From Bacteroidales bacterium (GTDB taxonomy: Bacteria; Bacteroidota; Bacteroidia; Bacteroidales; UBA932), in the NCBI GenBank assembly GCA_017477465.1, contig JAFUVU010000027.1, positions 1 to 64,000 of the forward strand: a stretch of 64,000 nucleotides of DNA, read 5' to 3'. Shown one piece after another: positions 1 to 64,000 of the stretch (position 1 is the first letter of the stretch; every line of letters begins with the position of its first letter). A model generated the notes under the pieces. That model worked only from the letters and a program-made list of their open reading frames with translations. It made no database searches and was not told where the DNA came from. The position numbers and the translations under genes are program-made.

Positions 1-5
1 AATGC

Positions 6-39
6 CATCGGGCACGGTCTGTAAAAACCGTACCCGATG
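6..39. terminator. Hairpin downstream of the DUF2795 gene
   Basis: Arms 6-18 and 27-39 pair over 13 positions with one mismatch around an 8-base loop. It lies just past the stop of the minus-strand DUF2795 gene, so it may be that gene's terminator or one shared with a convergent gene outside the window. No clear T-run is visible within the window. Confidence 0.4.
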
Positions 40-73
40 CGCTTAAATTGCTTATTTTCAGGTAGTTAAGCCC

Positions 74-298
74 CTAGTATTCTTCCTCATTCCACATGAA
101 ATCCTCTTTGGTCGGGTAGTCGGGCCAGATGTCTTCGATGGATTCGTAGATTTCGGAGTTGTCGTCGTCTAGCTCTTCAAGGTTTTCTATGACTTCCTCG
201 GGAGCACAGGTGCGGTTGGCGTAGTCAATCAATTCTTCTTTGGTTGCTGGCCATGGAGCATCGTCCAGGCTGCTGGCAAGTTCGAGTGTCCAAAACAT
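74..298 (-). CDS. DUF2795 domain small acidic protein
   Basis: This 74-residue, very acidic protein matches the short DUF2795 family that is common in Bacteroidota. The N-terminal pattern MFWTLELASSLDDAPWPATK and the C-terminal IWPDYPTKEDF are what I recognise. There is no signal peptide or membrane segment, so it should be cytoplasmic. The family has no established function known to me. It is transcribed divergently from folE, with a -7-like box TATCTTTG at 363-370. The length is normal for the family, and the only good start is the ATG ending at 298. Confidence 0.8.
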   Translation of the reverse strand: MFWTLELASSLDDAPWPATKEELIDYANRTCAPEEVIENLEELDDDNSEIYESIEDIWPDYPTKEDFMWNEEEY

Positions 299-362
299 AG
301 CTGTATTTCGTTTTATAGTTAATAATCAATTCTTTAGCAGGGACGCATCCCCTTCCGGGCTG

Positions 363-370
363 CAAAGATA
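363..370 (-). promoter_or_regulatory. -7 box for the DUF2795 gene
   Basis: Minus strand reads TATCTTTG, matching the Bacteroidetes -7 consensus TAnnTTTG, about 65 bases before the start. No clear -33 TTTG is seen. Confidence 0.5.
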
Positions 371-402
371 AACAAAAAAATGACAGAATGAATTTTTTTA
401 GC

Positions 403-410
403 TAATTTTG
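403..410 (+). promoter_or_regulatory. -7 box for folE
   Basis: TAATTTTG followed by C matches the Bacteroidetes -7 consensus and lies 38 bases before the folE ATG. With the opposite box at 363-370 it forms a divergent promoter region. Confidence 0.55.
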
Positions 411-448
411 CAGTCCTTTTCAGATAAACTGCTACAAAGAACAGACCA

Positions 449-1039
449 ATGGCGTACAAGAAAATAGAAGAATACGATCAGGAGACCACAAAAGCGATTG
501 CATCGCACATACAGGCCATCCTGGGGCTGCTTGGAGAAGACCCCTCCCGTGAGGGTCTGCAAAAGACGCCGGAGCGCGTGGCCAAGGCCATGCAGTTCCT
601 TACACAGGGCTATTTCCAGGACGGGGAAGCAATCGTCAAGAGCGCCCTGTTTCAGGAGCCTTACAACCACATGGTGATTGTCAAGGACATCGAGCTCTTC
701 TCCCTGTGCGAGCATCACATGCTCCCCTTCATCGGCAAGGCTCATGTGGCATATATCCCTAAAGGGGAAATTACCGGTCTTAGCAAAATAGCCCGCGTCG
801 TTGAAACTTATGCCCGCCGTCTGCAGGTTCAGGAGCGCCTCACTGAGCAAATCAGGGACTGCATCCAGGAGTCGCTGCACCCGCTGGGCGTCGCCGTGGT
901 CATCGAAGCCATGCACACCTGCATGTCAATGCGCGGAGTGCAAAAATCCAACGCCGTCACCACCACGTCGGCCTTCTCGGGCATATTCCTCAGAAGCGAC
1001 AAAACCAGGAACGAATTCCTGGAATTGATAGGCCGATAA
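449..1039 (+). CDS. folE: GTP cyclohydrolase I
   Basis: FolE converts GTP to 7,8-dihydroneopterin triphosphate, the first step of folate or queuosine-precursor synthesis, in the cytoplasm. The 196-residue protein has the usual bacterial length. Zinc ligands are visible: C87 and H90 in LCEHHMLPF and C158 in MHTCMSMRG, corresponding to the E. coli Cys110/His113/Cys181 set. This is the zinc-dependent type IA enzyme. It appears monocistronic, with its own -7 box at 403-410, and converges on htpG with a terminator between them. No folate neighbours lie within the window. Confidence 0.96.
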
Positions 1040-1042
1040 AAA

Positions 1043-1076
1043 AAGGGCCGACCAAAGCAATCTTCGACCGGCCCTT
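1043..1076 (-). terminator. Terminator between folE and htpG
   Basis: Arms AAGGGCCG (1043-1050) and CGGCCCTT (1069-1076) pair perfectly. Read on the minus strand the stem runs into TTTTTTT, so it is a good intrinsic terminator for htpG. On the plus strand the T-run is weak. Confidence 0.75.
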
Positions 1077-1081
1077 GAATC

Positions 1082-3082
1082 TTATTTCAGGTAAGCGTCG
1101 GCAACCACCTTCTGGCTGCGGGCGATGAAATCCGAAAGGGCTTTTCCTTTAAGCATGCCGTTGGACAGGAGTGCCAGATCCACTATCTGATGCAGCAGAT
1201 CGTTCTTTTCGGCGAATGCTTCCACATCGCTCCTGTGAGCCTTGCGGACAGCTTCGCGCGCTTCCCTGGCCTTGGTTTTCTCCTCATCGGAGGCGTCTGA
1301 AGGGGCTTCGGCGGGCAGTTCTGCCTGCGGCGCAACATCCGATTGTTTGGCCGACCAGATCTTTTCCACCAGAGGGTTCTGCATGTTCACGGTAATATTG
1401 TAGCTTTCGGGCATGGAACCGTAGAAGTTCATTCCGCCGCCCAGGGCGCTCATTTCGCGGTAACGGCGCATGAACTCGTTCTGGGTGATAAGGATTGGAG
1501 CGGCATCGGCACCTAAATTGTCGCCTTGGACAAAGTAGTCGTTGCCGGCGGGCATCACGGCCTTGAAGAGGTTCTCCAGGTCGTAACGTTCGTCTTCCTT
1601 CATTTCCAACTTCATCTTTTCCTCTTTGGGGATGAGGTTTTCGATGGCGTCGGAGTCCACGCGGGCAAAACGCACGTCCGTAAGCTTCTGCTCCAGCAGA
1701 TTCACATAGTGCGAATCAAGCTCGCAGTCCATCAGGAGCACATCGTAACCTTTGTCCTTGGCTGCCTGGATATAGGCGTACTGGTCATCGACCTTTGTGG
1801 CGTACAGATAAACCAGCTTCTTATCCTTGTCGGTCTGGGCCGATTCGACAGCGGCCTTGTATTCATCGAAGCTGAAGTACTTCCCGTCAGTGTTCTTGAG
1901 CAGGGCGAACTTGAGAGCGCGCTCGCAGAACTTCTCGTCGGAGAGCATGCCGTATTCGATAAAGAGCTTAAGATTGTCCCACTTGGCTTCCAGCTGGGCG
2001 CGTTCGTCCTTGAAAATGCCTTCCAGCCTGTCGGCGACCTTCTTGGTGATGTAGGTGGATATCTTCTTCACGGAAGCATCGGCCTGAAGATAACTGCGGG
2101 AGACATTCAGCGGGATGTCCGGGGAATCGATGACGCCATGCAGGAGTGTCATAAAGTCAGGGACGATGTTGTCCACATGGTCGGTGACGAACATCTGATT
2201 GCAGTAGAGGGAAATCTTATTGCGCTCCACGGCCACGCGGTCCTTCAACTTGGGGAAATACAGAATGCCCGTGAGGTTGAAAGGATAGTCCACATTGAGG
2301 TGAATGTAGAAAAGAGGCTCCTCATTCATGGGATACAAGGTGCGGTAGAAGTTCAGGTAATCCTCTTCCTTGAGCTCCGACGGTGCCTTGGTCCAAAGCG
2401 GCTCTACAGAGTTGATAATCTTGTCTTTATCGGTATCGACGTACTTTCCGTCCTTCCATTCCTGCTCCTTGCCGAATACGATGGGAACGGGCATGAACTT
2501 GCAGTACTTGCCCAGAAGGCCCTCGATGCGGGATTTATCGGCGTACTCTTTGGAATCATCGTCCAGATAAAGGGTGATGACAGTTCCCCGCTCCTTTTTG
2601 TCGATGGGCTCCATCTCATAGGCCGGCGAGCCGTCGCAGCTCCATTTAACGGCCTGCGCGCCCTCTTTCCAGGAAAGCGTCTCGATGGTCACCTTCTTGG
2701 ATACCATGAAAGCGCTGTAGAATCCAAGGCCGAAATGGCCGATGATATTGCCGATCTGGTCCTTGTACTTTTCCAGGAATTCTCCTGCCGATGAGAAGGC
2801 TATCTGGTTGATGTATTTGTCAACTTCCTCCTCGGTCATGCCGATGCCGTTGTCGATGATTTTGAGGGTGCCGGCCTTTTCGTCCAGTTCGATATGAACT
2901 TGGAGCTGACCAAGTTCTTCTTTGTATTCACCGCTGGCCGCCAGTGCCTTCATTTTCTGGGTAGCATCAACCGCGTTGGCTACAAGTTCGCGGAGGAAAA
3001 TCTCATGATCACTGTAAAGAAACTGTTTGATAACAGGGAATATATTCTCTGTAGTTACACCAATTTGTCCTTTGTTTGCCAT
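1082..3082 (-). CDS. htpG: Molecular chaperone HtpG (Hsp90 family)
   Basis: HtpG is the cytoplasmic bacterial Hsp90, an ATP-dependent dimeric chaperone. The 666-residue product shows the GHKL ATPase signatures: ELVANAVDA near residue 34, DNGIGM near residue 98, and GHFGLGFYSAFMVS near residue 117. The middle and C-terminal dimerisation regions follow. It is somewhat longer than E. coli HtpG (624), as is usual in Bacteroidota. The N-terminal sequence GQIGVTTENIFPVIKQFLYS is typical, supporting the start. A terminator-like hairpin sits at 3113-3139, only about 25 bases before the start codon, leaving little room for a promoter between them. Confidence 0.97.
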   Translation of the reverse strand: MANKGQIGVTTENIFPVIKQFLYSDHEIFLRELVANAVDATQKMKALAASGEYKEELGQLQVHIELDEKAGTLKIIDNGIGMTEEEVDKYINQIAFSSAGEFLEKYKDQIGNIIGHFGLGFYSAFMVSKKVTIETLSWKEGAQAVKWSCDGSPAYEMEPIDKKERGTVITLYLDDDSKEYADKSRIEGLLGKYCKFMPVPIVFGKEQEWKDGKYVDTDKDKIINSVEPLWTKAPSELKEEDYLNFYRTLYPMNEEPLFYIHLNVDYPFNLTGILYFPKLKDRVAVERNKISLYCNQMFVTDHVDNIVPDFMTLLHGVIDSPDIPLNVSRSYLQADASVKKISTYITKKVADRLEGIFKDERAQLEAKWDNLKLFIEYGMLSDEKFCERALKFALLKNTDGKYFSFDEYKAAVESAQTDKDKKLVYLYATKVDDQYAYIQAAKDKGYDVLLMDCELDSHYVNLLEQKLTDVRFARVDSDAIENLIPKEEKMKLEMKEDERYDLENLFKAVMPAGNDYFVQGDNLGADAAPILITQNEFMRRYREMSALGGGMNFYGSMPESYNITVNMQNPLVEKIWSAKQSDVAPQAELPAEAPSDASDEEKTKAREAREAVRKAHRSDVEAFAEKNDLLHQIVDLALLSNGMLKGKALSDFIARSQKVVADAYLK

Positions 3083-3112
3083 AATATCGTTAGATTTTTT
3101 TCTTCAATAAAA

Positions 3113-3139
3113 AACCGGCCCTTGTGTCAAGGACCGGTT
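3113..3139 (-). terminator. Hairpin plus T-run just upstream of htpG
   Basis: Arms 3113-3123 and 3129-3139 pair over 11 positions with one mismatch around GTGTC. On the minus strand the stem is followed by TTTTTTATT. It could end acyl-CoA synthetase transcription or act as an attenuator in the htpG leader. Confidence 0.7.
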
Positions 3140-3177
3140 CAAAATAGTCAAATTCTAAGCCAATCAGCTTCTGGCTG

Positions 3178-3314
3178 ACAAATTGGCAGGCGCATAGCCC
3201 CAAACCTATGGCCACCCTCGGCCGTATTAGAGGGAGGGGCCCGTTCCCGAAGGGAATGGGAGGGACGAGGAGCGAAGCGACGAAGGGTTTGGGGCTATGC
3301 GCCTGCCAATTTGT
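3178..3314. repeat. Perfect 29-bp inverted repeat with structured centre
   Basis: Positions 3178-3206 are the exact reverse complement of 3286-3314. The 79-base interior contains a second hairpin, CCGTTCCC with GGGAATGG around a GAA loop near 3241-3259 (one G-T pair). The element fills the gap between the acyl-CoA synthetase stop and the htpG terminator and encodes no protein. It could be a MITE- or REP-like element, a structured 3' UTR, or a small RNA; the sequence alone does not decide. Confidence 0.85.
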
Positions 3315-3324
3315 TCAAAGAACT

Positions 3325-4971
3325 CTATTTGTACAGGAAGCGGCGGATGGACATCTTCGGGGTCTTCTCGAAAGGTTTGTCCATTAGCTCAACCTTGGCT
3401 ATCTGGCTATAGCCGGGCAGCTGACGGTTGGCGCCAAGTTTGATGTTTTCGGGGATTTCGGCTTTGGCCTCGGCATCAAGGAGGGCCTTGGCGATTGCCT
3501 GCTCGTCAAGGAAGACAAGGGCGACCAGCTTGCCGCCGCGGTCAACGACCACGCTTTCCATAACGTAAGGCTGATTGTTCACCACTGCCTCAAGCTCCTC
3601 AGGATAGATATTCTGTCCAGAAGGGCCAAGGATCATGTTCTTGGAACGGCCGCGGATGAAGATGTTGCCGTCGGCATCGATTACGCCAAGGTCGCCGGTG
3701 CGGAGCCAGCCGTCTTCGGTGAAAGCGTTGGCCGTAGCTTCCGGATTCTTGTAATAGCCGATGGTGATATTCTCACCGCGAGCCTGGATTTCACCCACGA
3801 CGTGCTGGGGGTCGTCGGAGTCGATGCGCACCTCCGCCACGTCAACGGCCTTGCCGCAGGAGCCGGCCACGTACTTGGTCCAGTGCTCGTATGCGAGCAG
3901 GGGGCAGGCCTCCGTCATGCCGTAGCCCACCAGATAAGGGAACTTGATGCGTTTGAAGAGGCGCTCCACCTCCGGATTCAGGGCTGCGCCGCCCATGATG
4001 AATTCCTGGACATTGCCGCCGAAAGCCTGTACCAGGCCGTCTTTCACCTTCTTGTAGATGATGTTGTTGACACCCGGAATCTTCAGCAGGAACTTGATAA
4101 GTGGCTTGTCCAAAGTGGGTTTTACCTTGCTCTTGTAAATCTTCTCCATCACCAGCGGAACTGTGATGAGGAGATAGGGCTTGACATCGGCAAAAGCCTT
4201 CAGAAGGGTGGCCGGAGTGGGGGCTTTAGCCATCCAGTAGATGGAAGTGCCGTTGCACAGAGGATAGAGGAATTCGATGACGAGGCCGTACATGTGGGCC
4301 ATCGGAAGCATCGAAACCATCTTGTCGCCCGCGGGAACATGGCGCTGGCTGTAATCCACGTTTGCCGAGAAGTTACGGTAAGTGAGCATTACGCCCTTAG
4401 GGTCGCCTGTGGAGCCGGAAGTGTAGTTGATTGTGGAAAGGTCGTCCCAGTTGTCGGTGGGGAAAACCACATCGTCGGGGCCGAAGCCTGCGGGATATTT
4501 CTCCGAGAAGAGTTTGTCAAGATTATCGACCGCTTCCTTGATTTTGGCATCCCTGCAGAAGAGGACATTCCAGTTATCCACGTCGAAAACCACTTTCAGC
4601 GCAGGCATCTTTTCCGGGTCCATCTTGGCCCATCTGGCTGCATTCGTAAAGAGGGCGATGGAATCGCTGTGATTCACAAGGCCCATTACGCTGTCGGGGG
4701 TGAAATCGGCCAGGATTGGGACTATTACGGTCTCGAAGGTGTTGACGGCCAGGTATGCAAAACCCCAGCGGGCGCCGTTGTTGGCGCAGAGGGCTATTTT
4801 GTCGCCTTTTTTGAAGCCTGCCTTTTCGAATATTATGTGAAAGCGGGCAATGTCAGTAGCCATCTGGGCGTATGTAAAGCTGTCGCCGCCGATTGTGTTG
4901 AGGGCGGGCTTATCCCAGAATTTTCGCGTCGCATCCTGCAGACGCTGAAGATAGTGCGGATACTTTTCCAT
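3325..4971 (-). CDS. AMP-forming long-chain acyl-CoA synthetase
   Basis: The 548-residue protein belongs to the adenylate-forming ANL superfamily and should activate a fatty acid with ATP and CoA. Motifs are clear: TSGSTGDPKGVML (phosphate-binding loop), GYGMTEACPLL, and TGDLGVIDADGNIFIRGRSK with GQNIYPEELE (hinge and C-terminal domain). I start at the ATG at 4971 (MEKYPHYLQ). The frame stays open further upstream, but that stretch overlaps the divergent aguA gene and crosses the -7 box at 5002-5009. Substrate chain length cannot be read from the sequence. Confidence 0.9.
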   Translation of the reverse strand: MEKYPHYLQRLQDATRKFWDKPALNTIGGDSFTYAQMATDIARFHIIFEKAGFKKGDKIALCANNGARWGFAYLAVNTFETVIVPILADFTPDSVMGLVNHSDSIALFTNAARWAKMDPEKMPALKVVFDVDNWNVLFCRDAKIKEAVDNLDKLFSEKYPAGFGPDDVVFPTDNWDDLSTINYTSGSTGDPKGVMLTYRNFSANVDYSQRHVPAGDKMVSMLPMAHMYGLVIEFLYPLCNGTSIYWMAKAPTPATLLKAFADVKPYLLITVPLVMEKIYKSKVKPTLDKPLIKFLLKIPGVNNIIYKKVKDGLVQAFGGNVQEFIMGGAALNPEVERLFKRIKFPYLVGYGMTEACPLLAYEHWTKYVAGSCGKAVDVAEVRIDSDDPQHVVGEIQARGENITIGYYKNPEATANAFTEDGWLRTGDLGVIDADGNIFIRGRSKNMILGPSGQNIYPEELEAVVNNQPYVMESVVVDRGGKLVALVFLDEQAIAKALLDAEAKAEIPENIKLGANRQLPGYSQIAKVELMDKPFEKTPKMSIRRFLYK

Positions 4972-5001
4972 GATTAGGTATAAAGGTTTCAGTAAAACAT
5001 G

Positions 5002-5009
5002 CAAAGATA
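5002..5009 (-). promoter_or_regulatory. -7 box for the acyl-CoA synthetase gene
   Basis: Minus strand TATCTTTG lies 31 bases before the chosen ATG at 4971. It pairs with the identical plus-strand box at 5031-5038, giving a 9-bp inverted repeat between two divergent promoters. Confidence 0.6.
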
Positions 5010-5030
5010 GCAAATAATTTAGAAAATCCG

Positions 5031-5038
5031 TATCTTTG
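5031..5038 (+). promoter_or_regulatory. -7 box for the aguA operon
   Basis: TATCTTTG followed by C matches the Bacteroidetes -7 consensus, 21 bases before the aguA ATG. Confidence 0.65.
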
Positions 5039-5058
5039 CAGCATAAAGGAAAACGGAT

Positions 5059-6087
5059 ATGAGATTGCCTGCAGAATGGGAAAAACAAGCTTTTGTGCAG
5101 CTCACCTGGCCGCACAGCGACACAGAGTGGTACGATTTGCCTCATGTGCTTGACTGCTATGTAGAGGTAGCAAAAGCAATCCTGCGATATGAATCCCTGC
5201 TCGTAGTCTGCAGGGATATAGAAGAATGCAAGGCCGATATGGCAGCCCGGGGCTTCTCCCCCGTCGGCGTACGCTTCGTCCAGGCCCCCCTGAACGACAC
5301 CTGGGCCCGCGACCACGGCGCCATCTCAGTATATGGCGACAACGGCGAGATGTGCATCGAAGACTTTGTCTTCAACGGCTGGGGCCTTAAATTCGGGGCC
5401 GATCTGGACAACCAAATCACCCGCAACATCTATCGGCAGGGCGTTTTCTCCCCCGATGTTAAGTACCTCGACATGCGTCCCTTCGTCCTTGAAGGCGGCA
5501 GCATCGACACCGACGGCTGCGGCACCCTGATGGCAACTTCCGAATGCCTCCTGTCGGTAAACAGGAACGAATACCTTAGCCAAGGCCGCATAGAAGCCCG
5601 TCTGCATGAAGCATTCGGCATCCAGCGCATCCTGTGGGTGGATCACGGCACAATCAAAGGCGACGACACCGACAGCCACATCGACATCCTGGCCCGCTTC
5701 TGCTCGCCGGACACCATAGCCTATACCAGCTGCAGCAATCCGGACGACGAGAACTACGCCCCGCTCAAGGCCATGGAAGAGCAGCTTCGCAGTTTCCGCA
5801 CTTTGGAAGGCGAGCCCTATCGGCTCATACCCCTCCCCCTGCCGGAGCCGCTGTACCTGGACGATTACCGACTCCCCGCCTCCTACGCCAACTTCCTGAT
5901 TGTCAACGGCGCAGTCCTAATGCCGGGAGCAGGCTCCGATCTTGACAAAGTAGCCGCAGGCCGCCTGCAGGAAGCCTTCCCGGACAGAAAGATAGAAATC
6001 ATCGACTGCCGGGCCCTCCTGTCGGGCCATGGCGGTCTTCACTGCATAACCATGAATTATCCCGCCGGCTGGCAGCCCAATCAGTAA
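5059..6087 (+). CDS. aguA: Agmatine deiminase
   Basis: AguA hydrolyses agmatine to N-carbamoylputrescine and ammonia. The 342-residue protein belongs to the agmatine deiminase/porphyromonas-type PAD family. Guanidine-modifying signatures are visible: NDTWARDHG near residue 80, FNGWGLK, the DSHID segment near 209, and the catalytic Cys C329 in GGLHCITMNYP. It is the first gene of a three-gene run with a HAD phosphatase and aguB, which fits the two-step agmatine-to-putrescine route. The start follows a good -7 box at 5031-5038. Confidence 0.93.
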   Translation: MRLPAEWEKQAFVQLTWPHSDTEWYDLPHVLDCYVEVAKAILRYESLLVVCRDIEECKADMAARGFSPVGVRFVQAPLNDTWARDHGAISVYGDNGEMCIEDFVFNGWGLKFGADLDNQITRNIYRQGVFSPDVKYLDMRPFVLEGGSIDTDGCGTLMATSECLLSVNRNEYLSQGRIEARLHEAFGIQRILWVDHGTIKGDDTDSHIDILARFCSPDTIAYTSCSNPDDENYAPLKAMEEQLRSFRTLEGEPYRLIPLPLPEPLYLDDYRLPASYANFLIVNGAVLMPGAGSDLDKVAAGRLQEAFPDRKIEIIDCRALLSGHGGLHCITMNYPAGWQPNQ

Positions 6088-6093
6088 ATCATT

Positions 6094-6933
6094 ATGCGAC
6101 GCAAACCCATCATTGGACTAATCTACGACTTCGACGGCACACTGTCGCCGGGGAACATGCAGGAGTTCGGCTTCATCCAGGCCATCGGCCAGACGCCGGA
6201 GGAATTCTGGGCCAAAAGTGACGGCATCGCCAAAGGACAGGACGCCTCCAACATCCTGGCCTACATGAAGTTGATGCATGACGAAGCCCGCAGCAGCGGC
6301 ATCCGCCTGACCCGCGAAGGCTTCAAGAAATACGGGGCCGACATCAAGCTCTACGAAGGTGTACGCGACTGGTTCCACAACATCAACGAGTACGGAAAAG
6401 AGCATGGCGTAATCATCGAGCACTACATCAACTCCTCCGGCCTTACGGAAATCATCGAAGGCTCCCCCATCGCCGGAGAATTCAAGCACGTCTTTGCCGG
6501 CAGCTTCATCTACGACGAAAACGGCGAGGCCGAATGGCCCGGCATAGCGGTGGACTTCACGGCCAAGACGCAGTACCTTTTCAAGATTCAGAAAGGCATT
6601 TTCTCCTCCCGCGACGCCCAGAAAGTAAACGAATCCCTTGCCGATGAAGCCAAACGGCTTCCTTTCACCAACATGATCTACTTCGGCGACGGGGACACCG
6701 ATGTCCCCTCCATGAAGCTGGTCAACATGTTCGGAGGCAATGCCATAGCAGTATTCGACCCGTCCCGTCCCAAAAAGAAAGAGACCGCGCAAAAACTGCT
6801 CCGCCAGGGGCGCGTAAACTTCATTACTCCGGCCTCTTACACAAAAGACAGCCGCACATTCCGGCTGGTTTGCGCAATCATAGACAAAATCAAGGCGGAC
6901 AATGAACTCCGCCAGTTCACCAGATACAAATAA
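6094..6933 (+). CDS. HAD-superfamily phosphatase in the agmatine operon
   Basis: The 279-residue protein has the HAD motif I at YDFDGTLSP (nucleophile D12, acid D14) and a late motif IV FGDGDTDVPSM, so it should be a Mg-dependent phosphohydrolase. The long segment between these motifs may be a cap domain. The substrate is unknown. The gene sits 6 bases after aguA, and its TAA shares one base with the aguB ATG, so the three are almost certainly co-transcribed. A role linked to polyamine metabolism is inference from position only. Confidence 0.85.
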   Translation: MRRKPIIGLIYDFDGTLSPGNMQEFGFIQAIGQTPEEFWAKSDGIAKGQDASNILAYMKLMHDEARSSGIRLTREGFKKYGADIKLYEGVRDWFHNINEYGKEHGVIIEHYINSSGLTEIIEGSPIAGEFKHVFAGSFIYDENGEAEWPGIAVDFTAKTQYLFKIQKGIFSSRDAQKVNESLADEAKRLPFTNMIYFGDGDTDVPSMKLVNMFGGNAIAVFDPSRPKKKETAQKLLRQGRVNFITPASYTKDSRTFRLVCAIIDKIKADNELRQFTRYK

Positions 6934-7817
6934 TGAGAACACTGAAAGTTGGCATGGTGCAGCAGCATTGCACCGATGACATTCAGGGCAACATCGCCCG
7001 CCTTCAAGGACATATCCGTAAAGCCGCCGCAGAAGGCGCGCAGCTCGTGGTACTGCAAGAACTGCACAACAGTCTCTATTTCTGCCAGGAAGAAAACGCA
7101 AAACTGTGCGACCTGGCCGAACCCATCCCCGGCCCTTCCACCGAGGCGTTCGGCGCCTTGGCAAAGGAACTTGGCATAGTGCTGGTGCTTTCTCTGTTTG
7201 AGCGCCGCACCGCAGGCATCTACCACAACACGGCCGTAGTTCTTGAAAAGGACGGCAGCATAGCCGGCAAATACCGCAAAATGCACATCCCGGACGATCC
7301 TCTCTTCTACGAAAAGTTCTACTTCACCCCGGGAGACCTCGGCTTCCAGCCCATCAAGACATCGGTTGGCGCCATCGGCGTATTGGTATGCTGGGACCAA
7401 TGGTATCCCGAAGCAGCCCGCGCAATGGCCCTGAACGGGGCAGAGATGCTGATCTACCCCACTGCCATCGGCGGCGTTCCCACAGACCCTGACTGGGAAC
7501 AGGCACAGCAGCGCCAGGCATGGCAGCTTGTACAGCGCGGTCACAGCGTAGCAAACGGCCTGCCCGTCATCACCGTCAACCGCACAGGCGTGGAAGCGGA
7601 TCCCACGGGCCATTCCACAGGAATAGACTTCTGGGGCCACTCTTTCGCAACAGGCGCCCAAGGTGAACTGCTCACAGAATTCGAAAAGGCCGAAGAAGGC
7701 GTAAGGGTGGTGGAAATCGACCTTGAGCAGAGCGAATACGTACGCCGCGGCTGGCCTTTCCTCAGAGACCGCCGGATAGACGCCTACGACGTCTTGCTGC
7801 AACGCTTCGGAAAATAA
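6933..7817 (+). CDS. aguB: N-carbamoylputrescine amidohydrolase
   Basis: AguB converts N-carbamoylputrescine to putrescine, CO2 and ammonia. The 294-residue nitrilase-fold protein shows the Glu-Lys-Cys triad: E43 in VLQELHNSLYF, K116 in KYRKMHIPDD and C153 in VLVCWDQWYPE. The pattern MHIPDDPLFYEKFYF is characteristic of AguB rather than other carbon-nitrogen hydrolases. Its ATG overlaps the HAD stop by one base. A strong terminator follows at 7821-7844. With aguA it gives a complete agmatine-to-putrescine pathway. Confidence 0.94.
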   Translation: MRTLKVGMVQQHCTDDIQGNIARLQGHIRKAAAEGAQLVVLQELHNSLYFCQEENAKLCDLAEPIPGPSTEAFGALAKELGIVLVLSLFERRTAGIYHNTAVVLEKDGSIAGKYRKMHIPDDPLFYEKFYFTPGDLGFQPIKTSVGAIGVLVCWDQWYPEAARAMALNGAEMLIYPTAIGGVPTDPDWEQAQQRQAWQLVQRGHSVANGLPVITVNRTGVEADPTGHSTGIDFWGHSFATGAQGELLTEFEKAEEGVRVVEIDLEQSEYVRRGWPFLRDRRIDAYDVLLQRFGK

Positions 7818-7820
7818 AAA

Positions 7821-7844
7821 AACCGGCCTCTCAGCCGGTTTTTT
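7821..7844. terminator. Bidirectional terminator after aguB
   Basis: Stem AACCGGC (7821-7827) with GCCGGTT (7834-7840) is followed by a T-run on the plus strand and by A-run complement (T-run) on the minus strand, so it serves both aguB and the convergent DUF4332 gene. Confidence 0.85.
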
Positions 7845-7859
7845 CGTTCGTTTAAAGTA

Positions 7860-8267
7860 CTAGTAGGTTACTACGGGCTCCAGGGCTTTGGCAGCGTCGA
7901 TGTACTTCTGGATTTCCTTTTCCACGGGAGTGCGCTTGCAGAGGTGTTTAGCCTCGTTCACTTCCAGCATCTTGGCGGCCAGGTTGGCGGCGTTGCGGTT
8001 GCGGAGTTCCTTCACGGTATCTACGCCGGAAGCTTCCAGCAGCTCGGAGAACTGAGGACCTACGCCCTTGATGCGGAACAGGTCGGCATGGTTTACCCAG
8101 GTGAGGATAAGGTCACCGCGGATGCCGGTTTCCTCTTCCAGAGCCTTGCGGCCTTTGGCGCTTGCGCCCTTGGCGAGTAATTGGTCAACAGTTTCGATGC
8201 CGGCGGCGATGAGCTTTTCAGCATAGACGGGGCCGATGCCCTGAATGTCAATAATTTTGTAAGCCAT
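7860..8267 (-). CDS. DUF4332 helix-hairpin-helix protein
   Basis: The 135-residue protein carries two helix-hairpin-helix-like segments, IQGIGPVYAEKLIAAGI near residue 8 and IKGVGPQFSELLEASGV near residue 70, as in the DUF4332 family. HhH motifs often contact DNA or form protein interfaces, but no function is established for this family as far as I know. It is cytoplasmic, with no signal peptide. It is a single-gene unit with a -7 box at 8308-8315 and shares a terminator with aguB. Confidence 0.85.
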   Translation of the reverse strand: MAYKIIDIQGIGPVYAEKLIAAGIETVDQLLAKGASAKGRKALEEETGIRGDLILTWVNHADLFRIKGVGPQFSELLEASGVDTVKELRNRNAANLAAKMLEVNEAKHLCKRTPVEKEIQKYIDAAKALEPVVTY

Positions 8268-8307
8268 AATTTATTTGGGTTTAAGTGGTTGCAGTATTTT
8301 ACAATCC

Positions 8308-8315
8308 CAAAGATA
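8308..8315 (-). promoter_or_regulatory. -7 box for the DUF4332 gene
   Basis: Minus strand TATCTTTG, 41 bases before the start codon. Confidence 0.55.
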
Positions 8316-8347
8316 AAAATTTTCAAGGAAAAAAGAAAAATTTTACT

Positions 8348-8355
8348 TACATTTG
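8348..8355 (+). promoter_or_regulatory. -7 box for the 8374 operon
   Basis: TACATTTG followed by C, 18 bases before the ATG at 8374. The box overlaps an in-frame TTG, which argues against that TTG as a start. Confidence 0.6.
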
Positions 8356-8373
8356 CAATCGAAGGCGAAAATT

Positions 8374-8835
8374 ATGGAGAATTTCCCTCTGGATAGCGAA
8401 AAGATTTATTTCTCTTCAGACTTACTCACACTGGACTGCGAAGAAGGTCCCGTGACATTGAAGATTGCCGATTGGCTCCAGCGGGACCCCGTCCGCATCC
8501 ACCGCATGGTAGTAAAAGAAAAAAGCCTTCAGGTGGATCAAATGGAAGTTTTCGCCCCTCTCGTCTCCAAACTAAGAAGAGCGGACTACGAATATTACCG
8601 CCGCATAACCGGCCTCAAAATGTTCATAGACTTCCCCGGCTACAGTTCAGAGGTGGAAGCCAAAATCCCCTACGACACAGATCCTATCGCCTTTTATAAA
8701 TGGTGGCGCAAAGGGAAGAATGAACATCGCGTATATCTGTCTCCCGCCTATCAGTTCAAACTGTTCCAGAAGGTGTCCAAAATGGAGCCCAAAATAATGC
8801 TCAAAAAGGACATCGACTTCGTAAAAAACTTCTAA
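8374..8835 (+). CDS. Conserved hypothetical protein, first gene of a five-gene operon
   Basis: I do not recognise this 153-residue protein. It has no signal peptide or membrane segment, is rich in charged and aromatic residues, and has a distinctive YKWWRKGKNEHRVYLSP stretch near residue 112. The ATG at 8374 is preferred because an upstream in-frame TTG falls inside the -7 box. It lies 1 base before the LRR gene and heads a run of overlapping genes (LRR, RluA, hydrolase, tcdA). Confidence 0.75.
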   Translation: MENFPLDSEKIYFSSDLLTLDCEEGPVTLKIADWLQRDPVRIHRMVVKEKSLQVDQMEVFAPLVSKLRRADYEYYRRITGLKMFIDFPGYSSEVEAKIPYDTDPIAFYKWWRKGKNEHRVYLSPAYQFKLFQKVSKMEPKIMLKKDIDFVKNF

Positions 8836-8836
8836 T

Positions 8837-9457
8837 ATGTCACTGGAAGAAATTCTGGCCGTCCCCACAGCACCTTCGCAAAGGCAGCTTGAGGAGGACC
8901 TCTGGGACGACGACACCCGTCTCTGTTATTCCGCAGATGGAAAATACCTTCTGGACGCAGAAAACTTTCCCGGAGAAATCACGGTCAAGGAAGGCTGCAA
9001 GGTAATCTGTGACGATGTCTTCGCCTTCCAGGACTATATGGCAGGGCTCAAAATCGGCGAAGAAATACCCCTTGAAGACAGGTCGTCTTATCTGGAAAAA
9101 ATCAAGCTGCCAGCCTCAGTCACGCATATAGGGGACGGAGCTTTCGCCGAATGCGGCGAGCTTATCAGCATAAAACTGCCCACAGGGCTTCTCATGATAG
9201 GGAAATCGGCCTTCATCGACTGCTGGCAGCTGGAAAGAGTGTCCCTGCCTGCGGCGACAAGGATTATCGGCCCTCAGGCTTTTCAAGGATGCATCAACCT
9301 CTACCAGGTGCGGCTTAACAAAGCGTTGGAAGTAATAGGCGAAGACGCCTTTGACGATTGTGAATCCCTGGAAAAAATCATTGTCCCCAAAGGGATGAAA
9401 GACCATTTTAAAGGCCTGCTGCCCAAATCTTTACACAAATACCTGAAAGAATCATGA
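8837..9457 (+). CDS. Leucine-rich repeat (LRR_5/BspA-like) protein
   Basis: The 206-residue protein has about four BspA-type leucine-rich repeats from residue ~92 onward: KLPASVTHIGDGAFAEC, KLPTGLLMIGKSAFIDC, SLPAATRIIGPQAFQGC and RLNKALEVIGEDAFDDC. Unlike secreted BspA-like adhesins it lacks a signal peptide, so it is predicted to be intracellular, probably a protein-interaction scaffold. Its TGA overlaps the ATG of the pseudouridine synthase gene. The partner is unknown. Confidence 0.85.
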   Translation: MSLEEILAVPTAPSQRQLEEDLWDDDTRLCYSADGKYLLDAENFPGEITVKEGCKVICDDVFAFQDYMAGLKIGEEIPLEDRSSYLEKIKLPASVTHIGDGAFAECGELISIKLPTGLLMIGKSAFIDCWQLERVSLPAATRIIGPQAFQGCINLYQVRLNKALEVIGEDAFDDCESLEKIIVPKGMKDHFKGLLPKSLHKYLKES

Positions 9458-10431
9458 ACGGACAGAAATACACAGTAACCCACGACGGCTTCCTGCTGGA
9501 GTATCTATTCGAAATACTGCCCGCCCAATCCAGAACAAGCGTAAAAAACATGCTGTCAAAAGGACAGGTGAACGTAAACGGCAGCATGACAACGGCCTTC
9601 GACCAGCCTCTTCTTAGAGGCGACACCATCCAGATTCTCCGCAAAGGGATTTCTATCGCCAGGGCCACCCGCTCGGATGCCAGGGAACAGGTTCTCAAAG
9701 CCGGCGTCGGCATCCTCTTCGAAGACAACGACTACATAGTGGTGGATAAGCCTTCCGGCATGCTCACCGTCTCCACCGCCCGCGGCTCAAATGCAAAAAG
9801 CGGCCACAAGGAAAAGACACTTTACGCCCTCCTGAACGCCTACATAAAGGTAAATGCAAGAATGCAGAGGAAAGAAGACCTGCTGAGCGGCGTAAATCCG
9901 GACCGTTCCACCGCCAAGGTGTGGATTGTGCACCGCCTGGACAAAGGCACTTCGGGCGTACTGGTTTTCGCAAAGAATGAAAGGGCCAAGGATTTGCTGC
10001 AAAGCAAGTGGAAAGAGCTAGTAGTGGAACGCAAATACACAGCCTGGCTTGAAGGCCTTGTGGAAAAGGACCGCGGAGCCATCCAATCCTGGCTTCTGGA
10101 AAATCCCAAGTCCCTCAAAATGAATTCTTTCCAAGAAGAAGTAAAAGACAGCCAGCTGGCCATAACCCATTACGCGGTTCTGCAGCGGAGCCGCCATTAC
10201 ACCCAGGTCGAATTCAGCCTGGAAACCGGACGCAAGAACCAGATTCGCGTCCATGCCGCCGACATCGGCCACCCTGTAGCGGGGGACGAAAAATATGGCG
10301 CAGAGACTGACCCTGCCCACAGGCTTGCCCTCCACGCCTCCACCCTGGTATTCCGGAATCCCTTCTCCGGCAAAATGGTGCGATGCACCTCTCCCATTCC
10401 CGAATCATTTGAACGCTTCCTTCAACGATGA
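9454..10431 (+). CDS. RluA-family pseudouridine synthase
   Basis: The 325-residue enzyme should isomerise uridine to pseudouridine in rRNA or tRNA. It has an N-terminal S4-like RNA-binding domain (about 10-70) and a RluA catalytic domain with the signature HRLDKGTSGVLVFAK, catalytic Asp D163. The target site cannot be told from sequence. ATGA overlaps join it to the LRR gene upstream and the hydrolase gene downstream, indicating translational coupling. Confidence 0.92.
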   Translation: MNGQKYTVTHDGFLLEYLFEILPAQSRTSVKNMLSKGQVNVNGSMTTAFDQPLLRGDTIQILRKGISIARATRSDAREQVLKAGVGILFEDNDYIVVDKPSGMLTVSTARGSNAKSGHKEKTLYALLNAYIKVNARMQRKEDLLSGVNPDRSTAKVWIVHRLDKGTSGVLVFAKNERAKDLLQSKWKELVVERKYTAWLEGLVEKDRGAIQSWLLENPKSLKMNSFQEEVKDSQLAITHYAVLQRSRHYTQVEFSLETGRKNQIRVHAADIGHPVAGDEKYGAETDPAHRLALHASTLVFRNPFSGKMVRCTSPIPESFERFLQR

Positions 10432-11333
10432 ACTTACTTAGCATCCCTTCAGGCAATCTGCAGTTGAGCGCTGCCGTCGCCGCCCCTCAGTTCCCCAAAG
10501 CAGCCATAGTCCTTGTACATGGCATGGCCGAACATAAGGAGCGCTATTTCCCCTTCATGAACTACCTGGCCGAAATGGGCCTCGCCTGCATAATCACCGA
10601 CCTCCGCGGCCATGGCGCCAGCGTCGCTTCTCCGGACGACCTCGGTTACTTCGGCAAAAAGGGCGACCAGGCGCTGGTGGAAGACACCCGCAACGTCATC
10701 CTCTGGACAAAGGAACAGTATCCCGGCCTCAAAGTGTTTCTCATGGGGCATAGCATGGGCTCGCTCATCGTCCGCTGCTTCACGCGCAAGTACGACAACA
10801 TGATAGACGGGCTTATAGTCTGCGGCAGTCCTTCAAAGGTAGGCATTGCCGGGATGGGGGTTGCCCTCACGCGTGTCATCGGCCTTTTCAAGGGCCAGAG
10901 GTACCGTTCTGCAATGCTGGAAGGCATGTCCACCGGAGCGTACGGCAAAAAATTCAAGGCCGAAGGGCTCACCAATTCCTGGCTTTCCACCAACAAGGCC
11001 AATGTTCAGGCCTACAACAACGACCCTCTGTGCGGTTTCCGCTTCACGGTAAACGGCTACAGGGCGCTTCTCAAGCTGCTCCAGGGCACTTATTCAGAAA
11101 AAGACTGGGCCGTATCTAAGCCGGAATTGCCTATTCATTTCATCGCCGGCAGCAACGACCCTTGCATCGGCTCCATCAATCAGTTCTCGTCGGCAGTCAG
11201 CTTTATGCGCAGCCGCGGATACAGCCATGTAAGCAGCAAAGTGTATCCGGGCCTTAGGCATGAAATCCTCAACGAGCTTGGCAAAGAAGACATCTGGAGA
11301 GATGTAGAGGCCATTCTCAAATCCTGGATATGA
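10428..11333 (+). CDS. Alpha/beta hydrolase (monoacylglycerol lipase-like)
   Basis: The 301-residue protein has the lysophospholipase/serine aminopeptidase S33 layout: VLVHGMAEHKERY near residue 28 (oxyanion region), the nucleophile elbow GHSMGS with S109, an acid in AGSNDPC, and a histidine in YPGLRHEILNE. It probably hydrolyses a lipid ester in the cytoplasm, but substrate is unknown. Four-base overlaps with both neighbours place it in the operon. Confidence 0.85.
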   Translation: MNLLSIPSGNLQLSAAVAAPQFPKAAIVLVHGMAEHKERYFPFMNYLAEMGLACIITDLRGHGASVASPDDLGYFGKKGDQALVEDTRNVILWTKEQYPGLKVFLMGHSMGSLIVRCFTRKYDNMIDGLIVCGSPSKVGIAGMGVALTRVIGLFKGQRYRSAMLEGMSTGAYGKKFKAEGLTNSWLSTNKANVQAYNNDPLCGFRFTVNGYRALLKLLQGTYSEKDWAVSKPELPIHFIAGSNDPCIGSINQFSSAVSFMRSRGYSHVSSKVYPGLRHEILNELGKEDIWRDVEAILKSWI

Positions 11334-12046
11334 GTATCTTCACCCGAGTAGAGAGACTTACAGGCTCCGAAGGACTGGCCCGGCTCAACAGTGCCCGGGT
11401 CATTCTGTTCGGGACCGGCGGCGTCGGAGGATGGTGCGCGGAAGCGCTGATCCGCAGCGGAATCGGCCATCTTACGATAGTTGACCCCGACTGCGTGGAC
11501 GAAAGCAATGTCAATCGGCAATTGCCCGCCACTACCGTCACAATAGGGCTGCCGAAGGTGGAAGTGCTGAAAGAGAGGCTCTTGCAGATAAATCCCGACG
11601 CCTCGGTCGAAGCCCTGCAGGCGCGCTACACCAAAGGGGCCGATTTCAAGCTAAACGGCTTCGACGTCATCATAGACGCCATCGACTCCCTCACCGACAA
11701 GGCGAACTTGATTCTGGAAGCATCGGCATGTCCGGGAGCGTTCTTCTCCTCCATGGGCGCGGCTTGCAAAATAGACCCCACAAAGGTGCGTGTGGCCGAA
11801 TTTTTCAGCGTCCGGGGCTGTCCGCTAGGTGCCGCCCTAAGAAAAAGGCTGCGCAAAAACGGCACCCTGCCTGCAAAACCTTTTCTATGCGTTTACGACG
11901 AAGAAGTGCTCCCGAATCTGGGACCGGAGACCGATCCCGGCCCCGGCAAAGCCATAGCCAACGGAACGCTGGCGCATATTACCGGCATATTCGGCTTCAC
12001 TCTGGCCGGTTTGGCCGTCGAGCACATTCTGGGCAAACGCCTCTGA
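11330..12046 (+). CDS. tcdA: tRNA threonylcarbamoyladenosine dehydratase
   Basis: TcdA (CsdL/YgdL) cyclises t6A37 to ct6A in tRNAs in an ATP-dependent E1-like reaction. The 238-residue protein begins with FTRVERLTGSEGLARL, followed by the nucleotide-binding GTGGVGGWCAEAL and VDPDCVDESNVNRQLPA, which separates TcdA from ThiF and MoeB. The last 50 bases overlap the convergent Fur-family gene. It ends an operon with another RNA-modifying enzyme (RluA type). Confidence 0.92.
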   Translation: MSIFTRVERLTGSEGLARLNSARVILFGTGGVGGWCAEALIRSGIGHLTIVDPDCVDESNVNRQLPATTVTIGLPKVEVLKERLLQINPDASVEALQARYTKGADFKLNGFDVIIDAIDSLTDKANLILEASACPGAFFSSMGAACKIDPTKVRVAEFFSVRGCPLGAALRKRLRKNGTLPAKPFLCVYDEEVLPNLGPETDPGPGKAIANGTLAHITGIFGFTLAGLAVEHILGKRL

Positions 12047-12425
12047 GCAGATAAGATGCCGATTCCGCCTCAAAGCCTTGAGGGACATCGACATGAGGGA
12101 CCGGCACATCTTCCAGACAGAAAGTCCTATGACACGACACGCAGTAGAAGTGCGCGTGAATGTCGTCGTCATGGTCTTCATGATGACTGTGGCATAGCTC
12201 GTATCGAACGCCCTCGCCCGCATCTTCCAATACATGGACCAGATGCCCTTCCCTAAAGGCCGCCAGAGTGCGTGAGATAATGCTTTTGTCCACCGTTTCC
12301 AGGGCATGCTCCACTTCCATCATGGAAAGCGGACGCCCGGCATCCTGCAGCGTGCGGGCGATAAGCAGCCTATTGGCCGTCACCTTCACCCCGTGATGTT
12401 CCAGCAGGTGCTCAAGCTCTTTCAT
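11997..12425 (-). CDS. Fur-family metal-dependent repressor
   Basis: The 142-residue protein has the Fur layout: an N-terminal winged helix (MKELEHLLEHHGVKVTANR..., recognition region SIISRTLAAFREGHLV), a His/Asp-rich HSHHEDHDDDIHAHFYC metal-binding hinge, and two CxxC pairs (CVSC, CPEC) typical of the structural zinc site. The start at 12425 overlaps the upstream isomerase-fold gene's TGA by four bases; an upstream in-frame codon would give nine more residues. Whether it senses iron, zinc or peroxide cannot be told. Its 3' end overlaps tcdA tail-to-tail by 50 bases. Confidence 0.87.
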   Translation of the reverse strand: MKELEHLLEHHGVKVTANRLLIARTLQDAGRPLSMMEVEHALETVDKSIISRTLAAFREGHLVHVLEDAGEGVRYELCHSHHEDHDDDIHAHFYCVSCHRTFCLEDVPVPHVDVPQGFEAESASYLLRGVCPECARRPNRPE

Positions 12426-13612
12426 AGCAGTTCCTCCAGCACTTCCTTGCAATGCCCGGGCAGAATAATATGGTGGTTGCCGATAGGATTGGTGAGGAAG
12501 TAACGCGCATCGTCCGGAGACAGCTGTAGAGCCACCTGAGTGCGGCAGAGATTGTCTTCGTACTGGTTATACATAAGCTCCCCTTCCGCTGCAAAATGGC
12601 GGTCCAGCTTACCTGAAACCTTGAAAACCGTCACGGGGCCTTCCGGCAATTCGCCGTGAATGCCTACGCCGATTCCCGATTCAAAGTGAGTGTCGTACTG
12701 CCAATTGCTTACCATATTGAATGGCACCGTGCAGTGGGCAAAGAGCATCTGCCCTGTCTGAACATCTATTCTGGCAGGATTGGCCTGGAATCCCGTGCAG
12801 CCGATAAGGGCCTGCGCGATCATCATGGAAAGAAGTGCAGGCACATCGCCTTCGCAGGCAGCCGGGATGCCGTCGGCATTGAAGGAGGCAAGCGCAAGAC
12901 AGCCGGTATTGCCGACAGCGGTGAGCAGATCGAAGCAGCGCAGGGTAAAGGCGCCAAGCTGGTATCGCTCCACAAGGACCTTCAGGGCGTGATAAATCTG
13001 CGTGGCGCCTGGGTATGAAGCCCGCACATTCGGAGCCATCGGCACTTCCTGCGGGGCCGCATCGGCACTGGCTTTTGATATTTCGTTAAGCAGTTCTTCC
13101 ATCGGAATCTCGACAAGGCGGGCGCCCAGTTTGTCCATGACAGCCATTGGATCCGCATGGCTGGCGATGAGCCAATCGGAGGGCTGGCCCACGACGCCGA
13201 TTTTCATTCCCGAAAGCTTTTTCCTCGCCTTCGCCACAGTTTCCAAAATGCCGATACGATGCTGCAGATAGTCCGCACTGCCGTGCAGGACTTCGCCCTT
13301 CAGGCCCTGCTGACGCAGATAGGAAAGAATCTCCAGCGATGCCGCCAGGGAGTTGCTCTTGCCTGAAGTGAGAAGGAAATAGCGCTCGATTCCCCTTGCG
13401 AGCAATTCCGGCAGGAGCTGCTTGAAAATGCCCTCCGCACCGCCTGTACGCACATAGATGAGGCTCAGTTCCTGGGTGCCGAAATCGGAAAAATCGGCCC
13501 CTTTGAAGATGAAATTGCCGTCCGGGAAAACCGACGTGAGAAAAGCATCGCTGAGCCGCGACACAGAGGCTTCATCGTGCAAGCCTGAAGTGATGGTGTA
13601 AACTGCTGTCAT
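12422..13612 (-). CDS. L-fucose/arabinose isomerase-fold protein
   Basis: The 396-residue protein resembles COG2407-type proteins (L-fucose isomerase and relatives). The C-terminal half carries ACEGDVPALLSMMIAQAL, AHCTVPFNMV and FESGIGVGIHGELPEGPVTV, patterns of the metal-binding isomerase C-terminal fold. It is shorter than true FucI (~590), so the substrate is open. I start at the ATG at 13612 because an earlier in-frame ATG (13645) lies inside the SRP RNA. The gene begins 8 bases after the SRP RNA T-run and overlaps the Fur gene, so the two are co-transcribed. Confidence 0.75.
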   Translation of the reverse strand: MTAVYTITSGLHDEASVSRLSDAFLTSVFPDGNFIFKGADFSDFGTQELSLIYVRTGGAEGIFKQLLPELLARGIERYFLLTSGKSNSLAASLEILSYLRQQGLKGEVLHGSADYLQHRIGILETVAKARKKLSGMKIGVVGQPSDWLIASHADPMAVMDKLGARLVEIPMEELLNEISKASADAAPQEVPMAPNVRASYPGATQIYHALKVLVERYQLGAFTLRCFDLLTAVGNTGCLALASFNADGIPAACEGDVPALLSMMIAQALIGCTGFQANPARIDVQTGQMLFAHCTVPFNMVSNWQYDTHFESGIGVGIHGELPEGPVTVFKVSGKLDRHFAAEGELMYNQYEDNLCRTQVALQLSPDDARYFLTNPIGNHHIILPGHCKEVLEELL

Positions 13613-13627
13613 AACTGTACAAAAAAA

Positions 13628-13725
13628 GGGAAAGCACCTGTACATCGCACCGCTACGACCTCCTACCCTTGCTACATTCCTGTCCTGGGGGAATTCAGAG
13701 GGAGCTGGTCGTGTAAGACTTTCCC
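13628..13725 (-). ncRNA. ffs: Signal recognition particle RNA, small bacterial type
   Basis: On the minus strand the ~98-nt RNA has closing helix GGGAAAG/CTTTCCC at its two ends and a central helix-8 core with CCAGGACAGGAATGTAGC and AAGGGTAGG. The apical ACA-GGAA-TGT hairpin gives the GGAA tetraloop bound by Ffh (13674-13683). The last stem runs into seven Ts (13621-13627), an intrinsic terminator. A -7 box TATCTTTG at 13731-13738 places the transcription start near 13725. This is the targeting RNA for membrane and secreted proteins. Confidence 0.9.
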
Positions 13726-13730
13726 AAAGG

Positions 13731-13738
13731 CAAAGATA
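13731..13738 (-). promoter_or_regulatory. -7 box for the SRP RNA gene
   Basis: Minus strand TATCTTTG, about 6 bases before the deduced 5' end of the RNA. The box also forms part of the left arm of the hairpin at 13732-13768. Confidence 0.75.
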
Positions 13739-13768
13739 GCAAAACTTTTTGAAAGTCTTGCTATCTTT
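13732..13768. terminator. Hairpin between cdd and the SRP RNA promoter
   Basis: Arms 13732-13742 and 13758-13768 are an exact 11-bp inverted repeat, extended inward by ACTTT/AAAGT after one mismatch. It lies 6 bases past the cdd stop, so it may end cdd transcription while its distal arm supplies the SRP RNA -7 box. Confidence 0.6.
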
Positions 13769-13773
13769 ATCGT

Positions 13774-14259
13774 TTATTCGCCTATTTTTAAACTGTCGAA
13801 GATAAATGGCAGTACGCTGTCCACGTTGGGGAATTTACGGATTCTCTTGCTCCCTATCAGGATTATCTTGAGCGGCCGGCCCTGCTTTTTTTGGTATTCA
13901 GCCATTACTTGCCGACAGGCGCCGCAGGGGGATGCCGGACTTTCGCACATTTTGCCTTTGTCGCTGCCTACTATTGCAAGGGTGTCCATCACTACTCCTG
14001 GGTAATTGGCGCTGGCGGCAAACATGGCTGTCCTTTCTGCGCAGAGGCCGGAGGGATAGGCCACATTTTCCTGATTTGCGCCTTTTACTATTATACCGTT
14101 TTCCAAACGAAGGGCTGCCCCTACCTGGAAATGGGAATACGGGGAGTATGAACCTTTCTGGGCCTCGAGGGCGTTGGCTATAAGTTCCTGATCTTCTGCC
14201 GACATTTGGACGGCAGAGGTAAATTCCTCATAGTCGATGGTTAGTCTTTTTGCGCTCAT
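13774..14259 (-). CDS. cdd: Cytidine deaminase
   Basis: Cdd deaminates cytidine and deoxycytidine in pyrimidine salvage. The 161-residue protein carries the zinc and catalytic motifs CAERTA and PCGACRQ, and the YSPYSHFQVGAAL segment of homotetrameric cytidine deaminases. It is slightly longer than the ~130-residue tetrameric enzymes, with an N-terminal extension. I start at the ATG at 14259 (MSAKRLTIDY); a further in-frame ATG upstream would cover the hairpin at 14267-14289. It lies downstream of the argF operon in the same direction. Confidence 0.92.
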   Translation of the reverse strand: MSAKRLTIDYEEFTSAVQMSAEDQELIANALEAQKGSYSPYSHFQVGAALRLENGIIVKGANQENVAYPSGLCAERTAMFAASANYPGVVMDTLAIVGSDKGKMCESPASPCGACRQVMAEYQKKQGRPLKIILIGSKRIRKFPNVDSVLPFIFDSLKIGE

Positions 14260-14266
14260 TTCTTTG

Positions 14267-14289
14267 TCCCGTGAGGAATAGCCACGGGA
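14267..14289 (-). terminator. Hairpin between argF and cdd
   Basis: TCCCGTG (14267-14273) pairs with CACGGGA (14283-14289). It lies between the argF stop and the cdd start. No T-run follows, so it may be a weak terminator or a cdd leader structure. Confidence 0.4.
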
Positions 14290-14319
14290 GTGCAAGATAG
14301 GAATTATTTTTCAATTAAC

Positions 14320-15321
14320 CTAATCCCCCAGCGTTGCAACCATGACTGCCTTGATGGTGTGCATGCGGTTTTCGGCCTCGTCAAAGACTATGCTGTTCTT
14401 TCCTTCGAACACATCTTCAGTGACTTCGATGCCGTCCAGGCCGAATTTTTCGTGCACGTCACGGCCGACCTGAGTTTCGAGGTTGTGGTAGGCGGGAAGG
14501 CAGTGCATGAACTTGCAGTAAGGGTTGCCGGTACGCTCCATGAGCTTGGCATTCACCTGGTAGGGACGCAGAAGTTCGATACGCTCTTTCCAGACTTCGG
14601 CGGGTTCGCCCATCGACACCCATACGTCGGTGTAGATGAAATCGCAGCCTTTTACGCCTTCATCGACATTGTCGGTGATGGTTATCCGTGCTCCGGTTTC
14701 CTTGGCCACCTCCAGGCACTGGGCTACAAGTTCGGCCGATGGCTGGAGAGCCTTGGGAGCCACGATTCTCACGTCCATGCCCATTTTTGCGCCGCCGACA
14801 AGAAGCGAATTGCCCATGTTGAAGCGGGCGTCGCCGAGATATGCGTAGGAGACCTCTTTCAGGGGTTTGTCCACATGCTCGGACATAGTCAGGAAATCGG
14901 CCAGGATCTGGGTGGGATGGAATTCGTTGGTGAGGCCGTTCCAGACGGGCACGCCTGCGTACTGAGCCAGTTCCTCGACGGTCTTCTGGGCGAAGCCGCG
15001 GTACTCGATGCCGTCATACATGCGTCCAAGGACGCGTGCGGTATCTTTCATCGATTCTTTTACGCCGATCTGAGAGCCTGTAGGGCCGAGGTAAGTGACA
15101 TGTGCGCCCTGGTCGTAAGCGGCCACCTCGAAAGCGCAGCGCGTGCGGGTGGATGTCTTTTCGAAGATGAGGGCGATGTTCTTGCCGCGGAGGCGGGGCT
15201 GCTCGGTGCCGCTGTATTTGGCGCGCTTCAGATCGCGTGCCAGGTCAAGCAGATATTGAATTTCCTTGGGTGTGAAGTCCAGCAGTTTAAGGAAACTGCG
15301 ATTGCGTAAGTTATAAGCCAT
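14320..15321 (-). CDS. argF: Ornithine carbamoyltransferase
   Basis: The 333-residue enzyme interconverts citrulline plus phosphate with ornithine plus carbamoyl phosphate. Carbamoyl-phosphate motif STRTR is at residues 57-61, DVWVSMGEP and the ornithine-side MHCLPAYHN follow. Length and the N-terminal [18 protein letters not shown] are typical for OTC. Because it sits 3 bases after arcC and behind a deiminase-fold gene, it is probably the catabolic enzyme (ArcB role), phosphorolysing citrulline. Confidence 0.95.
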
Positions 15322-15324
15322 AGA

Positions 15325-16263
15325 TTATTTGATTATGCGGGTTCCGCAGGAGCTGTTACCAAGTTCTCCTGCTTCTGTAATAATGCATTCTGAGCCACCG
15401 TTTTCCACGAAATAGATGCCTGCCCTCACTTTGGGAGCCATGGAGCCTTCGGCGAACTGACCTTGGGCAAGGTATTCGCGGGCCTCGGCCACAGTGAGCG
15501 TATCCAGCGCCTTCTCGCCAACGCGGCGGAAATTGATGTACACTTTGGGCACGTCGGTAAGGATATAGAATTCATCGGCACCTATGCGAATTGCACAAAG
15601 GGCCGATGCCAGGTCCTTGTCAATGACGGCCTCTACACCTTTGAGGACGCCGTCTTCCTTGACGACAGGGATTCCACCGCCGCCGACAGTTACGACGATA
15701 TTGCCTTCGCGGGCAAGCCGGGCGACAAGGTCCACATTGCAGATGTCAACGGGAACGGGCGAAGGAACCACCTTGCGCCATCCCCTGCCCTTGGGATCTT
15801 CCTTGTAGGTTGCGCCTGTCTCATCGGCAAGTTTCTGAGCCTGTTCCTTGGTATAATACGGGCCGACGGGCTTGGTAGGATTCCGGAACATGGGGTCGTC
15901 GGCCTTCACTTCTACGCGCGTGACAAGGGAGACTACCCGGCGGTTTATGCCTGAGCGGTGAAGCACGCGGTCCATGCCAGTTTCGATAAGGTAGGCTATC
16001 GAGCCCTGCGTTTCTGCGCCGCAGAAGTCCATCGGCATGGCTGGCAGGCCGGCTTCCTTTTCGCCGGCGGCATGCCTAAGAAGGCCGTTGCCCACCTGGG
16101 GGCCGTTTCCGTGGCCGATTACGATTCCGTATCCCTTTTCGAGAAGCGGTACAAGGTTTTCGCAGGTGCGCTCTACGTTAGTCACCTGCTCCTGGAAGCT
16201 TCCTTTTTGTCCAGAGCGAAGGAGGGCGTTGCCTCCGAACGCCACCATAGCAAGTTTATTCAT
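15325..16263 (-). CDS. arcC: Carbamate kinase
   Basis: ArcC transfers phosphate from carbamoyl phosphate to ADP, yielding ATP, CO2 and ammonia. The 312-residue protein has AFGGNALLRSGQKG at the N-terminus, IGHGNGPQVGN near residue 50, and VGGGGIPVV, all typical of the amino-acid-kinase fold carbamate kinases. It is in the middle of the deiminase-arcC-argF operon (gaps of 6 and 3 bases), which makes it the energy-yielding step of arginine or citrulline fermentation. Confidence 0.96.
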   Translation of the reverse strand: MNKLAMVAFGGNALLRSGQKGSFQEQVTNVERTCENLVPLLEKGYGIVIGHGNGPQVGNGLLRHAAGEKEAGLPAMPMDFCGAETQGSIAYLIETGMDRVLHRSGINRRVVSLVTRVEVKADDPMFRNPTKPVGPYYTKEQAQKLADETGATYKEDPKGRGWRKVVPSPVPVDICNVDLVARLAREGNIVVTVGGGGIPVVKEDGVLKGVEAVIDKDLASALCAIRIGADEFYILTDVPKVYINFRRVGEKALDTLTVAEAREYLAQGQFAEGSMAPKVRAGIYFVENGGSECIITEAGELGNSSCGTRIIK

Positions 16264-16269
16264 AGTTGT

Positions 16270-17184
16270 TTAATCTCTTCTGAGAGGGAGGGTGGAACAG
16301 CGCAGCAGACCGCCCATCTTGGATATTTCGCGGTACGGCACGGTTTCCACCGTCATTCCCCATTTTTCCCTTAAATGTTTGTTCAGGCGCGAGAAATGCT
16401 CCTCCGTTACCACGACGTTCTCGGAAATAGAGAAGATGTTGGAGTTCATGTAGTACATCTCTTCGGCCGTGATTTCGAAGACATTCTCCTTGCCGAACAT
16501 CTCCACCAGATGATCTGCGTCCCTGGGGTTCATGAAGCCTCTCTTGTAGATTATGGCTTTGTCTTTGCCGACCGGCATGAAGGTGCAGTCCAGGTGCAGG
16601 ATGCCCTGGTAGGGGTCCGTGTCGCTTTTCAGCAGATTCAGGGGGATAATTGTGCGATCCGGGAAAATCATCTTCAGATAATCCACGGCGAGGCGGTTGG
16701 TGCGGGCCGTCTTTACCTGCGAGTAATCCGGGAAGTCGTACTGGCCGAGGAAGATGATGTCGTTGTACAGAACCACATCGCCGCCTTCTACGTGGACCGA
16801 CTCCGGCAGGTTATAGATTTGCTTGTAATGAATTTGCCGATAGATGTCTTCGTAGGCGTCAATCTCTTCCTGCCTGTCCGGGATTATGTTGGAGACGATG
16901 ATTTTGTCGTCTATCACGAAGCCGACATCCCTCGAAAACACCTGATTGCAGCCGGGAACCGGACGGGGACGGTAGATATCGACATCGTACTTTCTTAGAA
17001 CCGCTTCGAAGGCGCCCATCTCGTGGATTATGTCTTCCTCTGTGGGATAAACGCCGTGCAGGACGCTTTCGTATGATTTGCTGTCGAAGGTTTGGTCTAG
17101 CGTAGGGGTTGGACCGGGAGAAGTAGGGAGCCCGAGGACTACTGCCCTAAGGCGTGAAGTTTCGGATTGAACGTGCAGATTCAT
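16270..17184 (-). CDS. Arginine deiminase-like amidinotransferase-fold enzyme
   Basis: The 304-residue protein has the guanidino-group modifying (amidinotransferase/deiminase) fold. Visible elements are SRDVGFVI, VEGGDVV near residue 143, HLDCTFMPV with its catalytic-site His, and the nucleophile C296 in GGLLRCSTLP near the end. It is much shorter than classical ArcA (~410 residues). As first gene of an operon with arcC and argF it is well placed to make citrulline from arginine, but this is inference from context; dimethylarginine or citrulline-related activities are alternatives. Confidence 0.82.
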   Translation of the reverse strand: MNLHVQSETSRLRAVVLGLPTSPGPTPTLDQTFDSKSYESVLHGVYPTEEDIIHEMGAFEAVLRKYDVDIYRPRPVPGCNQVFSRDVGFVIDDKIIVSNIIPDRQEEIDAYEDIYRQIHYKQIYNLPESVHVEGGDVVLYNDIIFLGQYDFPDYSQVKTARTNRLAVDYLKMIFPDRTIIPLNLLKSDTDPYQGILHLDCTFMPVGKDKAIIYKRGFMNPRDADHLVEMFGKENVFEITAEEMYYMNSNIFSISENVVVTEEHFSRLNKHLREKWGMTVETVPYREISKMGGLLRCSTLPLRRD

Positions 17185-17205
17185 AAGTATAGTTCTTTAC
17201 CGGCG

Positions 17206-17213
17206 TAAAGATA
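17206..17213 (-). promoter_or_regulatory. -7-like box for the arginine catabolic operon
   Basis: Minus strand TATCTTTA, one base from the consensus, 22 bases before the first gene. Confidence 0.45.
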
Positions 17214-17243
17214 CTAATTTTATACGAAACTGCATAATTATTC

Positions 17244-19127
17244 TTAAAGATTTTCCTGCAATTCCAGCCAGCGCATCTCTGCGGCGTCAAGTTCATCTTT
17301 CAGAGTACCGTATCGGGCCGATGCCTGCTGCAACTCGTCCATGCCAAGCATGCCGCTTGACAGTTTTGCTTCAAGATCGGCCTTTTCCGCTTCCAACTGA
17401 GGGAGTTTCTCTTCCAGCGACTTGAGTTCCTGCTGCTCCTTATAGCTTAGCTTGCGCTTTACAGATGCCCGGTCGGAGCCGGGCATGACGGCCTTCCCCA
17501 TTCCGTCATGGCCGACCTGATCGGCCATCTTCTTTGCCCCCTTGGCGTCATGGCCGACCTGATCGGCCATCTTTTTTGCCCCTTTGGCGTCATGGCCGAC
17601 CTGATCGGCCATCTTCTTCTGCTGCGCCTCGTAATCCTTGATGAATGTGCGGTACTCTGTATAATTGCCGACAAAGTCTTTCACTACTCCGTCCCCGCAG
17701 AAGACAAACAGATGATCGACCAGTCTGTCAAGGAAATGGCGGTCGTGCGATACTATGACCAGCGAGCCTTTATACTCCTGCAGATATTCTTCCAGGATTT
17801 CCAGGGTGACTATGTCCAGGTCGTTTGTCGGCTCGTCAAGTACCAGGAAATTAGGCTGTTGCAGAAGGATGGTAAGAAGGTACAGCCTTCTCCTTTCTCC
17901 TCCCGACAGGCGCTCCACAGGGTTCTGAAGCATGTCGTGAGTGAAGAGGAAGCGGCTCAGAAGATGCGTATCGTTTACCGTTTCCAGCACAGTCTGTCCG
18001 GGCTTGAACTGCATGCCCGACTGGTGGTAATAGCCGATTTTCAGGGAATCCCCCAGGTCTATCACACCCTCCAGGCGGCCGCCCATTTCCGGTTTCCACT
18101 GCCCTGTAATAAGGTTTAGGAAGGTTGTTTTGCCTGCAGCATTGCGGCCTACGATTCCAACTTTTTCATAACGCTGGAAGTTGTAGCTGAAATGGTTCAG
18201 GTAGCACTTCCCTTCCCAGAAGAAACTTACGTCCTTGCAGTTGATTACCTTATTTCCAAGATAGGTATTTTTAATCTGCGTCTCCGACAGGTCCACTTTC
18301 TTTTGGATGTAGCTGTCATCGGCCCTTTCCTTTATGTCCCAGAAAGCCTGCTTACGGTATTTTGCCTTGCCCGTGCGGGCGCATGGGCTTGCGTGCATCC
18401 ATTCCAGCTCCCTTCTGTAGATATTGCGGACACGCTCCGTCTCGGCATTGTAATTATCAATCCTTTCCTGTCGTTTTTCCAGGAAATTCATGTAGTCGCC
18501 CTTGTAGATATAGATGCCGCCCCTGTCCATTTCCATGACCGTATTGCATACGCGGTCCAGGAAATAACGGTCGTGAGTTACCATGAAAAGAGTGCATCGG
18601 CTATGCTTCAGATGCGATTCCAGAAACTCGATGGCGTCTATGTCCAGGTGGTTGGTGGGCTCGTCCATTATGTAGAAATCGGCCTCCGAAGCCAGCATCC
18701 TGGTAAGGGCGACGCGCTTGACTTCGCCGCCTGAAAGGTCTCGCATCGGCTTATCCGGATTATCTAGGCCGAACTGAGTAAGAAGCTGATTTACACGCAG
18801 TTCATACTTCCATAGCTGGTCCGTTTCCAGATGGTCGGTCCACTGATGCGAATCGTCCATAATCTGGTCAAAAATGCTCCGGTCCGGATTGTACTTATAC
18901 TCCTGCTCCAGAAAAGCGATTCGTATATCCTTCAGGAACAGCACCTTTCCGCCGCTGTCCGAAGAGTCCTTCCCCGCCAGGATCCTTAGCAGTGAAGTCT
19001 TGCCGGTTCCGTTTGGCGCTATGAGAGCCACCTTGTCCCCCTCATTGATGTTGAAATCAATGTTCTGGAACAAGACCTTAGGGCCATAGCTCTTGGAAAT
19101 ATTCTCAATCTGCAGATAACTTGGCAT
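17244..19127 (-). CDS. ABC-F family ATPase (Uup-like) with internal palindromic repeats
   Basis: The 627-residue protein has two ABC ATPase domains and no membrane segment. Walker A motifs are APNGTGKT (about residue 37) and GRNAAGKT; signatures are DLSGGEVKR and RLSGGERRR; both Walker B regions read DEPTN. A C-terminal charged coiled-coil tail follows, as in Uup-type ABC-F proteins, which act on ribosomes or DNA structures. Between the second ATPase and the tail lie three copies of a 14-residue unit KKMADQVGHDAKGA. The start at 19127 is chosen because a -7 box (19136-19143) covers the earlier ATG. Confidence 0.92.
   Translation of the reverse strand: MPSYLQIENISKSYGPKVLFQNIDFNINEGDKVALIAPNGTGKTSLLRILAGKDSSDSGGKVLFLKDIRIAFLEQEYKYNPDRSIFDQIMDDSHQWTDHLETDQLWKYELRVNQLLTQFGLDNPDKPMRDLSGGEVKRVALTRMLASEADFYIMDEPTNHLDIDAIEFLESHLKHSRCTLFMVTHDRYFLDRVCNTVMEMDRGGIYIYKGDYMNFLEKRQERIDNYNAETERVRNIYRRELEWMHASPCARTGKAKYRKQAFWDIKERADDSYIQKKVDLSETQIKNTYLGNKVINCKDVSFFWEGKCYLNHFSYNFQRYEKVGIVGRNAAGKTTFLNLITGQWKPEMGGRLEGVIDLGDSLKIGYYHQSGMQFKPGQTVLETVNDTHLLSRFLFTHDMLQNPVERLSGGERRRLYLLTILLQQPNFLVLDEPTNDLDIVTLEILEEYLQEYKGSLVIVSHDRHFLDRLVDHLFVFCGDGVVKDFVGNYTEYRTFIKDYEAQQKKMADQVGHDAKGAKKMADQVGHDAKGAKKMADQVGHDGMGKAVMPGSDRASVKRKLSYKEQQELKSLEEKLPQLEAEKADLEAKLSSGMLGMDELQQASARYGTLKDELDAAEMRWLELQENL
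17465..17486. repeat. REP-like palindrome inside the ABC-F gene
   Basis: ATGCCCGG and CCGGGCAT pair around six bases. It lies in frame in the ABC-F gene, directly before the triplicated palindrome. Confidence 0.7.
17508..17612. repeat. Three in-frame copies of a 21-bp palindrome, 42-bp period
   Basis: ATGGCCGA-CCTGA-TCGGCCAT occurs exactly at 17508-17528, 17550-17570 and 17592-17612. The 42-bp period keeps the frame, adding 14 residues per copy to the ABC-F linker. The 8-bp arms are perfect. The form is that of REP palindromes that have entered or expanded within coding sequence. Confidence 0.9.
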
Positions 19128-19135
19128 AACAAGCA

Positions 19136-19143
19136 CAAAGGTA
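19136..19143 (-). promoter_or_regulatory. -7 box for the ABC-F gene
   Basis: Minus strand TACCTTTG, 8 bases before the chosen ATG, implying a very short or absent leader. Confidence 0.6.
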
Positions 19144-19229
19144 CAACATTTTTTCCGTTTCCCCGGGCCCGCTCCCCGCCATTTCGCCCTTCAGTCACCG
19201 AGCCCGTCAAACGGCCGTTGGTACAGCAT

Positions 19230-19389
19230 TGTCATTTCGGCCGAAGCGCAGCGAGGCTTCTCAGGTGCGGTTTTGCCGTTTTTCGCACCCGAGTGGCGCC
19301 CTCAACCCCCTCCGAGGTGCGCTTTCGCCCTTTTCCGCACCTGAGCGGCGCCTTCACCCCCCCCGCAAATCCAACGCGCACTGGTGCGC
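19230..19389. repeat. REP hairpin cluster 1 (between ABC-F and RAYT genes)
   Basis: This gene-free stretch holds two hairpins of one family: 19264-19289 (GGTGCG/CGCACC) and 19315-19342 (AGGTGCG/CGCACCT), each with a 14-base loop. A further GCGCAC-TG-GTGCGC palindrome is at 19376-19389. It begins with GTCATTTCGGCCGAAGCGC at 19231, which is repeated in altered form in cluster 2. The units are reverse-complementary to those at 22028-22157, so the two clusters flank the RAYT and mnmA in opposite orientation. Short open frames across it are repeat-encoded and not genes. Confidence 0.88.
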
Positions 19390-19463
19390 AGGCCTTTCCA
19401 CTACCCGTTTCCGACAATTCCCTTCGAAGCCCCCGCCCAATCAGTCTCGCTTGTGAATGCAAT

Positions 19464-20399
19464 TCATTTTGCTGATAGAGGAAACATCTGGTTGGTTATT
19501 GAGAGCGATAAGGCGCAGAGTCTGGATATCTGTTTATTGCTCGCTGCGTACTTCTTTTTTATATATACCGCCAGCTCTTTTTTCTGGTAGTCGCTCAAGT
19601 TTTGCGGTGAATCAGAACGGTATTTATCGTGGCATAGCTGCCTGGTCCGGACGAAGAGCTCGTCATCTGACAAATGCGGATCTTCCTTGTAGGAGATAGC
19701 CAGTTCTGTCTGTGCTTCTATGTTTTTCAAGGCACAGAATAAAAAATCCCTTGCGTTTCCAAAGAGTTTTTCCACCAATGCGACATTCACAAACGACCTG
19801 GGAAGCACCTGATCGGCCTTGAACCTGAAGTGATCCGGGACATCGGCCTTGCTCATTTTGAAAAGTCTGCGTTTGTCTCTGTATGAAAGCACTTGAGATC
19901 CAATACTTTCGGCCTCTTCAAGCATCTTGTTGAAATAAAGATATCCGCTACACCAGGGAAATGCAAACAGATGTACTGAATTACTTACTACAAATGGATT
20001 CCTGATTACATAGACAACCTCACTGATGAACTGTTGGAGTGAAGTTATCGCCGTAAAGCCGCATTTGATCGAGGCCAGCTCTTTATTCTTATTAATGGCC
20101 GAAAAATAACGCACAGACTTTTTATACCAGTTATCATACAACTGCTTGGCTTTTTCTAAAGAACCTCTGATGATCAGATGAAGGTGATTTGTCATGACGG
20201 CGAAGGCCAGTATTTCCACCTCGCTTTCCCACGCAGCCAGAGCTAATATGTTTAGAATGTAAATCCGGTCTCCATCGTTTTCGACAAGCAGGGACGTTTC
20301 AAGCGGTGATGTATAAAGATGAGTAAAAGGGGCGGTGCTGTCGAACAGGCGGGAACGTTCCTGCCAACTGCTGCCAAAATTCGAGTAGTTGTTTTCCAT
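19464..20399 (-). CDS. REP-associated tyrosine transposase (RAYT, Y1_Tnp)
   Basis: The 311-residue protein has the IS200-like Y1 nuclease fold. The HUH-type metal motif is NHLHLII (H72, H74) and the likely nucleophilic tyrosine is Y130 in EVVYVIRNPF. A C-terminal helical segment (about 270-305) with ISRLCALSLSITNQM could be a helix-turn-helix. RAYTs are domesticated single-copy relatives of IS200 transposases that act on REP hairpins. REP clusters of one family lie on both sides, which fits. The frame is intact and it has a complete promoter at 20413-20443. Confidence 0.85.
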   Translation of the reverse strand: MENNYSNFGSSWQERSRLFDSTAPFTHLYTSPLETSLLVENDGDRIYILNILALAAWESEVEILAFAVMTNHLHLIIRGSLEKAKQLYDNWYKKSVRYFSAINKNKELASIKCGFTAITSLQQFISEVVYVIRNPFVVSNSVHLFAFPWCSGYLYFNKMLEEAESIGSQVLSYRDKRRLFKMSKADVPDHFRFKADQVLPRSFVNVALVEKLFGNARDFLFCALKNIEAQTELAISYKEDPHLSDDELFVRTRQLCHDKYRSDSPQNLSDYQKKELAVYIKKKYAASNKQISRLCALSLSITNQMFPLSAK

Positions 20400-20412
20400 T
20401 GCTTTTTTTGAG

Positions 20413-20443
20413 CAAACATACTCGCCATTTTTCAGAAAACAAA
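20413..20443 (-). promoter_or_regulatory. Promoter of the RAYT gene
   Basis: On the minus strand a -33 TTTG (20440-20443) is followed after 19 bases by a -7 TATGTTTG (20413-20420), 13 bases before the start codon. Confidence 0.7.
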
Positions 20444-20470
20444 CAGAACTGAGCCCTCAGGCTTCATTTT

Positions 20471-20520
20471 TATATGTTTTGCATACAAATTATATGTTTT
20501 GACCGAAGAATCGGTCAAAA
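20471..20520. repeat. Direct repeat and 10-bp palindrome between RAYT and mnmA
   Basis: TATATGTTTTG occurs at 20471 and 20491, 20 bases apart. It runs into TTTTGACCGA-AGAA-TCGGTCAAAA (20497-20520), a perfect 10-bp stem with a four-base loop. No T-run follows the stem on either strand. It may be an operator for the RAYT gene or a weak end signal for mnmA. Confidence 0.6.
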
Positions 20521-20550
20521 AAATTGTCATCCGTCAAATGTTTTGAATGA

Positions 20551-21981
20551 TCAGATTACTCCGCTGCCGAGCATTTCGTCGTTGTCGTACCAAACGGCAA
20601 ACTGACCGGGAGACATTCCGCGCTGAGGTTCGTCGAAGATGATGTATAAGCCGCTTTCGCGCATCAGAAGCGTTGCGCTTTGAAGAGGCTGGCGATAGCG
20701 GATGCGGACGCGGTAGCGGCGTATTTCTCCTTGGGACATGCGCAAATCGGGACGGATCCAATGTATTTCGTCGGGCCTTATGCAAAGGCAGAAGCGACTG
20801 AGTCCCTTATGGTTATGTCCTTCGCCTACGTAAATGCGGTTAGCCTCGATATCGGTTGCTATTACGAACACCGGCTGCTCGTGCCCGCCTATACCCAATC
20901 CTTTCCTCTGGCCAATAGTGTAGAACTGCGCACCCTCATGCCTTCCTACGATGCGTCCGCAGTGATTGTCTTTGTAACGGGTTTTCTTGACATGGTGCTT
21001 GCCGCTGCGGTATGTTTCCGTCTGGAATTCTATTGTATAGCTTATCGGCCTGGATAATTTCTGAAGGGCCTCATCCGATATGGCTTCCAGTTTATCAAGA
21101 CTGAATGGACTGTCCCCCAAGGGTTTACCGTCGGAAGTGAGAACTTTTTCTTCCGGTGCATACCTTACGGTGCGTTCCAACTGCTCACCTTCTTTCAGCA
21201 GGCTTGTCAAAGTGTCCTGCTGCCACTGATACAGGCTGTCCGAAGCGTAATAGGCATCGAAAACTTCAACGATATCGCCTTCCACCGAGGTCAATTTCTG
21301 CTTGAGGAAGGTTGGCAGATCCACTTTTCCGACAAAGCATATACCCTGCGAATCCTTCTTTTCGGCCGATGGGAGGTCCGCCTCCTTGGCGATACGCCTA
21401 ACCTCAGGCTTAACGATATCGCCTATCGGGAACATGGCTTTGCGAAGTTGCGTCTGGGTGAGTTGGCACAGGAAGTAGGTCTGGTCTTTATTCGGGTCCG
21501 AGCCTTCGAGAATACGGAAAAGCGGTTCTCCGCAGGCGTCCAGGGCCTGTTTTCCGTCCTCTGTCAAGACTGGTTCCTTGCGGCAGTAATGGCCGGTCGC
21601 TACATAATCGGCCCCATATTTTTGCGCCACTTCGAGGAAAGCGTCGAACTTGATTTCGCGGTTGCACAGGACGTCAGGGTTAGGAGTGCGCCCTTTGGCA
21701 TACTCGTCGAACATGTAATCGACCACTCGCTGCCGATATTGAGCTGAAAGATCGACAAAGTAAAACGGTATGCCGATTTTCCTCGCCACCAATTCCGCCA
21801 CGAAGCGGTCTTCTTCCCACTCGCAGTCGCCATGCAGAGTGCTGTCTGCGTCGTGCCAGTTCTGCATGAACATGGCAAACACGTCATACCCTTGCTGCTT
21901 AAGCAAATAAGCGGCCACCGACGAGTCCACCCCGCCGGAAAGGCCCACACATACCTTGATTTTACTATTATCTACTTCCAT
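20551..21981 (-). CDS. mnmA: tRNA-specific 2-thiouridylase MnmA with a ~100-residue insert
   Basis: MnmA thiolates U34 of tRNAs for Lys, Glu and Gln. The P-loop SGGVDSS is at residues 15-20, catalytic cysteines are C106 (NPDVLCNREIKFD) and C215 (SQGICFVG), and FYTIGQRKGLGIGG is near residue 353. The 476-residue length exceeds the usual ~360-380 because of an insertion at about 239-343, between FLKQKL and the GRHEG segment. I start at the ATG at 21981. The frame stays open to 22230 through REP cluster 2, but that part is repeat-encoded and lies upstream of the -7 box. Confidence 0.92.
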   Translation of the reverse strand: MEVDNSKIKVCVGLSGGVDSSVAAYLLKQQGYDVFAMFMQNWHDADSTLHGDCEWEEDRFVAELVARKIGIPFYFVDLSAQYRQRVVDYMFDEYAKGRTPNPDVLCNREIKFDAFLEVAQKYGADYVATGHYCRKEPVLTEDGKQALDACGEPLFRILEGSDPNKDQTYFLCQLTQTQLRKAMFPIGDIVKPEVRRIAKEADLPSAEKKDSQGICFVGKVDLPTFLKQKLTSVEGDIVEVFDAYYASDSLYQWQQDTLTSLLKEGEQLERTVRYAPEEKVLTSDGKPLGDSPFSLDKLEAISDEALQKLSRPISYTIEFQTETYRSGKHHVKKTRYKDNHCGRIVGRHEGAQFYTIGQRKGLGIGGHEQPVFVIATDIEANRIYVGEGHNHKGLSRFCLCIRPDEIHWIRPDLRMSQGEIRRYRVRIRYRQPLQSATLLMRESGLYIIFDEPQRGMSPGQFAVWYDNDEMLGSGVI

Positions 21982-21989
21982 TTCGACTG

Positions 21990-21997
21990 CAAAATTA
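21990..21997 (-). promoter_or_regulatory. -7 box for mnmA
   Basis: Minus strand TAATTTTG followed by C, 8 bases before the ATG at 21981. It supports the short start and excludes the repeat-encoded extension. Confidence 0.6.
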
Positions 21998-22027
21998 ATC
22001 ATTTTCGCCGACACTGCCCACCCCCAA

Positions 22028-22228
22028 GTGCGGAAAACGGCAAAAGCGCACCTGGTGGCGTGGGCAAGTGGCGTCTCAGGTGCAGAAAGTGGCAAAAGCG
22101 CACCTCGGAGGGGGTTGAGGGTGGCGCTCAGGTGCGGAAATGAGCGAAAGCGCACCTCGGAGGGGAGATTTCTCCACTTCGCTGCGCTCCGGTCGAAATG
22201 ACATATAGAAGGGGCTGGTCGAAATGAC
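22028..22228. repeat. REP hairpin cluster 2 (between mnmA and lplA)
   Basis: Three hairpins of the family seen at 19264-19342: 22028-22051, 22078-22105 (one mismatch) and 22130-22157, all with AGGTGCG-type stems and 14-base loops of the form GAAAnnnGnnAAAG. The stretch 22170-22228 holds two reverse copies of GTCATTTCGACC, one followed by GGAGCGCAGCGAAG on the minus strand, matching the edge of cluster 1. The rest up to 22300 is G-rich and shows no gene. Confidence 0.88.
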
Positions 22229-22300
22229 ATGGAGGAGGGGCGGGACGAAATGAGGGGGATTTTGGAAATGATGGGGATTGTGCGTAACTTGCGCTGAGAT

Positions 22301-23239
22301 ATGAACTACGTCTTGAATCCTTGTCTGGATGCGCAGTGGAACATGGCGCATGACGAATTCCTGCTGGAAGGGCTCTCCGGCAAGGTTTTCTGCCTGTGGC
22401 AAAATGCGCCGTCGGTGATTATCGGCCTTAACCAGAGCGCATACGCCGAGGTCAATCTCCCCTACCTCAGAGAGAATGGCATTGCCATCGCACGGCGGGT
22501 GACTGGCGGCGGCGCCGTTTATCACGACCTCGGGAACCTCAACTACAGCATCGCCGGTCCAATAAACGAGATGCACGATGCCCTTGACATAGTTCCAAAG
22601 GCCCTCCTCCAACTTGGGGCCGATGTCCAGCGCACAGGCCGCAACGACCTCACCATCGGCGGCCGAAAATGCTCCGGCTACGCCAAGCGCCTTTCCGGAA
22701 ACCGCATCATGATTCATGGCACGCTGATGTGGGATGTTAATCTGGATATCCTTACAGAAGCACTCGCCGTGCCCGGAAGCAAACTCTCATCGGCCGGGAT
22801 ATCATCGGTCCACAGCCGCGTTGCCAACCTTCGCGAGTATCTTCCACAGTTCCCTGATATCCAGGCGTTTAAGACCGCTCTTCACCAAATCCTCGCAGGA
22901 GAAGATTCGGAGATAAAACTCACGGCGGAACAGCTGTCCGGCATTGACGCCGAGGCCGACAAAAAATTCCGCAGCTGGGAGTGGATATACGGCCACTCCC
23001 CGGAAAGCAGTTTCCAAAGCAGCCGTAAATTCCCCTGCGGAACGATCGAGGCCAGATACAGCCTCAAACATGGTGTGCTTCAGTCGCTTAGCTTCAGCGG
23101 CGATTTCATCGGCAACCTCCCTGCCGATGAACTTGCCCAAAAACTAATCGGCCTCCGCCCCGAGGATATTTCCGAGGTGAATGTCAGCGACTATTTCGAC
23201 GGACTTTCCTCCGCAGAACTTGCGAAACTGTTTCTTTAG
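22301..23239 (+). CDS. lplA: Lipoate-protein ligase A
   Basis: LplA activates lipoate with ATP and attaches it to E2 or GcvH proteins. The 312-residue protein has the biotin/lipoate ligase fold with RRVTGGGAVYHDLGNLNYS near residue 71 and the nucleotide-site GRNDLTIGGRKCSGYA, containing the lysine expected for the adenylate, then a C-terminal accessory domain. It stands alone, downstream of REP cluster 2. The dihydrolipoyl dehydrogenase at 53508-54848 would use the cofactor it installs. Confidence 0.93.
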   Translation: MNYVLNPCLDAQWNMAHDEFLLEGLSGKVFCLWQNAPSVIIGLNQSAYAEVNLPYLRENGIAIARRVTGGGAVYHDLGNLNYSIAGPINEMHDALDIVPKALLQLGADVQRTGRNDLTIGGRKCSGYAKRLSGNRIMIHGTLMWDVNLDILTEALAVPGSKLSSAGISSVHSRVANLREYLPQFPDIQAFKTALHQILAGEDSEIKLTAEQLSGIDAEADKKFRSWEWIYGHSPESSFQSSRKFPCGTIEARYSLKHGVLQSLSFSGDFIGNLPADELAQKLIGLRPEDISEVNVSDYFDGLSSAELAKLFL

Positions 23240-23285
23240 CTCCTGTCGCTTATATTCCAGGTATAAAGCAACTTGTTTTCAAACT

Positions 23286-25634
23286 TCACTTCCACACTTC
23301 GATTACTGACAGTGCAGCCGGATCTGTTGGCGGAAGCGTCACTATGACAGCATTTTCGCTGAGACGACTCTCCCCGCATTCTTTCCCATTGAGAAGGACC
23401 TTACGGGGAAGAGTTTTCAGCCCTTCCAGCTGCAGATAGATATTTCTGCGCACAGGCATCCCTTCGTAACTTCCTTCCCGAGCGTGGATTTTAACCGTGA
23501 GTTTGTTCCCGGACGCATTTTTCTCCAGAAGCGTAAAAGCGCAGGCCGATTGGTAATCTTTTGCCACACCGTCATCTTCATACAGGCGGAAGGAGGACTT
23601 ACCGGCACCCGGAACAATCAGGATACCCAGAGTGTCGGAGGGTTCCTGCAGATTGCGGATGTGTTTTCCGGCAAGAGGAAGGATGCTGCCGGCTTTGACA
23701 TACCAAGGATTCTGGTCTATGCTGTAGCGCAGATTCTTTTTGGTGCCGCCTTTGTGGGTTTCATGACACGCCATGTCATACCAGTCGGAGCCCGCCGGGA
23801 ACCATACTTCACGCTTTGCTTTCCCGTCATCGGCAGCAGGTTCGCAGACAGCCGTAGCAAGAATCCGGTCGCCGAAAAGATACTCTTCGTTGAACTTATA
23901 GGCCTCGTTGACTTCCGGATAGGCATAGTACAGCGGACGGCAAATGCTGACGCCTGTGTCATAAGCTTCCCGTGCAAAGGTATAAATGTAGGGGCTCAAA
24001 GTATAGCGCAAGCGAATGGCATCCAACATATATGCATATTGGTCCGGATATGCCCATATTTTTCTTTCCAGATTGGCGCTCTGCGTAGAGTGAGTCTTGA
24101 AAATGGGCGTAAAAACACCGAATTGCAGCCAGCGGGTGTACATTTCAGGATCGGTCGGGCGCTTATGGTCACGTTTCTGCATATGTCCGCCGATGTCATG
24201 CCCCCAGTATCCATAGCCGACATTTGACGCCGTTGCAGTAAAGTAAGGCAGGAACTTAAGCACGCTCCACTCGTCATAAGTATCGCCGGAGAATCCCAAC
24301 TGATACCTGTGACTGCCCAAACCGCCCCAACGGTGATAGATAAAGGGCCGCTCGGTGCCATTCAGCTGCTTGTCACGGAAAAAGGCGTAGTTGATCCAGA
24401 ATGTGTTGCTGAGTCCCGGAACATACTTTGAATAAATCCACTGTTGCCAGTCTAGCCACCAGAAGTCCACACCCTGCCTTTCCAGAGGCCGGATTACGCT
24501 GTTGAAGTAGGCATCGGCCCAAGCTTTCTGCGACATCCGGTACGGCACGCTGGCGCGGTGACCTTCCTTGCCTACGGGCGCTTCATTGCCTTGATATTTC
24601 CAGCCTTCGGCTCCATACACATAGCCCTTGGGGCCGTCATAATCATCGGTCCGGGAAAGGTAATCCTTGACGAAGGCGTCGTAGCAGTCTTCGAACTCAC
24701 GGATACCGGACGCGGGATGAAGATTCAGAGCCGTCTTGAAGCCCATGGCATGCAGGTCGTGAAGGAAGCCTTCCGGATCCGGGAACAAGTCCCGGTTCCA
24801 GCTATATCCTGTCCAGCCGCGGCTTTGTCCGAAAACATCCTGACCGAGTCGCTTTCCCATCTGCTTGTAAGTGTAATGCCAGTCCATGTCCACGATCATG
24901 ACGTCCATCGGAATCTCCCGCGAACGCATCTCCCGTCCAAGTTCCAGCAATTCATCGTCAGTGAATACCCAGTATCGGCTCCACCAATAGCCGAAGGTAT
25001 ATTTTGGCGGCATGGGGATCCGGCCCGCCACTTTCACGAAATCGCCAAGAGCCGACGTATAATCGTGGCCATAGCCAAGGAAATACCAGTCAAGGCGGTC
25101 TCCTTGGGGCCTTACAGCCACAGAGCCGTCTTCGGTAAACAGATGGCGCGCGCTTTCGTCAATCAGAGCCCAGCCGTCCCTGGATATGATGCCATCTTCC
25201 AGCCGGTCTTCCTTGTTTGACAGTTTTTCAAAGCCGAGGCAGCCGTCCAGAGTGCGGCTTGTGCCTTTAAGATTGCCCACAGCTTCCATACCCGGCAACC
25301 AGAGGCCCATACTGTGCCTCACAGACAAGTTTTCCGGAGAGAACCGTCCACCTTTATACTTGAGGGTAAGGCCTTTAGTCTTGATGACAAGGGTCCCTGC
25401 TTTTACAGTGCAGGTGTACTCGGGGACAGGGAGATCACGGTTTACTATGGCAAGCGAGGCCCTGTCTTCGAATATCTTGTCATCGGCCCATTCCATCCTT
25501 ATAAGGCGGTCGGTGAGTACCGTAAAACGCGCGTTGTCATAGCAGACAACGGCTTCTTTTCGGGCTACGGGGTTCTCTTGAGCCGATATCACAAAAGGGA
25601 CAAAGGCCGATAGGAGTAAAAGTAATCTTTTCAT
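23286..25634 (-). CDS. Glycoside hydrolase family 31 enzyme
   Basis: The 782-residue protein starts with a signal peptide (MKRLLLLLSAFVPFVISAQ) and is predicted periplasmic. It has the N-terminal galactose-mutarotase-like region, the GH31 barrel with nucleophile in FWWLDWQQW near residue 395, GFSGDTYDEW with the acid/base Asp, and GYGYWGHDIGGH, then C-terminal beta domains. GH31 retaining enzymes act on alpha-glucosides or alpha-xylosides; YWWSRYW and VMIVDMDWHYT do not decide between these for me. It ends the PUL's leftward operon; its ATG overlaps the GH97 stop by four bases. Confidence 0.92.
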   Translation of the reverse strand: MKRLLLLLSAFVPFVISAQENPVARKEAVVCYDNARFTVLTDRLIRMEWADDKIFEDRASLAIVNRDLPVPEYTCTVKAGTLVIKTKGLTLKYKGGRFSPENLSVRHSMGLWLPGMEAVGNLKGTSRTLDGCLGFEKLSNKEDRLEDGIISRDGWALIDESARHLFTEDGSVAVRPQGDRLDWYFLGYGHDYTSALGDFVKVAGRIPMPPKYTFGYWWSRYWVFTDDELLELGREMRSREIPMDVMIVDMDWHYTYKQMGKRLGQDVFGQSRGWTGYSWNRDLFPDPEGFLHDLHAMGFKTALNLHPASGIREFEDCYDAFVKDYLSRTDDYDGPKGYVYGAEGWKYQGNEAPVGKEGHRASVPYRMSQKAWADAYFNSVIRPLERQGVDFWWLDWQQWIYSKYVPGLSNTFWINYAFFRDKQLNGTERPFIYHRWGGLGSHRYQLGFSGDTYDEWSVLKFLPYFTATASNVGYGYWGHDIGGHMQKRDHKRPTDPEMYTRWLQFGVFTPIFKTHSTQSANLERKIWAYPDQYAYMLDAIRLRYTLSPYIYTFAREAYDTGVSICRPLYYAYPEVNEAYKFNEEYLFGDRILATAVCEPAADDGKAKREVWFPAGSDWYDMACHETHKGGTKKNLRYSIDQNPWYVKAGSILPLAGKHIRNLQEPSDTLGILIVPGAGKSSFRLYEDDGVAKDYQSACAFTLLEKNASGNKLTVKIHAREGSYEGMPVRRNIYLQLEGLKTLPRKVLLNGKECGESRLSENAVIVTLPPTDPAALSVIEVWK

Positions 25635-27619
25635 AGCTTTGCACGTCTTAGAATGCCAGCCCAGCCACCGCCGGGCCCCATATGAATCTTCAGCGAAGGG
25701 CCGCTTACAGAAATAGTCTCATGCACATAATCGTTCCCGTTTCGTGCGGCATTGGCCCCGTCACGGAACAGTTCCAGTTCCCATGGGCCATCTCCAAGGG
25801 CCGACAAATCCAGAATGATATCCCGGCGGGACCAGTCAGTAAGAGCGCCGATATACCAAGTGTCGCCCTTTCTGCGGGCTACGGCAAGGGATTCTCCCAT
25901 CTTGGCATGCAGCGTTACGCTTTCGTCCCAGACTTCCGGGCAGGCAGCGATGAAACGCGTACACTCTGGTTCAGCACGATACTTGTCCGGACTGTCACAA
26001 AGCATGTTCAAAGGTGAAAGGAATACGACATATTCCGCAAGCTGGTGGCAGCGTGTACCCTGAGACATCGGGTTAGCGTAAATTGCACGGAAGTTCTGCT
26101 TGTTGGCATTTGACATCGCCCCCTGCGTATAATCCACCGGGCCTGCCAGCATGCGGACAAAGGGCATCATCACGTCGTATGTCATCTGCTCCGGATTGCT
26201 CCATTTGAGCTGCTCAAGACCGTGGACGCCTTCGAAATTAAGCACATTGGGCCAAGTAAACTGCAGCCCGGCGGGCTTGAACGCCCCATGGAAATCCACC
26301 ACCATGTGATAGCGTGCAGCCATCTCGGCAGCTTTTTCATAAAAGCGCACAGCCGGCTGGTCATCCCTGTCCATGAAGTCTATCTTGAACCCCTTGATGC
26401 CCATGGCCGAATAATGCCGGCACGCTTTTTCCATATCGCGTTCGAAAGCAAGATACCCGGCCCATAATATCAAATCCACCCCCTTGCTTCGGGCGTATCC
26501 TGCAAGTTCCTCAAGATTGATTTCCGGGACCACCTTGAAAAGATCGGCCTTTCCTTTGACGGCCCATCCCTCGTCAAGAATTACATACCGGATACCGAAA
26601 TCCGACGCAAAATCAATGTAACGTTTATAGGTGGCATTATTGACGCCGGCCTGGAAGGGAACGCCGGTAATATTCCAGTTGTTCCACCATTCCCATGCAA
26701 CCTTCCCTGGCCTAACCCAGGAAAAGTCCGCATCCGGCGAAGGCTGCGATGCAAGTCTTGCCACCATGTCATCGTCAAGAAGATCCTTGTCTTCGCGGGC
26801 GACGCTGATCATTCTCCAGGGGAACGCTCTGGGGCCGGATGCTTCGGCAATGTATTCTTTGCGAGTTTTTACGATACCCTGAAGATTATTATGACCGCCC
26901 TGCTCCACCTGATCGGGAACGCGTGCGAATACACCCTTGAGGGTGTTTCCGCTCCCTGCCGATGGATACAGGAACATGCCGGGATAATCCAGAAGGTCCG
27001 CTTCGCTGATGCAAAGCTTTCTTCCCTCTATCTGAACGGCAAGCGGGAGAAAGGCCAGGCGCTCCCGGTTCCACTCCGACAACGAAGATATCTCATACGT
27101 ATTCTCGAACGAATTGAACAGTTGACTTTCAAGCGTTTCGGTATTTTGTTTAACGTATGGAATCCAGGCTTTGCCGTCCTCCGGGAAGGCAAACAGTGCC
27201 TCCTCTGAAAGGACATTGTACGAAGCTTTGAGGCGGGAAACGAAGCGGTAAGCCACGCCGTCGTCATATACACGAACCACCCACTTGAAATGCTTGAACG
27301 TGAGAGTCAGCTCGTTGCAATTATTCCGCACGGCTGCTTTTTTATAGTGCGGAGTGGACAGCAGTTCGTCAACGGATTTCCGGGAAAGTTTCTGCGCACG
27401 GCAATCCTTTCCGAATACAATCCCGTCGGAGATTTTCATGCTTGCCTCCGACGGCCCGACAAGGAGCGTATTCCCATCAGTGAGACTCCAGAATAGGTTT
27501 TCTCCGTCAGATACGCATACCGTGAGACGGCCGTCCGGAGAAGAAACCTTATAGTCTTTTGCAGCGCAAAGCAGCTGCGTGCCGATGAGAATCAAGCTTA
27601 ATACAAGAGCTCGTTTCAT
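25631..27619 (-). CDS. Glycoside hydrolase family 97 enzyme
   Basis: The 662-residue protein has a signal peptide (MKRALVLSLILIGTQLLCAA) and the GH97 arrangement: N-terminal beta-sandwich opening with VSSPDGRLTVCV, the TIM barrel (WVRPGKVAWEWWNNWN, YVILDEGWA) and a C-terminal beta domain. The sequence GFKIDFMDRDDQ places an Asp where retaining GH97 alpha-galactosidases have their nucleophile, whereas SusB-type inverting alpha-glucosidases lack it. A retaining alpha-galactosidase or related activity is thus more likely, as inference. It is coupled to GH31 and lies 19 bases from GH3. Confidence 0.9.
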   Translation of the reverse strand: MKRALVLSLILIGTQLLCAAKDYKVSSPDGRLTVCVSDGENLFWSLTDGNTLLVGPSEASMKISDGIVFGKDCRAQKLSRKSVDELLSTPHYKKAAVRNNCNELTLTFKHFKWVVRVYDDGVAYRFVSRLKASYNVLSEEALFAFPEDGKAWIPYVKQNTETLESQLFNSFENTYEISSLSEWNRERLAFLPLAVQIEGRKLCISEADLLDYPGMFLYPSAGSGNTLKGVFARVPDQVEQGGHNNLQGIVKTRKEYIAEASGPRAFPWRMISVAREDKDLLDDDMVARLASQPSPDADFSWVRPGKVAWEWWNNWNITGVPFQAGVNNATYKRYIDFASDFGIRYVILDEGWAVKGKADLFKVVPEINLEELAGYARSKGVDLILWAGYLAFERDMEKACRHYSAMGIKGFKIDFMDRDDQPAVRFYEKAAEMAARYHMVVDFHGAFKPAGLQFTWPNVLNFEGVHGLEQLKWSNPEQMTYDVMMPFVRMLAGPVDYTQGAMSNANKQNFRAIYANPMSQGTRCHQLAEYVVFLSPLNMLCDSPDKYRAEPECTRFIAACPEVWDESVTLHAKMGESLAVARRKGDTWYIGALTDWSRRDIILDLSALGDGPWELELFRDGANAARNGNDYVHETISVSGPSLKIHMGPGGGWAGILRRAKL

Positions 27620-27638
27620 TTAGTATTTGATTAGAATG

Positions 27639-29846
27639 TTAGCGATTTTCGGGAAGGACTGAAAATGCCCCGGAAAGGCTCGCATCGGAATCGTGGCCGA
27701 CAAAAACGGTAAAATCGCCGCTCTCCACTTCCCATTTGCCGCGAGCCGTAAAAAATGCAAGGTCCTGATATTTTACCCTGAGCTCCACCGTAGAGGTTTC
27801 ACCCGCATTGAGCAGCACTTTCTCAAAGGCTTTGAGTTCCCGTTCCGGCCTTGTGCGTGACGCTACGTCATCTTTCACATAAAGTTGGACGGTTTCTTCG
27901 GCCACAACGCTTCCTGTATTGGTGACGTCGATCTTTACCACCACGTCTTCGCCCGCTTTCACGGCAGGGTTCTCTATTCTGAGGTTGGAGTAGGAGAAGT
28001 CAGTGTAGGACAGCCCGCTTCCAAACACAAAAAGCGGCTTGTTGGGGGCGTCCACATACCTTGAACAGTATTTCGAAGTAGTTGACTCTGACGGCTTTGG
28101 CCGCCCGGTACGCTTCTGGTTATACCGGATGGGAAGCTGGCCCACATTTTCCGGGAAGCTCATGGAAAGCCTGCCGGAAGGGCTGAATTCTCCGCTTATA
28201 AGGTCGGCCAGGGCAGGCCCCGCCATCGTTCCCGGGTGCCAGGTTACGAGAATAGCATCCGAGAGTTCCTTTTCCTCGCTCAGGTCCATCGGCCTTCCTG
28301 TAACGAGAAGGATAACCACGGGTTTCCCTGTTGCCGACACTGCCCGAAGCAGCTTTTTCTGGCAATCGGGGATGCTTATCGATGTAAGGGAGGCGGCTTC
28401 TCCGCTTTCCGACGACGGCAGTCCCAAGGTAAGGAGGACAACGTCGGAGCGGCGGGCGAGAGAAACGGCATCGGCAATTCCTCCCGGAATTTCCTTTCGC
28501 GGAGCACAGCCTTCGGAATAGCTTACATGAGGGAATTCCTCTTTGAGCCCCTCCAGAAAAGTTACGCATCTTTCCGGCTCGGCCATAGCGCCCCATGCTC
28601 CTACCATCTCTTTTTTATCGTCGGCAAACGGGCCGATGAGCGCAATCCTGCTGCTTTCCTTAAGAGGCAATATGCCAGCCTTGTCGGTGAGCAGCACCAT
28701 CGATTTCCTGGCAACTTCCCTTGCCGATTCAAGGCTTCCCTGCCGATACATCCTGTCGGCCTTTCCACCGTATCGGAAAGGGTCGTCAAACAGTCCAAGA
28801 TCATATTTTGCCTGAAGGACAGGCCTTACAGCCGCATCAATGTCTTTCTCCGAAATCAGGCCTTCGCTGACAAAAGCTCCAAGATTCCTAAGGTACGCCC
28901 CGGCAACCATATCCATATTGAGCCCCGCTTTGAAAGCAAGCAAAGCTGCTTCTTTCTCATCGGCCGCCACTCCGTGCCTTATGAGTTCCTTCACTGCATT
29001 CCAGTCACTTACAACAAAACCGCCGAAGGCAAGGGAATCCCGGAGCACATCATGCAAAAGCTTCCTGTTTGCCGTCACGGGAATGCCCTCAAAGTCATTG
29101 AAAGAGCTCATTACGCTTCCGGCGCCGGCATCAATGGCCGCCTTGTAAACCGGAAGATACTTGTCCCGAAACATGGGCCAGGACATGTCAACCGTGTTGT
29201 AATCCCTGCCAGCCTCAGGCGCTCCGTAAGCGGCAAAATGTTTTACGCAGGCAAGGATGGTGCTGTCGGCCCTCAAATCTTCTCCCTGATACCCCCGGAC
29301 CATGGCTTCTGCGACGCGGGCGGAAAGATACGTATCCTCCCCTGATCCTTCGGAGACTCTGCCCCAGCGGGCATCGGCACATACGTCACACATGGGAGAG
29401 AATGTCCATGCTACGCCAAAGGCCGCCGCTTCTGTAGCGGAGACCCTCGCGAACTTTTTCACGGCCTCCATATCCCAAGTGCAGGAGATGCCTATATTTT
29501 CAGGGAAAATGGTCCGGCATCCGTGAATGATGTCATGGCCGAAAAGAATTGGAATACCAAGTCTCGAGCTATCTACGGCGAGGTGCTGAAGACGTTGAAT
29601 CTCGTCGGGATTCCTGACACCAAGAATTGACCCGCACCAGCCTTTCTTAATAGCCTCGTACGTAGAGAGACTCCCTTCAAGGGGGCCGGTTATGTCACCC
29701 GAGGTGGTTACAATCTGGTTCAGCTGACCTATCTTCTCTTCAAGTGTCATCTTTCCGATGAGGCTGTCCACAAATGCATCAGGCCTATTTTCAGTGCATC
29801 CCAATGCAAGCACGACAGCAGAGGCTATGATAATTGTCTTTCTCAT
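27639..29846 (-). CDS. Glycoside hydrolase family 3 (beta-glucosidase-like) lipoprotein
   Basis: The 735-residue protein begins with a lipoprotein signal (LALGC lipobox). Domain order is the GH3 N-terminal barrel with the nucleophile in GGFVVSDWNAV near residue 280, the (alpha/beta)6 sandwich, and a C-terminal fibronectin III-like domain (PERELKAFEKVLL). It most likely removes non-reducing beta-linked glucose or xylose from oligosaccharides in the periplasm, as in BglX. It starts 22 bases after a strong terminator-like hairpin, so its expression may depend on readthrough. Confidence 0.92.
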   Translation of the reverse strand: MRKTIIIASAVVLALGCTENRPDAFVDSLIGKMTLEEKIGQLNQIVTTSGDITGPLEGSLSTYEAIKKGWCGSILGVRNPDEIQRLQHLAVDSSRLGIPILFGHDIIHGCRTIFPENIGISCTWDMEAVKKFARVSATEAAAFGVAWTFSPMCDVCADARWGRVSEGSGEDTYLSARVAEAMVRGYQGEDLRADSTILACVKHFAAYGAPEAGRDYNTVDMSWPMFRDKYLPVYKAAIDAGAGSVMSSFNDFEGIPVTANRKLLHDVLRDSLAFGGFVVSDWNAVKELIRHGVAADEKEAALLAFKAGLNMDMVAGAYLRNLGAFVSEGLISEKDIDAAVRPVLQAKYDLGLFDDPFRYGGKADRMYRQGSLESAREVARKSMVLLTDKAGILPLKESSRIALIGPFADDKKEMVGAWGAMAEPERCVTFLEGLKEEFPHVSYSEGCAPRKEIPGGIADAVSLARRSDVVLLTLGLPSSESGEAASLTSISIPDCQKKLLRAVSATGKPVVILLVTGRPMDLSEEKELSDAILVTWHPGTMAGPALADLISGEFSPSGRLSMSFPENVGQLPIRYNQKRTGRPKPSESTTSKYCSRYVDAPNKPLFVFGSGLSYTDFSYSNLRIENPAVKAGEDVVVKIDVTNTGSVVAEETVQLYVKDDVASRTRPERELKAFEKVLLNAGETSTVELRVKYQDLAFFTARGKWEVESGDFTVFVGHDSDASLSGAFSVLPENR

Positions 29847-29868
29847 TCGGCAGTATTTTTTAATGTAT

Positions 29869-29916
29869 AAAAAACAAGCTGCTTCAACTATTGTACCCTA
29901 GTTTTGAAGCAGCTTG
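29869..29916 (-). terminator. Internal PUL terminator upstream of GH3
   Basis: Arms 29875-29887 and 29904-29916 form a perfect 13-bp stem. On the minus strand the stem is followed by TTTTTTATAC. It sits between the BNR lipoprotein gene and the GH3 gene, within the leftward PUL operon. Confidence 0.85.
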
Positions 29917-29923
29917 CTGTTTA

Positions 29924-31768
29924 CTAAAGTTCAGTAATGGCAGGCCAGGTGGAAGTATCGGTTGTCGCCGAGTTGACAATGGCATCCTCGCGGGCCGCGA
30001 CGGCGTCAAACAAAAGGGCGTTGACAAGGAGCCTTCCATCGCTGATCGACAGTTCGCTCTTAGGTATGGATATTTCCAAAACATATCCCTTGTCGCTGTC
30101 GTCTTTCTGGTTCAAGGTTCCGTCATAGGCGACTTTTGCCTTGGCGGCCGATTCCGTCTTGGTCCAACCTCCGGCATATTTGTCGATGCTCTTCAGGCCA
30201 TTGGCATTAAAGCGGATACGGCGGGAAGTGCCTCCCAGACGGGCATTGTCCCCTTCCGCACTCAGGAAAATGCAGCACTGGTCGTCATCGGCAAGTTCAG
30301 AGTCCTTCACCTCCATCAATAGATAGAGATTGGCGGCATCGGCCGAAGCCCTGACGACGGCTGACACGTTAGAGACGGCGCCTAAATACAAGGCATCATC
30401 GTCCGCGCCCCAGTCCGATGCATCGGCATCTACCTGGATATCGCGCTTGGAAGCCCTGATGCTGTGATTGAGATAGAACTGCGCCAGGGTAATGGTTGCA
30501 GCGTCATTGCCATTTGAGGCATTTCTGTCCACCGCTACAAGAGTATGAGGCGAATCGATGCAGAAGCCGGGCCAGCCGCCATTGTGGCTGAAAAGGTTGA
30601 CGGGCTCGGAGAAATTGCCTGCCTTAGCATCGCCGATGGCATATTTCATCTGCGACTTGCTATAGGTAAGCACCGTTTCACCGGAACGGAACTGACCCAG
30701 GTACGGTGCCGTGCCGTTCAAGAAATTCTCCAGATTCTCGCCTGTAGGGCCGATTTCTTCACCCTGAAGGTGCACCCATTTACCATCGTCCGGAGAATAG
30801 ACTACAGAAATGGCGTGCGTCTGGGCTCCTTTTACGCGCGAAGTGACACATTCCATGGAAAATGCCATTTTGTCCATACCGTTCAAGCGGATTCCTACCG
30901 GCATCTGATAAGTAAACTTCCAGTCAAATCCGCCTACTGCGTCCTGATCGGTCCACTTTTTCCTCATAACTCTCCAGGGATCCTGCCCGGGAGAAGGCGT
31001 CCATGTCTTTCCTCCGTCATCTGACACTATCAAGGAAGTACCTGAATGCGAGCCGCTTATCCACGGACGGCTCTCTGAGAAATAGACCTGAATCTGTCCG
31101 GTCGGAGTTTCCATCACGTGGGCCTCCCAGTTTGGTCCCGTGTAAATCACCTGTTCCGCAGTCCAGCTTTCGCCATGGTCGGAAGTGAATTTGATGACAA
31201 GACCCTGATCTTTCCTGTAGGACTCTTTGTTATACGTATCCGGCGTCCAGAAAGAAGCGATGGCCATATAACGCCCGTCACTGAGCTGGATACCGTTTGC
31301 ATTAGTCATTTGCTGGATAGCATCCTTCCCGGCCGACGAGGTAATCTTCCGGCTCTGGAAAAGGAAACCTTTGTAGTCCCAGTTTTTCAAATCCTTGCTC
31401 AGAGCATAATGGGTATCCTTGCCGTTTCCGCCGCTTGCGGTGTTGTTTTGCCAAGTCAGGATATACGTTCCGTCGTCCATCCTGTTGATGCGGGGATATG
31501 ACGGCCAGCGGACCCCGGCCGACGAACCGACCTGCTGATATGTCCCATAAATCATCTCAAGATGGGAGCGGCGATAGTCCAGTGCATGGGAGTTCATGTT
31601 CTGGGCCTTCGTATTCAGCTTGCCGATGTCCGTAAAACTGAGCTCTTTCTTGACAGAAGGCTCCAAGTTGCCCCCTGTGGGTTTATCTCCCCCTGCAGTA
31701 CCCTTGTCGCAAGCACTTGCAGATATAAGACAAATAAGGCCGATTATAATCAGATTCATTTTTTGCAT
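29924..31768 (-). CDS. BNR/sialidase-fold lipoprotein with C-terminal CBM9-like domain
   Basis: The 614-residue protein is a predicted lipoprotein (LISASAC). Residues ~60-410 look like a BNR-type beta-propeller: WPSYPRINRMDDGTYILTWQN, Asp-box-like SDDGGKTWTPS and SDHGESWTAE, and WEAHVMETPTGQIQVYFSE. Residues ~440-610 resemble a CBM9/DOMON-like sugar-binding domain (IQVDADASDWG..., ANLYLLMEVKDSEL). This combination suggests a surface glycan-binding protein or an exo-acting enzyme of the sialidase/GH93-like superfamily; I cannot tell which. It has a paralogue at 38920-41436 on the other arm of the PUL. Confidence 0.75.
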   Translation of the reverse strand: MQKMNLIIIGLICLISASACDKGTAGGDKPTGGNLEPSVKKELSFTDIGKLNTKAQNMNSHALDYRRSHLEMIYGTYQQVGSSAGVRWPSYPRINRMDDGTYILTWQNNTASGGNGKDTHYALSKDLKNWDYKGFLFQSRKITSSAGKDAIQQMTNANGIQLSDGRYMAIASFWTPDTYNKESYRKDQGLVIKFTSDHGESWTAEQVIYTGPNWEAHVMETPTGQIQVYFSESRPWISGSHSGTSLIVSDDGGKTWTPSPGQDPWRVMRKKWTDQDAVGGFDWKFTYQMPVGIRLNGMDKMAFSMECVTSRVKGAQTHAISVVYSPDDGKWVHLQGEEIGPTGENLENFLNGTAPYLGQFRSGETVLTYSKSQMKYAIGDAKAGNFSEPVNLFSHNGGWPGFCIDSPHTLVAVDRNASNGNDAATITLAQFYLNHSIRASKRDIQVDADASDWGADDDALYLGAVSNVSAVVRASADAANLYLLMEVKDSELADDDQCCIFLSAEGDNARLGGTSRRIRFNANGLKSIDKYAGGWTKTESAAKAKVAYDGTLNQKDDSDKGYVLEISIPKSELSISDGRLLVNALLFDAVAAREDAIVNSATTDTSTWPAITEL

Positions 31769-31775
31769 AATTTCA

Positions 31776-33506
31776 TTAGTACCATTTATCGTTTTGAGTA
31801 AGGCCGGCTTTCTCTACTTCCGAACGAGGTACGGGCCAGTGCAAGTACTGATCTCCACCCCAAATATAATCATAAATAGACGAACCCCAACATTGTTGCA
31901 GGCCATTTCCTTCTTTAAACTTGTCATCTTTCCAGCTGCCCCAGCGCAATTCTTCGAAATACAGCTGGTTCTCACCGGCCAGTTCCCACTTTTTCTCCCG
32001 GCGGATACGCTCGCGCATATTCTCCTGACTGCTTACTTGTGTAGCGTCGTTGGAATTCAAAGCCTTTGCTCCTGCCCTGGAACGCACCTGGTTCACAAAA
32101 GGAACAGCTTCCAGATATCGGCCCTGCTCGTTGATGGCTTCGGCAAGGGAAAGGAGGACATCGGCATAACGGAAGACAGGCATATCTACCGGGTTGTAGG
32201 AGATGTTTTTATACTGGACTCCTTCGGCCACGAATTTGCGAACAAGATAAATCATCTGCGTCGTGTTATAGGCCTTTAGGTCGAAGTTCGGCGTGGCGTC
32301 GGAACGATACGGGAAGCGCATGGTGTAGGTTTCCGCCGTTCCGGTCGAGCCGCCAAGATATGTGCTGTAAGGAAGGATGAATGTAGCGGCCAGCCTTGGA
32401 TCACGGTTCTCGTAGGCCTTTTTTATGCGGGCTTCATTGTTCGCACTGTCGTACAGGGACATATCGGCACCGGCCGATGACAGCGTCAGCTTCTCATTCT
32501 CCGTAAGGGAATTCCTGAAGAAATAAGCGGCGCGTGCCTTAGGCGAGAGAGCCGTATAACCGGGAATCACATCTTCCCAGTCGAAGGCTTCTCCGTCCAG
32601 GGTCTCATAGCTGTCGATGAAGTTGGGACCGGCCACAATTCTGTTGTTGCCATATCCGGCAGTGTTGAAGTTGCCGTAGATGAAGCTGAGGACGTTTCCT
32701 TTTTCGGCCGTTTCAACCATCTGCACCGAGAAGATCATCTCGTCGCAACGCTCGTTCTTTTCCTTGAACAGATCGGCATAACTGCCTCTGAACAGGGAAT
32801 AGCCGCAGTCGCCTACGGACCTGAAGTCCTTCTCCGCTTTCTCATATTCCTTGAGCCACATGTACGCCTTGCCGCGAAGTACGTATGCCGCACCGCGCGT
32901 GACGCGTCCATAATCGGCCGATGAAGCCTCAATCTTGTCGGGAATCACCTCGCAGTCAATACAATCAGTGCAATCCTTGATCACCAGTGCCCATACATCT
33001 TCCTCACTGCTGCGCTGACGGGTGTATTCTTTAGGCGAGAGGTTCTCCAGATAAATCGGCACGCCGCCCCAGAGACAGTTGAGCTTGTAATAATGCCAGG
33101 CCCTGAGGAATTTGCACTCTGCAATCCGGCGTGCCTTGGTCTCTTCGTCCATATCAGGGACCTTGCCGATATTGTTTATGACATCGTTAGCCCGGTTGAC
33201 ACCTTCGAAAAAGCGTTTCCAGTATTCCAGAACGGTGCCGTTGTTGCTCTGAATTCGCCCTTGCATATATGAATAAGGGCTCAACGCATCCAATACCGAA
33301 GAATAAGCGTCCCAGTTGATTCGGTCATAGTTATTATAATCATAGGCCAGATTGCTGTACACACCGGCAACGACATTTTCTGCAAGGACTGCGGAAGTGA
33401 ATACATTGTCGGAAGTGATTTCTGAAACCGAACTCCGGTCCAGGAAGTCGTTACATGAAGACAGTACGGCGACTGTCGCAAGCAGGATTATTCCACTTTT
33501 TTTCAT
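31776..33506 (-). CDS. SusD/RagB-family outer-membrane lipoprotein
   Basis: The 576-residue lipoprotein (VAVLSSCNDFLDR) has the SusD-like TPR-containing fold: N-terminal SusD segment with LAENVVAGVYSNLA and RWFFEGVNRANDVI-like helix, and the C-terminal RagB region with MPVFRYADVLLSLAEA and EAVPFVNQVRSRAG, all characteristic. It caps the partner SusC transporter on the cell surface and binds the glycan. The gene follows susC by 12 bases. Confidence 0.95.
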   Translation of the reverse strand: MKKSGIILLATVAVLSSCNDFLDRSSVSEITSDNVFTSAVLAENVVAGVYSNLAYDYNNYDRINWDAYSSVLDALSPYSYMQGRIQSNNGTVLEYWKRFFEGVNRANDVINNIGKVPDMDEETKARRIAECKFLRAWHYYKLNCLWGGVPIYLENLSPKEYTRQRSSEEDVWALVIKDCTDCIDCEVIPDKIEASSADYGRVTRGAAYVLRGKAYMWLKEYEKAEKDFRSVGDCGYSLFRGSYADLFKEKNERCDEMIFSVQMVETAEKGNVLSFIYGNFNTAGYGNNRIVAGPNFIDSYETLDGEAFDWEDVIPGYTALSPKARAAYFFRNSLTENEKLTLSSAGADMSLYDSANNEARIKKAYENRDPRLAATFILPYSTYLGGSTGTAETYTMRFPYRSDATPNFDLKAYNTTQMIYLVRKFVAEGVQYKNISYNPVDMPVFRYADVLLSLAEAINEQGRYLEAVPFVNQVRSRAGAKALNSNDATQVSSQENMRERIRREKKWELAGENQLYFEELRWGSWKDDKFKEGNGLQQCWGSSIYDYIWGGDQYLHWPVPRSEVEKAGLTQNDKWY

Positions 33507-33518
33507 TGCTCGGAATCT

Positions 33519-36500
33519 TTAGAATTTAACATTCACGCCGACAGTGATTTGACGCATTGACGTATAAGGATCCAGGTTTCCGCTGGATTTGGAACTTGAA
33601 GCAGGGTCGAAACCGGGATATTTGGTGAAGGTGTAGAGGTTATCCCCCGACACGAACACGCGGATTCCCTGCATGTGGATGGCTTTCATCATTTTTGCGG
33701 GGAAAGTATATCCCAGCGTGACATTCTGGAGCCTAAGGTAGTCGGTGCTATAAAGGAAATGGTTGGAATAGACGCTTCCGCCATTCTGTTCCGACCCGTA
33801 ATTGTAAGTGAGACGGCCGTGTACGGAAGTCAGGTTGGTTCTGGCGTCATCAGGATTCTCCGGATCATAGAAATAGTGATCCTTTGCGATATTGTAAGGA
33901 AGCGTGCATTCCGGCTTGGTAGAATAGCAGTTGAAGCCGGCCGAACGCCAGTACATTGCAGCACCGGCAGCACCCGTGAAACGAGCGGCGAAGTCCAAGC
34001 CTTTCCAACCCAGATTCAGAGTGAAGCCATAATAGAGTTTCGGAGTCTGGTTCTTCCCTTGGAAGGCATAGTCGTTCTGGTCTCCATAAATACCGTCGCC
34101 ATTGACATCCTCGTAAATATAGTCACCGTACCATATTCCGTTTTTCGCAACATCCCTGTTAGGAAGGAAGGTACAGCCGGCTTCTATCATGGCCCTGAGC
34201 CAACGCATGTCTTCCTCGGTGCGGATCATACCGTCACGCGGGCCGCCGGCCGGATTCACGGAACCATCGGCAAAGAAGGGGTTGCCGCTTCCCTGATAAA
34301 CATTGAGCACCTGGAATTCATTGATCATGTGGCCCTCAACGACGCGGCGGGTAGCGTCCACCACTGTGGAAACATCGCCGATATTGCTTACGTAGCGGTA
34401 AATATGGTCATCGTCCATCTCCCAGCCCGCCACAAACGGGCCGTTGTATGTAGATACCACATTCCAGTTGCGGGTAAAGTTTCCGGAAAGGCCGTAGGTA
34501 AAGTCGCCAATGCTGTCTTTCCAGCCCAGAGTCACTTCCACGCCGTTGTTCGTAACTGCGCAGATATTCTGGCTCGGAGCGGCCTTGTTGCCGATGGTGG
34601 CGAAGACCGGAGCCGCATACAGGATGCCGTCCGTGTACTTGTTGTATGCATCCACTTCCAAAGTAAGACGGTTCTTGAGCATGGACATGTCAAGGCCGAT
34701 ATCCGTTGTCGTAGTGGTCTCCCAATGGAGCAGTTCATTGGACAAGGTGGAAATCATGCCGGCATGAAGGCTGCCGCCGAACGGATATGTATAGCCGCCT
34801 GCGTAAGTTGACTGATACGCGTAATTGCTGACCGAACTGTTGCCCAGCTTACCCCATGAAACCCTCAGCTTGAGATTATCCAGTGCCGTAGCCCATTTCA
34901 TGAACGGTTCTTCTGAAATACGCCATCCGGCCGATACCGAGGGGAACAGGCCCCAACGGCTCTTCCGGGCGAAGCGCGATGTTCCGTCATAGCGTAAATT
35001 CACCTCTGCCAGATACTTACCGGCGTAATCATAGGTCAATCGTCCAAACACGGACGCCGTAGCATAGTCTTCCGTATTTCCGGTCGTAGATGAAGGGGTG
35101 ATGATGTTTTTCATCTGCCAGAGGATGTCATTCTCAAAATTCTTCTTGCTCGCGGAAAGACTTTTTGAAGTGGCCTCGAACGCTTCAAATCCGGCAAGGG
35201 CTGTCACATGATGCCCTCCGAATTCCTTTTCCCAGGAAAGATTTGTCTGGAAAGTCCAGCGCATGGAGTCATTTATATTTTCATTCCTGCTGAAATTGGC
35301 AAGGTTGTCATATTTGTATGCCCAGTCGGCCTTGCTGAAGGAATAGGCGTTGCCGGCATGACGGACAAACTCGCCATGAGTGTTGCTGTAAATGTAGTTG
35401 AACGATGTGTGAGAACGGATGTCGAGCGGAAGTTTCACATTGAGAAATGCCGTTCCATTCACATAGTGGTTCATGTCGTGACCATCGGCACGATGCAGGA
35501 AATACAGGTTGTTGCGGGACATGCTGTCCTGTTCGGGATTCTCCATCCAGCCATATTTCCCGTCATAATAAGGATAGATGCCGGGAACGGCCCTGTTCAT
35601 GTAGGTCGTGGAATTGTCAAAATCGCAGACGGCGCGGTCGAAGCGGTATCCGAACAATCTTGCGCCCACCTCGATATAGTCCGTAACCCAAGAACTCACA
35701 TTGGCCCTGAAAGAGAAACGCGTGGCTTCGGTATTGTCCACGATGCCGGGGTTGCTCATGTAGGAGAGGGAGACAAGGTACTTGGTGCGCTTGCTGGAGC
35801 CGCTGGCCTGTATCGAATGCTTCTGGTAGATGCTGGAGCGGTACATGGCACGCATCCAGTCGGTGTTGGGATATGCCACATAGTTGGGATAACCTGAGGC
35901 GGCGATGCCGTTGGGGTCATCTTCCTTCTCGCGCCAGAGGTCAATCATCGTCTGGGAGAAAAGAGGAGTCGTTCCGACATTTTCCGCCGATTCGTTCATA
36001 AGGAGCATGTAGTCTGCATAATTTTTGACCAGTTCCACGAAATTGGACGGCTGCTGGAGCGAAGCCATTCCATTGTATTCCACAGTGAACTTGCCTTCGC
36101 GCGCCTGTTTGGTGGTGATAAGGACAACGCCGTTAGCACCCCTGTTACCGTAAATGGCGCAAGATGCAGCGTCTTTCAGGATGGATACCGACTCGATATC
36201 GGCAGCATCGACATTGTCCATCGAAGACTCGAATCCATCGACAATGATAAGCGGAGAGGAGGAATTGAGCGTTCCTATGCCGCGGATCTTGATGTCGAAG
36301 CCTTCGCCGCCGGGTTTACCGGAATTCTGATGTACATAAGTACCGGCCGATGCACCGCTCAGAAGGCCGATGGAGTTGGTCAGCGGCCTTGAAGGGGCCA
36401 TCTCGGAATAATTGACCGTCGAGACGGAACCGGTAACATTGACTTTTTTCTGAACGCTGTAGCCGACAACGACCAGTTCTTCAAGCATTTCCGATGACGG

Positions 36501-36791
36501 AACCATGGAAACGGAAATGGTAGTGCGCGATCCCACAGCTATTTCCTGCGGCTCATAGCCGAAGAAATCAAACACCAGGACGTCCGACGCCTTGGCCGAG
36601 ATGGAGAAACGTCCCTCATTGTCTGTCAACGCGCCCTTCTGCGTACCTTTAATCAGGACTGAAGCCCCCGGCAACGGCTGTGAATTTTCATCGGTCACCG
36701 TTCCGGAGACAGTCCGGACCTGGGCGGAAAGTTCCAATGCGGCAAGAAGGACAAAAAGGAAAGTAATTATCTTTTTCATACTTTTCATCAT
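33519..36791 (-). CDS. SusC/RagA-family TonB-dependent transporter
   Basis: The 1090-residue outer-membrane protein has a signal peptide, a carboxypeptidase-regulatory-like domain (VSGTVTDENSQPLPGASVLIKG), the TonB-box region (ELVVVGYSVQKKVNVTGSV), a plug domain (DIKIRGIGTLNSSSPLIIVDG, ILKDAASCAIYGNRGANGVVLITTK) and a 22-stranded barrel ending in ITVGVNVKF. It imports the oligosaccharide captured by SusD. A second ATG four codons in (MKKIITFLF) is an equally good start. It lies three bases after the fimbrillin-like gene. Confidence 0.96.
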   Translation of the reverse strand: MMKSMKKIITFLFVLLAALELSAQVRTVSGTVTDENSQPLPGASVLIKGTQKGALTDNEGRFSISAKASDVLVFDFFGYEPQEIAVGSRTTISVSMVPSSEMLEELVVVGYSVQKKVNVTGSVSTVNYSEMAPSRPLTNSIGLLSGASAGTYVHQNSGKPGGEGFDIKIRGIGTLNSSSPLIIVDGFESSMDNVDAADIESVSILKDAASCAIYGNRGANGVVLITTKQAREGKFTVEYNGMASLQQPSNFVELVKNYADYMLLMNESAENVGTTPLFSQTMIDLWREKEDDPNGIAASGYPNYVAYPNTDWMRAMYRSSIYQKHSIQASGSSKRTKYLVSLSYMSNPGIVDNTEATRFSFRANVSSWVTDYIEVGARLFGYRFDRAVCDFDNSTTYMNRAVPGIYPYYDGKYGWMENPEQDSMSRNNLYFLHRADGHDMNHYVNGTAFLNVKLPLDIRSHTSFNYIYSNTHGEFVRHAGNAYSFSKADWAYKYDNLANFSRNENINDSMRWTFQTNLSWEKEFGGHHVTALAGFEAFEATSKSLSASKKNFENDILWQMKNIITPSSTTGNTEDYATASVFGRLTYDYAGKYLAEVNLRYDGTSRFARKSRWGLFPSVSAGWRISEEPFMKWATALDNLKLRVSWGKLGNSSVSNYAYQSTYAGGYTYPFGGSLHAGMISTLSNELLHWETTTTTDIGLDMSMLKNRLTLEVDAYNKYTDGILYAAPVFATIGNKAAPSQNICAVTNNGVEVTLGWKDSIGDFTYGLSGNFTRNWNVVSTYNGPFVAGWEMDDDHIYRYVSNIGDVSTVVDATRRVVEGHMINEFQVLNVYQGSGNPFFADGSVNPAGGPRDGMIRTEEDMRWLRAMIEAGCTFLPNRDVAKNGIWYGDYIYEDVNGDGIYGDQNDYAFQGKNQTPKLYYGFTLNLGWKGLDFAARFTGAAGAAMYWRSAGFNCYSTKPECTLPYNIAKDHYFYDPENPDDARTNLTSVHGRLTYNYGSEQNGGSVYSNHFLYSTDYLRLQNVTLGYTFPAKMMKAIHMQGIRVFVSGDNLYTFTKYPGFDPASSSKSSGNLDPYTSMRQITVGVNVKF

Positions 36792-36794
36792 TGA

Positions 36795-38402
36795 TTACCA
36801 GTTAACGGAAATAGCGTCGCAAGCGCCGGATTTATTGACGAAGGCAAAAGGATTGCTGGTGCCGGGCTTGTCTATCTTAGTACAGGTTTTGGTGTAAGTG
36901 GAACCTCCGGAGGTTATTATCGCACCGTCGGCACAAGTCAGACGAATCAGCATATATCCGCTCTTGATTGACTTGGAGAAGGTCATGTCGGTTGAAAGGA
37001 TTACACCTTCGAACGCGCCCTTTTCATTGCCGTGAGGGATCACCAGGGTGCATTCCTTGGAGAACTGCCCGTCGGGAGATTCCTGCAGCGTCCGGTTGCA
37101 GCGCCATGCTCCGCCGTCAAGATACTCTACATCCCAGAAAACGGGGCCGCCACGGTTATAGGAAGGGATAGTCAGGGTGACTGTCGTATTTGCCTTGAAG
37201 TCCTTCACGGGAATGGTAAACTCAAAGTAGTCGCCCGTCCATATGCCCTTGATGCAAGGCGAAGCATAGTTGTATTGCGAGAACTGATTGTTTTCGAACA
37301 GGATGGTCCAATCGGCCGGGTGCTCCTCGCCAAAGTAGTACTGGATGCTGGACTGAACCTGATCTCCGGTCCATATATGATCGGAAACACTCTCGATTTT
37401 TCCGCTTACCTGAGGCCACAGAGGCTGGTTCTGCTTGGTGAAGAGCGGTGCGCCGTTCTTGTATCCTACGCTCCACTTGACAGGAGGATTGCAAGGAATG
37501 ACATCCACTATGCCTTCGGGCTTGAAGGAGGCCGTTACCAACTCGCCCGCCGCGAAATTCTTTCCTACATTATTTTCCCACGCGCGCGAGACGGTCTCGT
37601 TGCCTTCAATGTCAGTAAAGACAACGTCAAAGCCTTCGGCCGGAACGGTAAACGGAGCGATCAGGAAGCTGATGTCGCTCATCCCCGCAGGAAGCAGATA
37701 TCCTCCTTCACCGAAATCTACCGTAATGGTATTGGACTTTGTGTCCTCATCCGGGCTCAGGGTATTATCCAGAAGGTTGTATGTCGCATTATAGGCTATC
37801 GCTCCGGAAAAAGCCGCATCATCGTGCGGACGCAGAACCATGCTTTTCAGCACCGTTCCGCCATCCAGATTGACGATATTGTCCGCTACCGACAAGCGGG
37901 CAATTGCACATATCGGCCGGAATGATAATCCGATAGGGCCAAGCACCTTGGCCGCCTTTCTGGACACGACACAGAGCGGAGTGATGCCTGCACCCGCAGT
38001 GTATTGGACCACGGAAGGGACATTTGCCGGCAGTGCCTCGGGTGAAGCGGACGCGTCGTCACATGGAAAATATGACGCGAAGAAAAAATTGTGGTCGCCT
38101 TTGAGCGTGGAAATCCATTCATCCGTCGCCACCAGAGATGCGTCGCTTCCTTCGGCAAGAGGTTGGTAAATACATGGGAATGACGTACTCATCGGCACTT
38201 CTGTACGGTCTCCCCTGGTGCAAGTGGCATACACGCCTATCCGGTCATCCGGAGTGAAGCTGAGCCCCTTGATGCTGGCCGCGAATGACAAATCCATCGA
38301 CTGATAATCCAGCGTCCGGTTGTCACTGCTGTTTGTAGAGCAGGCTAGTGTAAGGCCGACAGCCATCAAAGCAGGCAGAATAAGATGCGGAAAATGTTTC
38401 AT
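36795..38402 (-). CDS. Fimbrillin-like lipoprotein, first gene of the leftward PUL operon
   Basis: The 535-residue protein is a lipoprotein (VGLTLAC) with a fimbrillin/Mfa-like N-terminal half: DRIGVYAT near residue 44, a FFASYFPC segment, LSFRPICAIARLSV, and ISFLIAPFTVPA. The C-terminal half (about 300-535) is distinct, with WSVGYKNGAPLF and WTGDYFEFTIPVKDF, possibly a binding domain. In PULs such proteins often replace SusE/F as surface glycan-binding proteins, which is my inference here. The start at 38402 is chosen over an upstream in-frame ATG because a -7 box lies at 38432-38439. Confidence 0.75.
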   Translation of the reverse strand: MKHFPHLILPALMAVGLTLACSTNSSDNRTLDYQSMDLSFAASIKGLSFTPDDRIGVYATCTRGDRTEVPMSTSFPCIYQPLAEGSDASLVATDEWISTLKGDHNFFFASYFPCDDASASPEALPANVPSVVQYTAGAGITPLCVVSRKAAKVLGPIGLSFRPICAIARLSVADNIVNLDGGTVLKSMVLRPHDDAAFSGAIAYNATYNLLDNTLSPDEDTKSNTITVDFGEGGYLLPAGMSDISFLIAPFTVPAEGFDVVFTDIEGNETVSRAWENNVGKNFAAGELVTASFKPEGIVDVIPCNPPVKWSVGYKNGAPLFTKQNQPLWPQVSGKIESVSDHIWTGDQVQSSIQYYFGEEHPADWTILFENNQFSQYNYASPCIKGIWTGDYFEFTIPVKDFKANTTVTLTIPSYNRGGPVFWDVEYLDGGAWRCNRTLQESPDGQFSKECTLVIPHGNEKGAFEGVILSTDMTFSKSIKSGYMLIRLTCADGAIITSGGSTYTKTCTKIDKPGTSNPFAFVNKSGACDAISVNW

Positions 38403-38431
38403 AGCAATAGTGTTTCTATGTGTTTGCTGAA

Positions 38432-38439
38432 CAAACTTA
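38432..38439 (-). promoter_or_regulatory. -7 box of the leftward PUL operon
   Basis: Minus strand TAAGTTTG, 29 bases before the fimbrillin-like gene start. No clear -33 box is seen, as expected if an activator (the HTCS) is needed. Confidence 0.5.
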
Positions 38440-38549
38440 ATAAAGTCCAATTTAATTACGGAACAAGCGAGCAATTATTTGCATAAAATGACCAAAAAAC
38501 AGCATCAGCTAGTAGTAAAAATTGTTCAAAAACTAAAACAAAATACCCG

Positions 38550-38561
38550 TGCGCTTGCGCA
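38550..38561. promoter_or_regulatory. Short inverted repeat in the divergent PUL promoter region
   Basis: TGCGC-TT-GCGCA lies in the 215-base gap between the two arms of the PUL. It is a candidate operator, for example for the HTCS, but the arms are only five bases. Confidence 0.3.
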
Positions 38562-38617
38562 AAGAGATTATATGGAATTATTTTGCTGAAAACAACGCAT
38601 AATAACACTATTTCAAA

Positions 38618-38755
38618 ATGGAACAAAAAAAATTGTACAGCAAGCCACAGACAGAATCCATGTCGCTAGTAGCCGAGGGCACTCTGTGCATCTCCAATCA
38701 AGGTCTGCAAAATCTTCAGGCAGAAGACCACGATTTCGGTTTTGAAGAAGAATAA
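38618..38755 (+). CDS. 45-residue peptide, first of a tandem paralogous pair
   Basis: The frame reads from ATG to TAA with a lysine-rich start (MEQKKLYSKPQTESMSLV), a single Cys in EGTLCIS, and an acidic end QAEDHDFGFEEE. It aligns with the next small gene: Y-x-x-P-x-T-E/D, then E-x-x-L/I-C-x-S, then AED-H/Y-x-F-x-F-E. This shared pattern in two adjacent frames argues for real genes. There is no classical signal peptide. Small peptides of the form MKKxYxxP...C.S are common in Bacteroidales near surface-protein operons; I know of no assigned function. Confidence 0.7.
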   Translation: MEQKKLYSKPQTESMSLVAEGTLCISNQGLQNLQAEDHDFGFEEE

Positions 38756-38765
38756 AAACACTCCT

Positions 38766-38909
38766 ATGAAAAAAGTTTATTGCACCCCCACTACGGATTT
38801 GCTGCCATTGCAATGCGAATCCATGATTTGCTCTTCGGTAATTGAACAGAACGGCCTTGGCGGATTATCGGCCGAAGACTACAGCTTCGATTTCGAATTG
38901 ATCTTCTAA
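38766..38909 (+). CDS. 47-residue peptide, second of the tandem pair
   Basis: The peptide begins MKKVYCTPTTDLLPL, has ESMICSS in the middle and ends LSAEDYSFDFELIF. Its paralogy with the peptide 10 bases upstream is clear from the P-x-T, E-x-x-I-C-x-S and AED-x-x-F-x-F positions. It has three cysteines (C6, C17, C22). The next gene, a BNR lipoprotein, starts 10 bases after its stop, so the three are probably one transcript. A precursor-peptide or chaperone role is possible but unsupported. Confidence 0.7.
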   Translation: MKKVYCTPTTDLLPLQCESMICSSVIEQNGLGGLSAEDYSFDFELIF

Positions 38910-38919
38910 TTCTCCCGCC

Positions 38920-41436
38920 ATGCATAATCTATGGTATCGCATAGCCCTGCCGATAGCTTTACTTTCCGCCTCGGCATGCAGCAGGGAGCAAACTCCCCCG
39001 CCGGCGCAGGAGAAAACCCCAAGCAGGATTGAAGCCTACACTCCGTCGGAGAGCGCCGTCCAAACCCGCACCTCTATTTCCAGGAACGGGGCAGACAGTT
39101 ATGCGGTGCTATGGAATCCGGAGGACGCCATACGGGTAAACGGAATCCTGTCCGAAAAAACGGAAATCGACCCGGACAACAATTCGCGCGCATTCTTTAC
39201 CGTTCCAGGGGCCCGGCCTCCGTACGAAGCCGTTTACCCTACCGCAGCTTCTTCAGACGGACGGAATCTGACACTCCCGTCGCACCAGACATACTCCGAC
39301 GAAAATATCGACCCAAAAGCAGCAGTGATGCTTGGAAACGGCTCATCTTCCGTCAGTTTCACCCACGTCATGTCGTTCCTCCTTCTTGACGTTCAAACCC
39401 GTGGCGCCGATATCAAGTCCATCATCCTCCGTTCACGCACGATGGAGCCGATGAGCGGAGTATTCGCAGCAAACTATTCGGGCACGCCTTCCCTGTCCCC
39501 CGCTTCGCTCAACGGCGCTGCCGTAACGCTGGACTGTAATGACGGCATTCCTTCCGGGAAAGCAATCATCGCCTTTCCTGCAGGCACTTATCCTTCCGGC
39601 ATCACCATCATGGCCGGGTTTACAAATGGAAGCAGCCTTATCTTGAATTCTAAAAAAAGCTTCACCGCAGAAGCCGGCAAGATATATCGGACAGCGCTTT
39701 CAGTGGCCGACAAACCCACGAGGAAAACGCTCTCGCTTTCTCCTTTCACTGCATTGAATCAAGACAAAGATCCCCTGCTGTCCCATGAAGACGAAATCGG
39801 CCGCTCATCCTTGGCTCCTATAGCCGGGGAATCTTGGAAAATAGGGCAGGCGGAAGCTTCTGTCTTGTACCCTTCTTATCCCCGCATCCGCAAAATCGGG
39901 GAAAGCACCTACGCGCTCATCTGGCAGAACAACGGCAGCAGCACAGGCAATGGCAAAGACACCTATTATGCATTGAGCGAAGACCTGGCCAACTGGTCGT
40001 ACAAGGGACTGCTTTTCGCAAGCCGCAACGTCACATCGGCAGGAAGCGGTGAGACAGTTCTTCAGTATCACACCAATGCCGACATGAAACTGCTTGCCGA
40101 CGGGCGCATCTGCGCCATGTCGTCGTTCTGGACGCCGGCAACCTACCGCGAGCAGGAATGCAAGGCCGATCATGGCATACGCATTAAATTCTCGGCTGAC
40201 GGTGCCCAGACCTGGAGCGAAGAACAGGTGATTTACAACGGTCCTTGCTGGGAGCCTTTCATTGTGGAAAGCCCTTCAGGGATACTGCAATGCTATTTTG
40301 CCGAAAGCCGCCCTTGGATAAGCGACAGCCACAGCGGCACTTCCATGGTCCAATCCTCAGACGGAGGCGCAACTTGGACGCCCGGTCTCGGTGAAGAGCC
40401 CCTTAGAGTAATGCGTAACAGCTGGGCCGATGCCGACAGCGGCACTTCGAAATTCACCTGGCAGATGCCCGTCGGCGTCATCCTTGCCGGTGGAAGCCGC
40501 ATGGCTTTTGCCTTGGAAAGCGTAAGCGGACGCCTGTCTGCTCCGGTACATTATATCAGTATCGCATACTCCCCTGAAAGCGGCGTATGGACGCCCCTGG
40601 AAGGCGACAACATAGGGCCGATGACCGACGCCCAGGTCAATTTCACCCGTGGAACCGCCCCGAGCCTCGTTCAATTCCCGTCCGGAGAAACCGTTCTTTC
40701 CTACGAGAGCGGAAGCATGAAATACCGCCTCGGAGACCAGTCCGCAAGAAATTTCACTGATGAAGGGAGCCTGTTCACTCACCAAGGAGCATGGAGCTCT
40801 CTTGAAACCGAATCGGCCCACACTCTGCTTGCTGTGGACCGTAAGGGCAGCGGCAGCGCGGGATGCATCACGCTTCGCAGGATGGCGCTCAATCACAGCG
40901 TCTATGCCTCACACCGGGCCATTGCCGTAGATGCCGACGACAAAGACTGGTCCGTCATGGACCACGCCCTTTATATCGGCGGAGAGTCCGTCGGCGGCAC
41001 GCTGCGCTTCTCAACAGACGGTTCCTACCTATATTTCCTTGCCGAAGTGGCCGACAATAAAATCTCCAAAGATCATTCTGTGACCCTCTATCTGGGAGGC
41101 ACCGACAAGACGATCAGTTTCGGGCCTTCCGGCTTACTCTCTTCCACTTGCTCCAATGTCCGCCTTTCCATCGCTTATGACGGGACTCTCGACAATAACT
41201 CAGACCAGGACAACGGTTACCGCGCAGAGGGCTCCATACCCTTAAGCGCACTTTCACTCATCGGCAGTACACTCACCGTCAATGCCGGCCTCACAGGGTC
41301 CGAAGGCGGAACCGTTAACCTTTCCGCTTTGGAACAGCAGGAAAAATGGCCGCACATACTCGGGCTAAAGACTTCCGGGGCCGAGTCCGGCACAGAACTG
41401 CTCTCAACGATAGATTACAATTTTAACTGGGAATAA
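38920..41436 (+). CDS. Fimbrillin-like plus BNR plus CBM9-like lipoprotein
   Basis: The 838-residue lipoprotein (LLSASAC) has three parts. Residues ~35-265 are a fimbrillin-like domain (SVSFTHVMSFLLLDV, IILRSRTMEPMSG) shared with the next gene. Residues ~280-640 are a BNR propeller closely resembling that of the lipoprotein at 29924-31768 (YPRIRKIGESTYALIWQNN, SSDGGATWTPG, WEPFIVESPSGILQCYF). Residues ~650-835 are a CBM9-like domain (IAVDADDKDWSVMDHALYIGG). It is probably surface-exposed, either a glycan-binding protein or an uncharacterised exo-hydrolase. Confidence 0.75.
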   Translation: MHNLWYRIALPIALLSASACSREQTPPPAQEKTPSRIEAYTPSESAVQTRTSISRNGADSYAVLWNPEDAIRVNGILSEKTEIDPDNNSRAFFTVPGARPPYEAVYPTAASSDGRNLTLPSHQTYSDENIDPKAAVMLGNGSSSVSFTHVMSFLLLDVQTRGADIKSIILRSRTMEPMSGVFAANYSGTPSLSPASLNGAAVTLDCNDGIPSGKAIIAFPAGTYPSGITIMAGFTNGSSLILNSKKSFTAEAGKIYRTALSVADKPTRKTLSLSPFTALNQDKDPLLSHEDEIGRSSLAPIAGESWKIGQAEASVLYPSYPRIRKIGESTYALIWQNNGSSTGNGKDTYYALSEDLANWSYKGLLFASRNVTSAGSGETVLQYHTNADMKLLADGRICAMSSFWTPATYREQECKADHGIRIKFSADGAQTWSEEQVIYNGPCWEPFIVESPSGILQCYFAESRPWISDSHSGTSMVQSSDGGATWTPGLGEEPLRVMRNSWADADSGTSKFTWQMPVGVILAGGSRMAFALESVSGRLSAPVHYISIAYSPESGVWTPLEGDNIGPMTDAQVNFTRGTAPSLVQFPSGETVLSYESGSMKYRLGDQSARNFTDEGSLFTHQGAWSSLETESAHTLLAVDRKGSGSAGCITLRRMALNHSVYASHRAIAVDADDKDWSVMDHALYIGGESVGGTLRFSTDGSYLYFLAEVADNKISKDHSVTLYLGGTDKTISFGPSGLLSSTCSNVRLSIAYDGTLDNNSDQDNGYRAEGSIPLSALSLIGSTLTVNAGLTGSEGGTVNLSALEQQEKWPHILGLKTSGAESGTELLSTIDYNFNWE

Positions 41437-41457
41437 CAACTCTTAATAATAACACTC

Positions 41458-43806
41458 ATGAGAAAACATTATTTAATCCTCGCAGCTCTTGCAGCTGTCA
41501 TGACGGTTCTATCCTGCGAGAAAGAACCGAAAGGACCCGCGACTCCGGAAACGCCGGAAACTCCCGAAACTCCGGTTGACGAAAAGGTCTATTCCTTAGA
41601 CGCCACAGCTCCTGCTGATGCAGTAGCCGTTGACGGGACAAAGACGACAATGGTTGCTGCAGGAGAGAATGCCTATGCAGTAAACTGGGCCGATACCGAT
41701 GTCATCCGCGTAAACGGAACTGCCTCAACGGCCATTTCCGTCAATGCCTCCGACCCCAAGAAGGCTTCTTTCTCCTTCGATTCCGGCGTCACAGCCCCGT
41801 ATAAGAGCATTTATCCCTCCGCTGCATACAAGAGCGAAGGCGTCATTACTCTGCCCGCCTCACAGACCTACAAGGCCGGGACTTTCGACCCCGCTGCCGC
41901 CGTCATGGCCGGATACAGCGAGAGCGGCTCGCTTGCATTCAGCCACCTGATGGCATACCTTCTCATTACTCCCGAGAATAAAAGCGGCGAGAATATCAAA
42001 AGCATTACCCTCCGTTCAAGAGGGACAGAGCCGATGAGCGGCGATTTCAACGTCAGCTTCACGCCCTCCGTGTCGATGGCCGCGGCATCCTCTGACGGAG
42101 CAGCCGTCACCCTGAATTGTGGCGAAGGCATTGCCCCTGAGACTCCTGTCGTAATTGCCATTCCGGCCCAGAACTATGCCTCCGGTTTCACTGTAACTGT
42201 TACCGACGCTACCGACCGCACCACCACCCTCGCCTCCAAGAATGCTTTTGAAGCTACTGCCGGCAAGGTTTACCGCACCGCCCTTGACGTCTCCGAGGTA
42301 GGCATCTGGTCCGAGGCCGATTTCGAAGCCTTCGCCGCTGCCGCCAATGCAGGAGACTACTCCGCCTGGGTAGGCTCCGACGGTGACGTGGACCTGTTTG
42401 TGGATATTACAAGGGATGAAAACCTCACCTACATTGCCAGCTTTGACGGCACTTTCGAAGGAAACGACCATACCATCACTATTAACGAAAAGACTCGTCC
42501 CCTTTTCAACACACTCGCAGATGGAGCCATTGTCAAGAACCTGAAAACTGCTGGTACATATACCGGATTCGAGAATGCCGGTGAGCAGGCATTCGCCTCT
42601 TTTGCCAGTGTGAACCTTGGCACCATCCAGGACTGCACCAACGAGACCAGCGGCGACATCACTTCCACTTCTGCCGTCGCTTTCGGCGGCTTCGTGGGCC
42701 AGAATGGCGGCACCATCAAAGACTGTGTGAATAACGGAGACATTCTAATTACCCTATCCGGAAGTGGAACGAAGGTTTGCTACGGAGGCGGATTTGCAGC
42801 CTGGGGACATACTGTCAGTGGTGGACGTCCTGCCGACTCCTCCGTTTCTGGCACTTTCGATGGATGCGTTAATAACGGACGAGTAATTGTTAGCGTAACA
42901 AATAGCGCAACGCTGAGCAAATGTGGCATCGGCGGCATCTGCGGTGTTGTGATGCGTAATGATGTTCAGTTTATTAAATGTCAAAATAGCTCTACTGGGA
43001 CCGTTCAGCGCGTTGATGTGTATAATAGCGCGGGTAACAATAGCGCTGCCTCTGCGGTCGGTGGTATACTTGGACGCTGCGCATTCTGGCACGACAGTTC
43101 AACTGAAAATAATAAATGGCTGGACATGGACGGTGGATATGGTAATTATGCCATTTCTTTCGAGGACTGCGAAAATGCCGGTGAAGTTGTTAATTCTCTT
43201 CGTAGCGGCATGAACTTCTCAGCTGATGGATCAGAGAAAGGTAACAAAAGAGCGCCTACCGGAGGTATTGCTGGAGCGATTGTCGGACGCTTTGCTGAAG
43301 CAAGGCCCACTACTTTAACAAGATGTAAAAATACAGGCTCAGTCAAAGCCGGATATGCTCCAACTTGGAATCCTCACATCGTCGGAGGACTGATTGGTGA
43401 AGCACGCTGCGTAACGCTTACCAACTGCGAATCCACTGGAGAATTAGGGCCTAACGCAGTTAATAATATCACCGGCCCTGTCGGGGGATTTATTGGATTT
43501 GCCCTTATCGGGAAAAACGCTAATGATGTCATCTCCATCTCCGGCGGAAAAGCCAAACCGATTATTACAGTCTATAAGGGCGGCGTAAGTAATTATAGCT
43601 ACGGACTTGCTGTTGGCTGCATTAATGATCCTGATTCACCCATCCAAGGTTCAGTATCCATAAGCAATGTCGTATTTGGAGGATCAATTGAGTATAACAA
43701 GGCAGATGTAGGTGTGAATTCATCCAATTACAACACATACATTTGTAATAATGTCAACTATCCATCTTTCAAACCGACAGTTACTTCTTGCTCCTGGGAA
43801 AACTAA
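41458..43806 (+). CDS. Surface lipoprotein with fimbrillin-like domain and GLUG-type repeats
   Basis: The 782-residue lipoprotein (MTVLSC) has a TPETPETPETP linker, a fimbrillin-like domain (about 45-285) homologous to that of the preceding gene (LAFSHLMAYLLITPE, ITLRSRGTEPMSGDF), and a long beta-helix-like C-terminal half with GLUG-type repeats such as FGGFVGQNGGTIKDC. Repeat architecture and lipid anchor point to a cell-surface adhesin or glycan-binding role. From about 42.9 kb the codons become more AT-rich than in its neighbours, which may mark a recently exchanged repeat region. Confidence 0.75.
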   Translation: MRKHYLILAALAAVMTVLSCEKEPKGPATPETPETPETPVDEKVYSLDATAPADAVAVDGTKTTMVAAGENAYAVNWADTDVIRVNGTASTAISVNASDPKKASFSFDSGVTAPYKSIYPSAAYKSEGVITLPASQTYKAGTFDPAAAVMAGYSESGSLAFSHLMAYLLITPENKSGENIKSITLRSRGTEPMSGDFNVSFTPSVSMAAASSDGAAVTLNCGEGIAPETPVVIAIPAQNYASGFTVTVTDATDRTTTLASKNAFEATAGKVYRTALDVSEVGIWSEADFEAFAAAANAGDYSAWVGSDGDVDLFVDITRDENLTYIASFDGTFEGNDHTITINEKTRPLFNTLADGAIVKNLKTAGTYTGFENAGEQAFASFASVNLGTIQDCTNETSGDITSTSAVAFGGFVGQNGGTIKDCVNNGDILITLSGSGTKVCYGGGFAAWGHTVSGGRPADSSVSGTFDGCVNNGRVIVSVTNSATLSKCGIGGICGVVMRNDVQFIKCQNSSTGTVQRVDVYNSAGNNSAASAVGGILGRCAFWHDSSTENNKWLDMDGGYGNYAISFEDCENAGEVVNSLRSGMNFSADGSEKGNKRAPTGGIAGAIVGRFAEARPTTLTRCKNTGSVKAGYAPTWNPHIVGGLIGEARCVTLTNCESTGELGPNAVNNITGPVGGFIGFALIGKNANDVISISGGKAKPIITVYKGGVSNYSYGLAVGCINDPDSPIQGSVSISNVVFGGSIEYNKADVGVNSSNYNTYICNNVNYPSFKPTVTSCSWEN

Positions 43807-43808
43807 TT

Positions 43809-46800
43809 ATGACAAAGCATCTTACCGCAGTTCTTACGCTACTTGTGGTGATGGCACTGCCTTCCAGAGGGCAGAGCGGCGTAAAGGCGTGGGAGGGAAG
43901 CCTTTCCCTCCCCACCTACACCCGCGAAGCTCCCGAGACTGCACCCATCTTCGAACGGGACTGGTCCTACCAGCGCGCCCGCCGCAGCGTTTACCCTTAC
44001 GTTCTGGACGACAACATGACACGCAACCGGGTGGACAGCAGCTATCGCGCCGTTTTCCTGGAGAACGAGTACGTTCAGCTGTGCGTACTCCCGGATATCG
44101 GCGGAAGACTGTTCTATGCCATTGACAAAACCAACGGCTACGACATCTTCTACCACCAGCACGTGGTAAAGCCAGCCAACGTGGGCATGCTCGGTGCCTG
44201 GATTTCGGGCGGCGTGGAATGGAACGTCTTCCATCATCACCGCGCTACTACCAACATGACGGTCAACTGCCGTATCGGCAATGAACCCGACGGCGGGAAA
44301 ACCATCTGGATCGGCGAAACAGAACTGCGGCACAGGATGCAATGGGCCATCGGCATAACTCTGAGACCCGGAAAATCTTACATGGAAATCCGCGGGAGGC
44401 TCATCAATGCCACCCCGGATGACAATTCGTACCTGTACTGGTCCAACGTCTCCACCAAGGTTGACAGCACCTACCAGATAATCTTCCCGGAATCTACGGA
44501 TTTCGTCACCTTCCACTGCAAGAACTGGTTCGCACACTGGCCCGTAACGCACGAGCCTTTCAACGGCATGGACTTCTATAAGGACGGCGTGGACGCTTCA
44601 TGGTGGAAGAATCATTACATGTCCAACTCAATGTTCGTCCACGACCTCAAAGAGGATTTCGTGGCCGGATATGACCACGGACAGCATGCCGGGACCCTCC
44701 TCACGGCCGACCACAACATCTCCAAAGGCGGAAAATTCTGGCTCTGGGGCCCCAACTCCATGTGGGACACCAAAATCCTGACTGACAGCGACGGACACTA
44801 TATCGAACTCATGATGGGTGCCTATTCCGACAATCAGCCGGACTACAGTTGGAGCACGCCCGGCGAAACCAGGGAATTCACCCAGTATTTCTATGGCATC
44901 AGGGAACTCGGCGGAGTCAAGAAAGCGAGCCGGGAAGCGGCCCTCAACCTACAGCCCCTCGGTGGCGGACGCTATCTGGCCGGTGTAAATGCGACGTCAC
45001 GTAAAGACGTGACATTCAGCATCGACGCAGGCGGGAAAAACATCTTTAAGAAAAACTTGTCTGTCTCTCCGGCAACGCCTTGGGCCGATACTCTGGCCTT
45101 GGACGCTTCCTTAAATCCCTCGGAGCTGACCGTCAGCCTGCTCGAAGGTGACGACTGCCTCCTCCAATACACGCCCCGCGCCGACCGCTCCGACGGCAAG
45201 CCGCTCCCGCCCATCGTGGAACGTCCTGCCCGCCCCCGAGACATCGCCTCGACGGAAGAATGCTATCTGACCGGCCTTCGGAACCTCCAGTTCCATAATC
45301 CGTTCGTGGAGCCCGAAGACTATTTCCTGGAAGTGCTCCGCCGCGACCCTGACGACACCCGCGCCAACACGCAGATGGGCGTCCTATGCAGGAAACGTGG
45401 ATTATATGACGAGTCCGCCGCCTATCTCAGAAGAGCCCTTCGCCGTCTCACCCACGACTACACCCGTCCAAAGGACAGCGAAGCCCTCTACAATCTGGGG
45501 CTGGTCCTCAAGGCTCAGGGGAAAGAGGCCGAAGCCATGGACACCCTTTACCGGGCGGCATGGAACTATACTTACAATTCAGCCGCCAACTACGAACTCG
45601 CAACACTTTACCTCCGAAAAGGAGACAGGGAAAATGCGCGTATCCGGCTGAACGAGGCTATCCGATATAACGGCGCCAATCTGCGTGCCTTGGGGCTCCG
45701 TGCCACGCTCTCCCGTCTTGAAGGCGACCGAGTATCGGCCATGAAGGACATCGAGACTCTCCTTGCCGAGAATCCCCTGGATGCCAAAGCCACCTTCGAA
45801 AAGGACCTTCTAAGCGGCAGGCAAGACCACATTGCCCTCATGCGGGACGATCCGGAGCAGTATCTGGAGCTTGCCCTCGGATACCTCGACGCGGGATGCA
45901 AAGACGAGGCATTGTCTCTGCTTCGCTATATCGACGGTAAAACGGCCTATCCGAGCGTGAAAATGTGGATCGGCTATCTCACTGCCGACAAGGCTGCTTT
46001 CGAGCAGGCACTCTCGCTTCCCGTCACCGCATGCAATCCTTTCCGGCTTGAGACTCTCCCTGTGCTGGATATGGCAGCAAAGCTGTTCCCGGACAGCGCC
46101 AAACCGTGGTACTGGCGGGGCTGTCTGCTCTACAACAAGCAGCAGGACGCCGCAGCGGCCCAGTGGGAAACGGCCGTAAAGCTGGACCCGTCGATGGACC
46201 TTGCATGGCGTAACCTGGGATGGTATCACTGGCTATACAAAAAGGATTATGCCAAGGCCGCCCGTTGTTATCTCATGGCAGTGGCAATCGCCCCCGACAA
46301 AGCCCTGTATCTGGAAGAACAGGATCAGGTGCTGGAGGCGCTTGAAACCGCCCCCGAGGAACGCTTCAAAATCCTTCGGGAGCACCACGGGACTGCACTC
46401 AAACGCTACTATCCTCTGGCTTCGGAGGTCAAGACCGGCACTTTTGCCGGAGAGTATGATTATGTGCTGGACCTTCTCCGCAACTGCTACTTCCCTACCC
46501 GCGAAGGTGTCGCGAATTTCCATGACATCTATGTAGATGCCCTGCTGCTTGCCGGGCGGGATGCGCTGGACAAGGGAGATGCGCAGAAGGCTGTCGGCCT
46601 GTATAAAGAGGCCTTTACTTATCCGGTCAACCACCAGGTTTTCCTTGTCGATGAAAGGACGCCCAGGGATGCCGAGATTTATGTCGCACTTGCACGTGCG
46701 TACGAAATGATCTCGGACGATGAAAAGGCCCTTGAAAACTGGAAGGCTGCGGCAGCCGTCGATACCAAAAACACGGATTACCGCTACTGGAAGGCCATTG

Positions 46801-47078
46801 CGCTGAGACACCTTGGCGATAAAAAGGCCGCCAAAGAAATCTTCCGCGCTCTCGTCAAGGACGGGAAAGGACGTATGGTCAGCGACGTCGTCAATTTCTA
46901 CGGTGCGGAAGGGACAACCGGAGCCACAGTCGAGGGCATCAATGCCGCCGCAACATACACCCGCGCACTTGGTGAAAACGGTCTTGGACATCGGATGAGA
47001 GCACGGCGCTTGATGAAGAGAGTCCTGAAACTCAATCCGGCACATCTGGGTGCCAAAACTTTTGATTTCACAAAATAA
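43809..47078 (+). CDS. DUF5107 domain protein with C-terminal TPR array
   Basis: The 1089-residue protein has a signal peptide (HLTAVLTLLVVMALPSRGQ), a DUF5107 region (about 30-380; RLFYAIDKTNGYDIFYHQHV, GVEWNVFHHHR, LYWSNVSTKVD), and tetratricopeptide repeats over about 480-1085. The DUF5107 part resembles aldose-epimerase or GH-like beta-sandwich folds, so an enzyme or sugar-binding function is plausible. It starts two bases after the previous stop; an in-frame codon seven residues earlier would overlap it. The family is often in PULs but I know no proven activity. Confidence 0.82.
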   Translation: MTKHLTAVLTLLVVMALPSRGQSGVKAWEGSLSLPTYTREAPETAPIFERDWSYQRARRSVYPYVLDDNMTRNRVDSSYRAVFLENEYVQLCVLPDIGGRLFYAIDKTNGYDIFYHQHVVKPANVGMLGAWISGGVEWNVFHHHRATTNMTVNCRIGNEPDGGKTIWIGETELRHRMQWAIGITLRPGKSYMEIRGRLINATPDDNSYLYWSNVSTKVDSTYQIIFPESTDFVTFHCKNWFAHWPVTHEPFNGMDFYKDGVDASWWKNHYMSNSMFVHDLKEDFVAGYDHGQHAGTLLTADHNISKGGKFWLWGPNSMWDTKILTDSDGHYIELMMGAYSDNQPDYSWSTPGETREFTQYFYGIRELGGVKKASREAALNLQPLGGGRYLAGVNATSRKDVTFSIDAGGKNIFKKNLSVSPATPWADTLALDASLNPSELTVSLLEGDDCLLQYTPRADRSDGKPLPPIVERPARPRDIASTEECYLTGLRNLQFHNPFVEPEDYFLEVLRRDPDDTRANTQMGVLCRKRGLYDESAAYLRRALRRLTHDYTRPKDSEALYNLGLVLKAQGKEAEAMDTLYRAAWNYTYNSAANYELATLYLRKGDRENARIRLNEAIRYNGANLRALGLRATLSRLEGDRVSAMKDIETLLAENPLDAKATFEKDLLSGRQDHIALMRDDPEQYLELALGYLDAGCKDEALSLLRYIDGKTAYPSVKMWIGYLTADKAAFEQALSLPVTACNPFRLETLPVLDMAAKLFPDSAKPWYWRGCLLYNKQQDAAAAQWETAVKLDPSMDLAWRNLGWYHWLYKKDYAKAARCYLMAVAIAPDKALYLEEQDQVLEALETAPEERFKILREHHGTALKRYYPLASEVKTGTFAGEYDYVLDLLRNCYFPTREGVANFHDIYVDALLLAGRDALDKGDAQKAVGLYKEAFTYPVNHQVFLVDERTPRDAEIYVALARAYEMISDDEKALENWKAAAAVDTKNTDYRYWKAIALRHLGDKKAAKEIFRALVKDGKGRMVSDVVNFYGAEGTTGATVEGINAAATYTRALGENGLGHRMRARRLMKRVLKLNPAHLGAKTFDFTK

Positions 47079-48472
47079 TGAACATCTTATCCAGAGTTAT
47101 ACCTGCCCTCTTCGCCCTTGCACTCTTTGCAGGGGCAGAGGCACATGCAGGCGAGGTTATTGTCAATACGGGCAAAAAAGTTGGAACAATCAAGCCCATG
47201 CATGCCGTTAACAACGGCCCCGTCATTGCAAAGGCGAAGCAGAAAATCGGGAATTTCGATGCATACAAGGCTGCCCGCTTCCCTTTTGCAAGGACGCATG
47301 ATGCATCCTTCTATTGGCAACACACCGTGGATATCACAGAAATCTTCCCGGATTTCAATGCCGATGAGACAGATCCCGCATCCTACGATTTCAAGCTCAC
47401 GGACCTGTATCTTGCCAATATCCTGAAAAGCGGCACAAAAGTATTCTACCGCCTGGGACAAAGGATAGAATCGGCCGAAGTCAAATACGGAGTCCATCCC
47501 CCGAAAGACTATCAGAAATGGGCACGCATCTGCGAGCACATAATCCGCCATTTCAATGAAGGATGGGCCGATGGTCACCACATGGATATCCGGTACTGGG
47601 AAATATGGAACGAGGCCGATTTGGGCTCGGCCGACGGACGCTGGAAAAAGGGTATGTCTCCAAACTGGAACGGCTCGGAGGAAGACTATTTCAGGCTGTA
47701 CGACATAAGCTACAGGCATCTGAAAAAATGCTTCCCCGATCTGCAGTTCGGTGGCCCTGCCCTCTGCGGCGACGAAGCATGGTGCGAGCGTTTCCTCCGC
47801 TATGTGTCCCGGCATAAAGTCGGCCTTGACTTCTTTTCCTGGCATCTTTACACCTTGAATCCCGAGGAAATCCTTGCAAAGGGACAAAGGCTGCGCACCC
47901 TGTTGGACCGCTATGGATACGCTTCAACGCCCTCATTCCTTGACGAATGGAACTTTGTCACAGGATGGACCGATGATTTTCCGTACTCCCTCGAGGTCGT
48001 CGGCAACATCAAAGGTGCCGCATTTGTGTCGGCGGCCATGCAGGTCGCCCAAGACGGGCCGATTGACATGCTGATGTACTACGATGCCCGCCCTCGTACG
48101 GCCTTCAACGGATTGTTCGACTTCCGCACCATGACTCCCCTTCCCTCCTATTATGCCCTGTATGGCTGGAACAGATTATACGATCTGCAGGACCAGGTGG
48201 AGACTGTTGTGCAAGATATGCCGGGTGTGTATGCCACCGCAGCGTCAAAAGACGGAAAGACCGTTCTCCTTCTTTCCAGGTACTCCGGCGACAATAACGT
48301 CATCGCTCCATGCCTTGCAAAAATCAGCATCCCTGGGGCAAAAGACGGCACTGTCATCGCTCATGCCACCGACCGCTTCCACCTCTTCACGGAGATTCCC
48401 TTGGAAGTAAAAGACGGGCAGGTGGATCTCTGGCTGGAACCGGATTCGTTCTGGTATCTGTCCTTTGAATAA
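47078..48472 (+). CDS. GH39-like (clan GH-A) glycosidase
   Basis: The 464-residue protein has a signal peptide (FALALFAGAEAHA) and a TIM-barrel glycosidase core like GH39 beta-xylosidases. The acid/base Glu is in YWEIWNEADL near residue 180 and the likely nucleophile in FLDEWNF near residue 289. A C-terminal beta domain with LLLSRYSGDNN follows. Its TAATG junction with the DUF5107 gene indicates coupling. Substrates of GH39 include xylosides, arabinosides and iduronides, so specificity is open. Confidence 0.8.
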   Translation: MNILSRVIPALFALALFAGAEAHAGEVIVNTGKKVGTIKPMHAVNNGPVIAKAKQKIGNFDAYKAARFPFARTHDASFYWQHTVDITEIFPDFNADETDPASYDFKLTDLYLANILKSGTKVFYRLGQRIESAEVKYGVHPPKDYQKWARICEHIIRHFNEGWADGHHMDIRYWEIWNEADLGSADGRWKKGMSPNWNGSEEDYFRLYDISYRHLKKCFPDLQFGGPALCGDEAWCERFLRYVSRHKVGLDFFSWHLYTLNPEEILAKGQRLRTLLDRYGYASTPSFLDEWNFVTGWTDDFPYSLEVVGNIKGAAFVSAAMQVAQDGPIDMLMYYDARPRTAFNGLFDFRTMTPLPSYYALYGWNRLYDLQDQVETVVQDMPGVYATAASKDGKTVLLLSRYSGDNNVIAPCLAKISIPGAKDGTVIAHATDRFHLFTEIPLEVKDGQVDLWLEPDSFWYLSFE

Positions 48473-48494
48473 TCGGAGTTTTTTTGTACATTCG
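48464..48494 (+). promoter_or_regulatory. Promoter of the HTCS gene
   Basis: TTTG at 48464-48467, 19-base spacer, then TACATTCG (48487-48494), a near-consensus -7 box. The ATG follows at 48499. It would allow HTCS expression apart from the PUL genes upstream. Confidence 0.6.
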
Positions 48495-48498
48495 TTCG

Positions 48499-51400
48499 AT
48501 GATGAGGCGAACGATGCTAATATGGTTAATGATACTTCTTCCGGCCATCGCCATGGCGGAAGAAGTTCCGTCTTTCAATGCTTTCACGACATTAAACAAC
48601 CGGACCATCTCCGGCAGGGGCGGTATAACGGCCCTGTTTGAAGATTCCCGAGGATATATCTGGGCAGGGTCTTCAATCGGCCTGGAAAGATTTGACAGGA
48701 CAGGAAGCATCCATTATGGCAACAAGTCCCTCGGGATGGACTTCGGACAGGTCCACGCATTGGAAGAAGACCAGGACGGAAATATCTGGATAGGAACGGA
48801 TGCCGGCGTTTCCATCTACGATTACCGCATGGACCGGATCAGGGCCTTCAAATGCACAACGGCCGACGGCGTCTCCATCCACAACAAGACCAACAACATC
48901 CTCCGGGGACCGGATGGCCGGATTTGGCTGTCGGCAAACAACCAGGGGCTGTTTTCTTACGATCCGGCGCAGGACAAGCTCACGAATTATTTCATGCAGG
49001 GCGATTCGCTGACCCTCCCGGCCGGCATCCGCCGCTTCGCTTTCGACAAAGGCGGCGGTTTCTGGATCTCCCTGTATTATGCCGGATTCTACCACGCCAA
49101 CGCCACATTGGACGCCATCGAGGAAGTCAAAGTCCAGGAAAGCGAGTATTTTCAAGGCGACAACATCGACGGTATCGTCTGTTCTCCCCGGCAAAGTCAT
49201 ATCGTATATCTGGCATCGGCCCGGCACGGCCTCTGCGAAGTCGATACCAAGAACGGCACTGTCCGTGAAATTATCCCGTCCGACGGGCTGTCCATCCCCA
49301 CCTGCACCTTTCTGGAGAGCAATAGCGTAATCTGGATGGCCACCAGTCATGGTGTATTCCGCTATGACTTCAGCAGTGATACAAGCACCCAAATCTCCTC
49401 AGAAAAAAAACAAGCGTTCTCCCTTCACGACGACAACGTCAGCACGCTTATCATCGACAATGAAGGCGGCCTTTGGATTGGTGCTTCCAACGGAAACATC
49501 GACTATTCCGGCCCCTGCCAGCAAATATTCCATGCCATCACCGATTTCGCCGGCATTCCCAACAACAGTTTCACAGTGAACGGATTTGCCGAAGACGAGA
49601 ACGGCAAGCTTTGGATAACCACAAACAACGCGGGACTGTTCACCCTGGATGAAGACACCGCAGACCGCGCCTTCCCGGCGGCACAACTAAACCAGACCCT
49701 CGCGTCGCCTGTTTTTCAAGGGCAGAACCTATATCTGAGAACCGACAACGGTATGCTTCGTTACCGTAACGGACACATCTCCCCGATATACATTGCCCAG
49801 TCGGCAAGAGACAGCCGTGTTTTTGAAATATTCAAAATGTCTGACGGGCAGATACTCGCCACCAATACACAGGGACTGTTCCGCCTCGCCTCTTCCCCGC
49901 AGGCCCTGATACAGGAAGAAGAGTTCAGCGGCATTTTCATCAGACACCTGGCGGAAGACCGCAATGGAGTTCTCTGGCTAGCCACCGATGTCTCAGGCGT
50001 TTACACATACGATCTGGGCAGCAGAACAATCACCGGCCATTACATGAATGCCGAAGACGGATTCCGGAAAATTGCCAAGATTTTGGTGGACAGTCACAAT
50101 CGGATATGGGCATCCGCTTACAATACCGGACTCTATTGCTTCGACCCAGACAAAAAGCAGTTCGTCAGGGAGACATCTTTTCCGAGCAATCATATAATCT
50201 ATTCTTTTGTAGAAGACGACAACGGACGGTTCTGGCTGGCAACGGACGAAGGACTGGTATGCTGGAACCCTCAGACAAAAGTCAGCTTCTGCTATGGAAC
50301 AAGGGAAGGGCTCCCGGTCAAAGCATTCTGGGGCGACGCTTATAAAACCCGGAACGGAGACCTTTGCTTCGGCATCGACGGCGGTTTCCTCCGCTTCAAT
50401 CCAAACCGTATCAAGCATGACAGCAAAAATACATCTATCCGCCTGTCCAAGCTCACCGTCGGCGAAACGGACATCACCCCAATGGACGGGAGCGGCATTC
50501 TCGAGGAAAATATCGCGCTCACCAAGTCATTGACGCTGTCGTCCAGGCAGAATTCCTTCGGCTTTTCACTGTCAATCCTACGCGGCTCCTTGGAAGACAA
50601 TCATATCCAGTGCATGCTGTATCCCTACGAAAAACAGTGGCGGGATATCTCATACGACGGATTGGTCTATTATTACAACATCCCACCCGGAGAGTACAAA
50701 TTCAGGGCACGTACAGTCGGAGAGAATTTGGAGACCCATGCCACCAGTATGCCGCTCAAGATTCGAATCAGGCTTCCATTCTGGCTGTCTCCACTTGCAA
50801 TAATACTATATTTAAGCATGCTTGCCATTGTGGTCACCTTTATTTCGCGCACGCTGGTATCGAAGGCAAGAAGGAAAGAACAAGACAAACAGGAAGAAAT
50901 ACAAAAGCTTCAGGAGCAGCAGACTTATGAAGAAAAAATGCGTTTCTTCTCCAACGTAATCCACGAAATCAAGACCCCTCTAACGCTGATTCAGACGCCG
51001 CTGGAGCACATAATCAGTTCCAACAAAGTGAAGGACCGTCAGTTGCAAAAAGACCTGTCCGTCATTGGAAACGGTGCCGACTATATCAATACCCTGGTTA
51101 AAGAGCTGCTGGATTTCATCAGCGTGCAGCAGAACGGTTACGTACTGGAAAAGAAGAATCTGGACCTTCGTGAATCCCTCCGGCTGTCCTTGTCCAACTT
51201 CTCAGAACTGGCAAGGAAGCGTGGCCTGACAATCAAATTTGACGGGCCTGATACGCCGGTCTGGATTGCCGCCGACGCCTCCGCCCTGCAAAAAATACTG
51301 AATAACCTGATTCACAACGCTGTCAAATATGCAGCGTCCTATATCCATGTTATTCTGGCGCAGGAAGACGACAAGGTCGTTGTCCGTTTCGCAAATGACG

Positions 51401-52410
51401 GAGAACCCATTCCGGAAAAAATGCGGACACAGATTTTCAAGCCTTTTGTCAAATATACTCCTCCATCCCAGGAATCCAACAGTTTTGGCATCGGCCTTTC
51501 TCTGGCCACGACACTCGCCGCGTTACACGACGGGTCCCTCACCCTTTCTCCAAAGACCGACTGCACCGAATTCGTTTTGTCGTTTCCTGTGAACCTGATT
51601 CCCGACACAAGGCAAGACAAGGATATCACCCCAGTCCGCGACCGTTCCGTCCCTACCCTAATGGTCGTGGAAGACAATCGAACGCTCTCAGAATATCTGC
51701 AAAACGCGTTAAAAGACAAATTCCAAATCGTATGCGCGCAAAGCGGAGAAGAAGCCCTTTCCATAATACGTCGGATGGGAGGAGCCGACCTTATCCTCAC
51801 GGACATCAACTTGCCCGGAATGGACGGCATCCAGCTTTGCCGGGAAATCAAAGCCTTGCGTACAACCCAAGAGATTCCCGTCATAACCATTTCCGCCATT
51901 ACGGATTCAGCGACAAAGTCACGCGCCATGACAGCAGGGGCCGCCATATTCGTCGAAAAGCCTTTCTCCTTAGATTTCTTGATTTCCTGCGTCCGTTCTG
52001 TCCTCAACAAGGAGCAGCAAGTAAGGGATAATGCCCTGGATACGTTCCTTCTCGCGACATCCCAGGCCAAACCAAGAAGCGGGGACGATGATTTCACCCG
52101 GCGTCTGGACGAAATAATCGACAGGAATATGGGAGATCCGGATTTTGGCAGCGCGCAGCTGGAGCAGGCCATGTCAATGAGCAGAAGCTCGCTCTCCAGA
52201 AAAATCAAAGCGGCTATGAACACCTCTCCCGGCGAATATATACGCCGTCGCCGGCTGGCCGTAGCAGCCCGCATGCTGGAGAATTCCTCCGTCAGAATCA
52301 GCGAGGTTTGCGATGCGGTCGGCTTTTCAACTGCTTCATATTTCTCAAAATGCTTCAAAGACACCTACGGCGTCCTACCGGCACAATACCAGAAAATGAA
52401 AAATCAATGA
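48499..52410 (+). CDS. Hybrid two-component system sensor/regulator (HTCS)
   Basis: The 1303-residue one-protein system should sense a glycan breakdown product in the periplasm and activate the PUL. Domain order: signal or anchor segment, two regulator-propeller blades (GRGGITALFEDSRGYIWAGS, NGRFWLATDEG), a Y_Y_Y domain, a membrane segment near 761-785 (PLAIILYLSMLAIVV), HisKA with the phospho-His in FFSNVIHEIKTPLT (~821), HATPase, a receiver with Asp in ILTDINLPGMDG (~1101), and an AraC-type HTH from ~1205. A TTG 15 bases earlier is in frame, but the ATG at 48499 fits the promoter better. Confidence 0.96.
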   Translation: MMRRTMLIWLMILLPAIAMAEEVPSFNAFTTLNNRTISGRGGITALFEDSRGYIWAGSSIGLERFDRTGSIHYGNKSLGMDFGQVHALEEDQDGNIWIGTDAGVSIYDYRMDRIRAFKCTTADGVSIHNKTNNILRGPDGRIWLSANNQGLFSYDPAQDKLTNYFMQGDSLTLPAGIRRFAFDKGGGFWISLYYAGFYHANATLDAIEEVKVQESEYFQGDNIDGIVCSPRQSHIVYLASARHGLCEVDTKNGTVREIIPSDGLSIPTCTFLESNSVIWMATSHGVFRYDFSSDTSTQISSEKKQAFSLHDDNVSTLIIDNEGGLWIGASNGNIDYSGPCQQIFHAITDFAGIPNNSFTVNGFAEDENGKLWITTNNAGLFTLDEDTADRAFPAAQLNQTLASPVFQGQNLYLRTDNGMLRYRNGHISPIYIAQSARDSRVFEIFKMSDGQILATNTQGLFRLASSPQALIQEEEFSGIFIRHLAEDRNGVLWLATDVSGVYTYDLGSRTITGHYMNAEDGFRKIAKILVDSHNRIWASAYNTGLYCFDPDKKQFVRETSFPSNHIIYSFVEDDNGRFWLATDEGLVCWNPQTKVSFCYGTREGLPVKAFWGDAYKTRNGDLCFGIDGGFLRFNPNRIKHDSKNTSIRLSKLTVGETDITPMDGSGILEENIALTKSLTLSSRQNSFGFSLSILRGSLEDNHIQCMLYPYEKQWRDISYDGLVYYYNIPPGEYKFRARTVGENLETHATSMPLKIRIRLPFWLSPLAIILYLSMLAIVVTFISRTLVSKARRKEQDKQEEIQKLQEQQTYEEKMRFFSNVIHEIKTPLTLIQTPLEHIISSNKVKDRQLQKDLSVIGNGADYINTLVKELLDFISVQQNGYVLEKKNLDLRESLRLSLSNFSELARKRGLTIKFDGPDTPVWIAADASALQKILNNLIHNAVKYAASYIHVILAQEDDKVVVRFANDGEPIPEKMRTQIFKPFVKYTPPSQESNSFGIGLSLATTLAALHDGSLTLSPKTDCTEFVLSFPVNLIPDTRQDKDITPVRDRSVPTLMVVEDNRTLSEYLQNALKDKFQIVCAQSGEEALSIIRRMGGADLILTDINLPGMDGIQLCREIKALRTTQEIPVITISAITDSATKSRAMTAGAAIFVEKPFSLDFLISCVRSVLNKEQQVRDNALDTFLLATSQAKPRSGDDDFTRRLDEIIDRNMGDPDFGSAQLEQAMSMSRSSLSRKIKAAMNTSPGEYIRRRRLAVAARMLENSSVRISEVCDAVGFSTASYFSKCFKDTYGVLPAQYQKMKNQ

Positions 52411-53516
52411 AACATATCCTTTCCCTCCTGTTAATCACGCTAAGCCTGCCGCTTGCTGCAACTAATGTCACGGTAGCCCCATTCGGAACCTTGTCCACAG
52501 GCGAGGCAGCCCACCTTTTCACCCTTACCAACCGGAGCGGCGCTTATATGACCCTTACAGACTACGGCGCCCGCATCGTCAGCATTCACGTCCCGGACCG
52601 TACGGGAAAGCTTGACGACGTGATCGTAGGATATGGGGATTTGGCTTCGTTCGAGAAAAAAGACCGCTTCATGGGCTGTACCATCGGCCGATATGCCAAT
52701 AGAATCGACCATGCAAGCTTCGAGCTGGACGGAAAGCGTTACGAGCTGGATGCAAACGAGCATTATGGCGGAGAACCCGTCCAATGCCATAGCGGACGCA
52801 AGGGAATCGACCGCTTTTTATGGGCCTATGAGCTCTTGCCTGGCGGCGTGCGCTTTACACGGACCAGTCCCGACGGAGAAGGCGGCTTTCCAGGAAACCT
52901 TGACCTCAGCGTCAGTTTTTACTGGACCGAGGACAACGTCTGCAGGATTGAATACAAAGCAGTTACCGATGCGCCGACAGTGGTCAGCCTGTCCAATCAC
53001 TCCTATTTTAACCTCAAGGGTGCCGACGGCGGCTATGTCATGGACCATCGGCTCACAGTAAGGGCCGATTCATGCATTCAGAACAACACGCATCTGTGTC
53101 CGGACTTAGTGCTTCCGGTGGAAGGAACTCCTTTCGATTTCCGCACCCCGCACCGCGTGGACTATCGTATCGACCAAAGTTCCCGCCAACTGGAAATCAT
53201 GCACGGAATGTCGGCCTGCTGGGTGCTGGACGGATATGACGGTTCCCTGCGACAGGTTGCAAGCTTATATGAGCCCCGAAGCGGACGCGTCGTAGAAACC
53301 TGGACAACGGAGCCGGCGCTGCTTACATACACGGCGCGCTTTTTCCATGAGGGCATGATAGGGAAATACGGGCCGCTGGAAAAATTCGGAGGGATGCTTC
53401 TTGAGACCATCCATTTCCCGGATTCTCCCAACCAGCCGCGCTTCCCCTCAACCGTTCTCAGGCCGGGGGAAACTTATTCTTCAATAACGGAGTGGCATTT
53501 CTCCGTCTTACCCTAA
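52407..53516 (+). CDS. galM: Aldose 1-epimerase, exported
   Basis: GalM interconverts alpha and beta anomers of aldoses. The 369-residue protein has a signal peptide (MKHILSLLLITLSLPLAA) and family motifs CTIGRYANRI, VSLSNHSYFNLKG (His) and GTPFDFRTPHRVD. Export suggests it acts on sugars released by the PUL glycosidases. Its ATG overlaps the HTCS stop by four bases, and its last 9 bases overlap the convergent lpdA gene. The longer open frame upstream is inside the HTCS gene and is not used. Confidence 0.92.
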   Translation: MKHILSLLLITLSLPLAATNVTVAPFGTLSTGEAAHLFTLTNRSGAYMTLTDYGARIVSIHVPDRTGKLDDVIVGYGDLASFEKKDRFMGCTIGRYANRIDHASFELDGKRYELDANEHYGGEPVQCHSGRKGIDRFLWAYELLPGGVRFTRTSPDGEGGFPGNLDLSVSFYWTEDNVCRIEYKAVTDAPTVVSLSNHSYFNLKGADGGYVMDHRLTVRADSCIQNNTHLCPDLVLPVEGTPFDFRTPHRVDYRIDQSSRQLEIMHGMSACWVLDGYDGSLRQVASLYEPRSGRVVETWTTEPALLTYTARFFHEGMIGKYGPLEKFGGMLLETIHFPDSPNQPRFPSTVLRPGETYSSITEWHFSVLP

Positions 53517-54848
53517 CGACAAAGTTTCCTTAAGGATTTCGGACACTGTCGGGTGGGGGTAAACCACCTCCAGAAGCTCTTTCACCGAGAGGCCGCGGGA
53601 TATTGCCATTGCCGCCGAAAGGATTATCTCCGAGCAAGGATTGCCGAGCATGTGGACGCCGAGGACTTTGTCATCGGGGCCGACGAGCACTTTGCACAGC
53701 CCTTCGCCGCGTTCGTTCTCGGCCACGAAGCGGCCTGAATATGCCATGGGAAGCTTGAGGACTTTGACATCGGCCCCAGCTTCTTGCTCCGTAATGCCGA
53801 CGCCGGCGACTTCCGGATTGGTGTAAACGATGCCGGGAATGGCGTTGTAGGACATTGTAGCGGGGATTCCAAGCATATTGCTTACTGCGACTTCCGCCTC
53901 GTGCGAAGCAGTGTGCGCAAGCATCGAGAAGGCAGTGACGTCGCCTGCGGCATATACGCCGGGGACAGATGTCTCCATCTTTTCATTAACCTTGATGCCG
54001 CGTTCCATAGCTACGCCGATGTTTTCCAGCCCGAAGCCGCGGATATTGGCCCTGCGCCCCACAGAAAGAAGGATTTTGTCACCCTGGGCACGGCAGATTT
54101 CGCCTTCGGGCGTCTCATACACCACCTCATTCCCTTCGATGGCGGTCACCTTGCAACTGAGGTGGAACTGCACGCCTTTCTTTGCATATTGAGCCTGCAG
54201 CATGGCCGATATTTCATCGTCCATCGGCCCCAGAATCTTGGGAAGCATTTCTATTACAGTAACTTCCGTTCCTATCGAGTTGAAGAAGCTGGCGAACTCC
54301 ATGCCGATTACTCCGCCGCCGATAACGACGAGCTTGGAAGGGACTTCGGCGAGCGAGAGTATCTCCCTGTTGGTGACAACCGCGTCACTGTCAGCAAGGC
54401 CGGGGATGGGCGGCACGGATGCCTCCGAGCCGGTGCAGATGAGGATTTTCTCCGCCTCGTAGGTGTTTTCGCCAGCCTTGATGCTGAAGCCTCCGTCAAT
54501 TGCGCCTTCTATGCAGGCCTTTTCGCGGATTACTTCAACGGCCGCGTTGCGCATACGTACTTTTACGCCGCCGACGAGTTTCTTGACCACTTTGTCTTTG
54601 CGCTTCATCACCGAGGCGAAATCCAGCGTTGCATCGGCCACATTTACGCCGTAGCGGTCCGCGTGGTTGGCCTGATCAAGCATTTTTGCGCTGTACAGAA
54701 GGGTTTTAGTGGGGATGCAGCCTTCATTGAGGCAGACACCGCCGAGCTCGCGCATTTCGAACAGGACTACGGACATGCCGCCTTTTGCGGCTTTCTCTGC
54801 GGCCACATATCCGGCAGGGCCTCCGCCGATAATTGCAAGAGAGTACAT
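53508..54848 (-). CDS. lpdA: Dihydrolipoyl dehydrogenase
   Basis: LpdA (E3) reoxidises dihydrolipoamide with NAD+ in 2-oxoacid dehydrogenase or glycine cleavage complexes. The 446-residue flavoprotein has FAD-binding IIGGGPAGYVAAEKA, the redox disulfide C39/C44 in GGVCLNEGCIPTK, the NAD site VIGGGVIGMEFASFF, and a C-terminal active-site region VVYPHPTVSEIL. It is somewhat shorter than E. coli Lpd (474). A degenerate -7 box TATCTTCG is at 54870-54877. No other complex subunits lie nearby. Confidence 0.94.
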   Translation of the reverse strand: MYSLAIIGGGPAGYVAAEKAAKGGMSVVLFEMRELGGVCLNEGCIPTKTLLYSAKMLDQANHADRYGVNVADATLDFASVMKRKDKVVKKLVGGVKVRMRNAAVEVIREKACIEGAIDGGFSIKAGENTYEAEKILICTGSEASVPPIPGLADSDAVVTNREILSLAEVPSKLVVIGGGVIGMEFASFFNSIGTEVTVIEMLPKILGPMDDEISAMLQAQYAKKGVQFHLSCKVTAIEGNEVVYETPEGEICRAQGDKILLSVGRRANIRGFGLENIGVAMERGIKVNEKMETSVPGVYAAGDVTAFSMLAHTASHEAEVAVSNMLGIPATMSYNAIPGIVYTNPEVAGVGITEQEAGADVKVLKLPMAYSGRFVAENERGEGLCKVLVGPDDKVLGVHMLGNPCSEIILSAAMAISRGLSVKELLEVVYPHPTVSEILKETLSLG

Positions 54849-54869
54849 AAGACAGTTTTAATGTTCTTA

Positions 54870-54877
54870 CGAAGATA
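54870..54877 (-). promoter_or_regulatory. Possible -7 box for lpdA
   Basis: Minus strand TATCTTCG, one mismatch to TAnnTTTG, 21 bases before the start. Confidence 0.35.
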
Positions 54878-54900
54878 GTGAAAATTAAAGAAAAAAAGAC

Positions 54901-54908
54901 TACATTTG
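54901..54908 (+). promoter_or_regulatory. -7 box for the 54925 operon
   Basis: TACATTTG, 16 bases before the ATG at 54925. Confidence 0.6.
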
Positions 54909-54924
54909 TATAAAATTATAAGCT

Positions 54925-55350
54925 ATGGCAAGACCAGGAAAAGCAATCGGGTTGTCCATCACCCTTATCGTTCTCGCAGTCCTCGCGGGCTTCTTATACT
55001 TCAAATTCTTCTGGGTATTCTCCGACGGCACAAAAACCGGCGAACTCAATTCCCTCACCTACACCGGCTATGTATTCAAAACATATGAAGGCGAAATGAT
55101 TCTCACCGGCTACGGCAGCAAAAACGCTGCAGGAACCGTCCAGTCCAAAACCTTCAAATTCTCAGTATCGGACAAAGCAGTAGCCGAGAAACTAACCCAG
55201 ATGACAGGCCTCCGCGTTACCGTTCACTACAAGGAATACAAAGGCGCACTCCCCTGGCGCGGCTATGAAAAGTCAATAGTGGACCGCGTAGAAGAAGAGC
55301 CCGTAACAAACAGTACGCAATCCTCAACAGAAGATCCGTTTTTCCTCTAA
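54925..55350 (+). CDS. Small inner-membrane protein of Bacteroidota
   Basis: The 141-residue protein has one N-terminal membrane segment (IGLSITLIVLAVLAGFLYFKFFW) and a soluble domain starting FSDGTKTGELNSLTYTGYVFKTYEGEM. This pattern is conserved in Bacteroidota, where it is often wrongly labelled 6-phosphogluconate dehydrogenase; nothing here supports such an activity. The function is unknown. It lies 6 bases before the DPP-IV-type peptidase gene, so both are probably co-transcribed from the -7 box at 54901-54908. Confidence 0.8.
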   Translation: MARPGKAIGLSITLIVLAVLAGFLYFKFFWVFSDGTKTGELNSLTYTGYVFKTYEGEMILTGYGSKNAAGTVQSKTFKFSVSDKAVAEKLTQMTGLRVTVHYKEYKGALPWRGYEKSIVDRVEEEPVTNSTQSSTEDPFFL

Positions 55351-55356
55351 TCGACA

Positions 55357-57384
55357 ATGAAACAATTACTTACAGCCACAAGCGCAATTCTTCTCGCCTG
55401 TGGCTTCGCTTTAGCGCAAAACCGCGTCATTGACACCCGCCCCGCCCATGCAGGCAAAGACCTCAGCATGGAGGAAGCCATTTACAAAGGTGCGGGATAC
55501 GCCCGCGCATCGGCCGCTTGGACAGGCTCGGAGACCTTCTTCCTGGCAAAAGGCCCGGGAGAGTTCTTCCAAGGGTCCGTAAACAGCTCAGAATTGGAAA
55601 CTTACAAGCCCTCGCAGCGCATCGACGATAATTTCGACCGCGGCGCTGCCGGCTATGGAGTGCGCCTACAGGGCAATTCCATCATGGGAGAAAAGGACGG
55701 AAAAGAATTCCCCATCGGCCTTTCCGAGGACAGAAATATAGTTTACGGCGGCACGATGATGCGCAATGAGTTCGGCTTCTCTCAGGGCTATCTCTGGGCT
55801 CCGGACGGCCGAAAGCTGGCCTTTTACAAAAAGGACCAGTCCGGCGTCACCGATTTCCCGCTTCTTGACATCACCACCCGCACAGGCTCCCTGGAACTGC
55901 TGAAATATCCAATGAACGGCATGACCAGCGAAAAGCTCCAGGTTGGCGTATATGACTTCGAGAACGGCAGCACGGTATGGCTGCAGGTCACGGATTTCAC
56001 CGAGGAGCGCTACATCACCAATCTCGCATGGAGCCCCGACGGGAAATACATCTACGCCCAGGTGGTAGATCGCAGCCAGCATCATCTGAACCTCAATCAG
56101 TACAGAGTCAGCGACGGTTCCCTGGTGCGCATAATCCTCGAAGAGGACAACAGCGCCTGGATTGAGCCGCTTGACCCTATCCGCTTCATCAAAGACCGCA
56201 GCGACGTCTTCATCTACCGCACCGACAATCGCGACGGCTACCGCAATCTCTATCTTGCAGACACCCTAGGCACCGTGCGCCGCCTAACCGGCGTTCCTGC
56301 CGATGTCAGCTACGCAGGCAACGACGGCAGTTTCGTGTATTATACATCGGCCCAAATCTCCCCTGTCGAGAATCACCTTTTCAAGATTTCTGTCAAGCTG
56401 CCTAAGCGCCATGCGGTGAATAAGGCCCGTATCGGCAAGCCTGTGCAGCTAACGCGCGGCCGCGGATGGCACAATATCCAGCTGAACAGCGCCTGCACAT
56501 GGTTCATCGACAGGAATTCGAACCTGAATCTCCCTGCCGAGGTAAGCCTCTGCTCCACTGACGGCAAAATCGTAAGGGAACTTGCAAAGGTCGAAGACCC
56601 GCTAAAAGATTACGCTTCATGCAAGGTCGAGCTTGGCACAGTACCGTCGGCCGACGGCAAATACGAGAATTTCTACCGCCTGATTTACCCGAAGGACTTT
56701 GACCCGTCCAAGAAATATCCCGTGATTCTTTACGTTTACGGAGGTCCGCACAGCCAGATGGTTCAGGACAGTTGGCTCGGGAATATCCGCATGTGGGAAA
56801 TGCTGATGGCACAGAAAGGCTACCTGGTGTATATCCAGGACAATCGCGGCACGGAGAACCGCGGCGCCGCCTTTGAAAAGGCCATCAACCGACGCTGCGG
56901 CCAGGAAGAGATGAAAGACCAGATGGTGGGAATCGACCGGCTCCGCAGTCTTCCCTACGTGGACGGCAGCCGAATCGGCGTACACGGCTGGTCTTACGGA
57001 GGCTTCATGACGATTTCCCTCATGACCAGCTACCCCGACGTATTCAAAGTAGGCGTTGCCGGTGGCCCCGTAATCGACTGGAAATGGTATGAAATAATGT
57101 ACGGCGAGCGCTACATGGACACCCCCGAGACCAATCCCGAAGGCTTCGCAGCCACTTCACTCATAGAAAAGGCCGATAAGCTCAAAGGCAAACTTCTGAT
57201 CTGTCAGGGCGCAGTGGACGACACTGTGGTCTGGGAACACAGCCTCAGCTTCATCCAGCGCTGCATCGACCTTGAGATTCCGGTAGATTATTTCCCCTAC
57301 CCCGTTGCCCAGCACAACGTCTTCGGCCGTAACCGCATCCACCTGATGGACAAGGTAACGCAATATTTTGAAGATTACCTGTAA
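55357..57384 (+). CDS. S9-family dipeptidyl peptidase (DPP-IV-like)
   Basis: The 675-residue enzyme has a signal peptide (LLTATSAILLACGFALA) and should release N-terminal dipeptides in the periplasm. A beta-propeller N-terminal domain (about 60-440) precedes the alpha/beta hydrolase domain. The catalytic triad is visible: Ser in GWSYGGFM near 545, Asp in GAVDDTVVW near 620, His in AQHNVFG near 652. The oxyanion-region YGGPHSQMVQ is also present. The double-Glu motif of classical DPP-IV is not obvious, so exact specificity is open. Confidence 0.92.
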   Translation: MKQLLTATSAILLACGFALAQNRVIDTRPAHAGKDLSMEEAIYKGAGYARASAAWTGSETFFLAKGPGEFFQGSVNSSELETYKPSQRIDDNFDRGAAGYGVRLQGNSIMGEKDGKEFPIGLSEDRNIVYGGTMMRNEFGFSQGYLWAPDGRKLAFYKKDQSGVTDFPLLDITTRTGSLELLKYPMNGMTSEKLQVGVYDFENGSTVWLQVTDFTEERYITNLAWSPDGKYIYAQVVDRSQHHLNLNQYRVSDGSLVRIILEEDNSAWIEPLDPIRFIKDRSDVFIYRTDNRDGYRNLYLADTLGTVRRLTGVPADVSYAGNDGSFVYYTSAQISPVENHLFKISVKLPKRHAVNKARIGKPVQLTRGRGWHNIQLNSACTWFIDRNSNLNLPAEVSLCSTDGKIVRELAKVEDPLKDYASCKVELGTVPSADGKYENFYRLIYPKDFDPSKKYPVILYVYGGPHSQMVQDSWLGNIRMWEMLMAQKGYLVYIQDNRGTENRGAAFEKAINRRCGQEEMKDQMVGIDRLRSLPYVDGSRIGVHGWSYGGFMTISLMTSYPDVFKVGVAGGPVIDWKWYEIMYGERYMDTPETNPEGFAATSLIEKADKLKGKLLICQGAVDDTVVWEHSLSFIQRCIDLEIPVDYFPYPVAQHNVFGRNRIHLMDKVTQYFEDYL

Positions 57385-57399
57385 AGTACAGCAAAAAAA

Positions 57400-57431
57400 T
57401 TTGGAGCATCCAATTTTTATCTGTATATTTG
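57400..57431 (+). promoter_or_regulatory. Promoter of the tRNA-Val gene
   Basis: TTTG (57400-57403), 20-base spacer, then TATATTTG (57424-57431): a full Bacteroidetes promoter 10 bases before the tRNA. Confidence 0.8.
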
Positions 57432-57441
57432 CAGTCCTTTT

Positions 57442-57516
57442 GAGGGCATAGCTCAGTTGGTTTAGAGCGCTTGCTTGACAGGCAAGAGGTCCGCAGTTCA
57501 AATCTGCGTGTCCTCA
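57442..57516 (+). tRNA. tRNA-Val (GAC)
   Basis: Acceptor GAGGGCA pairs with TGTCCTC (one G-T pair), discriminator A. The D arm GCTCAGTTGGTTTAGAGC, anticodon arm CTTGC-TTGACAG-GCAAG and T arm CGCAG-TTCAAAT-CTGCG are all present. The anticodon is GAC. The 3' CCA is not encoded. Confidence 0.95.
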
Positions 57517-57522
57517 CAAAAG

Positions 57523-57567
57523 AAAAAAGTGTTTGATTCTGCATCACCAGTTTCAAACACTTTTTTT
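57523..57567 (+). terminator. Terminator of tRNA-Val
   Basis: Arms 57523-57536 and 57553-57566 form a perfect 14-bp stem ending in a run of seven Ts. Confidence 0.9.
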
Positions 57568-57570
57568 GTG

Positions 57571-57615
57571 CAAAAAACCGGCCCCAAAATCACTTCTGAA
57601 GACCGGCTTTTTGAC
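57571..57615. terminator. Imperfect hairpin after tRNA-Val terminator
   Basis: CAAAAAACCGGCC near 57571 pairs with GACCGGCTTTTTG near 57601 with two mismatches, a second terminator-like hairpin between tRNA-Val and the H1-like gene. Confidence 0.5.
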
Positions 57616-57658
57616 GTGTACTAAAACCTAAACCTACTATAAAGATGCAGAAAAAAAG

Positions 57659-57700
57659 AAAATGTTGCAGAAAAAGTGAATTTTCTGCAACATTTTTTTT
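57659..57700. terminator. Bidirectional terminator downstream of the H1-like gene
   Basis: Arms 57659-57674 and 57681-57696 form a perfect 16-bp stem with loop AGTGAA. Ts follow on the plus strand, and on the minus strand the stem runs into CTTTTTTTC, so it can end transcription both ways. Confidence 0.88.
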
Positions 57701-57718
57701 AAAAATCTAGTGTAATGC

Positions 57719-57892
57719 TTATTTTGCAGCGTCCACGGAGATTTTGCGGAATTCCTTGAGGTCTTTCATAAGAGCAAGGGCGGCTTTACGGGCGCGGGCA
57801 CCTGCTGCTTTGTTACCTTTTGCTACCTGGGCTTCTGCATTCTTTGCGAAGTCTGCGAATTCGGCATTGATTTTTTCTACAAGCTCTTTCAT
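57719..57892 (-). CDS. Histone H1-like small basic protein (Hc1 type)
   Basis: The 57-residue protein starts MKELVEKINAEFADFAKNA and continues GNKAAGARARKAAL and LKEFRKISVDAAK. It matches the short Hc1/H1-like proteins found across Bacteroidota, which are thought to bind DNA as nucleoid proteins. It is rich in Lys and Ala and should be helical. The gene stands alone between a strong terminator and the pth gene. No convincing -7 box was found; TAACTTGC on the minus strand near 57950 is a weak candidate. Confidence 0.85.
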   Translation of the reverse strand: MKELVEKINAEFADFAKNAEAQVAKGNKAAGARARKAALALMKDLKEFRKISVDAAK

Positions 57893-57990
57893 AATGGTTT
57901 GTGTTTTATTGGTTCGTTAAACGTTATGTGTCAAACTTTTGTGCAAGTTAGCACAAAAAAAACAAAAAGCAAAAAGATTTTCAGAAAAAA

Positions 57991-58623
57991 TTAAATTTCA
58001 GGCACTTCGCTATTACTTTTAAGATTATCGCCCGGCTTTTCTTCGGCCTTCTTTGCCTTCGGTTTTGTATTCAGCGTATTCATCGCCCTTGCAACGCCAA
58101 TGGTAGAAATGTCCTTTATCCCCTGTATCACGCGGGCTGCGAGTTCCGGAATGGCGGCCTTCTCTTCTGCCGACAAATCGCCAAGAACGTAGTCAATCTG
58201 CCCGCCGCGGGAGAACTGGTTGCCGATGCCAAGCCTGATGCGGGTCCAGCGGTCCGTTTCCAACTTTGTGGTGATATCCTCAAGGCCGTTGTGGCCACCT
58301 GCCGATCCGCCTGTACGCATACGGATGGTGCCGAAGGGAAGATTCAGATCGTCCGATATGACAATTAGCTGCTCCATCGGCAGATTGAGCTTTTGCATCC
58401 AGTAGCGCACTGCGCTGCCGCTGAGATTCATGTATGTGGACGGCTTCAGGAGGATGAACCATCGGCCTTTGAAGGAGACTTCTGCTATTGAGCCATAGCG
58501 GTCGGTCTTGAAAAGGACATTGGATGCCTGAGCCCAGGCATCCAATACCATAAATCCCATGTTGTGCCGGGTGTTGGCGTACTCTGCGCCTATATTGCCC
58601 AGCCCTACAACAAGGTAGTCCAT
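57991..58623 (-). CDS. pth: Peptidyl-tRNA hydrolase
   Basis: Pth releases tRNA from peptidyl-tRNAs that drop off ribosomes. The 210-residue protein has N10 and catalytic H20 in VVGLGNIGAEYANTRHNMG and DDLNLPFGTIRMRTGGSAGGHNGL. The C-terminal ~22 residues (KPKAKKAEEKPGDN...) are a charged tail beyond the usual ~190 residues. It follows rplY by two bases; the rplY-pth pairing is common in bacteria. Confidence 0.96.
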   Translation of the reverse strand: MDYLVVGLGNIGAEYANTRHNMGFMVLDAWAQASNVLFKTDRYGSIAEVSFKGRWFILLKPSTYMNLSGSAVRYWMQKLNLPMEQLIVISDDLNLPFGTIRMRTGGSAGGHNGLEDITTKLETDRWTRIRLGIGNQFSRGGQIDYVLGDLSAEEKAAIPELAARVIQGIKDISTIGVARAMNTLNTKPKAKKAEEKPGDNLKSNSEVPEI

Positions 58624-58625
58624 CT

Positions 58626-59210
58626 TTAGGCGTTCTTAGCGGCTTCCGCTGCTGCCTGCTGCATGGCGCGGGTAGTCTTGACGGAGCAGATGATGGTGTT
58701 CTTGTCGGAGACAATCTGGAGACCTTCGAATTTGAGGTCGCCTGCTACCATTCTCTTGTCCAGTTCCAGCGGGGTGACATCGATGTCGAGCTGATCCGGA
58801 AGGTCTTTCATGAGAGCGCAAACCTTGAGGCTGCGAGCGCTCTGGGTGAACTTACCGCCAGCCTGAACACCCTTGGGGTGACCGGTGATGTTAAGCGGAA
58901 CGCTGATTACGATATGCTTTGTTTCGTTGACGGCGAGGAAATCCACGTGGAGGCAGTTGTCTTCTACGGGATGCCACTGGCACTCGTGAGCGACGGCGGT
59001 GTAGATTTTACCGTTCAGATCCAGGTCAACAATATAGGAACAGGGGGTGTGAGTGAGCCCTTTGAGTTCTTTTTCGTTAACTGTGAAGAGGATGTTGTCG
59101 ATACCCTGACCATACAGGTTGCAGGGAACCAGACCCTGACGGCGGAAGGCTTTCAGAACTGCCTTGTTGCCTTTTTGGCGGATTTCGCCTTTAAGAGCAA
59201 AATGCTTCAT
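58626..59210 (-). CDS. rplY: Ribosomal protein L25/Ctc
   Basis: L25 binds 5S rRNA in the large subunit. The 194-residue form is the long Ctc type with an N-terminal L25 domain (FALKGEIRQKGNKAVLKAFRRQGLVPCNLYG) and a C-terminal TL5 domain (ISVPLNITGHPKGVQAGGKF). It ends in an Ala-rich tail. It heads the rplY-pth operon with a full promoter at 59299-59329 and a leader of about 85 bases that contains a hairpin. Confidence 0.95.
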   Translation of the reverse strand: MKHFALKGEIRQKGNKAVLKAFRRQGLVPCNLYGQGIDNILFTVNEKELKGLTHTPCSYIVDLDLNGKIYTAVAHECQWHPVEDNCLHVDFLAVNETKHIVISVPLNITGHPKGVQAGGKFTQSARSLKVCALMKDLPDQLDIDVTPLELDKRMVAGDLKFEGLQIVSDKNTIICSVKTTRAMQQAAAEAAKNA

Positions 59211-59266
59211 TGTTTGTTTTTGTTTAAAATGTGTTACTCAGTGCGATTTTTCACGCACCCCATTGC

Positions 59267-59290
59267 ACCAAAAAACCTTTGCGGCTTTTT
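59267..59290 (-). promoter_or_regulatory. Hairpin with T-run at the start of the rplY leader
   Basis: On the minus strand AAAAAAGCC pairs with GGTTTTTT with one bulged base, immediately after the predicted transcription start. It could be a leader attenuator or autoregulatory site; the structure is short and AT-rich. Confidence 0.4.
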
Positions 59291-59298
59291 TAAGCGCG

Positions 59299-59329
59299 CA
59301 AAGGTAATCAAAATTTTTGGAATTGCAAA
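59299..59329 (-). promoter_or_regulatory. Promoter of rplY-pth
   Basis: On the minus strand TTTG (59326-59329), 19-base spacer, TACCTTTG (59299-59306). Confidence 0.8.
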
Positions 59330-59340
59330 GAGTCTTACAA

Positions 59341-60096
59341 TCAGAAGCTGGTGGCAATTGCGAGGAAGTCGTCCGCCTTGAGGGCAGCACCGCCGATGAG
59401 GCCGCCGTCGATATCCTTTTCGGCAAACAGTTCCTTGGCATTGGAAGGCTTGCAGGAGCCGCCGTAGAGGATGGTCATGTCTTCTGCCACTTCCAAACCG
59501 AATTTTTCTGCGATGACGCTGCGGATGCAGGCGTGGATTTCCTCGGCCTGAGCTGCGGTAGCAGTTTTACCGGTGCCGATAGCCCATACGGGTTCGTATG
59601 CGATGACCACGTTCTTCATGTCTTCTGCCGTGAAATTGTAGAGGACGTTCTTGGTCTGGGCTGTTACGACTTCGAAATGTTTGCCGGCTTCGCGCTCTTC
59701 GAGGTTTTCACCTACGCAAAGGATGACCTTAAGGCCGGCTTCCAGGGCGAGCTTGGTTTTCACCACGAGCTTTTCATCCGTCTCGCCATAGTACTGGCGG
59801 CGTTCGCTGTGACCGAGGATGGTGTAAGCGCAGCCGATGGAGGTGAGCATGTTCACTGCCACTTCGCCGGTGTAGGCGCCTTTTTCATGATCGGCGCAGT
59901 TTTGGGCGCTGAGCTGAACTTTTGAGCCTTTGAGGGCAGCGGCAACCAAGGCCAGATGCGTGAAGGGGGGAGCTACTACAAGTTCAACATTTGCGGGGAG
60001 TTCTTTTGACTTCTCTGCTACAGCCTTTGCAAGTTCTACACCTTCGGGAACGGTGGTGTTCATTTTCCAGTTCCCTGCAACAATATACTTTCTCAT
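59341..60096 (-). CDS. tpiA: Triosephosphate isomerase
   Basis: TpiA interconverts dihydroxyacetone phosphate and glyceraldehyde 3-phosphate in glycolysis. The 251-residue protein has the substrate Lys in AGNWKMN, the catalytic His in ILGHSERR, the catalytic Glu in [11 protein letters not shown] and the phosphate loop YGGSCKP. Length is normal. It is the third gene of an ackA-acyltransferase-tpiA run on the minus strand (gap 9 bases), linking glycolysis and acetate production. Confidence 0.97.
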
Positions 60097-60105
60097 TATA
60101 CTAAA

Positions 60106-61011
60106 TTATTTAACTGACATTACTGCCGATGCAATTGAATTGAGCTTGACGCTTACCGAGTCGGCCCTTGAGGCAAGAATGCAAGGGACCTTGGTGCCCA
60201 CGAGGAAACCGGCCTGCTGGACGTCTTTTGCAAGCTTTGAATTTGTTTTCCAGAATACGTTGGCGCTTTCGATGTTGGGGAAGAGCAGGCAATCCGCATC
60301 ACCGGCCACGGGGCTCTTAAGCTTCTTGATTTCAACGGATTCCTGGTCGATGGCTACATCCAGGGCAAGAGGGCCGTCGCCGATGGCCTTGATCTGACCG
60401 CGGTCGCACATTTTTGCGAGCATGGCGCCTTCGATGCAGGCGGGCATTGAGTCGAGCATCTGCTCCGAAGCGGCGATGAAGGCAATCTTAGGCATCGCAA
60501 TACCGAAGCTGCGGGCGACGGAAGTGACGAAGCCTGCCATTTTCACCTTCTGGCGGAAGTCCGGTGCAGGAATCACGGCCATGTCGGTGATGAAAATAAG
60601 CTTGTGGTAGTTGGGATTCTCAATTACGCCGACGTGGCTGAGCAGGCCCTTTGCGGGCAGCAGGCCGCATTCCTTGTTAAGGATGGCGCGGAGGAATTTG
60701 TCGGTGGAGCAAAGGCCTTTCATGAGAACGTCGCCTTCTCCGTCATGGACCATGCGGACGGCTTCGGCCACTGCTTTAAGTTCGTCTTTTATGTCCACTA
60801 TTTCGAACTTGCCGATATCGATGCGGCATTCTTCGCAAACGCTGGCGATGAGCTCTGAATCGCCTACCAGAGTCACTTTTACAAAGCCCATGTCGGTGGC
60901 CATTGAGGCGGCCTCGATGGTGTGGGAGTCAACGCCCCAGGCGGCAATCATTTTTTTGCAGATGCCTTTTTCCTTAAGCTCCGAGAAGAGCTCTTTAAAA
61001 TTGCTTATCAT
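60106..61011 (-). CDS. ptb: Phosphate acyltransferase (Ptb-like)
   Basis: The 301-residue enzyme belongs to the phosphate acetyl/butyryltransferase family, exchanging CoA and phosphate on an acyl group. DVLMKGLCSTDKFLRAIL and LLSHVGVIENPNYHKLIFITD resemble Ptb more than the longer Pta. Its partner 7 bases upstream, however, is an acetate kinase, so acetyl-CoA or propionyl-CoA may be the real substrate. I start at the ATG at 61011 (MISNFKELF), since the earlier in-frame ATG at 61035 overlaps ackA. Confidence 0.85.
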   Translation of the reverse strand: MISNFKELFSELKEKGICKKMIAAWGVDSHTIEAASMATDMGFVKVTLVGDSELIASVCEECRIDIGKFEIVDIKDELKAVAEAVRMVHDGEGDVLMKGLCSTDKFLRAILNKECGLLPAKGLLSHVGVIENPNYHKLIFITDMAVIPAPDFRQKVKMAGFVTSVARSFGIAMPKIAFIAASEQMLDSMPACIEGAMLAKMCDRGQIKAIGDGPLALDVAIDQESVEIKKLKSPVAGDADCLLFPNIESANVFWKTNSKLAKDVQQAGFLVGTKVPCILASRADSVSVKLNSIASAVMSVK

Positions 61012-61018
61012 ATTGGTT

Positions 61019-62233
61019 TTATTCTTGATTTTCAAGTACTAAATGCATGGTGTCGCGGGCAATCACCAGTTCCTCGTTGGTGCAGATGAGGGCGGCTTTT
61101 ACCTTGGAATCGGCCGTTGTTATTATGGCATCCTCCCCCCAGGCTACGTTGGCTTCGTAGTCCACTTTCAGGCCAAGGTAGGAGAAGTTTTCCAGCACGC
61201 GGCGGCGCAGGCGGGAGTTATGCTCGCCGATGCCTCCGGTGAAGACAATCAGATCCACGCCATTCATAGCCGCTACATACGAGCCGATATTCTTGATGAT
61301 GTCGTAGGTGAACTTCTTGAATACCAGTTTGGCTTTGGGGTCTCCGTTGTTTGCCAGTTCATCCAGCTCGCGGGCGTCGGAAGTCTTGGTGCTTACGCCG
61401 AGGAAACCGGATTTGCGGTTGAGGATGACGGACATCTCGTCGGGAGTTACGCCCAGCTTATTCTCCAGATAAATGACGGCGTTGGCGTCGATATTGCCGA
61501 CGCGGGTGCCCATGATCATACCCTCCAGAGGGCTGAAGCCCATGGACGTATCGACACATTTACCGTTCTGGATTGCGCAGATTGAACTGCCGGCGCCCAG
61601 ATGGCAGGTGATGATTTTGGAATTGTTGATATCCAGGCCTGCGAGCTTTGCGCCGACACCGGCCACAAACTGGTGGGAAGTGCCATGTGCTCCGTAACGG
61701 CGGACGCGGTATTTTTCGTAATACTCGTATGGAAGGCCATACATGTAGGCGTATGCGGGCATGGTCTGATGGAAGGCCGTGTCGAAGGTAACTACCTGAG
61801 GGACGCTGGGAAGCACTTCCTGCATAGCCCTGATACCGAGGAGGTGGGCAGGGTTGTGGAGAGGGGCGAAATCGGCACAGAAGGCGATTTTTTCCAGGAC
61901 GCTTTCATCCACAAGGACGCTGCCGGAGAAGAAGTCGCCGCCTTGCACGATGCGGTGGCCTACTGCTTCAATGTCTTCGAGAGAGCGGAGAACGCCGTTT
62001 TCAGGATTTGTCAAAGCTTTCAGAATCAGTTGCATGCCAACCTTGTGGTCTGCAATGGGGACGTCTGTCACTGTCTTTTCCTTGCCGGCGGGTGCATACT
62101 GAAGAATGCCGGCGGGGAGGCCGATTTTTTCGGCAATGCCTTTTGCGATTACGTCATAGACTTCGTCGCTTTTCATGTCCAGAAGCTGGTACTTGATGGA
62201 CGAACTGCCGCAATTGATAACGAGAATAATCAT
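61019..62233 (-). CDS. ackA: Acetate kinase
   Basis: AckA converts acetyl phosphate and ADP to acetate and ATP. The 404-residue protein has NCGSSSIKYQLL at the start, GHRIVQGGDFFSG, PLHNPAHLLG, TFDTAFHQTMP, RRYGAHGTSHQ and FTGGIGEHNS. Length and motifs separate it from butyrate kinase (~355 residues). It is first in an operon with the phosphate acyltransferase and tpiA, behind a -7 box at 62267-62274, and should be a main ATP source in fermentation. Confidence 0.96.
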   Translation of the reverse strand: MIILVINCGSSSIKYQLLDMKSDEVYDVIAKGIAEKIGLPAGILQYAPAGKEKTVTDVPIADHKVGMQLILKALTNPENGVLRSLEDIEAVGHRIVQGGDFFSGSVLVDESVLEKIAFCADFAPLHNPAHLLGIRAMQEVLPSVPQVVTFDTAFHQTMPAYAYMYGLPYEYYEKYRVRRYGAHGTSHQFVAGVGAKLAGLDINNSKIITCHLGAGSSICAIQNGKCVDTSMGFSPLEGMIMGTRVGNIDANAVIYLENKLGVTPDEMSVILNRKSGFLGVSTKTSDARELDELANNGDPKAKLVFKKFTYDIIKNIGSYVAAMNGVDLIVFTGGIGEHNSRLRRRVLENFSYLGLKVDYEANVAWGEDAIITTADSKVKAALICTNEELVIARDTMHLVLENQE

Positions 62234-62266
62234 ATATCGAATAAATTAATTTTACTTAAGGCCGTG

Positions 62267-62274
62267 CAAAGATA
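62267..62274 (-). promoter_or_regulatory. -7 box for ackA
   Basis: Minus strand TATCTTTG, 33 bases before the start. A degenerate plus-strand box TAATTTCG (62286-62293) may serve the divergent comEC-like gene. Confidence 0.6.
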
Positions 62275-62297
62275 CGAAATTATTACTAATTTCGCAC

Positions 62298-63383
62298 ATG
62301 GCTTGCGAAGGGAAAAGCATAGAGGCGCTATCGATAGTGTTTACGCTGGGAATCGCGATGGGAACGCTCCTGTTCCCGCCGCATTCCACCACGCCCGGAA
62401 GCCTTCTCCTGCCACTAGTCGCCCTCCCCGTCCTCCTTAAGGGACCCATTCTCAATCTGCCGGAGCGCCAGGCTACAGGGATAATACTGCTGACCTATAT
62501 GCTGCTCGGCATGTTCTGCGCTTCCATGGCCGATATTCCCGCGGCGGAGTTCAGTTCGCCGATAGAAGACCTGGCCGCAAAGGCCGTATCCAGACTGCGC
62601 GCTTTTATCGGCTCATTGCCATTCAGCAATGCCGATACTGCGCCGCTGCTGAAGGCGCTCCTGACCGGCGACCGCAGCGGTCTATCGGCCCAGACGGTAG
62701 CCGTATTCCGCGGGAGCGGGGCATCGCACCTTTTGGCTCTGTCGGGCTTACACATCGGCATTATCTATCTGATTTTCGATAAGTTGACTTGGATTGTCGG
62801 GCGCAGCGGGCCTGCCCGTGCAATACGTTTTGGACTCATTGTGAGCGGGGCGCTTTTCTTCACTCTGATGACCGGCGCAGGGCCATCCATCGTACGGGCC
62901 TTCCTGTTCATCCTCATCAACGAGACGCTACGCCTTCTGAATCGGCCCAGAAAAGCCGTCCGGGTGCTGTGCCTGGCACTTTTCATTCAGCTCGTGCTGG
63001 ATCCGTCGGCAATTAAGAGCGTCGGCTTTCAATTGTCTTACCTTGCCATGGCCGGCATTTTCCTGCTGTACCCGCTTCTGGAAAGCTGGTACCCCGGCGG
63101 AAAAAGCTTCAATCCGCTTCGCCGGATATGGCAGGCGGCTGCGCTCAGCATTAGCTGTCAAGTGTTTACCGCTCCCCTCGCCTGGTACCGCTTCCACAGC
63201 TTCCCGCGCTTTTTCCTCATCACCAACCTCCTGGCCAGTCCCCTGACCACAGCCCTCATCGGCGTTGCCGTCTGCACTCTGGCGCTATCCTCCATCGGCC
63301 TGTGCCCCCCTCTCCTCCTGCAAGCCACAGACCTCCTCTCCACCCTCCTCCAAACCACCCTGACAATAATCAGCACCCTCTGA
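62298..63383 (+). CDS. ComEC/Rec2-type membrane channel protein, competence domain only
   Basis: The 361-residue protein is a multi-spanning membrane protein with the ComEC/Rec2 competence-domain signature: LLKALLTGDRSGLSAQTVAVFRGSGASHLLALSGLHIGI near residue 115, and TGAGPSIVRAFLF. ComEC forms the inner-membrane channel for DNA uptake. It lacks the C-terminal metallo-beta-lactamase-like domain and has only a short N-terminal region, so it is about half the size of B. subtilis ComEC; short forms are frequent in Bacteroidota. Whether this strain is naturally competent is unknown. Confidence 0.85.
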   Translation: MACEGKSIEALSIVFTLGIAMGTLLFPPHSTTPGSLLLPLVALPVLLKGPILNLPERQATGIILLTYMLLGMFCASMADIPAAEFSSPIEDLAAKAVSRLRAFIGSLPFSNADTAPLLKALLTGDRSGLSAQTVAVFRGSGASHLLALSGLHIGIIYLIFDKLTWIVGRSGPARAIRFGLIVSGALFFTLMTGAGPSIVRAFLFILINETLRLLNRPRKAVRVLCLALFIQLVLDPSAIKSVGFQLSYLAMAGIFLLYPLLESWYPGGKSFNPLRRIWQAAALSISCQVFTAPLAWYRFHSFPRFFLITNLLASPLTTALIGVAVCTLALSSIGLCPPLLLQATDLLSTLLQTTLTIISTL

Positions 63384-63421
63384 CCCTCGGCACGCAACTC
63401 CCTGACACTCAACAATATCCT

Positions 63422-63456
63422 AAAATCAAGTGTGGCAAAAAGTCACACTTGATTTT
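63422..63456. terminator. Terminator between comEC-like gene and apbE
   Basis: A perfect 13-bp stem (63422-63434 with 63444-63456) with T/A-rich outer ends lies between the convergent genes, suitable for both directions. Confidence 0.75.
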
Positions 63457-63493
63457 CACAAGTCGCTGTGGGATAAGCGGTTACGTGTCGAGG

Positions 63494-64000
63494 TTATTGT
63501 TGGAGGGTGAAGCCTGGGGTGGTCCATTCCGAGAGGGTGCCGTCAGGGAGAGCCGTGATAAGGCAGCCTTCCAGAGAAGGATCTTCGAGGAGGAGTTTCT
63601 GCGCCTCCTCCAGGCCGACGACCATGCACCAGGTGGCCACGGCATCGGCAGTAGCGGCGCTTTGGGCCGATACAACAGTGGCACTGAGAAGGTTATGCTG
63701 CACGGGATAGCCGCTGCGAGGGTCGATGGTGTGCGCATACTTCTTCCCGTCCTTGATATAGAATTTGCGGTAATTGCCGGACGTGACGATCCCGGCGGGC
63801 TTGCCGGAAGACGACCAGATGCCGCTCAGCCCTTCCGAGCCTGCCTCCGCCCCAGCGGGCTGGTCCACCGGGCGGTCGATGCCCACGGCCCAGGGTTTGC
63901 CGGAAGGATTGAGCCCGTCACACCAAATCTCGCCGATATCGACAAGCATATCCTTAATGCCCAGACCGTACAAGTATCGGGCAATAATGTCGCAGCTAAA
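63494..64000 (-). CDS. apbE: FAD:protein FMN transferase (ApbE), partial
   Basis: ApbE attaches FMN covalently to threonine residues of flavoproteins such as Na+-NQR and Rnf subunits, outside the inner membrane. Only the C-terminal 168 residues are in the window; the frame is open at base 64000, so the start lies beyond. Visible are DIIARYLYGLGIKDMLVDIG, KPWAVGIDRP, YAHTIDPRSGYPVQ (metal and FAD site) and the final TATSADAVATW-like segment. No target protein gene is seen nearby. Confidence 0.9.
   Translation of the reverse strand, partial: FSCDIIARYLYGLGIKDMLVDIGEIWCDGLNPSGKPWAVGIDRPVDQPAGAEAGSEGLSGIWSSSGKPAGIVTSGNYRKFYIKDGKKYAHTIDPRSGYPVQHNLLSATVVSAQSAATADAVATWCMVVGLEEAQKLLLEDPSLEGCLITALPDGTLSEWTTPGFTLQQ

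Follow-up and report, generated by a model that had tools for sequence, protein, structure and literature searches.

Abundance of KGCCGAT in the window and genome

We identified a short word, KGCCGAT (K is G or T), that recurs along the whole window, the 64,000-nucleotide stretch of Bacteroidales DNA analysed here. The word and the features of the window that bear on it are as follows:

1031..63671, both strands: KGCCGAT copies, comprising 94 GGCCGAT/ATCGGCC (41 plus, 53 minus) and 63 TGCCGAT/ATCGGCA
17247..19136, minus strand: ABC-F-like gene, 630 amino acids, named in the original prediction and from its N-terminus; 7 copies, 1.0 expected
31779..33506, minus strand: lipoprotein-like gene, 576 amino acids; 9 copies, 0.8 expected, the greatest excess listed among window genes
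32913..32922: palindrome ATCGGCCGAT, two overlapping, inverted copies of the word
48484..52410, plus strand: gene of 1308 amino acids, one of those with fewest copies for their expectation; 3 copies, where 1.8-2.1 would be expected without enrichment
52683..52692: palindrome ATCGGCCGAT, two overlapping, inverted copies of the word
61019..62233, minus strand: acetate kinase gene, which served to fetch 80 relatives
62298..63383, plus strand: ComEC-like protein, 361 amino acids; Competence domain only (PF03772, E 7e-48)

The original prediction had put GGCCGAT and its complement at about 90 copies, on both strands, against about 9 expected, a ten-fold excess. The count agrees: the 94 copies, the first at 1031 and the last starting at 63665, compare with about 9.2 expected from base composition, and the 2.42-Mb genome carries 2961, of which 1489 lie on the plus and 1472 on the minus strand. 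GGCCGAT is indeed enriched, but the nearly as enriched TGCCGAT had been missed, and the unit is KGCCGAT, with KGCCGAC as a weaker form. In total there are 157 copies in the window (70 plus, 87 minus; 2.45 per kb), and the density genome-wide is 2.2 per kb. The palindrome ATCGGCCGAT lies exactly where it had been placed, at 32913 and 52683; it occurs at 61 places only, and KGCCGAT itself is non-palindromic. The comEC-like gene of the original prediction carries a Competence domain.

Excess over codon use

Genes were called with a simple codon-score caller, and the 45 called in the window were shuffled 100 times with proteins, codon counts and codon-junction dinucleotides preserved. GGCCGAT occurs 90 times in these genes against 20.8±3.8 after shuffling (maximum 30), a 4.3-fold excess. 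By the same measure the control heptamers GGCCGAC, GGCCGAA and GGCCGAG stand at 1.5x, 1.5x and 0.6x, and the first-base variants TGCCGAT, AGCCGAT and CGCCGAT at 3.7x, 1.45x and 1.3x. The motif thus survived the codon- and dinucleotide-preserving model and the control heptamers that the original prediction had proposed as its refutation test. In 418 kb of coding sequence from the window and 20 further stretches, GGCCGAT was counted 632 times against 128, 136 and 207 under three codon models, and is the top heptamer by z under each of these codon-preserving nulls. A maximum-order Markov count in the window does not place the heptamer in excess over its own sub-words. The enrichment is present in all six reading frames (2.4-8.7x) and in noncoding DNA (43 copies, 7.2 expected); in noncoding DNA alone some heptamers, probably derived from intergenic repeats, outrank GGCCGAT.

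Plain codon and dipeptide preference accounts for about two-fold of the ten-fold excess, in keeping with the original prediction that it would be a partial cause. As the explanation of the word we give it next to no probability, because the choice of codons depends on context although GAC is twice as frequent as GAT overall, and because the excess extends to noncoding DNA. In Ala-Asp pairs, GAT follows GCC in 62-64% of cases if T or G precedes and in 33% if A or C precedes; in Ser(TCN)-GCM, TCG is chosen in 96% after A and in 37% after T or C. Codon bias as the sole cause is ruled out by the three nulls, the window shuffle and the synonymous-only profile described below. KGCCGAT is a genuine word of the whole genome, with KGCCGAC as its weaker form, and acts at the level of double-stranded DNA.

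Completion of near-misses, spacing and gene classes

Synonymous choice prefers the motif base over its alternatives at all seven positions. At position 4 of the synonymous-only profile, C is found in 1162 of 1239 fixable sites, while each other base reaches 0.10-0.15 of its expected count, and at positions 1 to 5 every alternative base is depleted (0.10-0.48 of expectation); the profile is near flat in low outgroups. Overall, 82% of 5935 fixable sites are completed, against 43% expected, while in the negative control G165 (543 fixable sites) completion is 37% against 38% expected. The log odds of completion are higher for words on the non-coding than on the coding strand (2.07 vs 1.64; 2.64 vs 2.09 in genome G152) and, in the window's own genome, lower at gene ends (0.98 in the last 60 bases and 1.32 in the first, vs 1.83). 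These coding-strand and gene-end differences count against the reading factor proposed below.

Copies are Poisson-spaced along the DNA. Completion has log odds of 1.6-2.1 in all eight bins of distance to the next copy, and fixable sites less than 100 bp from another copy (2314 of the 5935) are kept as strongly as isolated sites; no diminishing return or saturation with nearby copies was seen in this distance-bin test. A single multiplier fits the copies per gene (chi-square/df 0.79, calculated over those 465 of the 659 genes for which more than 0.3 copies were expected), as a generic repair bias would likewise yield.

Uptake sequences in Neisseria are biased towards genome-maintenance genes. 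In our first sample comM-, polA-, uvrA-, dnaG- and mutS2-like genes ranked among the highest, all named by eye and with Pfam support for the comM-like gene only. This bias was rejected, being absent from a second, independent sample of 386 kb, in which genes of at least 150 amino acids were named by eye from protein fragments before counting. There, in a small test of 11 genes, genome-maintenance genes held 41 copies against 9.95 expected (O/E 4.12, against 4.29 in the remaining genes; p 0.63 by permutation, 0.22 for density).

Distribution and dialects of the word

Relatives were represented by 80 acetate-kinase loci, 6 of which were left out (too short or with less than 8 kb of called coding sequence); at the level of the order, 40 of 59 genomes were fetched and 14 of the 40 loci were left out for the same reasons. 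On a single-gene tree, from which the short locus L086 was omitted, 45 sampled loci form a clade marked by the word, all at least at 1.8x (1.8-6x, with one 4-copy locus at 8x), and outgroup loci scatter around 1x. Ten genomes with a K/M ratio of at least 2.5 were taken as strong-motif genomes. Between clade species, in overlapping species pairs, GCC|GAT is kept in 0.64 and 0.58 of comparisons after G and T and in 0.19 after C; for GCC|GAC the context effect is weaker and of the same sign (0.51, 0.37 and 0.32 after G, T and C).

The G150 lineage carries KGCCGAW, with 4539 KGCCGAA in 2.1 Mb. As A and T are about equally favoured at the last base, we regard this dialect as relaxed rather than switched. 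Dialects follow the phylogeny, as judged from this one dialect lineage and one single-gene tree. A more distant lineage has the palindrome CATATG as its word, with a similar near-miss signature. Eight candidate CRISPR arrays in 3.8 Mb, sought for spacers that might lead to phages, were all tandem repeats, one of them (L241) apparently coding.

Possible origins of the word

The copies, numbering thousands in this gut-type bacterium and in sampled relatives of its clade, go far beyond the needs of proteins and codon habits, and the last letter is relaxed in one relative; thus, something appears to read the word and preserve it. We tentatively propose, at rather less than an even chance, that KGCCGAT is the putative site of a clade-conserved, sequence-specific DNA-reading factor, with each copy weakly favoured. 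Candidate readers would be repair, recombination or chromosome-organising proteins. A slight advantage, or a conversion bias, would attach to every copy individually; in consequence, sites that a single synonymous change separates from the word would steadily be completed, and copies that had been lost would be restored. Under mutation-selection balance, the log odds of 1.5-2.8 per position would equal about 2Nes. The data show the excess over codon usage in every frame and on either strand, the preference for the motif base at all positions, the lack of difference between tested gene classes, the lack of dependence on neighbouring copies, the restriction to a clade and the relaxed last base of one lineage; a protein as reader, its kind, and weak selection or biased conversion as the force are inferred. 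Among the matches listed for the families searched in MAGs we did not find a reader gene, and saw no gene whose presence tracks the motif.

The original prediction had raised an uptake signal as one reading, with HIP1 and uptake sequences as parallels, and these are the right comparison. A surface receptor would prefer DNA bearing KGCCGAT, and biased uptake with recombination would spread the word, as happens in Neisseriaceae and Pasteurellaceae. Like the DUS and USS of these families, which occur on the order of 1-2.5 per kb in variants one or two bases apart, KGCCGAT is non-palindromic and equal on both strands; it is the most over-represented word, though not the top heptamer in noncoding DNA alone. 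DUS and USS are about 9-12 bases long, against 7 for KGCCGAT. The genome-wide density is near that of kingDUS and the variants differ by one base between lineages, as reported in portions of PMC3630211. Synonymous copies are conserved between species, and a ComEC domain is present. Dialects and a non-palindromic form are as typical of uptake sequences as of a reader's site. The fit to the dialects stands, but the uptake reading is weakened elsewhere, and we consider it unlikely. ComEC does not track the motif, being present in 38 of 39 genomes whether the motif is strong or weak, and we know of no competence data for this lineage. The blind test, if small, gave no genome-maintenance bias, spacing is Poisson, and inverted pairs resembling terminators were not noticeably in excess; inverted close pairs and even spacing are disputed as general features of uptake sequences (PMC1939737, in part). 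Nor is there a diminishing return at short distance, unlike in Haemophilus, where uptake does not rise when a second uptake sequence lies within 100 bp of the first. This close-pair argument is not watertight, since 23% of Haemophilus sites lie within 100 bp of another (both from parts of PMC7811141).

A second possibility, also raised by the original prediction, is a methylation or repair motif, and gene content does not support it. In a HIP1-type system a methyltransferase would mark KGCCGAT and methylation-directed mismatch repair would create and preserve copies, following the model for HIP words of Elhai 2015 (PMC4390886, in part). HIP1 (GCGATCGC) and the alternate HIPs of cyanobacteria are, like KGCCGAT, short, sharp words with thousands of copies in coding and noncoding DNA and with another word in some relatives. 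The sharp, near-saturating and uniform presence over genes, the change between lineages and the palindromic CATATG all suit this scheme. HIPs are mostly palindromic and generally have a matching methyltransferase, as parts of the same paper have it, whereas KGCCGAT is non-palindromic and none of four methyltransferase families (PF00145, PF01555, PF02384, PF07669) gives an above-cut-off match in every one of the ten strong-motif genomes. PF00145 is missing in seven of them, and G057 (94% complete) and G077 (80%) lack an above-cut-off match to any of the four. Saturation near one site per kb, which Elhai's model predicts, was not seen. We judge this mechanism rather improbable; under the preferred reading, that of a DNA-reading factor, KGCCGAT is HIP1-like in behaviour, but not palindromic. 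Very-short-patch repair, in which Vsr mends deaminated 5mC and so biases mutation by context, has a very slim chance. The window's own genome does have a restriction island with both a Vsr endonuclease and a C5 methyltransferase; the island's single copy of the word lies inside Vsr. Of 80 genomes of the genus, 23 have Vsr and 14 the C5 methyltransferase; eight of the ten strong-motif genomes lack the former (G019 has a partial match) and seven the latter, and T-to-C repair would deplete T variants only, where all alternatives are depleted at positions 1 to 5. Gene absence and depletion profile thus refute a Vsr/C5-methyltransferase footprint as a clade-wide cause.

Chi sites are non-palindromic, over-represented and species-specific, as is KGCCGAT, and specificity drift by point change would be natural for them. 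A Chi-like KGCCGAT, turning RecBCD/AddAB from destruction to repair at low efficiency per copy, would suit a non-palindromic 7-mer with additive copies. Replication-linked Chi sites are polar, and with the leading strand approximated by GC skew we found no such orientation bias. At equal coding orientation, the log odds on the G-rich and C-rich strands do not differ consistently (1.74/1.39 and 2.10/2.09 in the window's own genome, 2.03/2.01 and 2.57/2.94 in G152), and skew-linked polarity was rejected on this comparison. We regard a Chi-like role as quite unlikely.

Returning to a DNA-reading factor, KGCCGAT may represent a third type of word beside uptake sequences and HIP1, a suggestion we hold more loosely. 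It would be a non-palindromic, orientation-free word whose copies are maintained one by one, with no saturation, by a Bacteroidales DNA-reading system that is specific to the clade and drifts in its last-base specificity; CATATG, in a more distant lineage, would be another such word. To our knowledge, most examples of genome-wide words under selection come from cyanobacteria and a few families of proteobacteria, and in titles and abstract starts of the open literature we found no description of such a word in Bacteroidetes. Among uncultured Bacteroidales of gut and rumen, KGCCGAT is a strong case that includes lineage variants: in dozens of species on one tree the word is absent, weak, strong or altered. 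Its graded strength would let the cause be sought by comparing gene content with dialect, and the copy-by-copy statistic is a way to tell uptake from local mechanisms. If KGCCGAT does turn out to be an uptake sequence, it would count as evidence that a major gut lineage undergoes natural transformation.

Where neighbouring copies lie no more than 60 bp apart (166 pairs), opposite orientation is mildly in excess (102, against 64 of equal orientation), and 11 pairs touch noncoding DNA.

Excess beyond codon usage

We counted 94 copies of GGCCGAT in the window (contig 56, bases 1-64000), in line with the roughly 90 of the original prediction, and 2961 genome-wide, divided between the strands as 1489 and 1472. 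The genome comprises 2.42 Mb in 73 contigs and is 82.5% complete. The window also carries a small SRP RNA of Bacteroidales type.

Codon bias is ruled out as the cause of this excess by three codon-preserving shuffles of 418 kb of coding DNA (the window and 20 other stretches; 60 shuffles per model). Synonymous codons were shuffled inside genes (model 1), with the codon's first base and the first base of the next codon held (model 2), or with the second base of the next codon held as well (model 3). GGCCGAT occurred 632 times against 128, 136 and 207 expected and was the first heptamer by z under every model, and TGCCGAT occurred 410 times against 115, 103 and 159. The controls AGCCGAT and CGCCGAT stayed at 0.9-1.3 times expectation. 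The genes of the window alone contain 90 copies of GGCCGAT against 20.8 expected, with a maximum of 30 over 100 shuffles. The original prediction had held that codon preference would not suffice, and had named a codon- and dinucleotide-preserving model and control heptamers as checks; both bear it out, the control GGCCGAC reaching only 1.65, 1.64 and 1.13 times expectation. GAC outnumbers GAT two to one in this genome, so codon preference in fact opposes the Ala-Asp reading of the word.

Noncoding DNA (45 kb, second-order Markov expectation) is likewise enriched, with 43 copies of GGCCGAT against 7.2 expected, 19 of TGCCGAT against 7.3 and 15 of GGCCGAC against 5.6. GCCGAT is its top hexamer. 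Several heptamers, for example ATCAAGT, outrank GGCCGAT there and probably come from intergenic repeats.

Form of the word and its dialects

A profile built from synonymous choices only, scoring the seventh base at sites where the other six match, yields KGCCGAT (K, G or T). At positions 1-5 each non-motif base falls to 0.10-0.48 of its expected frequency. Position 4 has C at 1162 of 1239 sites, with A at 0.12, G at 0.10 and T at 0.15 of expectation. This depletion of every alternative excludes a mutation bias of one substitution type, which cannot yield such a pattern. Positions 6 (A 2.98, T 0.84, C 0.50, G 0.41, observed/expected) and 7 (T 2.23, A 0.88, C 0.62, G 0.45) are softer, and KGCCGAC is a weaker version of the word. 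Ahead of GCM, serine codons of the TCN type are TCG 96% of the time when A precedes them (428 cases), 87% when G does (178 cases) and 37% when T or C does. Enrichment extends to all six reading frames (2.4-8.7-fold), so the word acts as DNA and not as RNA or protein. C directly 3' of the word is scarce (0.34 of expectation), which may reflect general GATC avoidance.

The last base varies among relatives. The genome of locus L032 (G150) contains 4539 KGCCGAA in 2.1 Mb, against 661-2267 in 17 other genomes searched. In 365 kb of it A (2.1) and T (1.9) are favoured and G (0.09) is shunned, giving KGCCGAW, with 525 GGCCGAA against 124 expected and 296 GGCCGAT against 66; this lineage therefore takes A besides T. 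In a genome of a neighbouring group (G152) the last base stays T (2.65) and the word is extended by A (3.2).

Distribution and conservation

We kept 80 acetate-kinase matches as relatives, all Bacteroidales or Bacteroidia, many of them from ruminant gut according to their titles and one labelled Rikenellaceae. In the midpoint-rooted tree of this single gene (one short sequence removed), a clade of 45 loci carries KGCCGAT at 1.8-6.1 times expectation, save one four-copy locus at 8; L032, within it, stands at 2.1. Ten intermediate loci lie at 1.3-2.5; values for the 24 outer loci are spread about 1 (maximum 2.3, from four copies). GGCCGAT and TGCCGAT in the pooled outer groups are at 0.5-1.15. 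Across 80 whole genomes (our own and 79 of the genus), the ratio of KGCCGAT to the control MGCCGAT ranges from 0.8 to 5.4 and is at least 2.5 in ten, here called strong.

Between clade species at 80-92% identity, in overlapping pairs whose counts are therefore not independent, the fraction of GCC|GAT comparisons with full conservation is 0.64 when G precedes (n = 915), 0.58 when T does (n = 207) and 0.19 when C does (n = 426). For TCG|GCC the corresponding fractions are 0.91 with a preceding A (n = 240), 0.38 with T (n = 69), 0.75 with G (n = 24) and 0.64 with C (n = 25). The context effect is weaker but of the same sign for GCC|GAC (0.51, 0.37 and 0.32 after G, T and C), and none was clear for ATC|GGC. 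Low-motif pairs gave GCC|GAT counts of just 17, 6 and 40, too few to judge.

Independence of the copies

Among 5935 sites in 849 kb of the genome that are one synonymous choice from the word or already carry it, 82% have it against 43% expected; in a genome without the word (G165), 37% of 543 do against 38%. Completion log odds by distance to the nearest other copy are 2.1, 1.6, 1.7, 1.9, 1.8, 1.9, 1.65 and 2.1 in eight bins from 1-15 bp to >1600 bp (the last with 16 sites). In G152 they are 1.4-2.7, with no rise toward long distance. Each copy stands on its own, irrespective of its neighbours, and spacing is consistent with a Poisson process. Copies per gene fit a single multiplier (lipoprotein-like genes 4.2-fold, others 4.4-fold). 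In the 24 genes below 50% GC, perhaps recent arrivals, just 8 copies were counted, where 4.3 would be expected without any enrichment.

No consistent strand polarity was found at equal coding orientation; cruder leading/lagging counts gave opposite signs (4.75/3.93 by gene majority, 4.10/4.56 by skew). Completion is higher with the word on the non-coding strand (log odds 2.07 against 1.64; 2.64 against 2.09 in G152). It is lower near gene ends (0.98 in the last 60 bases, 1.32 in the first 60), in G152 only at the 5' end. These strand and gene-end effects count against full indifference of the word to context.

Possible mechanisms

The nearest known kinds are uptake-sequence dialects (PMC3630211) and HIP1 with its alternates (PMC4390886). 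KGCCGAT resembles uptake sequences in being non-palindromic with lineage variants; like HIP1 it is sharp and even, but it lacks HIP1's palindromic form. No earlier description of the word was found in the accessible portions of the open literature searched.

The window encodes a competence-domain protein:

62298-63383: ComEC homologue, 361 aa, reduced to the Competence domain

ORFs of similar length with this domain occur in most relatives searched. ComEC is present in 38 of 39 genomes whatever the motif strength, so its presence explains nothing. In Haemophilus, according to one study, two uptake sequences at most 100 bp apart do not increase uptake, although 23% of its sites lie that close (PMC7811141); an uptake drive should therefore relax for close copies, and the absence of such relaxation here would speak against uptake. 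Nor did a further sample of 386 kb, whose genes had been given names by eye from protein fragments before counting, show a bias towards genome-maintenance genes: 11 such genes hold 41 copies against 9.95 expected (4.12-fold; the rest 4.29; p 0.63), and their density of 2.74 copies per kb compares with 2.37 in the rest (p 0.22). As for methylation or a Vsr/C5 footprint, Vsr occurs in 23 of 80 genomes and a C5 methyltransferase in 14, the latter missing from seven of the ten strong genomes. Profile searches of 37 strong and weak genomes with PF01555, PF02384 and PF07669 found no family above cut-off in every one of the ten strong genomes; two of these, G057 and G077, have no match above cut-off to them or to the C5 family. 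Within these four families, searched in incomplete genomes, the results do not support a conventional methyltransferase shared across the clade. What remains is a putative DNA-reading factor that would favour every KGCCGAT copy individually. If mutation-drift balance holds, the log odds per position, 1.5-2.8, would translate into weak selection or a bias in conversion.

Other words and repeats

CATATG, a palindrome, is a second genome-wide word in a more distant Bacteroidales lineage. It is 3.4-fold over-used, with near-misses depleted, in loci L094 and L096 and the G165 stretches L188-L207; in G165 it occurs 353 times against 104 expected. Among 26 scoreable samples from other families no word exceeded z 5.7, although samples of at most 20 kb would overlook weaker words; GCCGAT ranked third in two (44 against 28 and 45 against 26 expected). 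TCCGGA is mildly over-used, mostly about 1.5-2.8-fold, in most relatives (L021-L100), with or without KGCCGAT.

In our own-genome sample (the window and L001-L020), every form of GTMKAC, an AccI-type site, is nearly absent (GTAGAC 7 against 145, GTCGAC 6 against 91, GTATAC 5 against 63), and GATC is depleted about 2-3-fold in several of its contexts; both are marks of restriction avoidance. One restriction-modification island of 4.3 kb holds a single KGCCGAT, inside its Vsr gene:

L009, 7050-11322: BanI-type endonuclease (PF24447, E 3e-118), C5 methyltransferase, 461-aa ORF and Vsr endonuclease

Tandem repeats, the majority built of palindromic units (for example GAGGTGCGG ... CCGCACCTG) and some with GCCGAT, were found at:

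L001, 7894-8026
L002, 16975-17133
L006, 12-142
L012, 12873-13019
L132, 13186-13520
L166, 9875-10112
L171, 11452-11851
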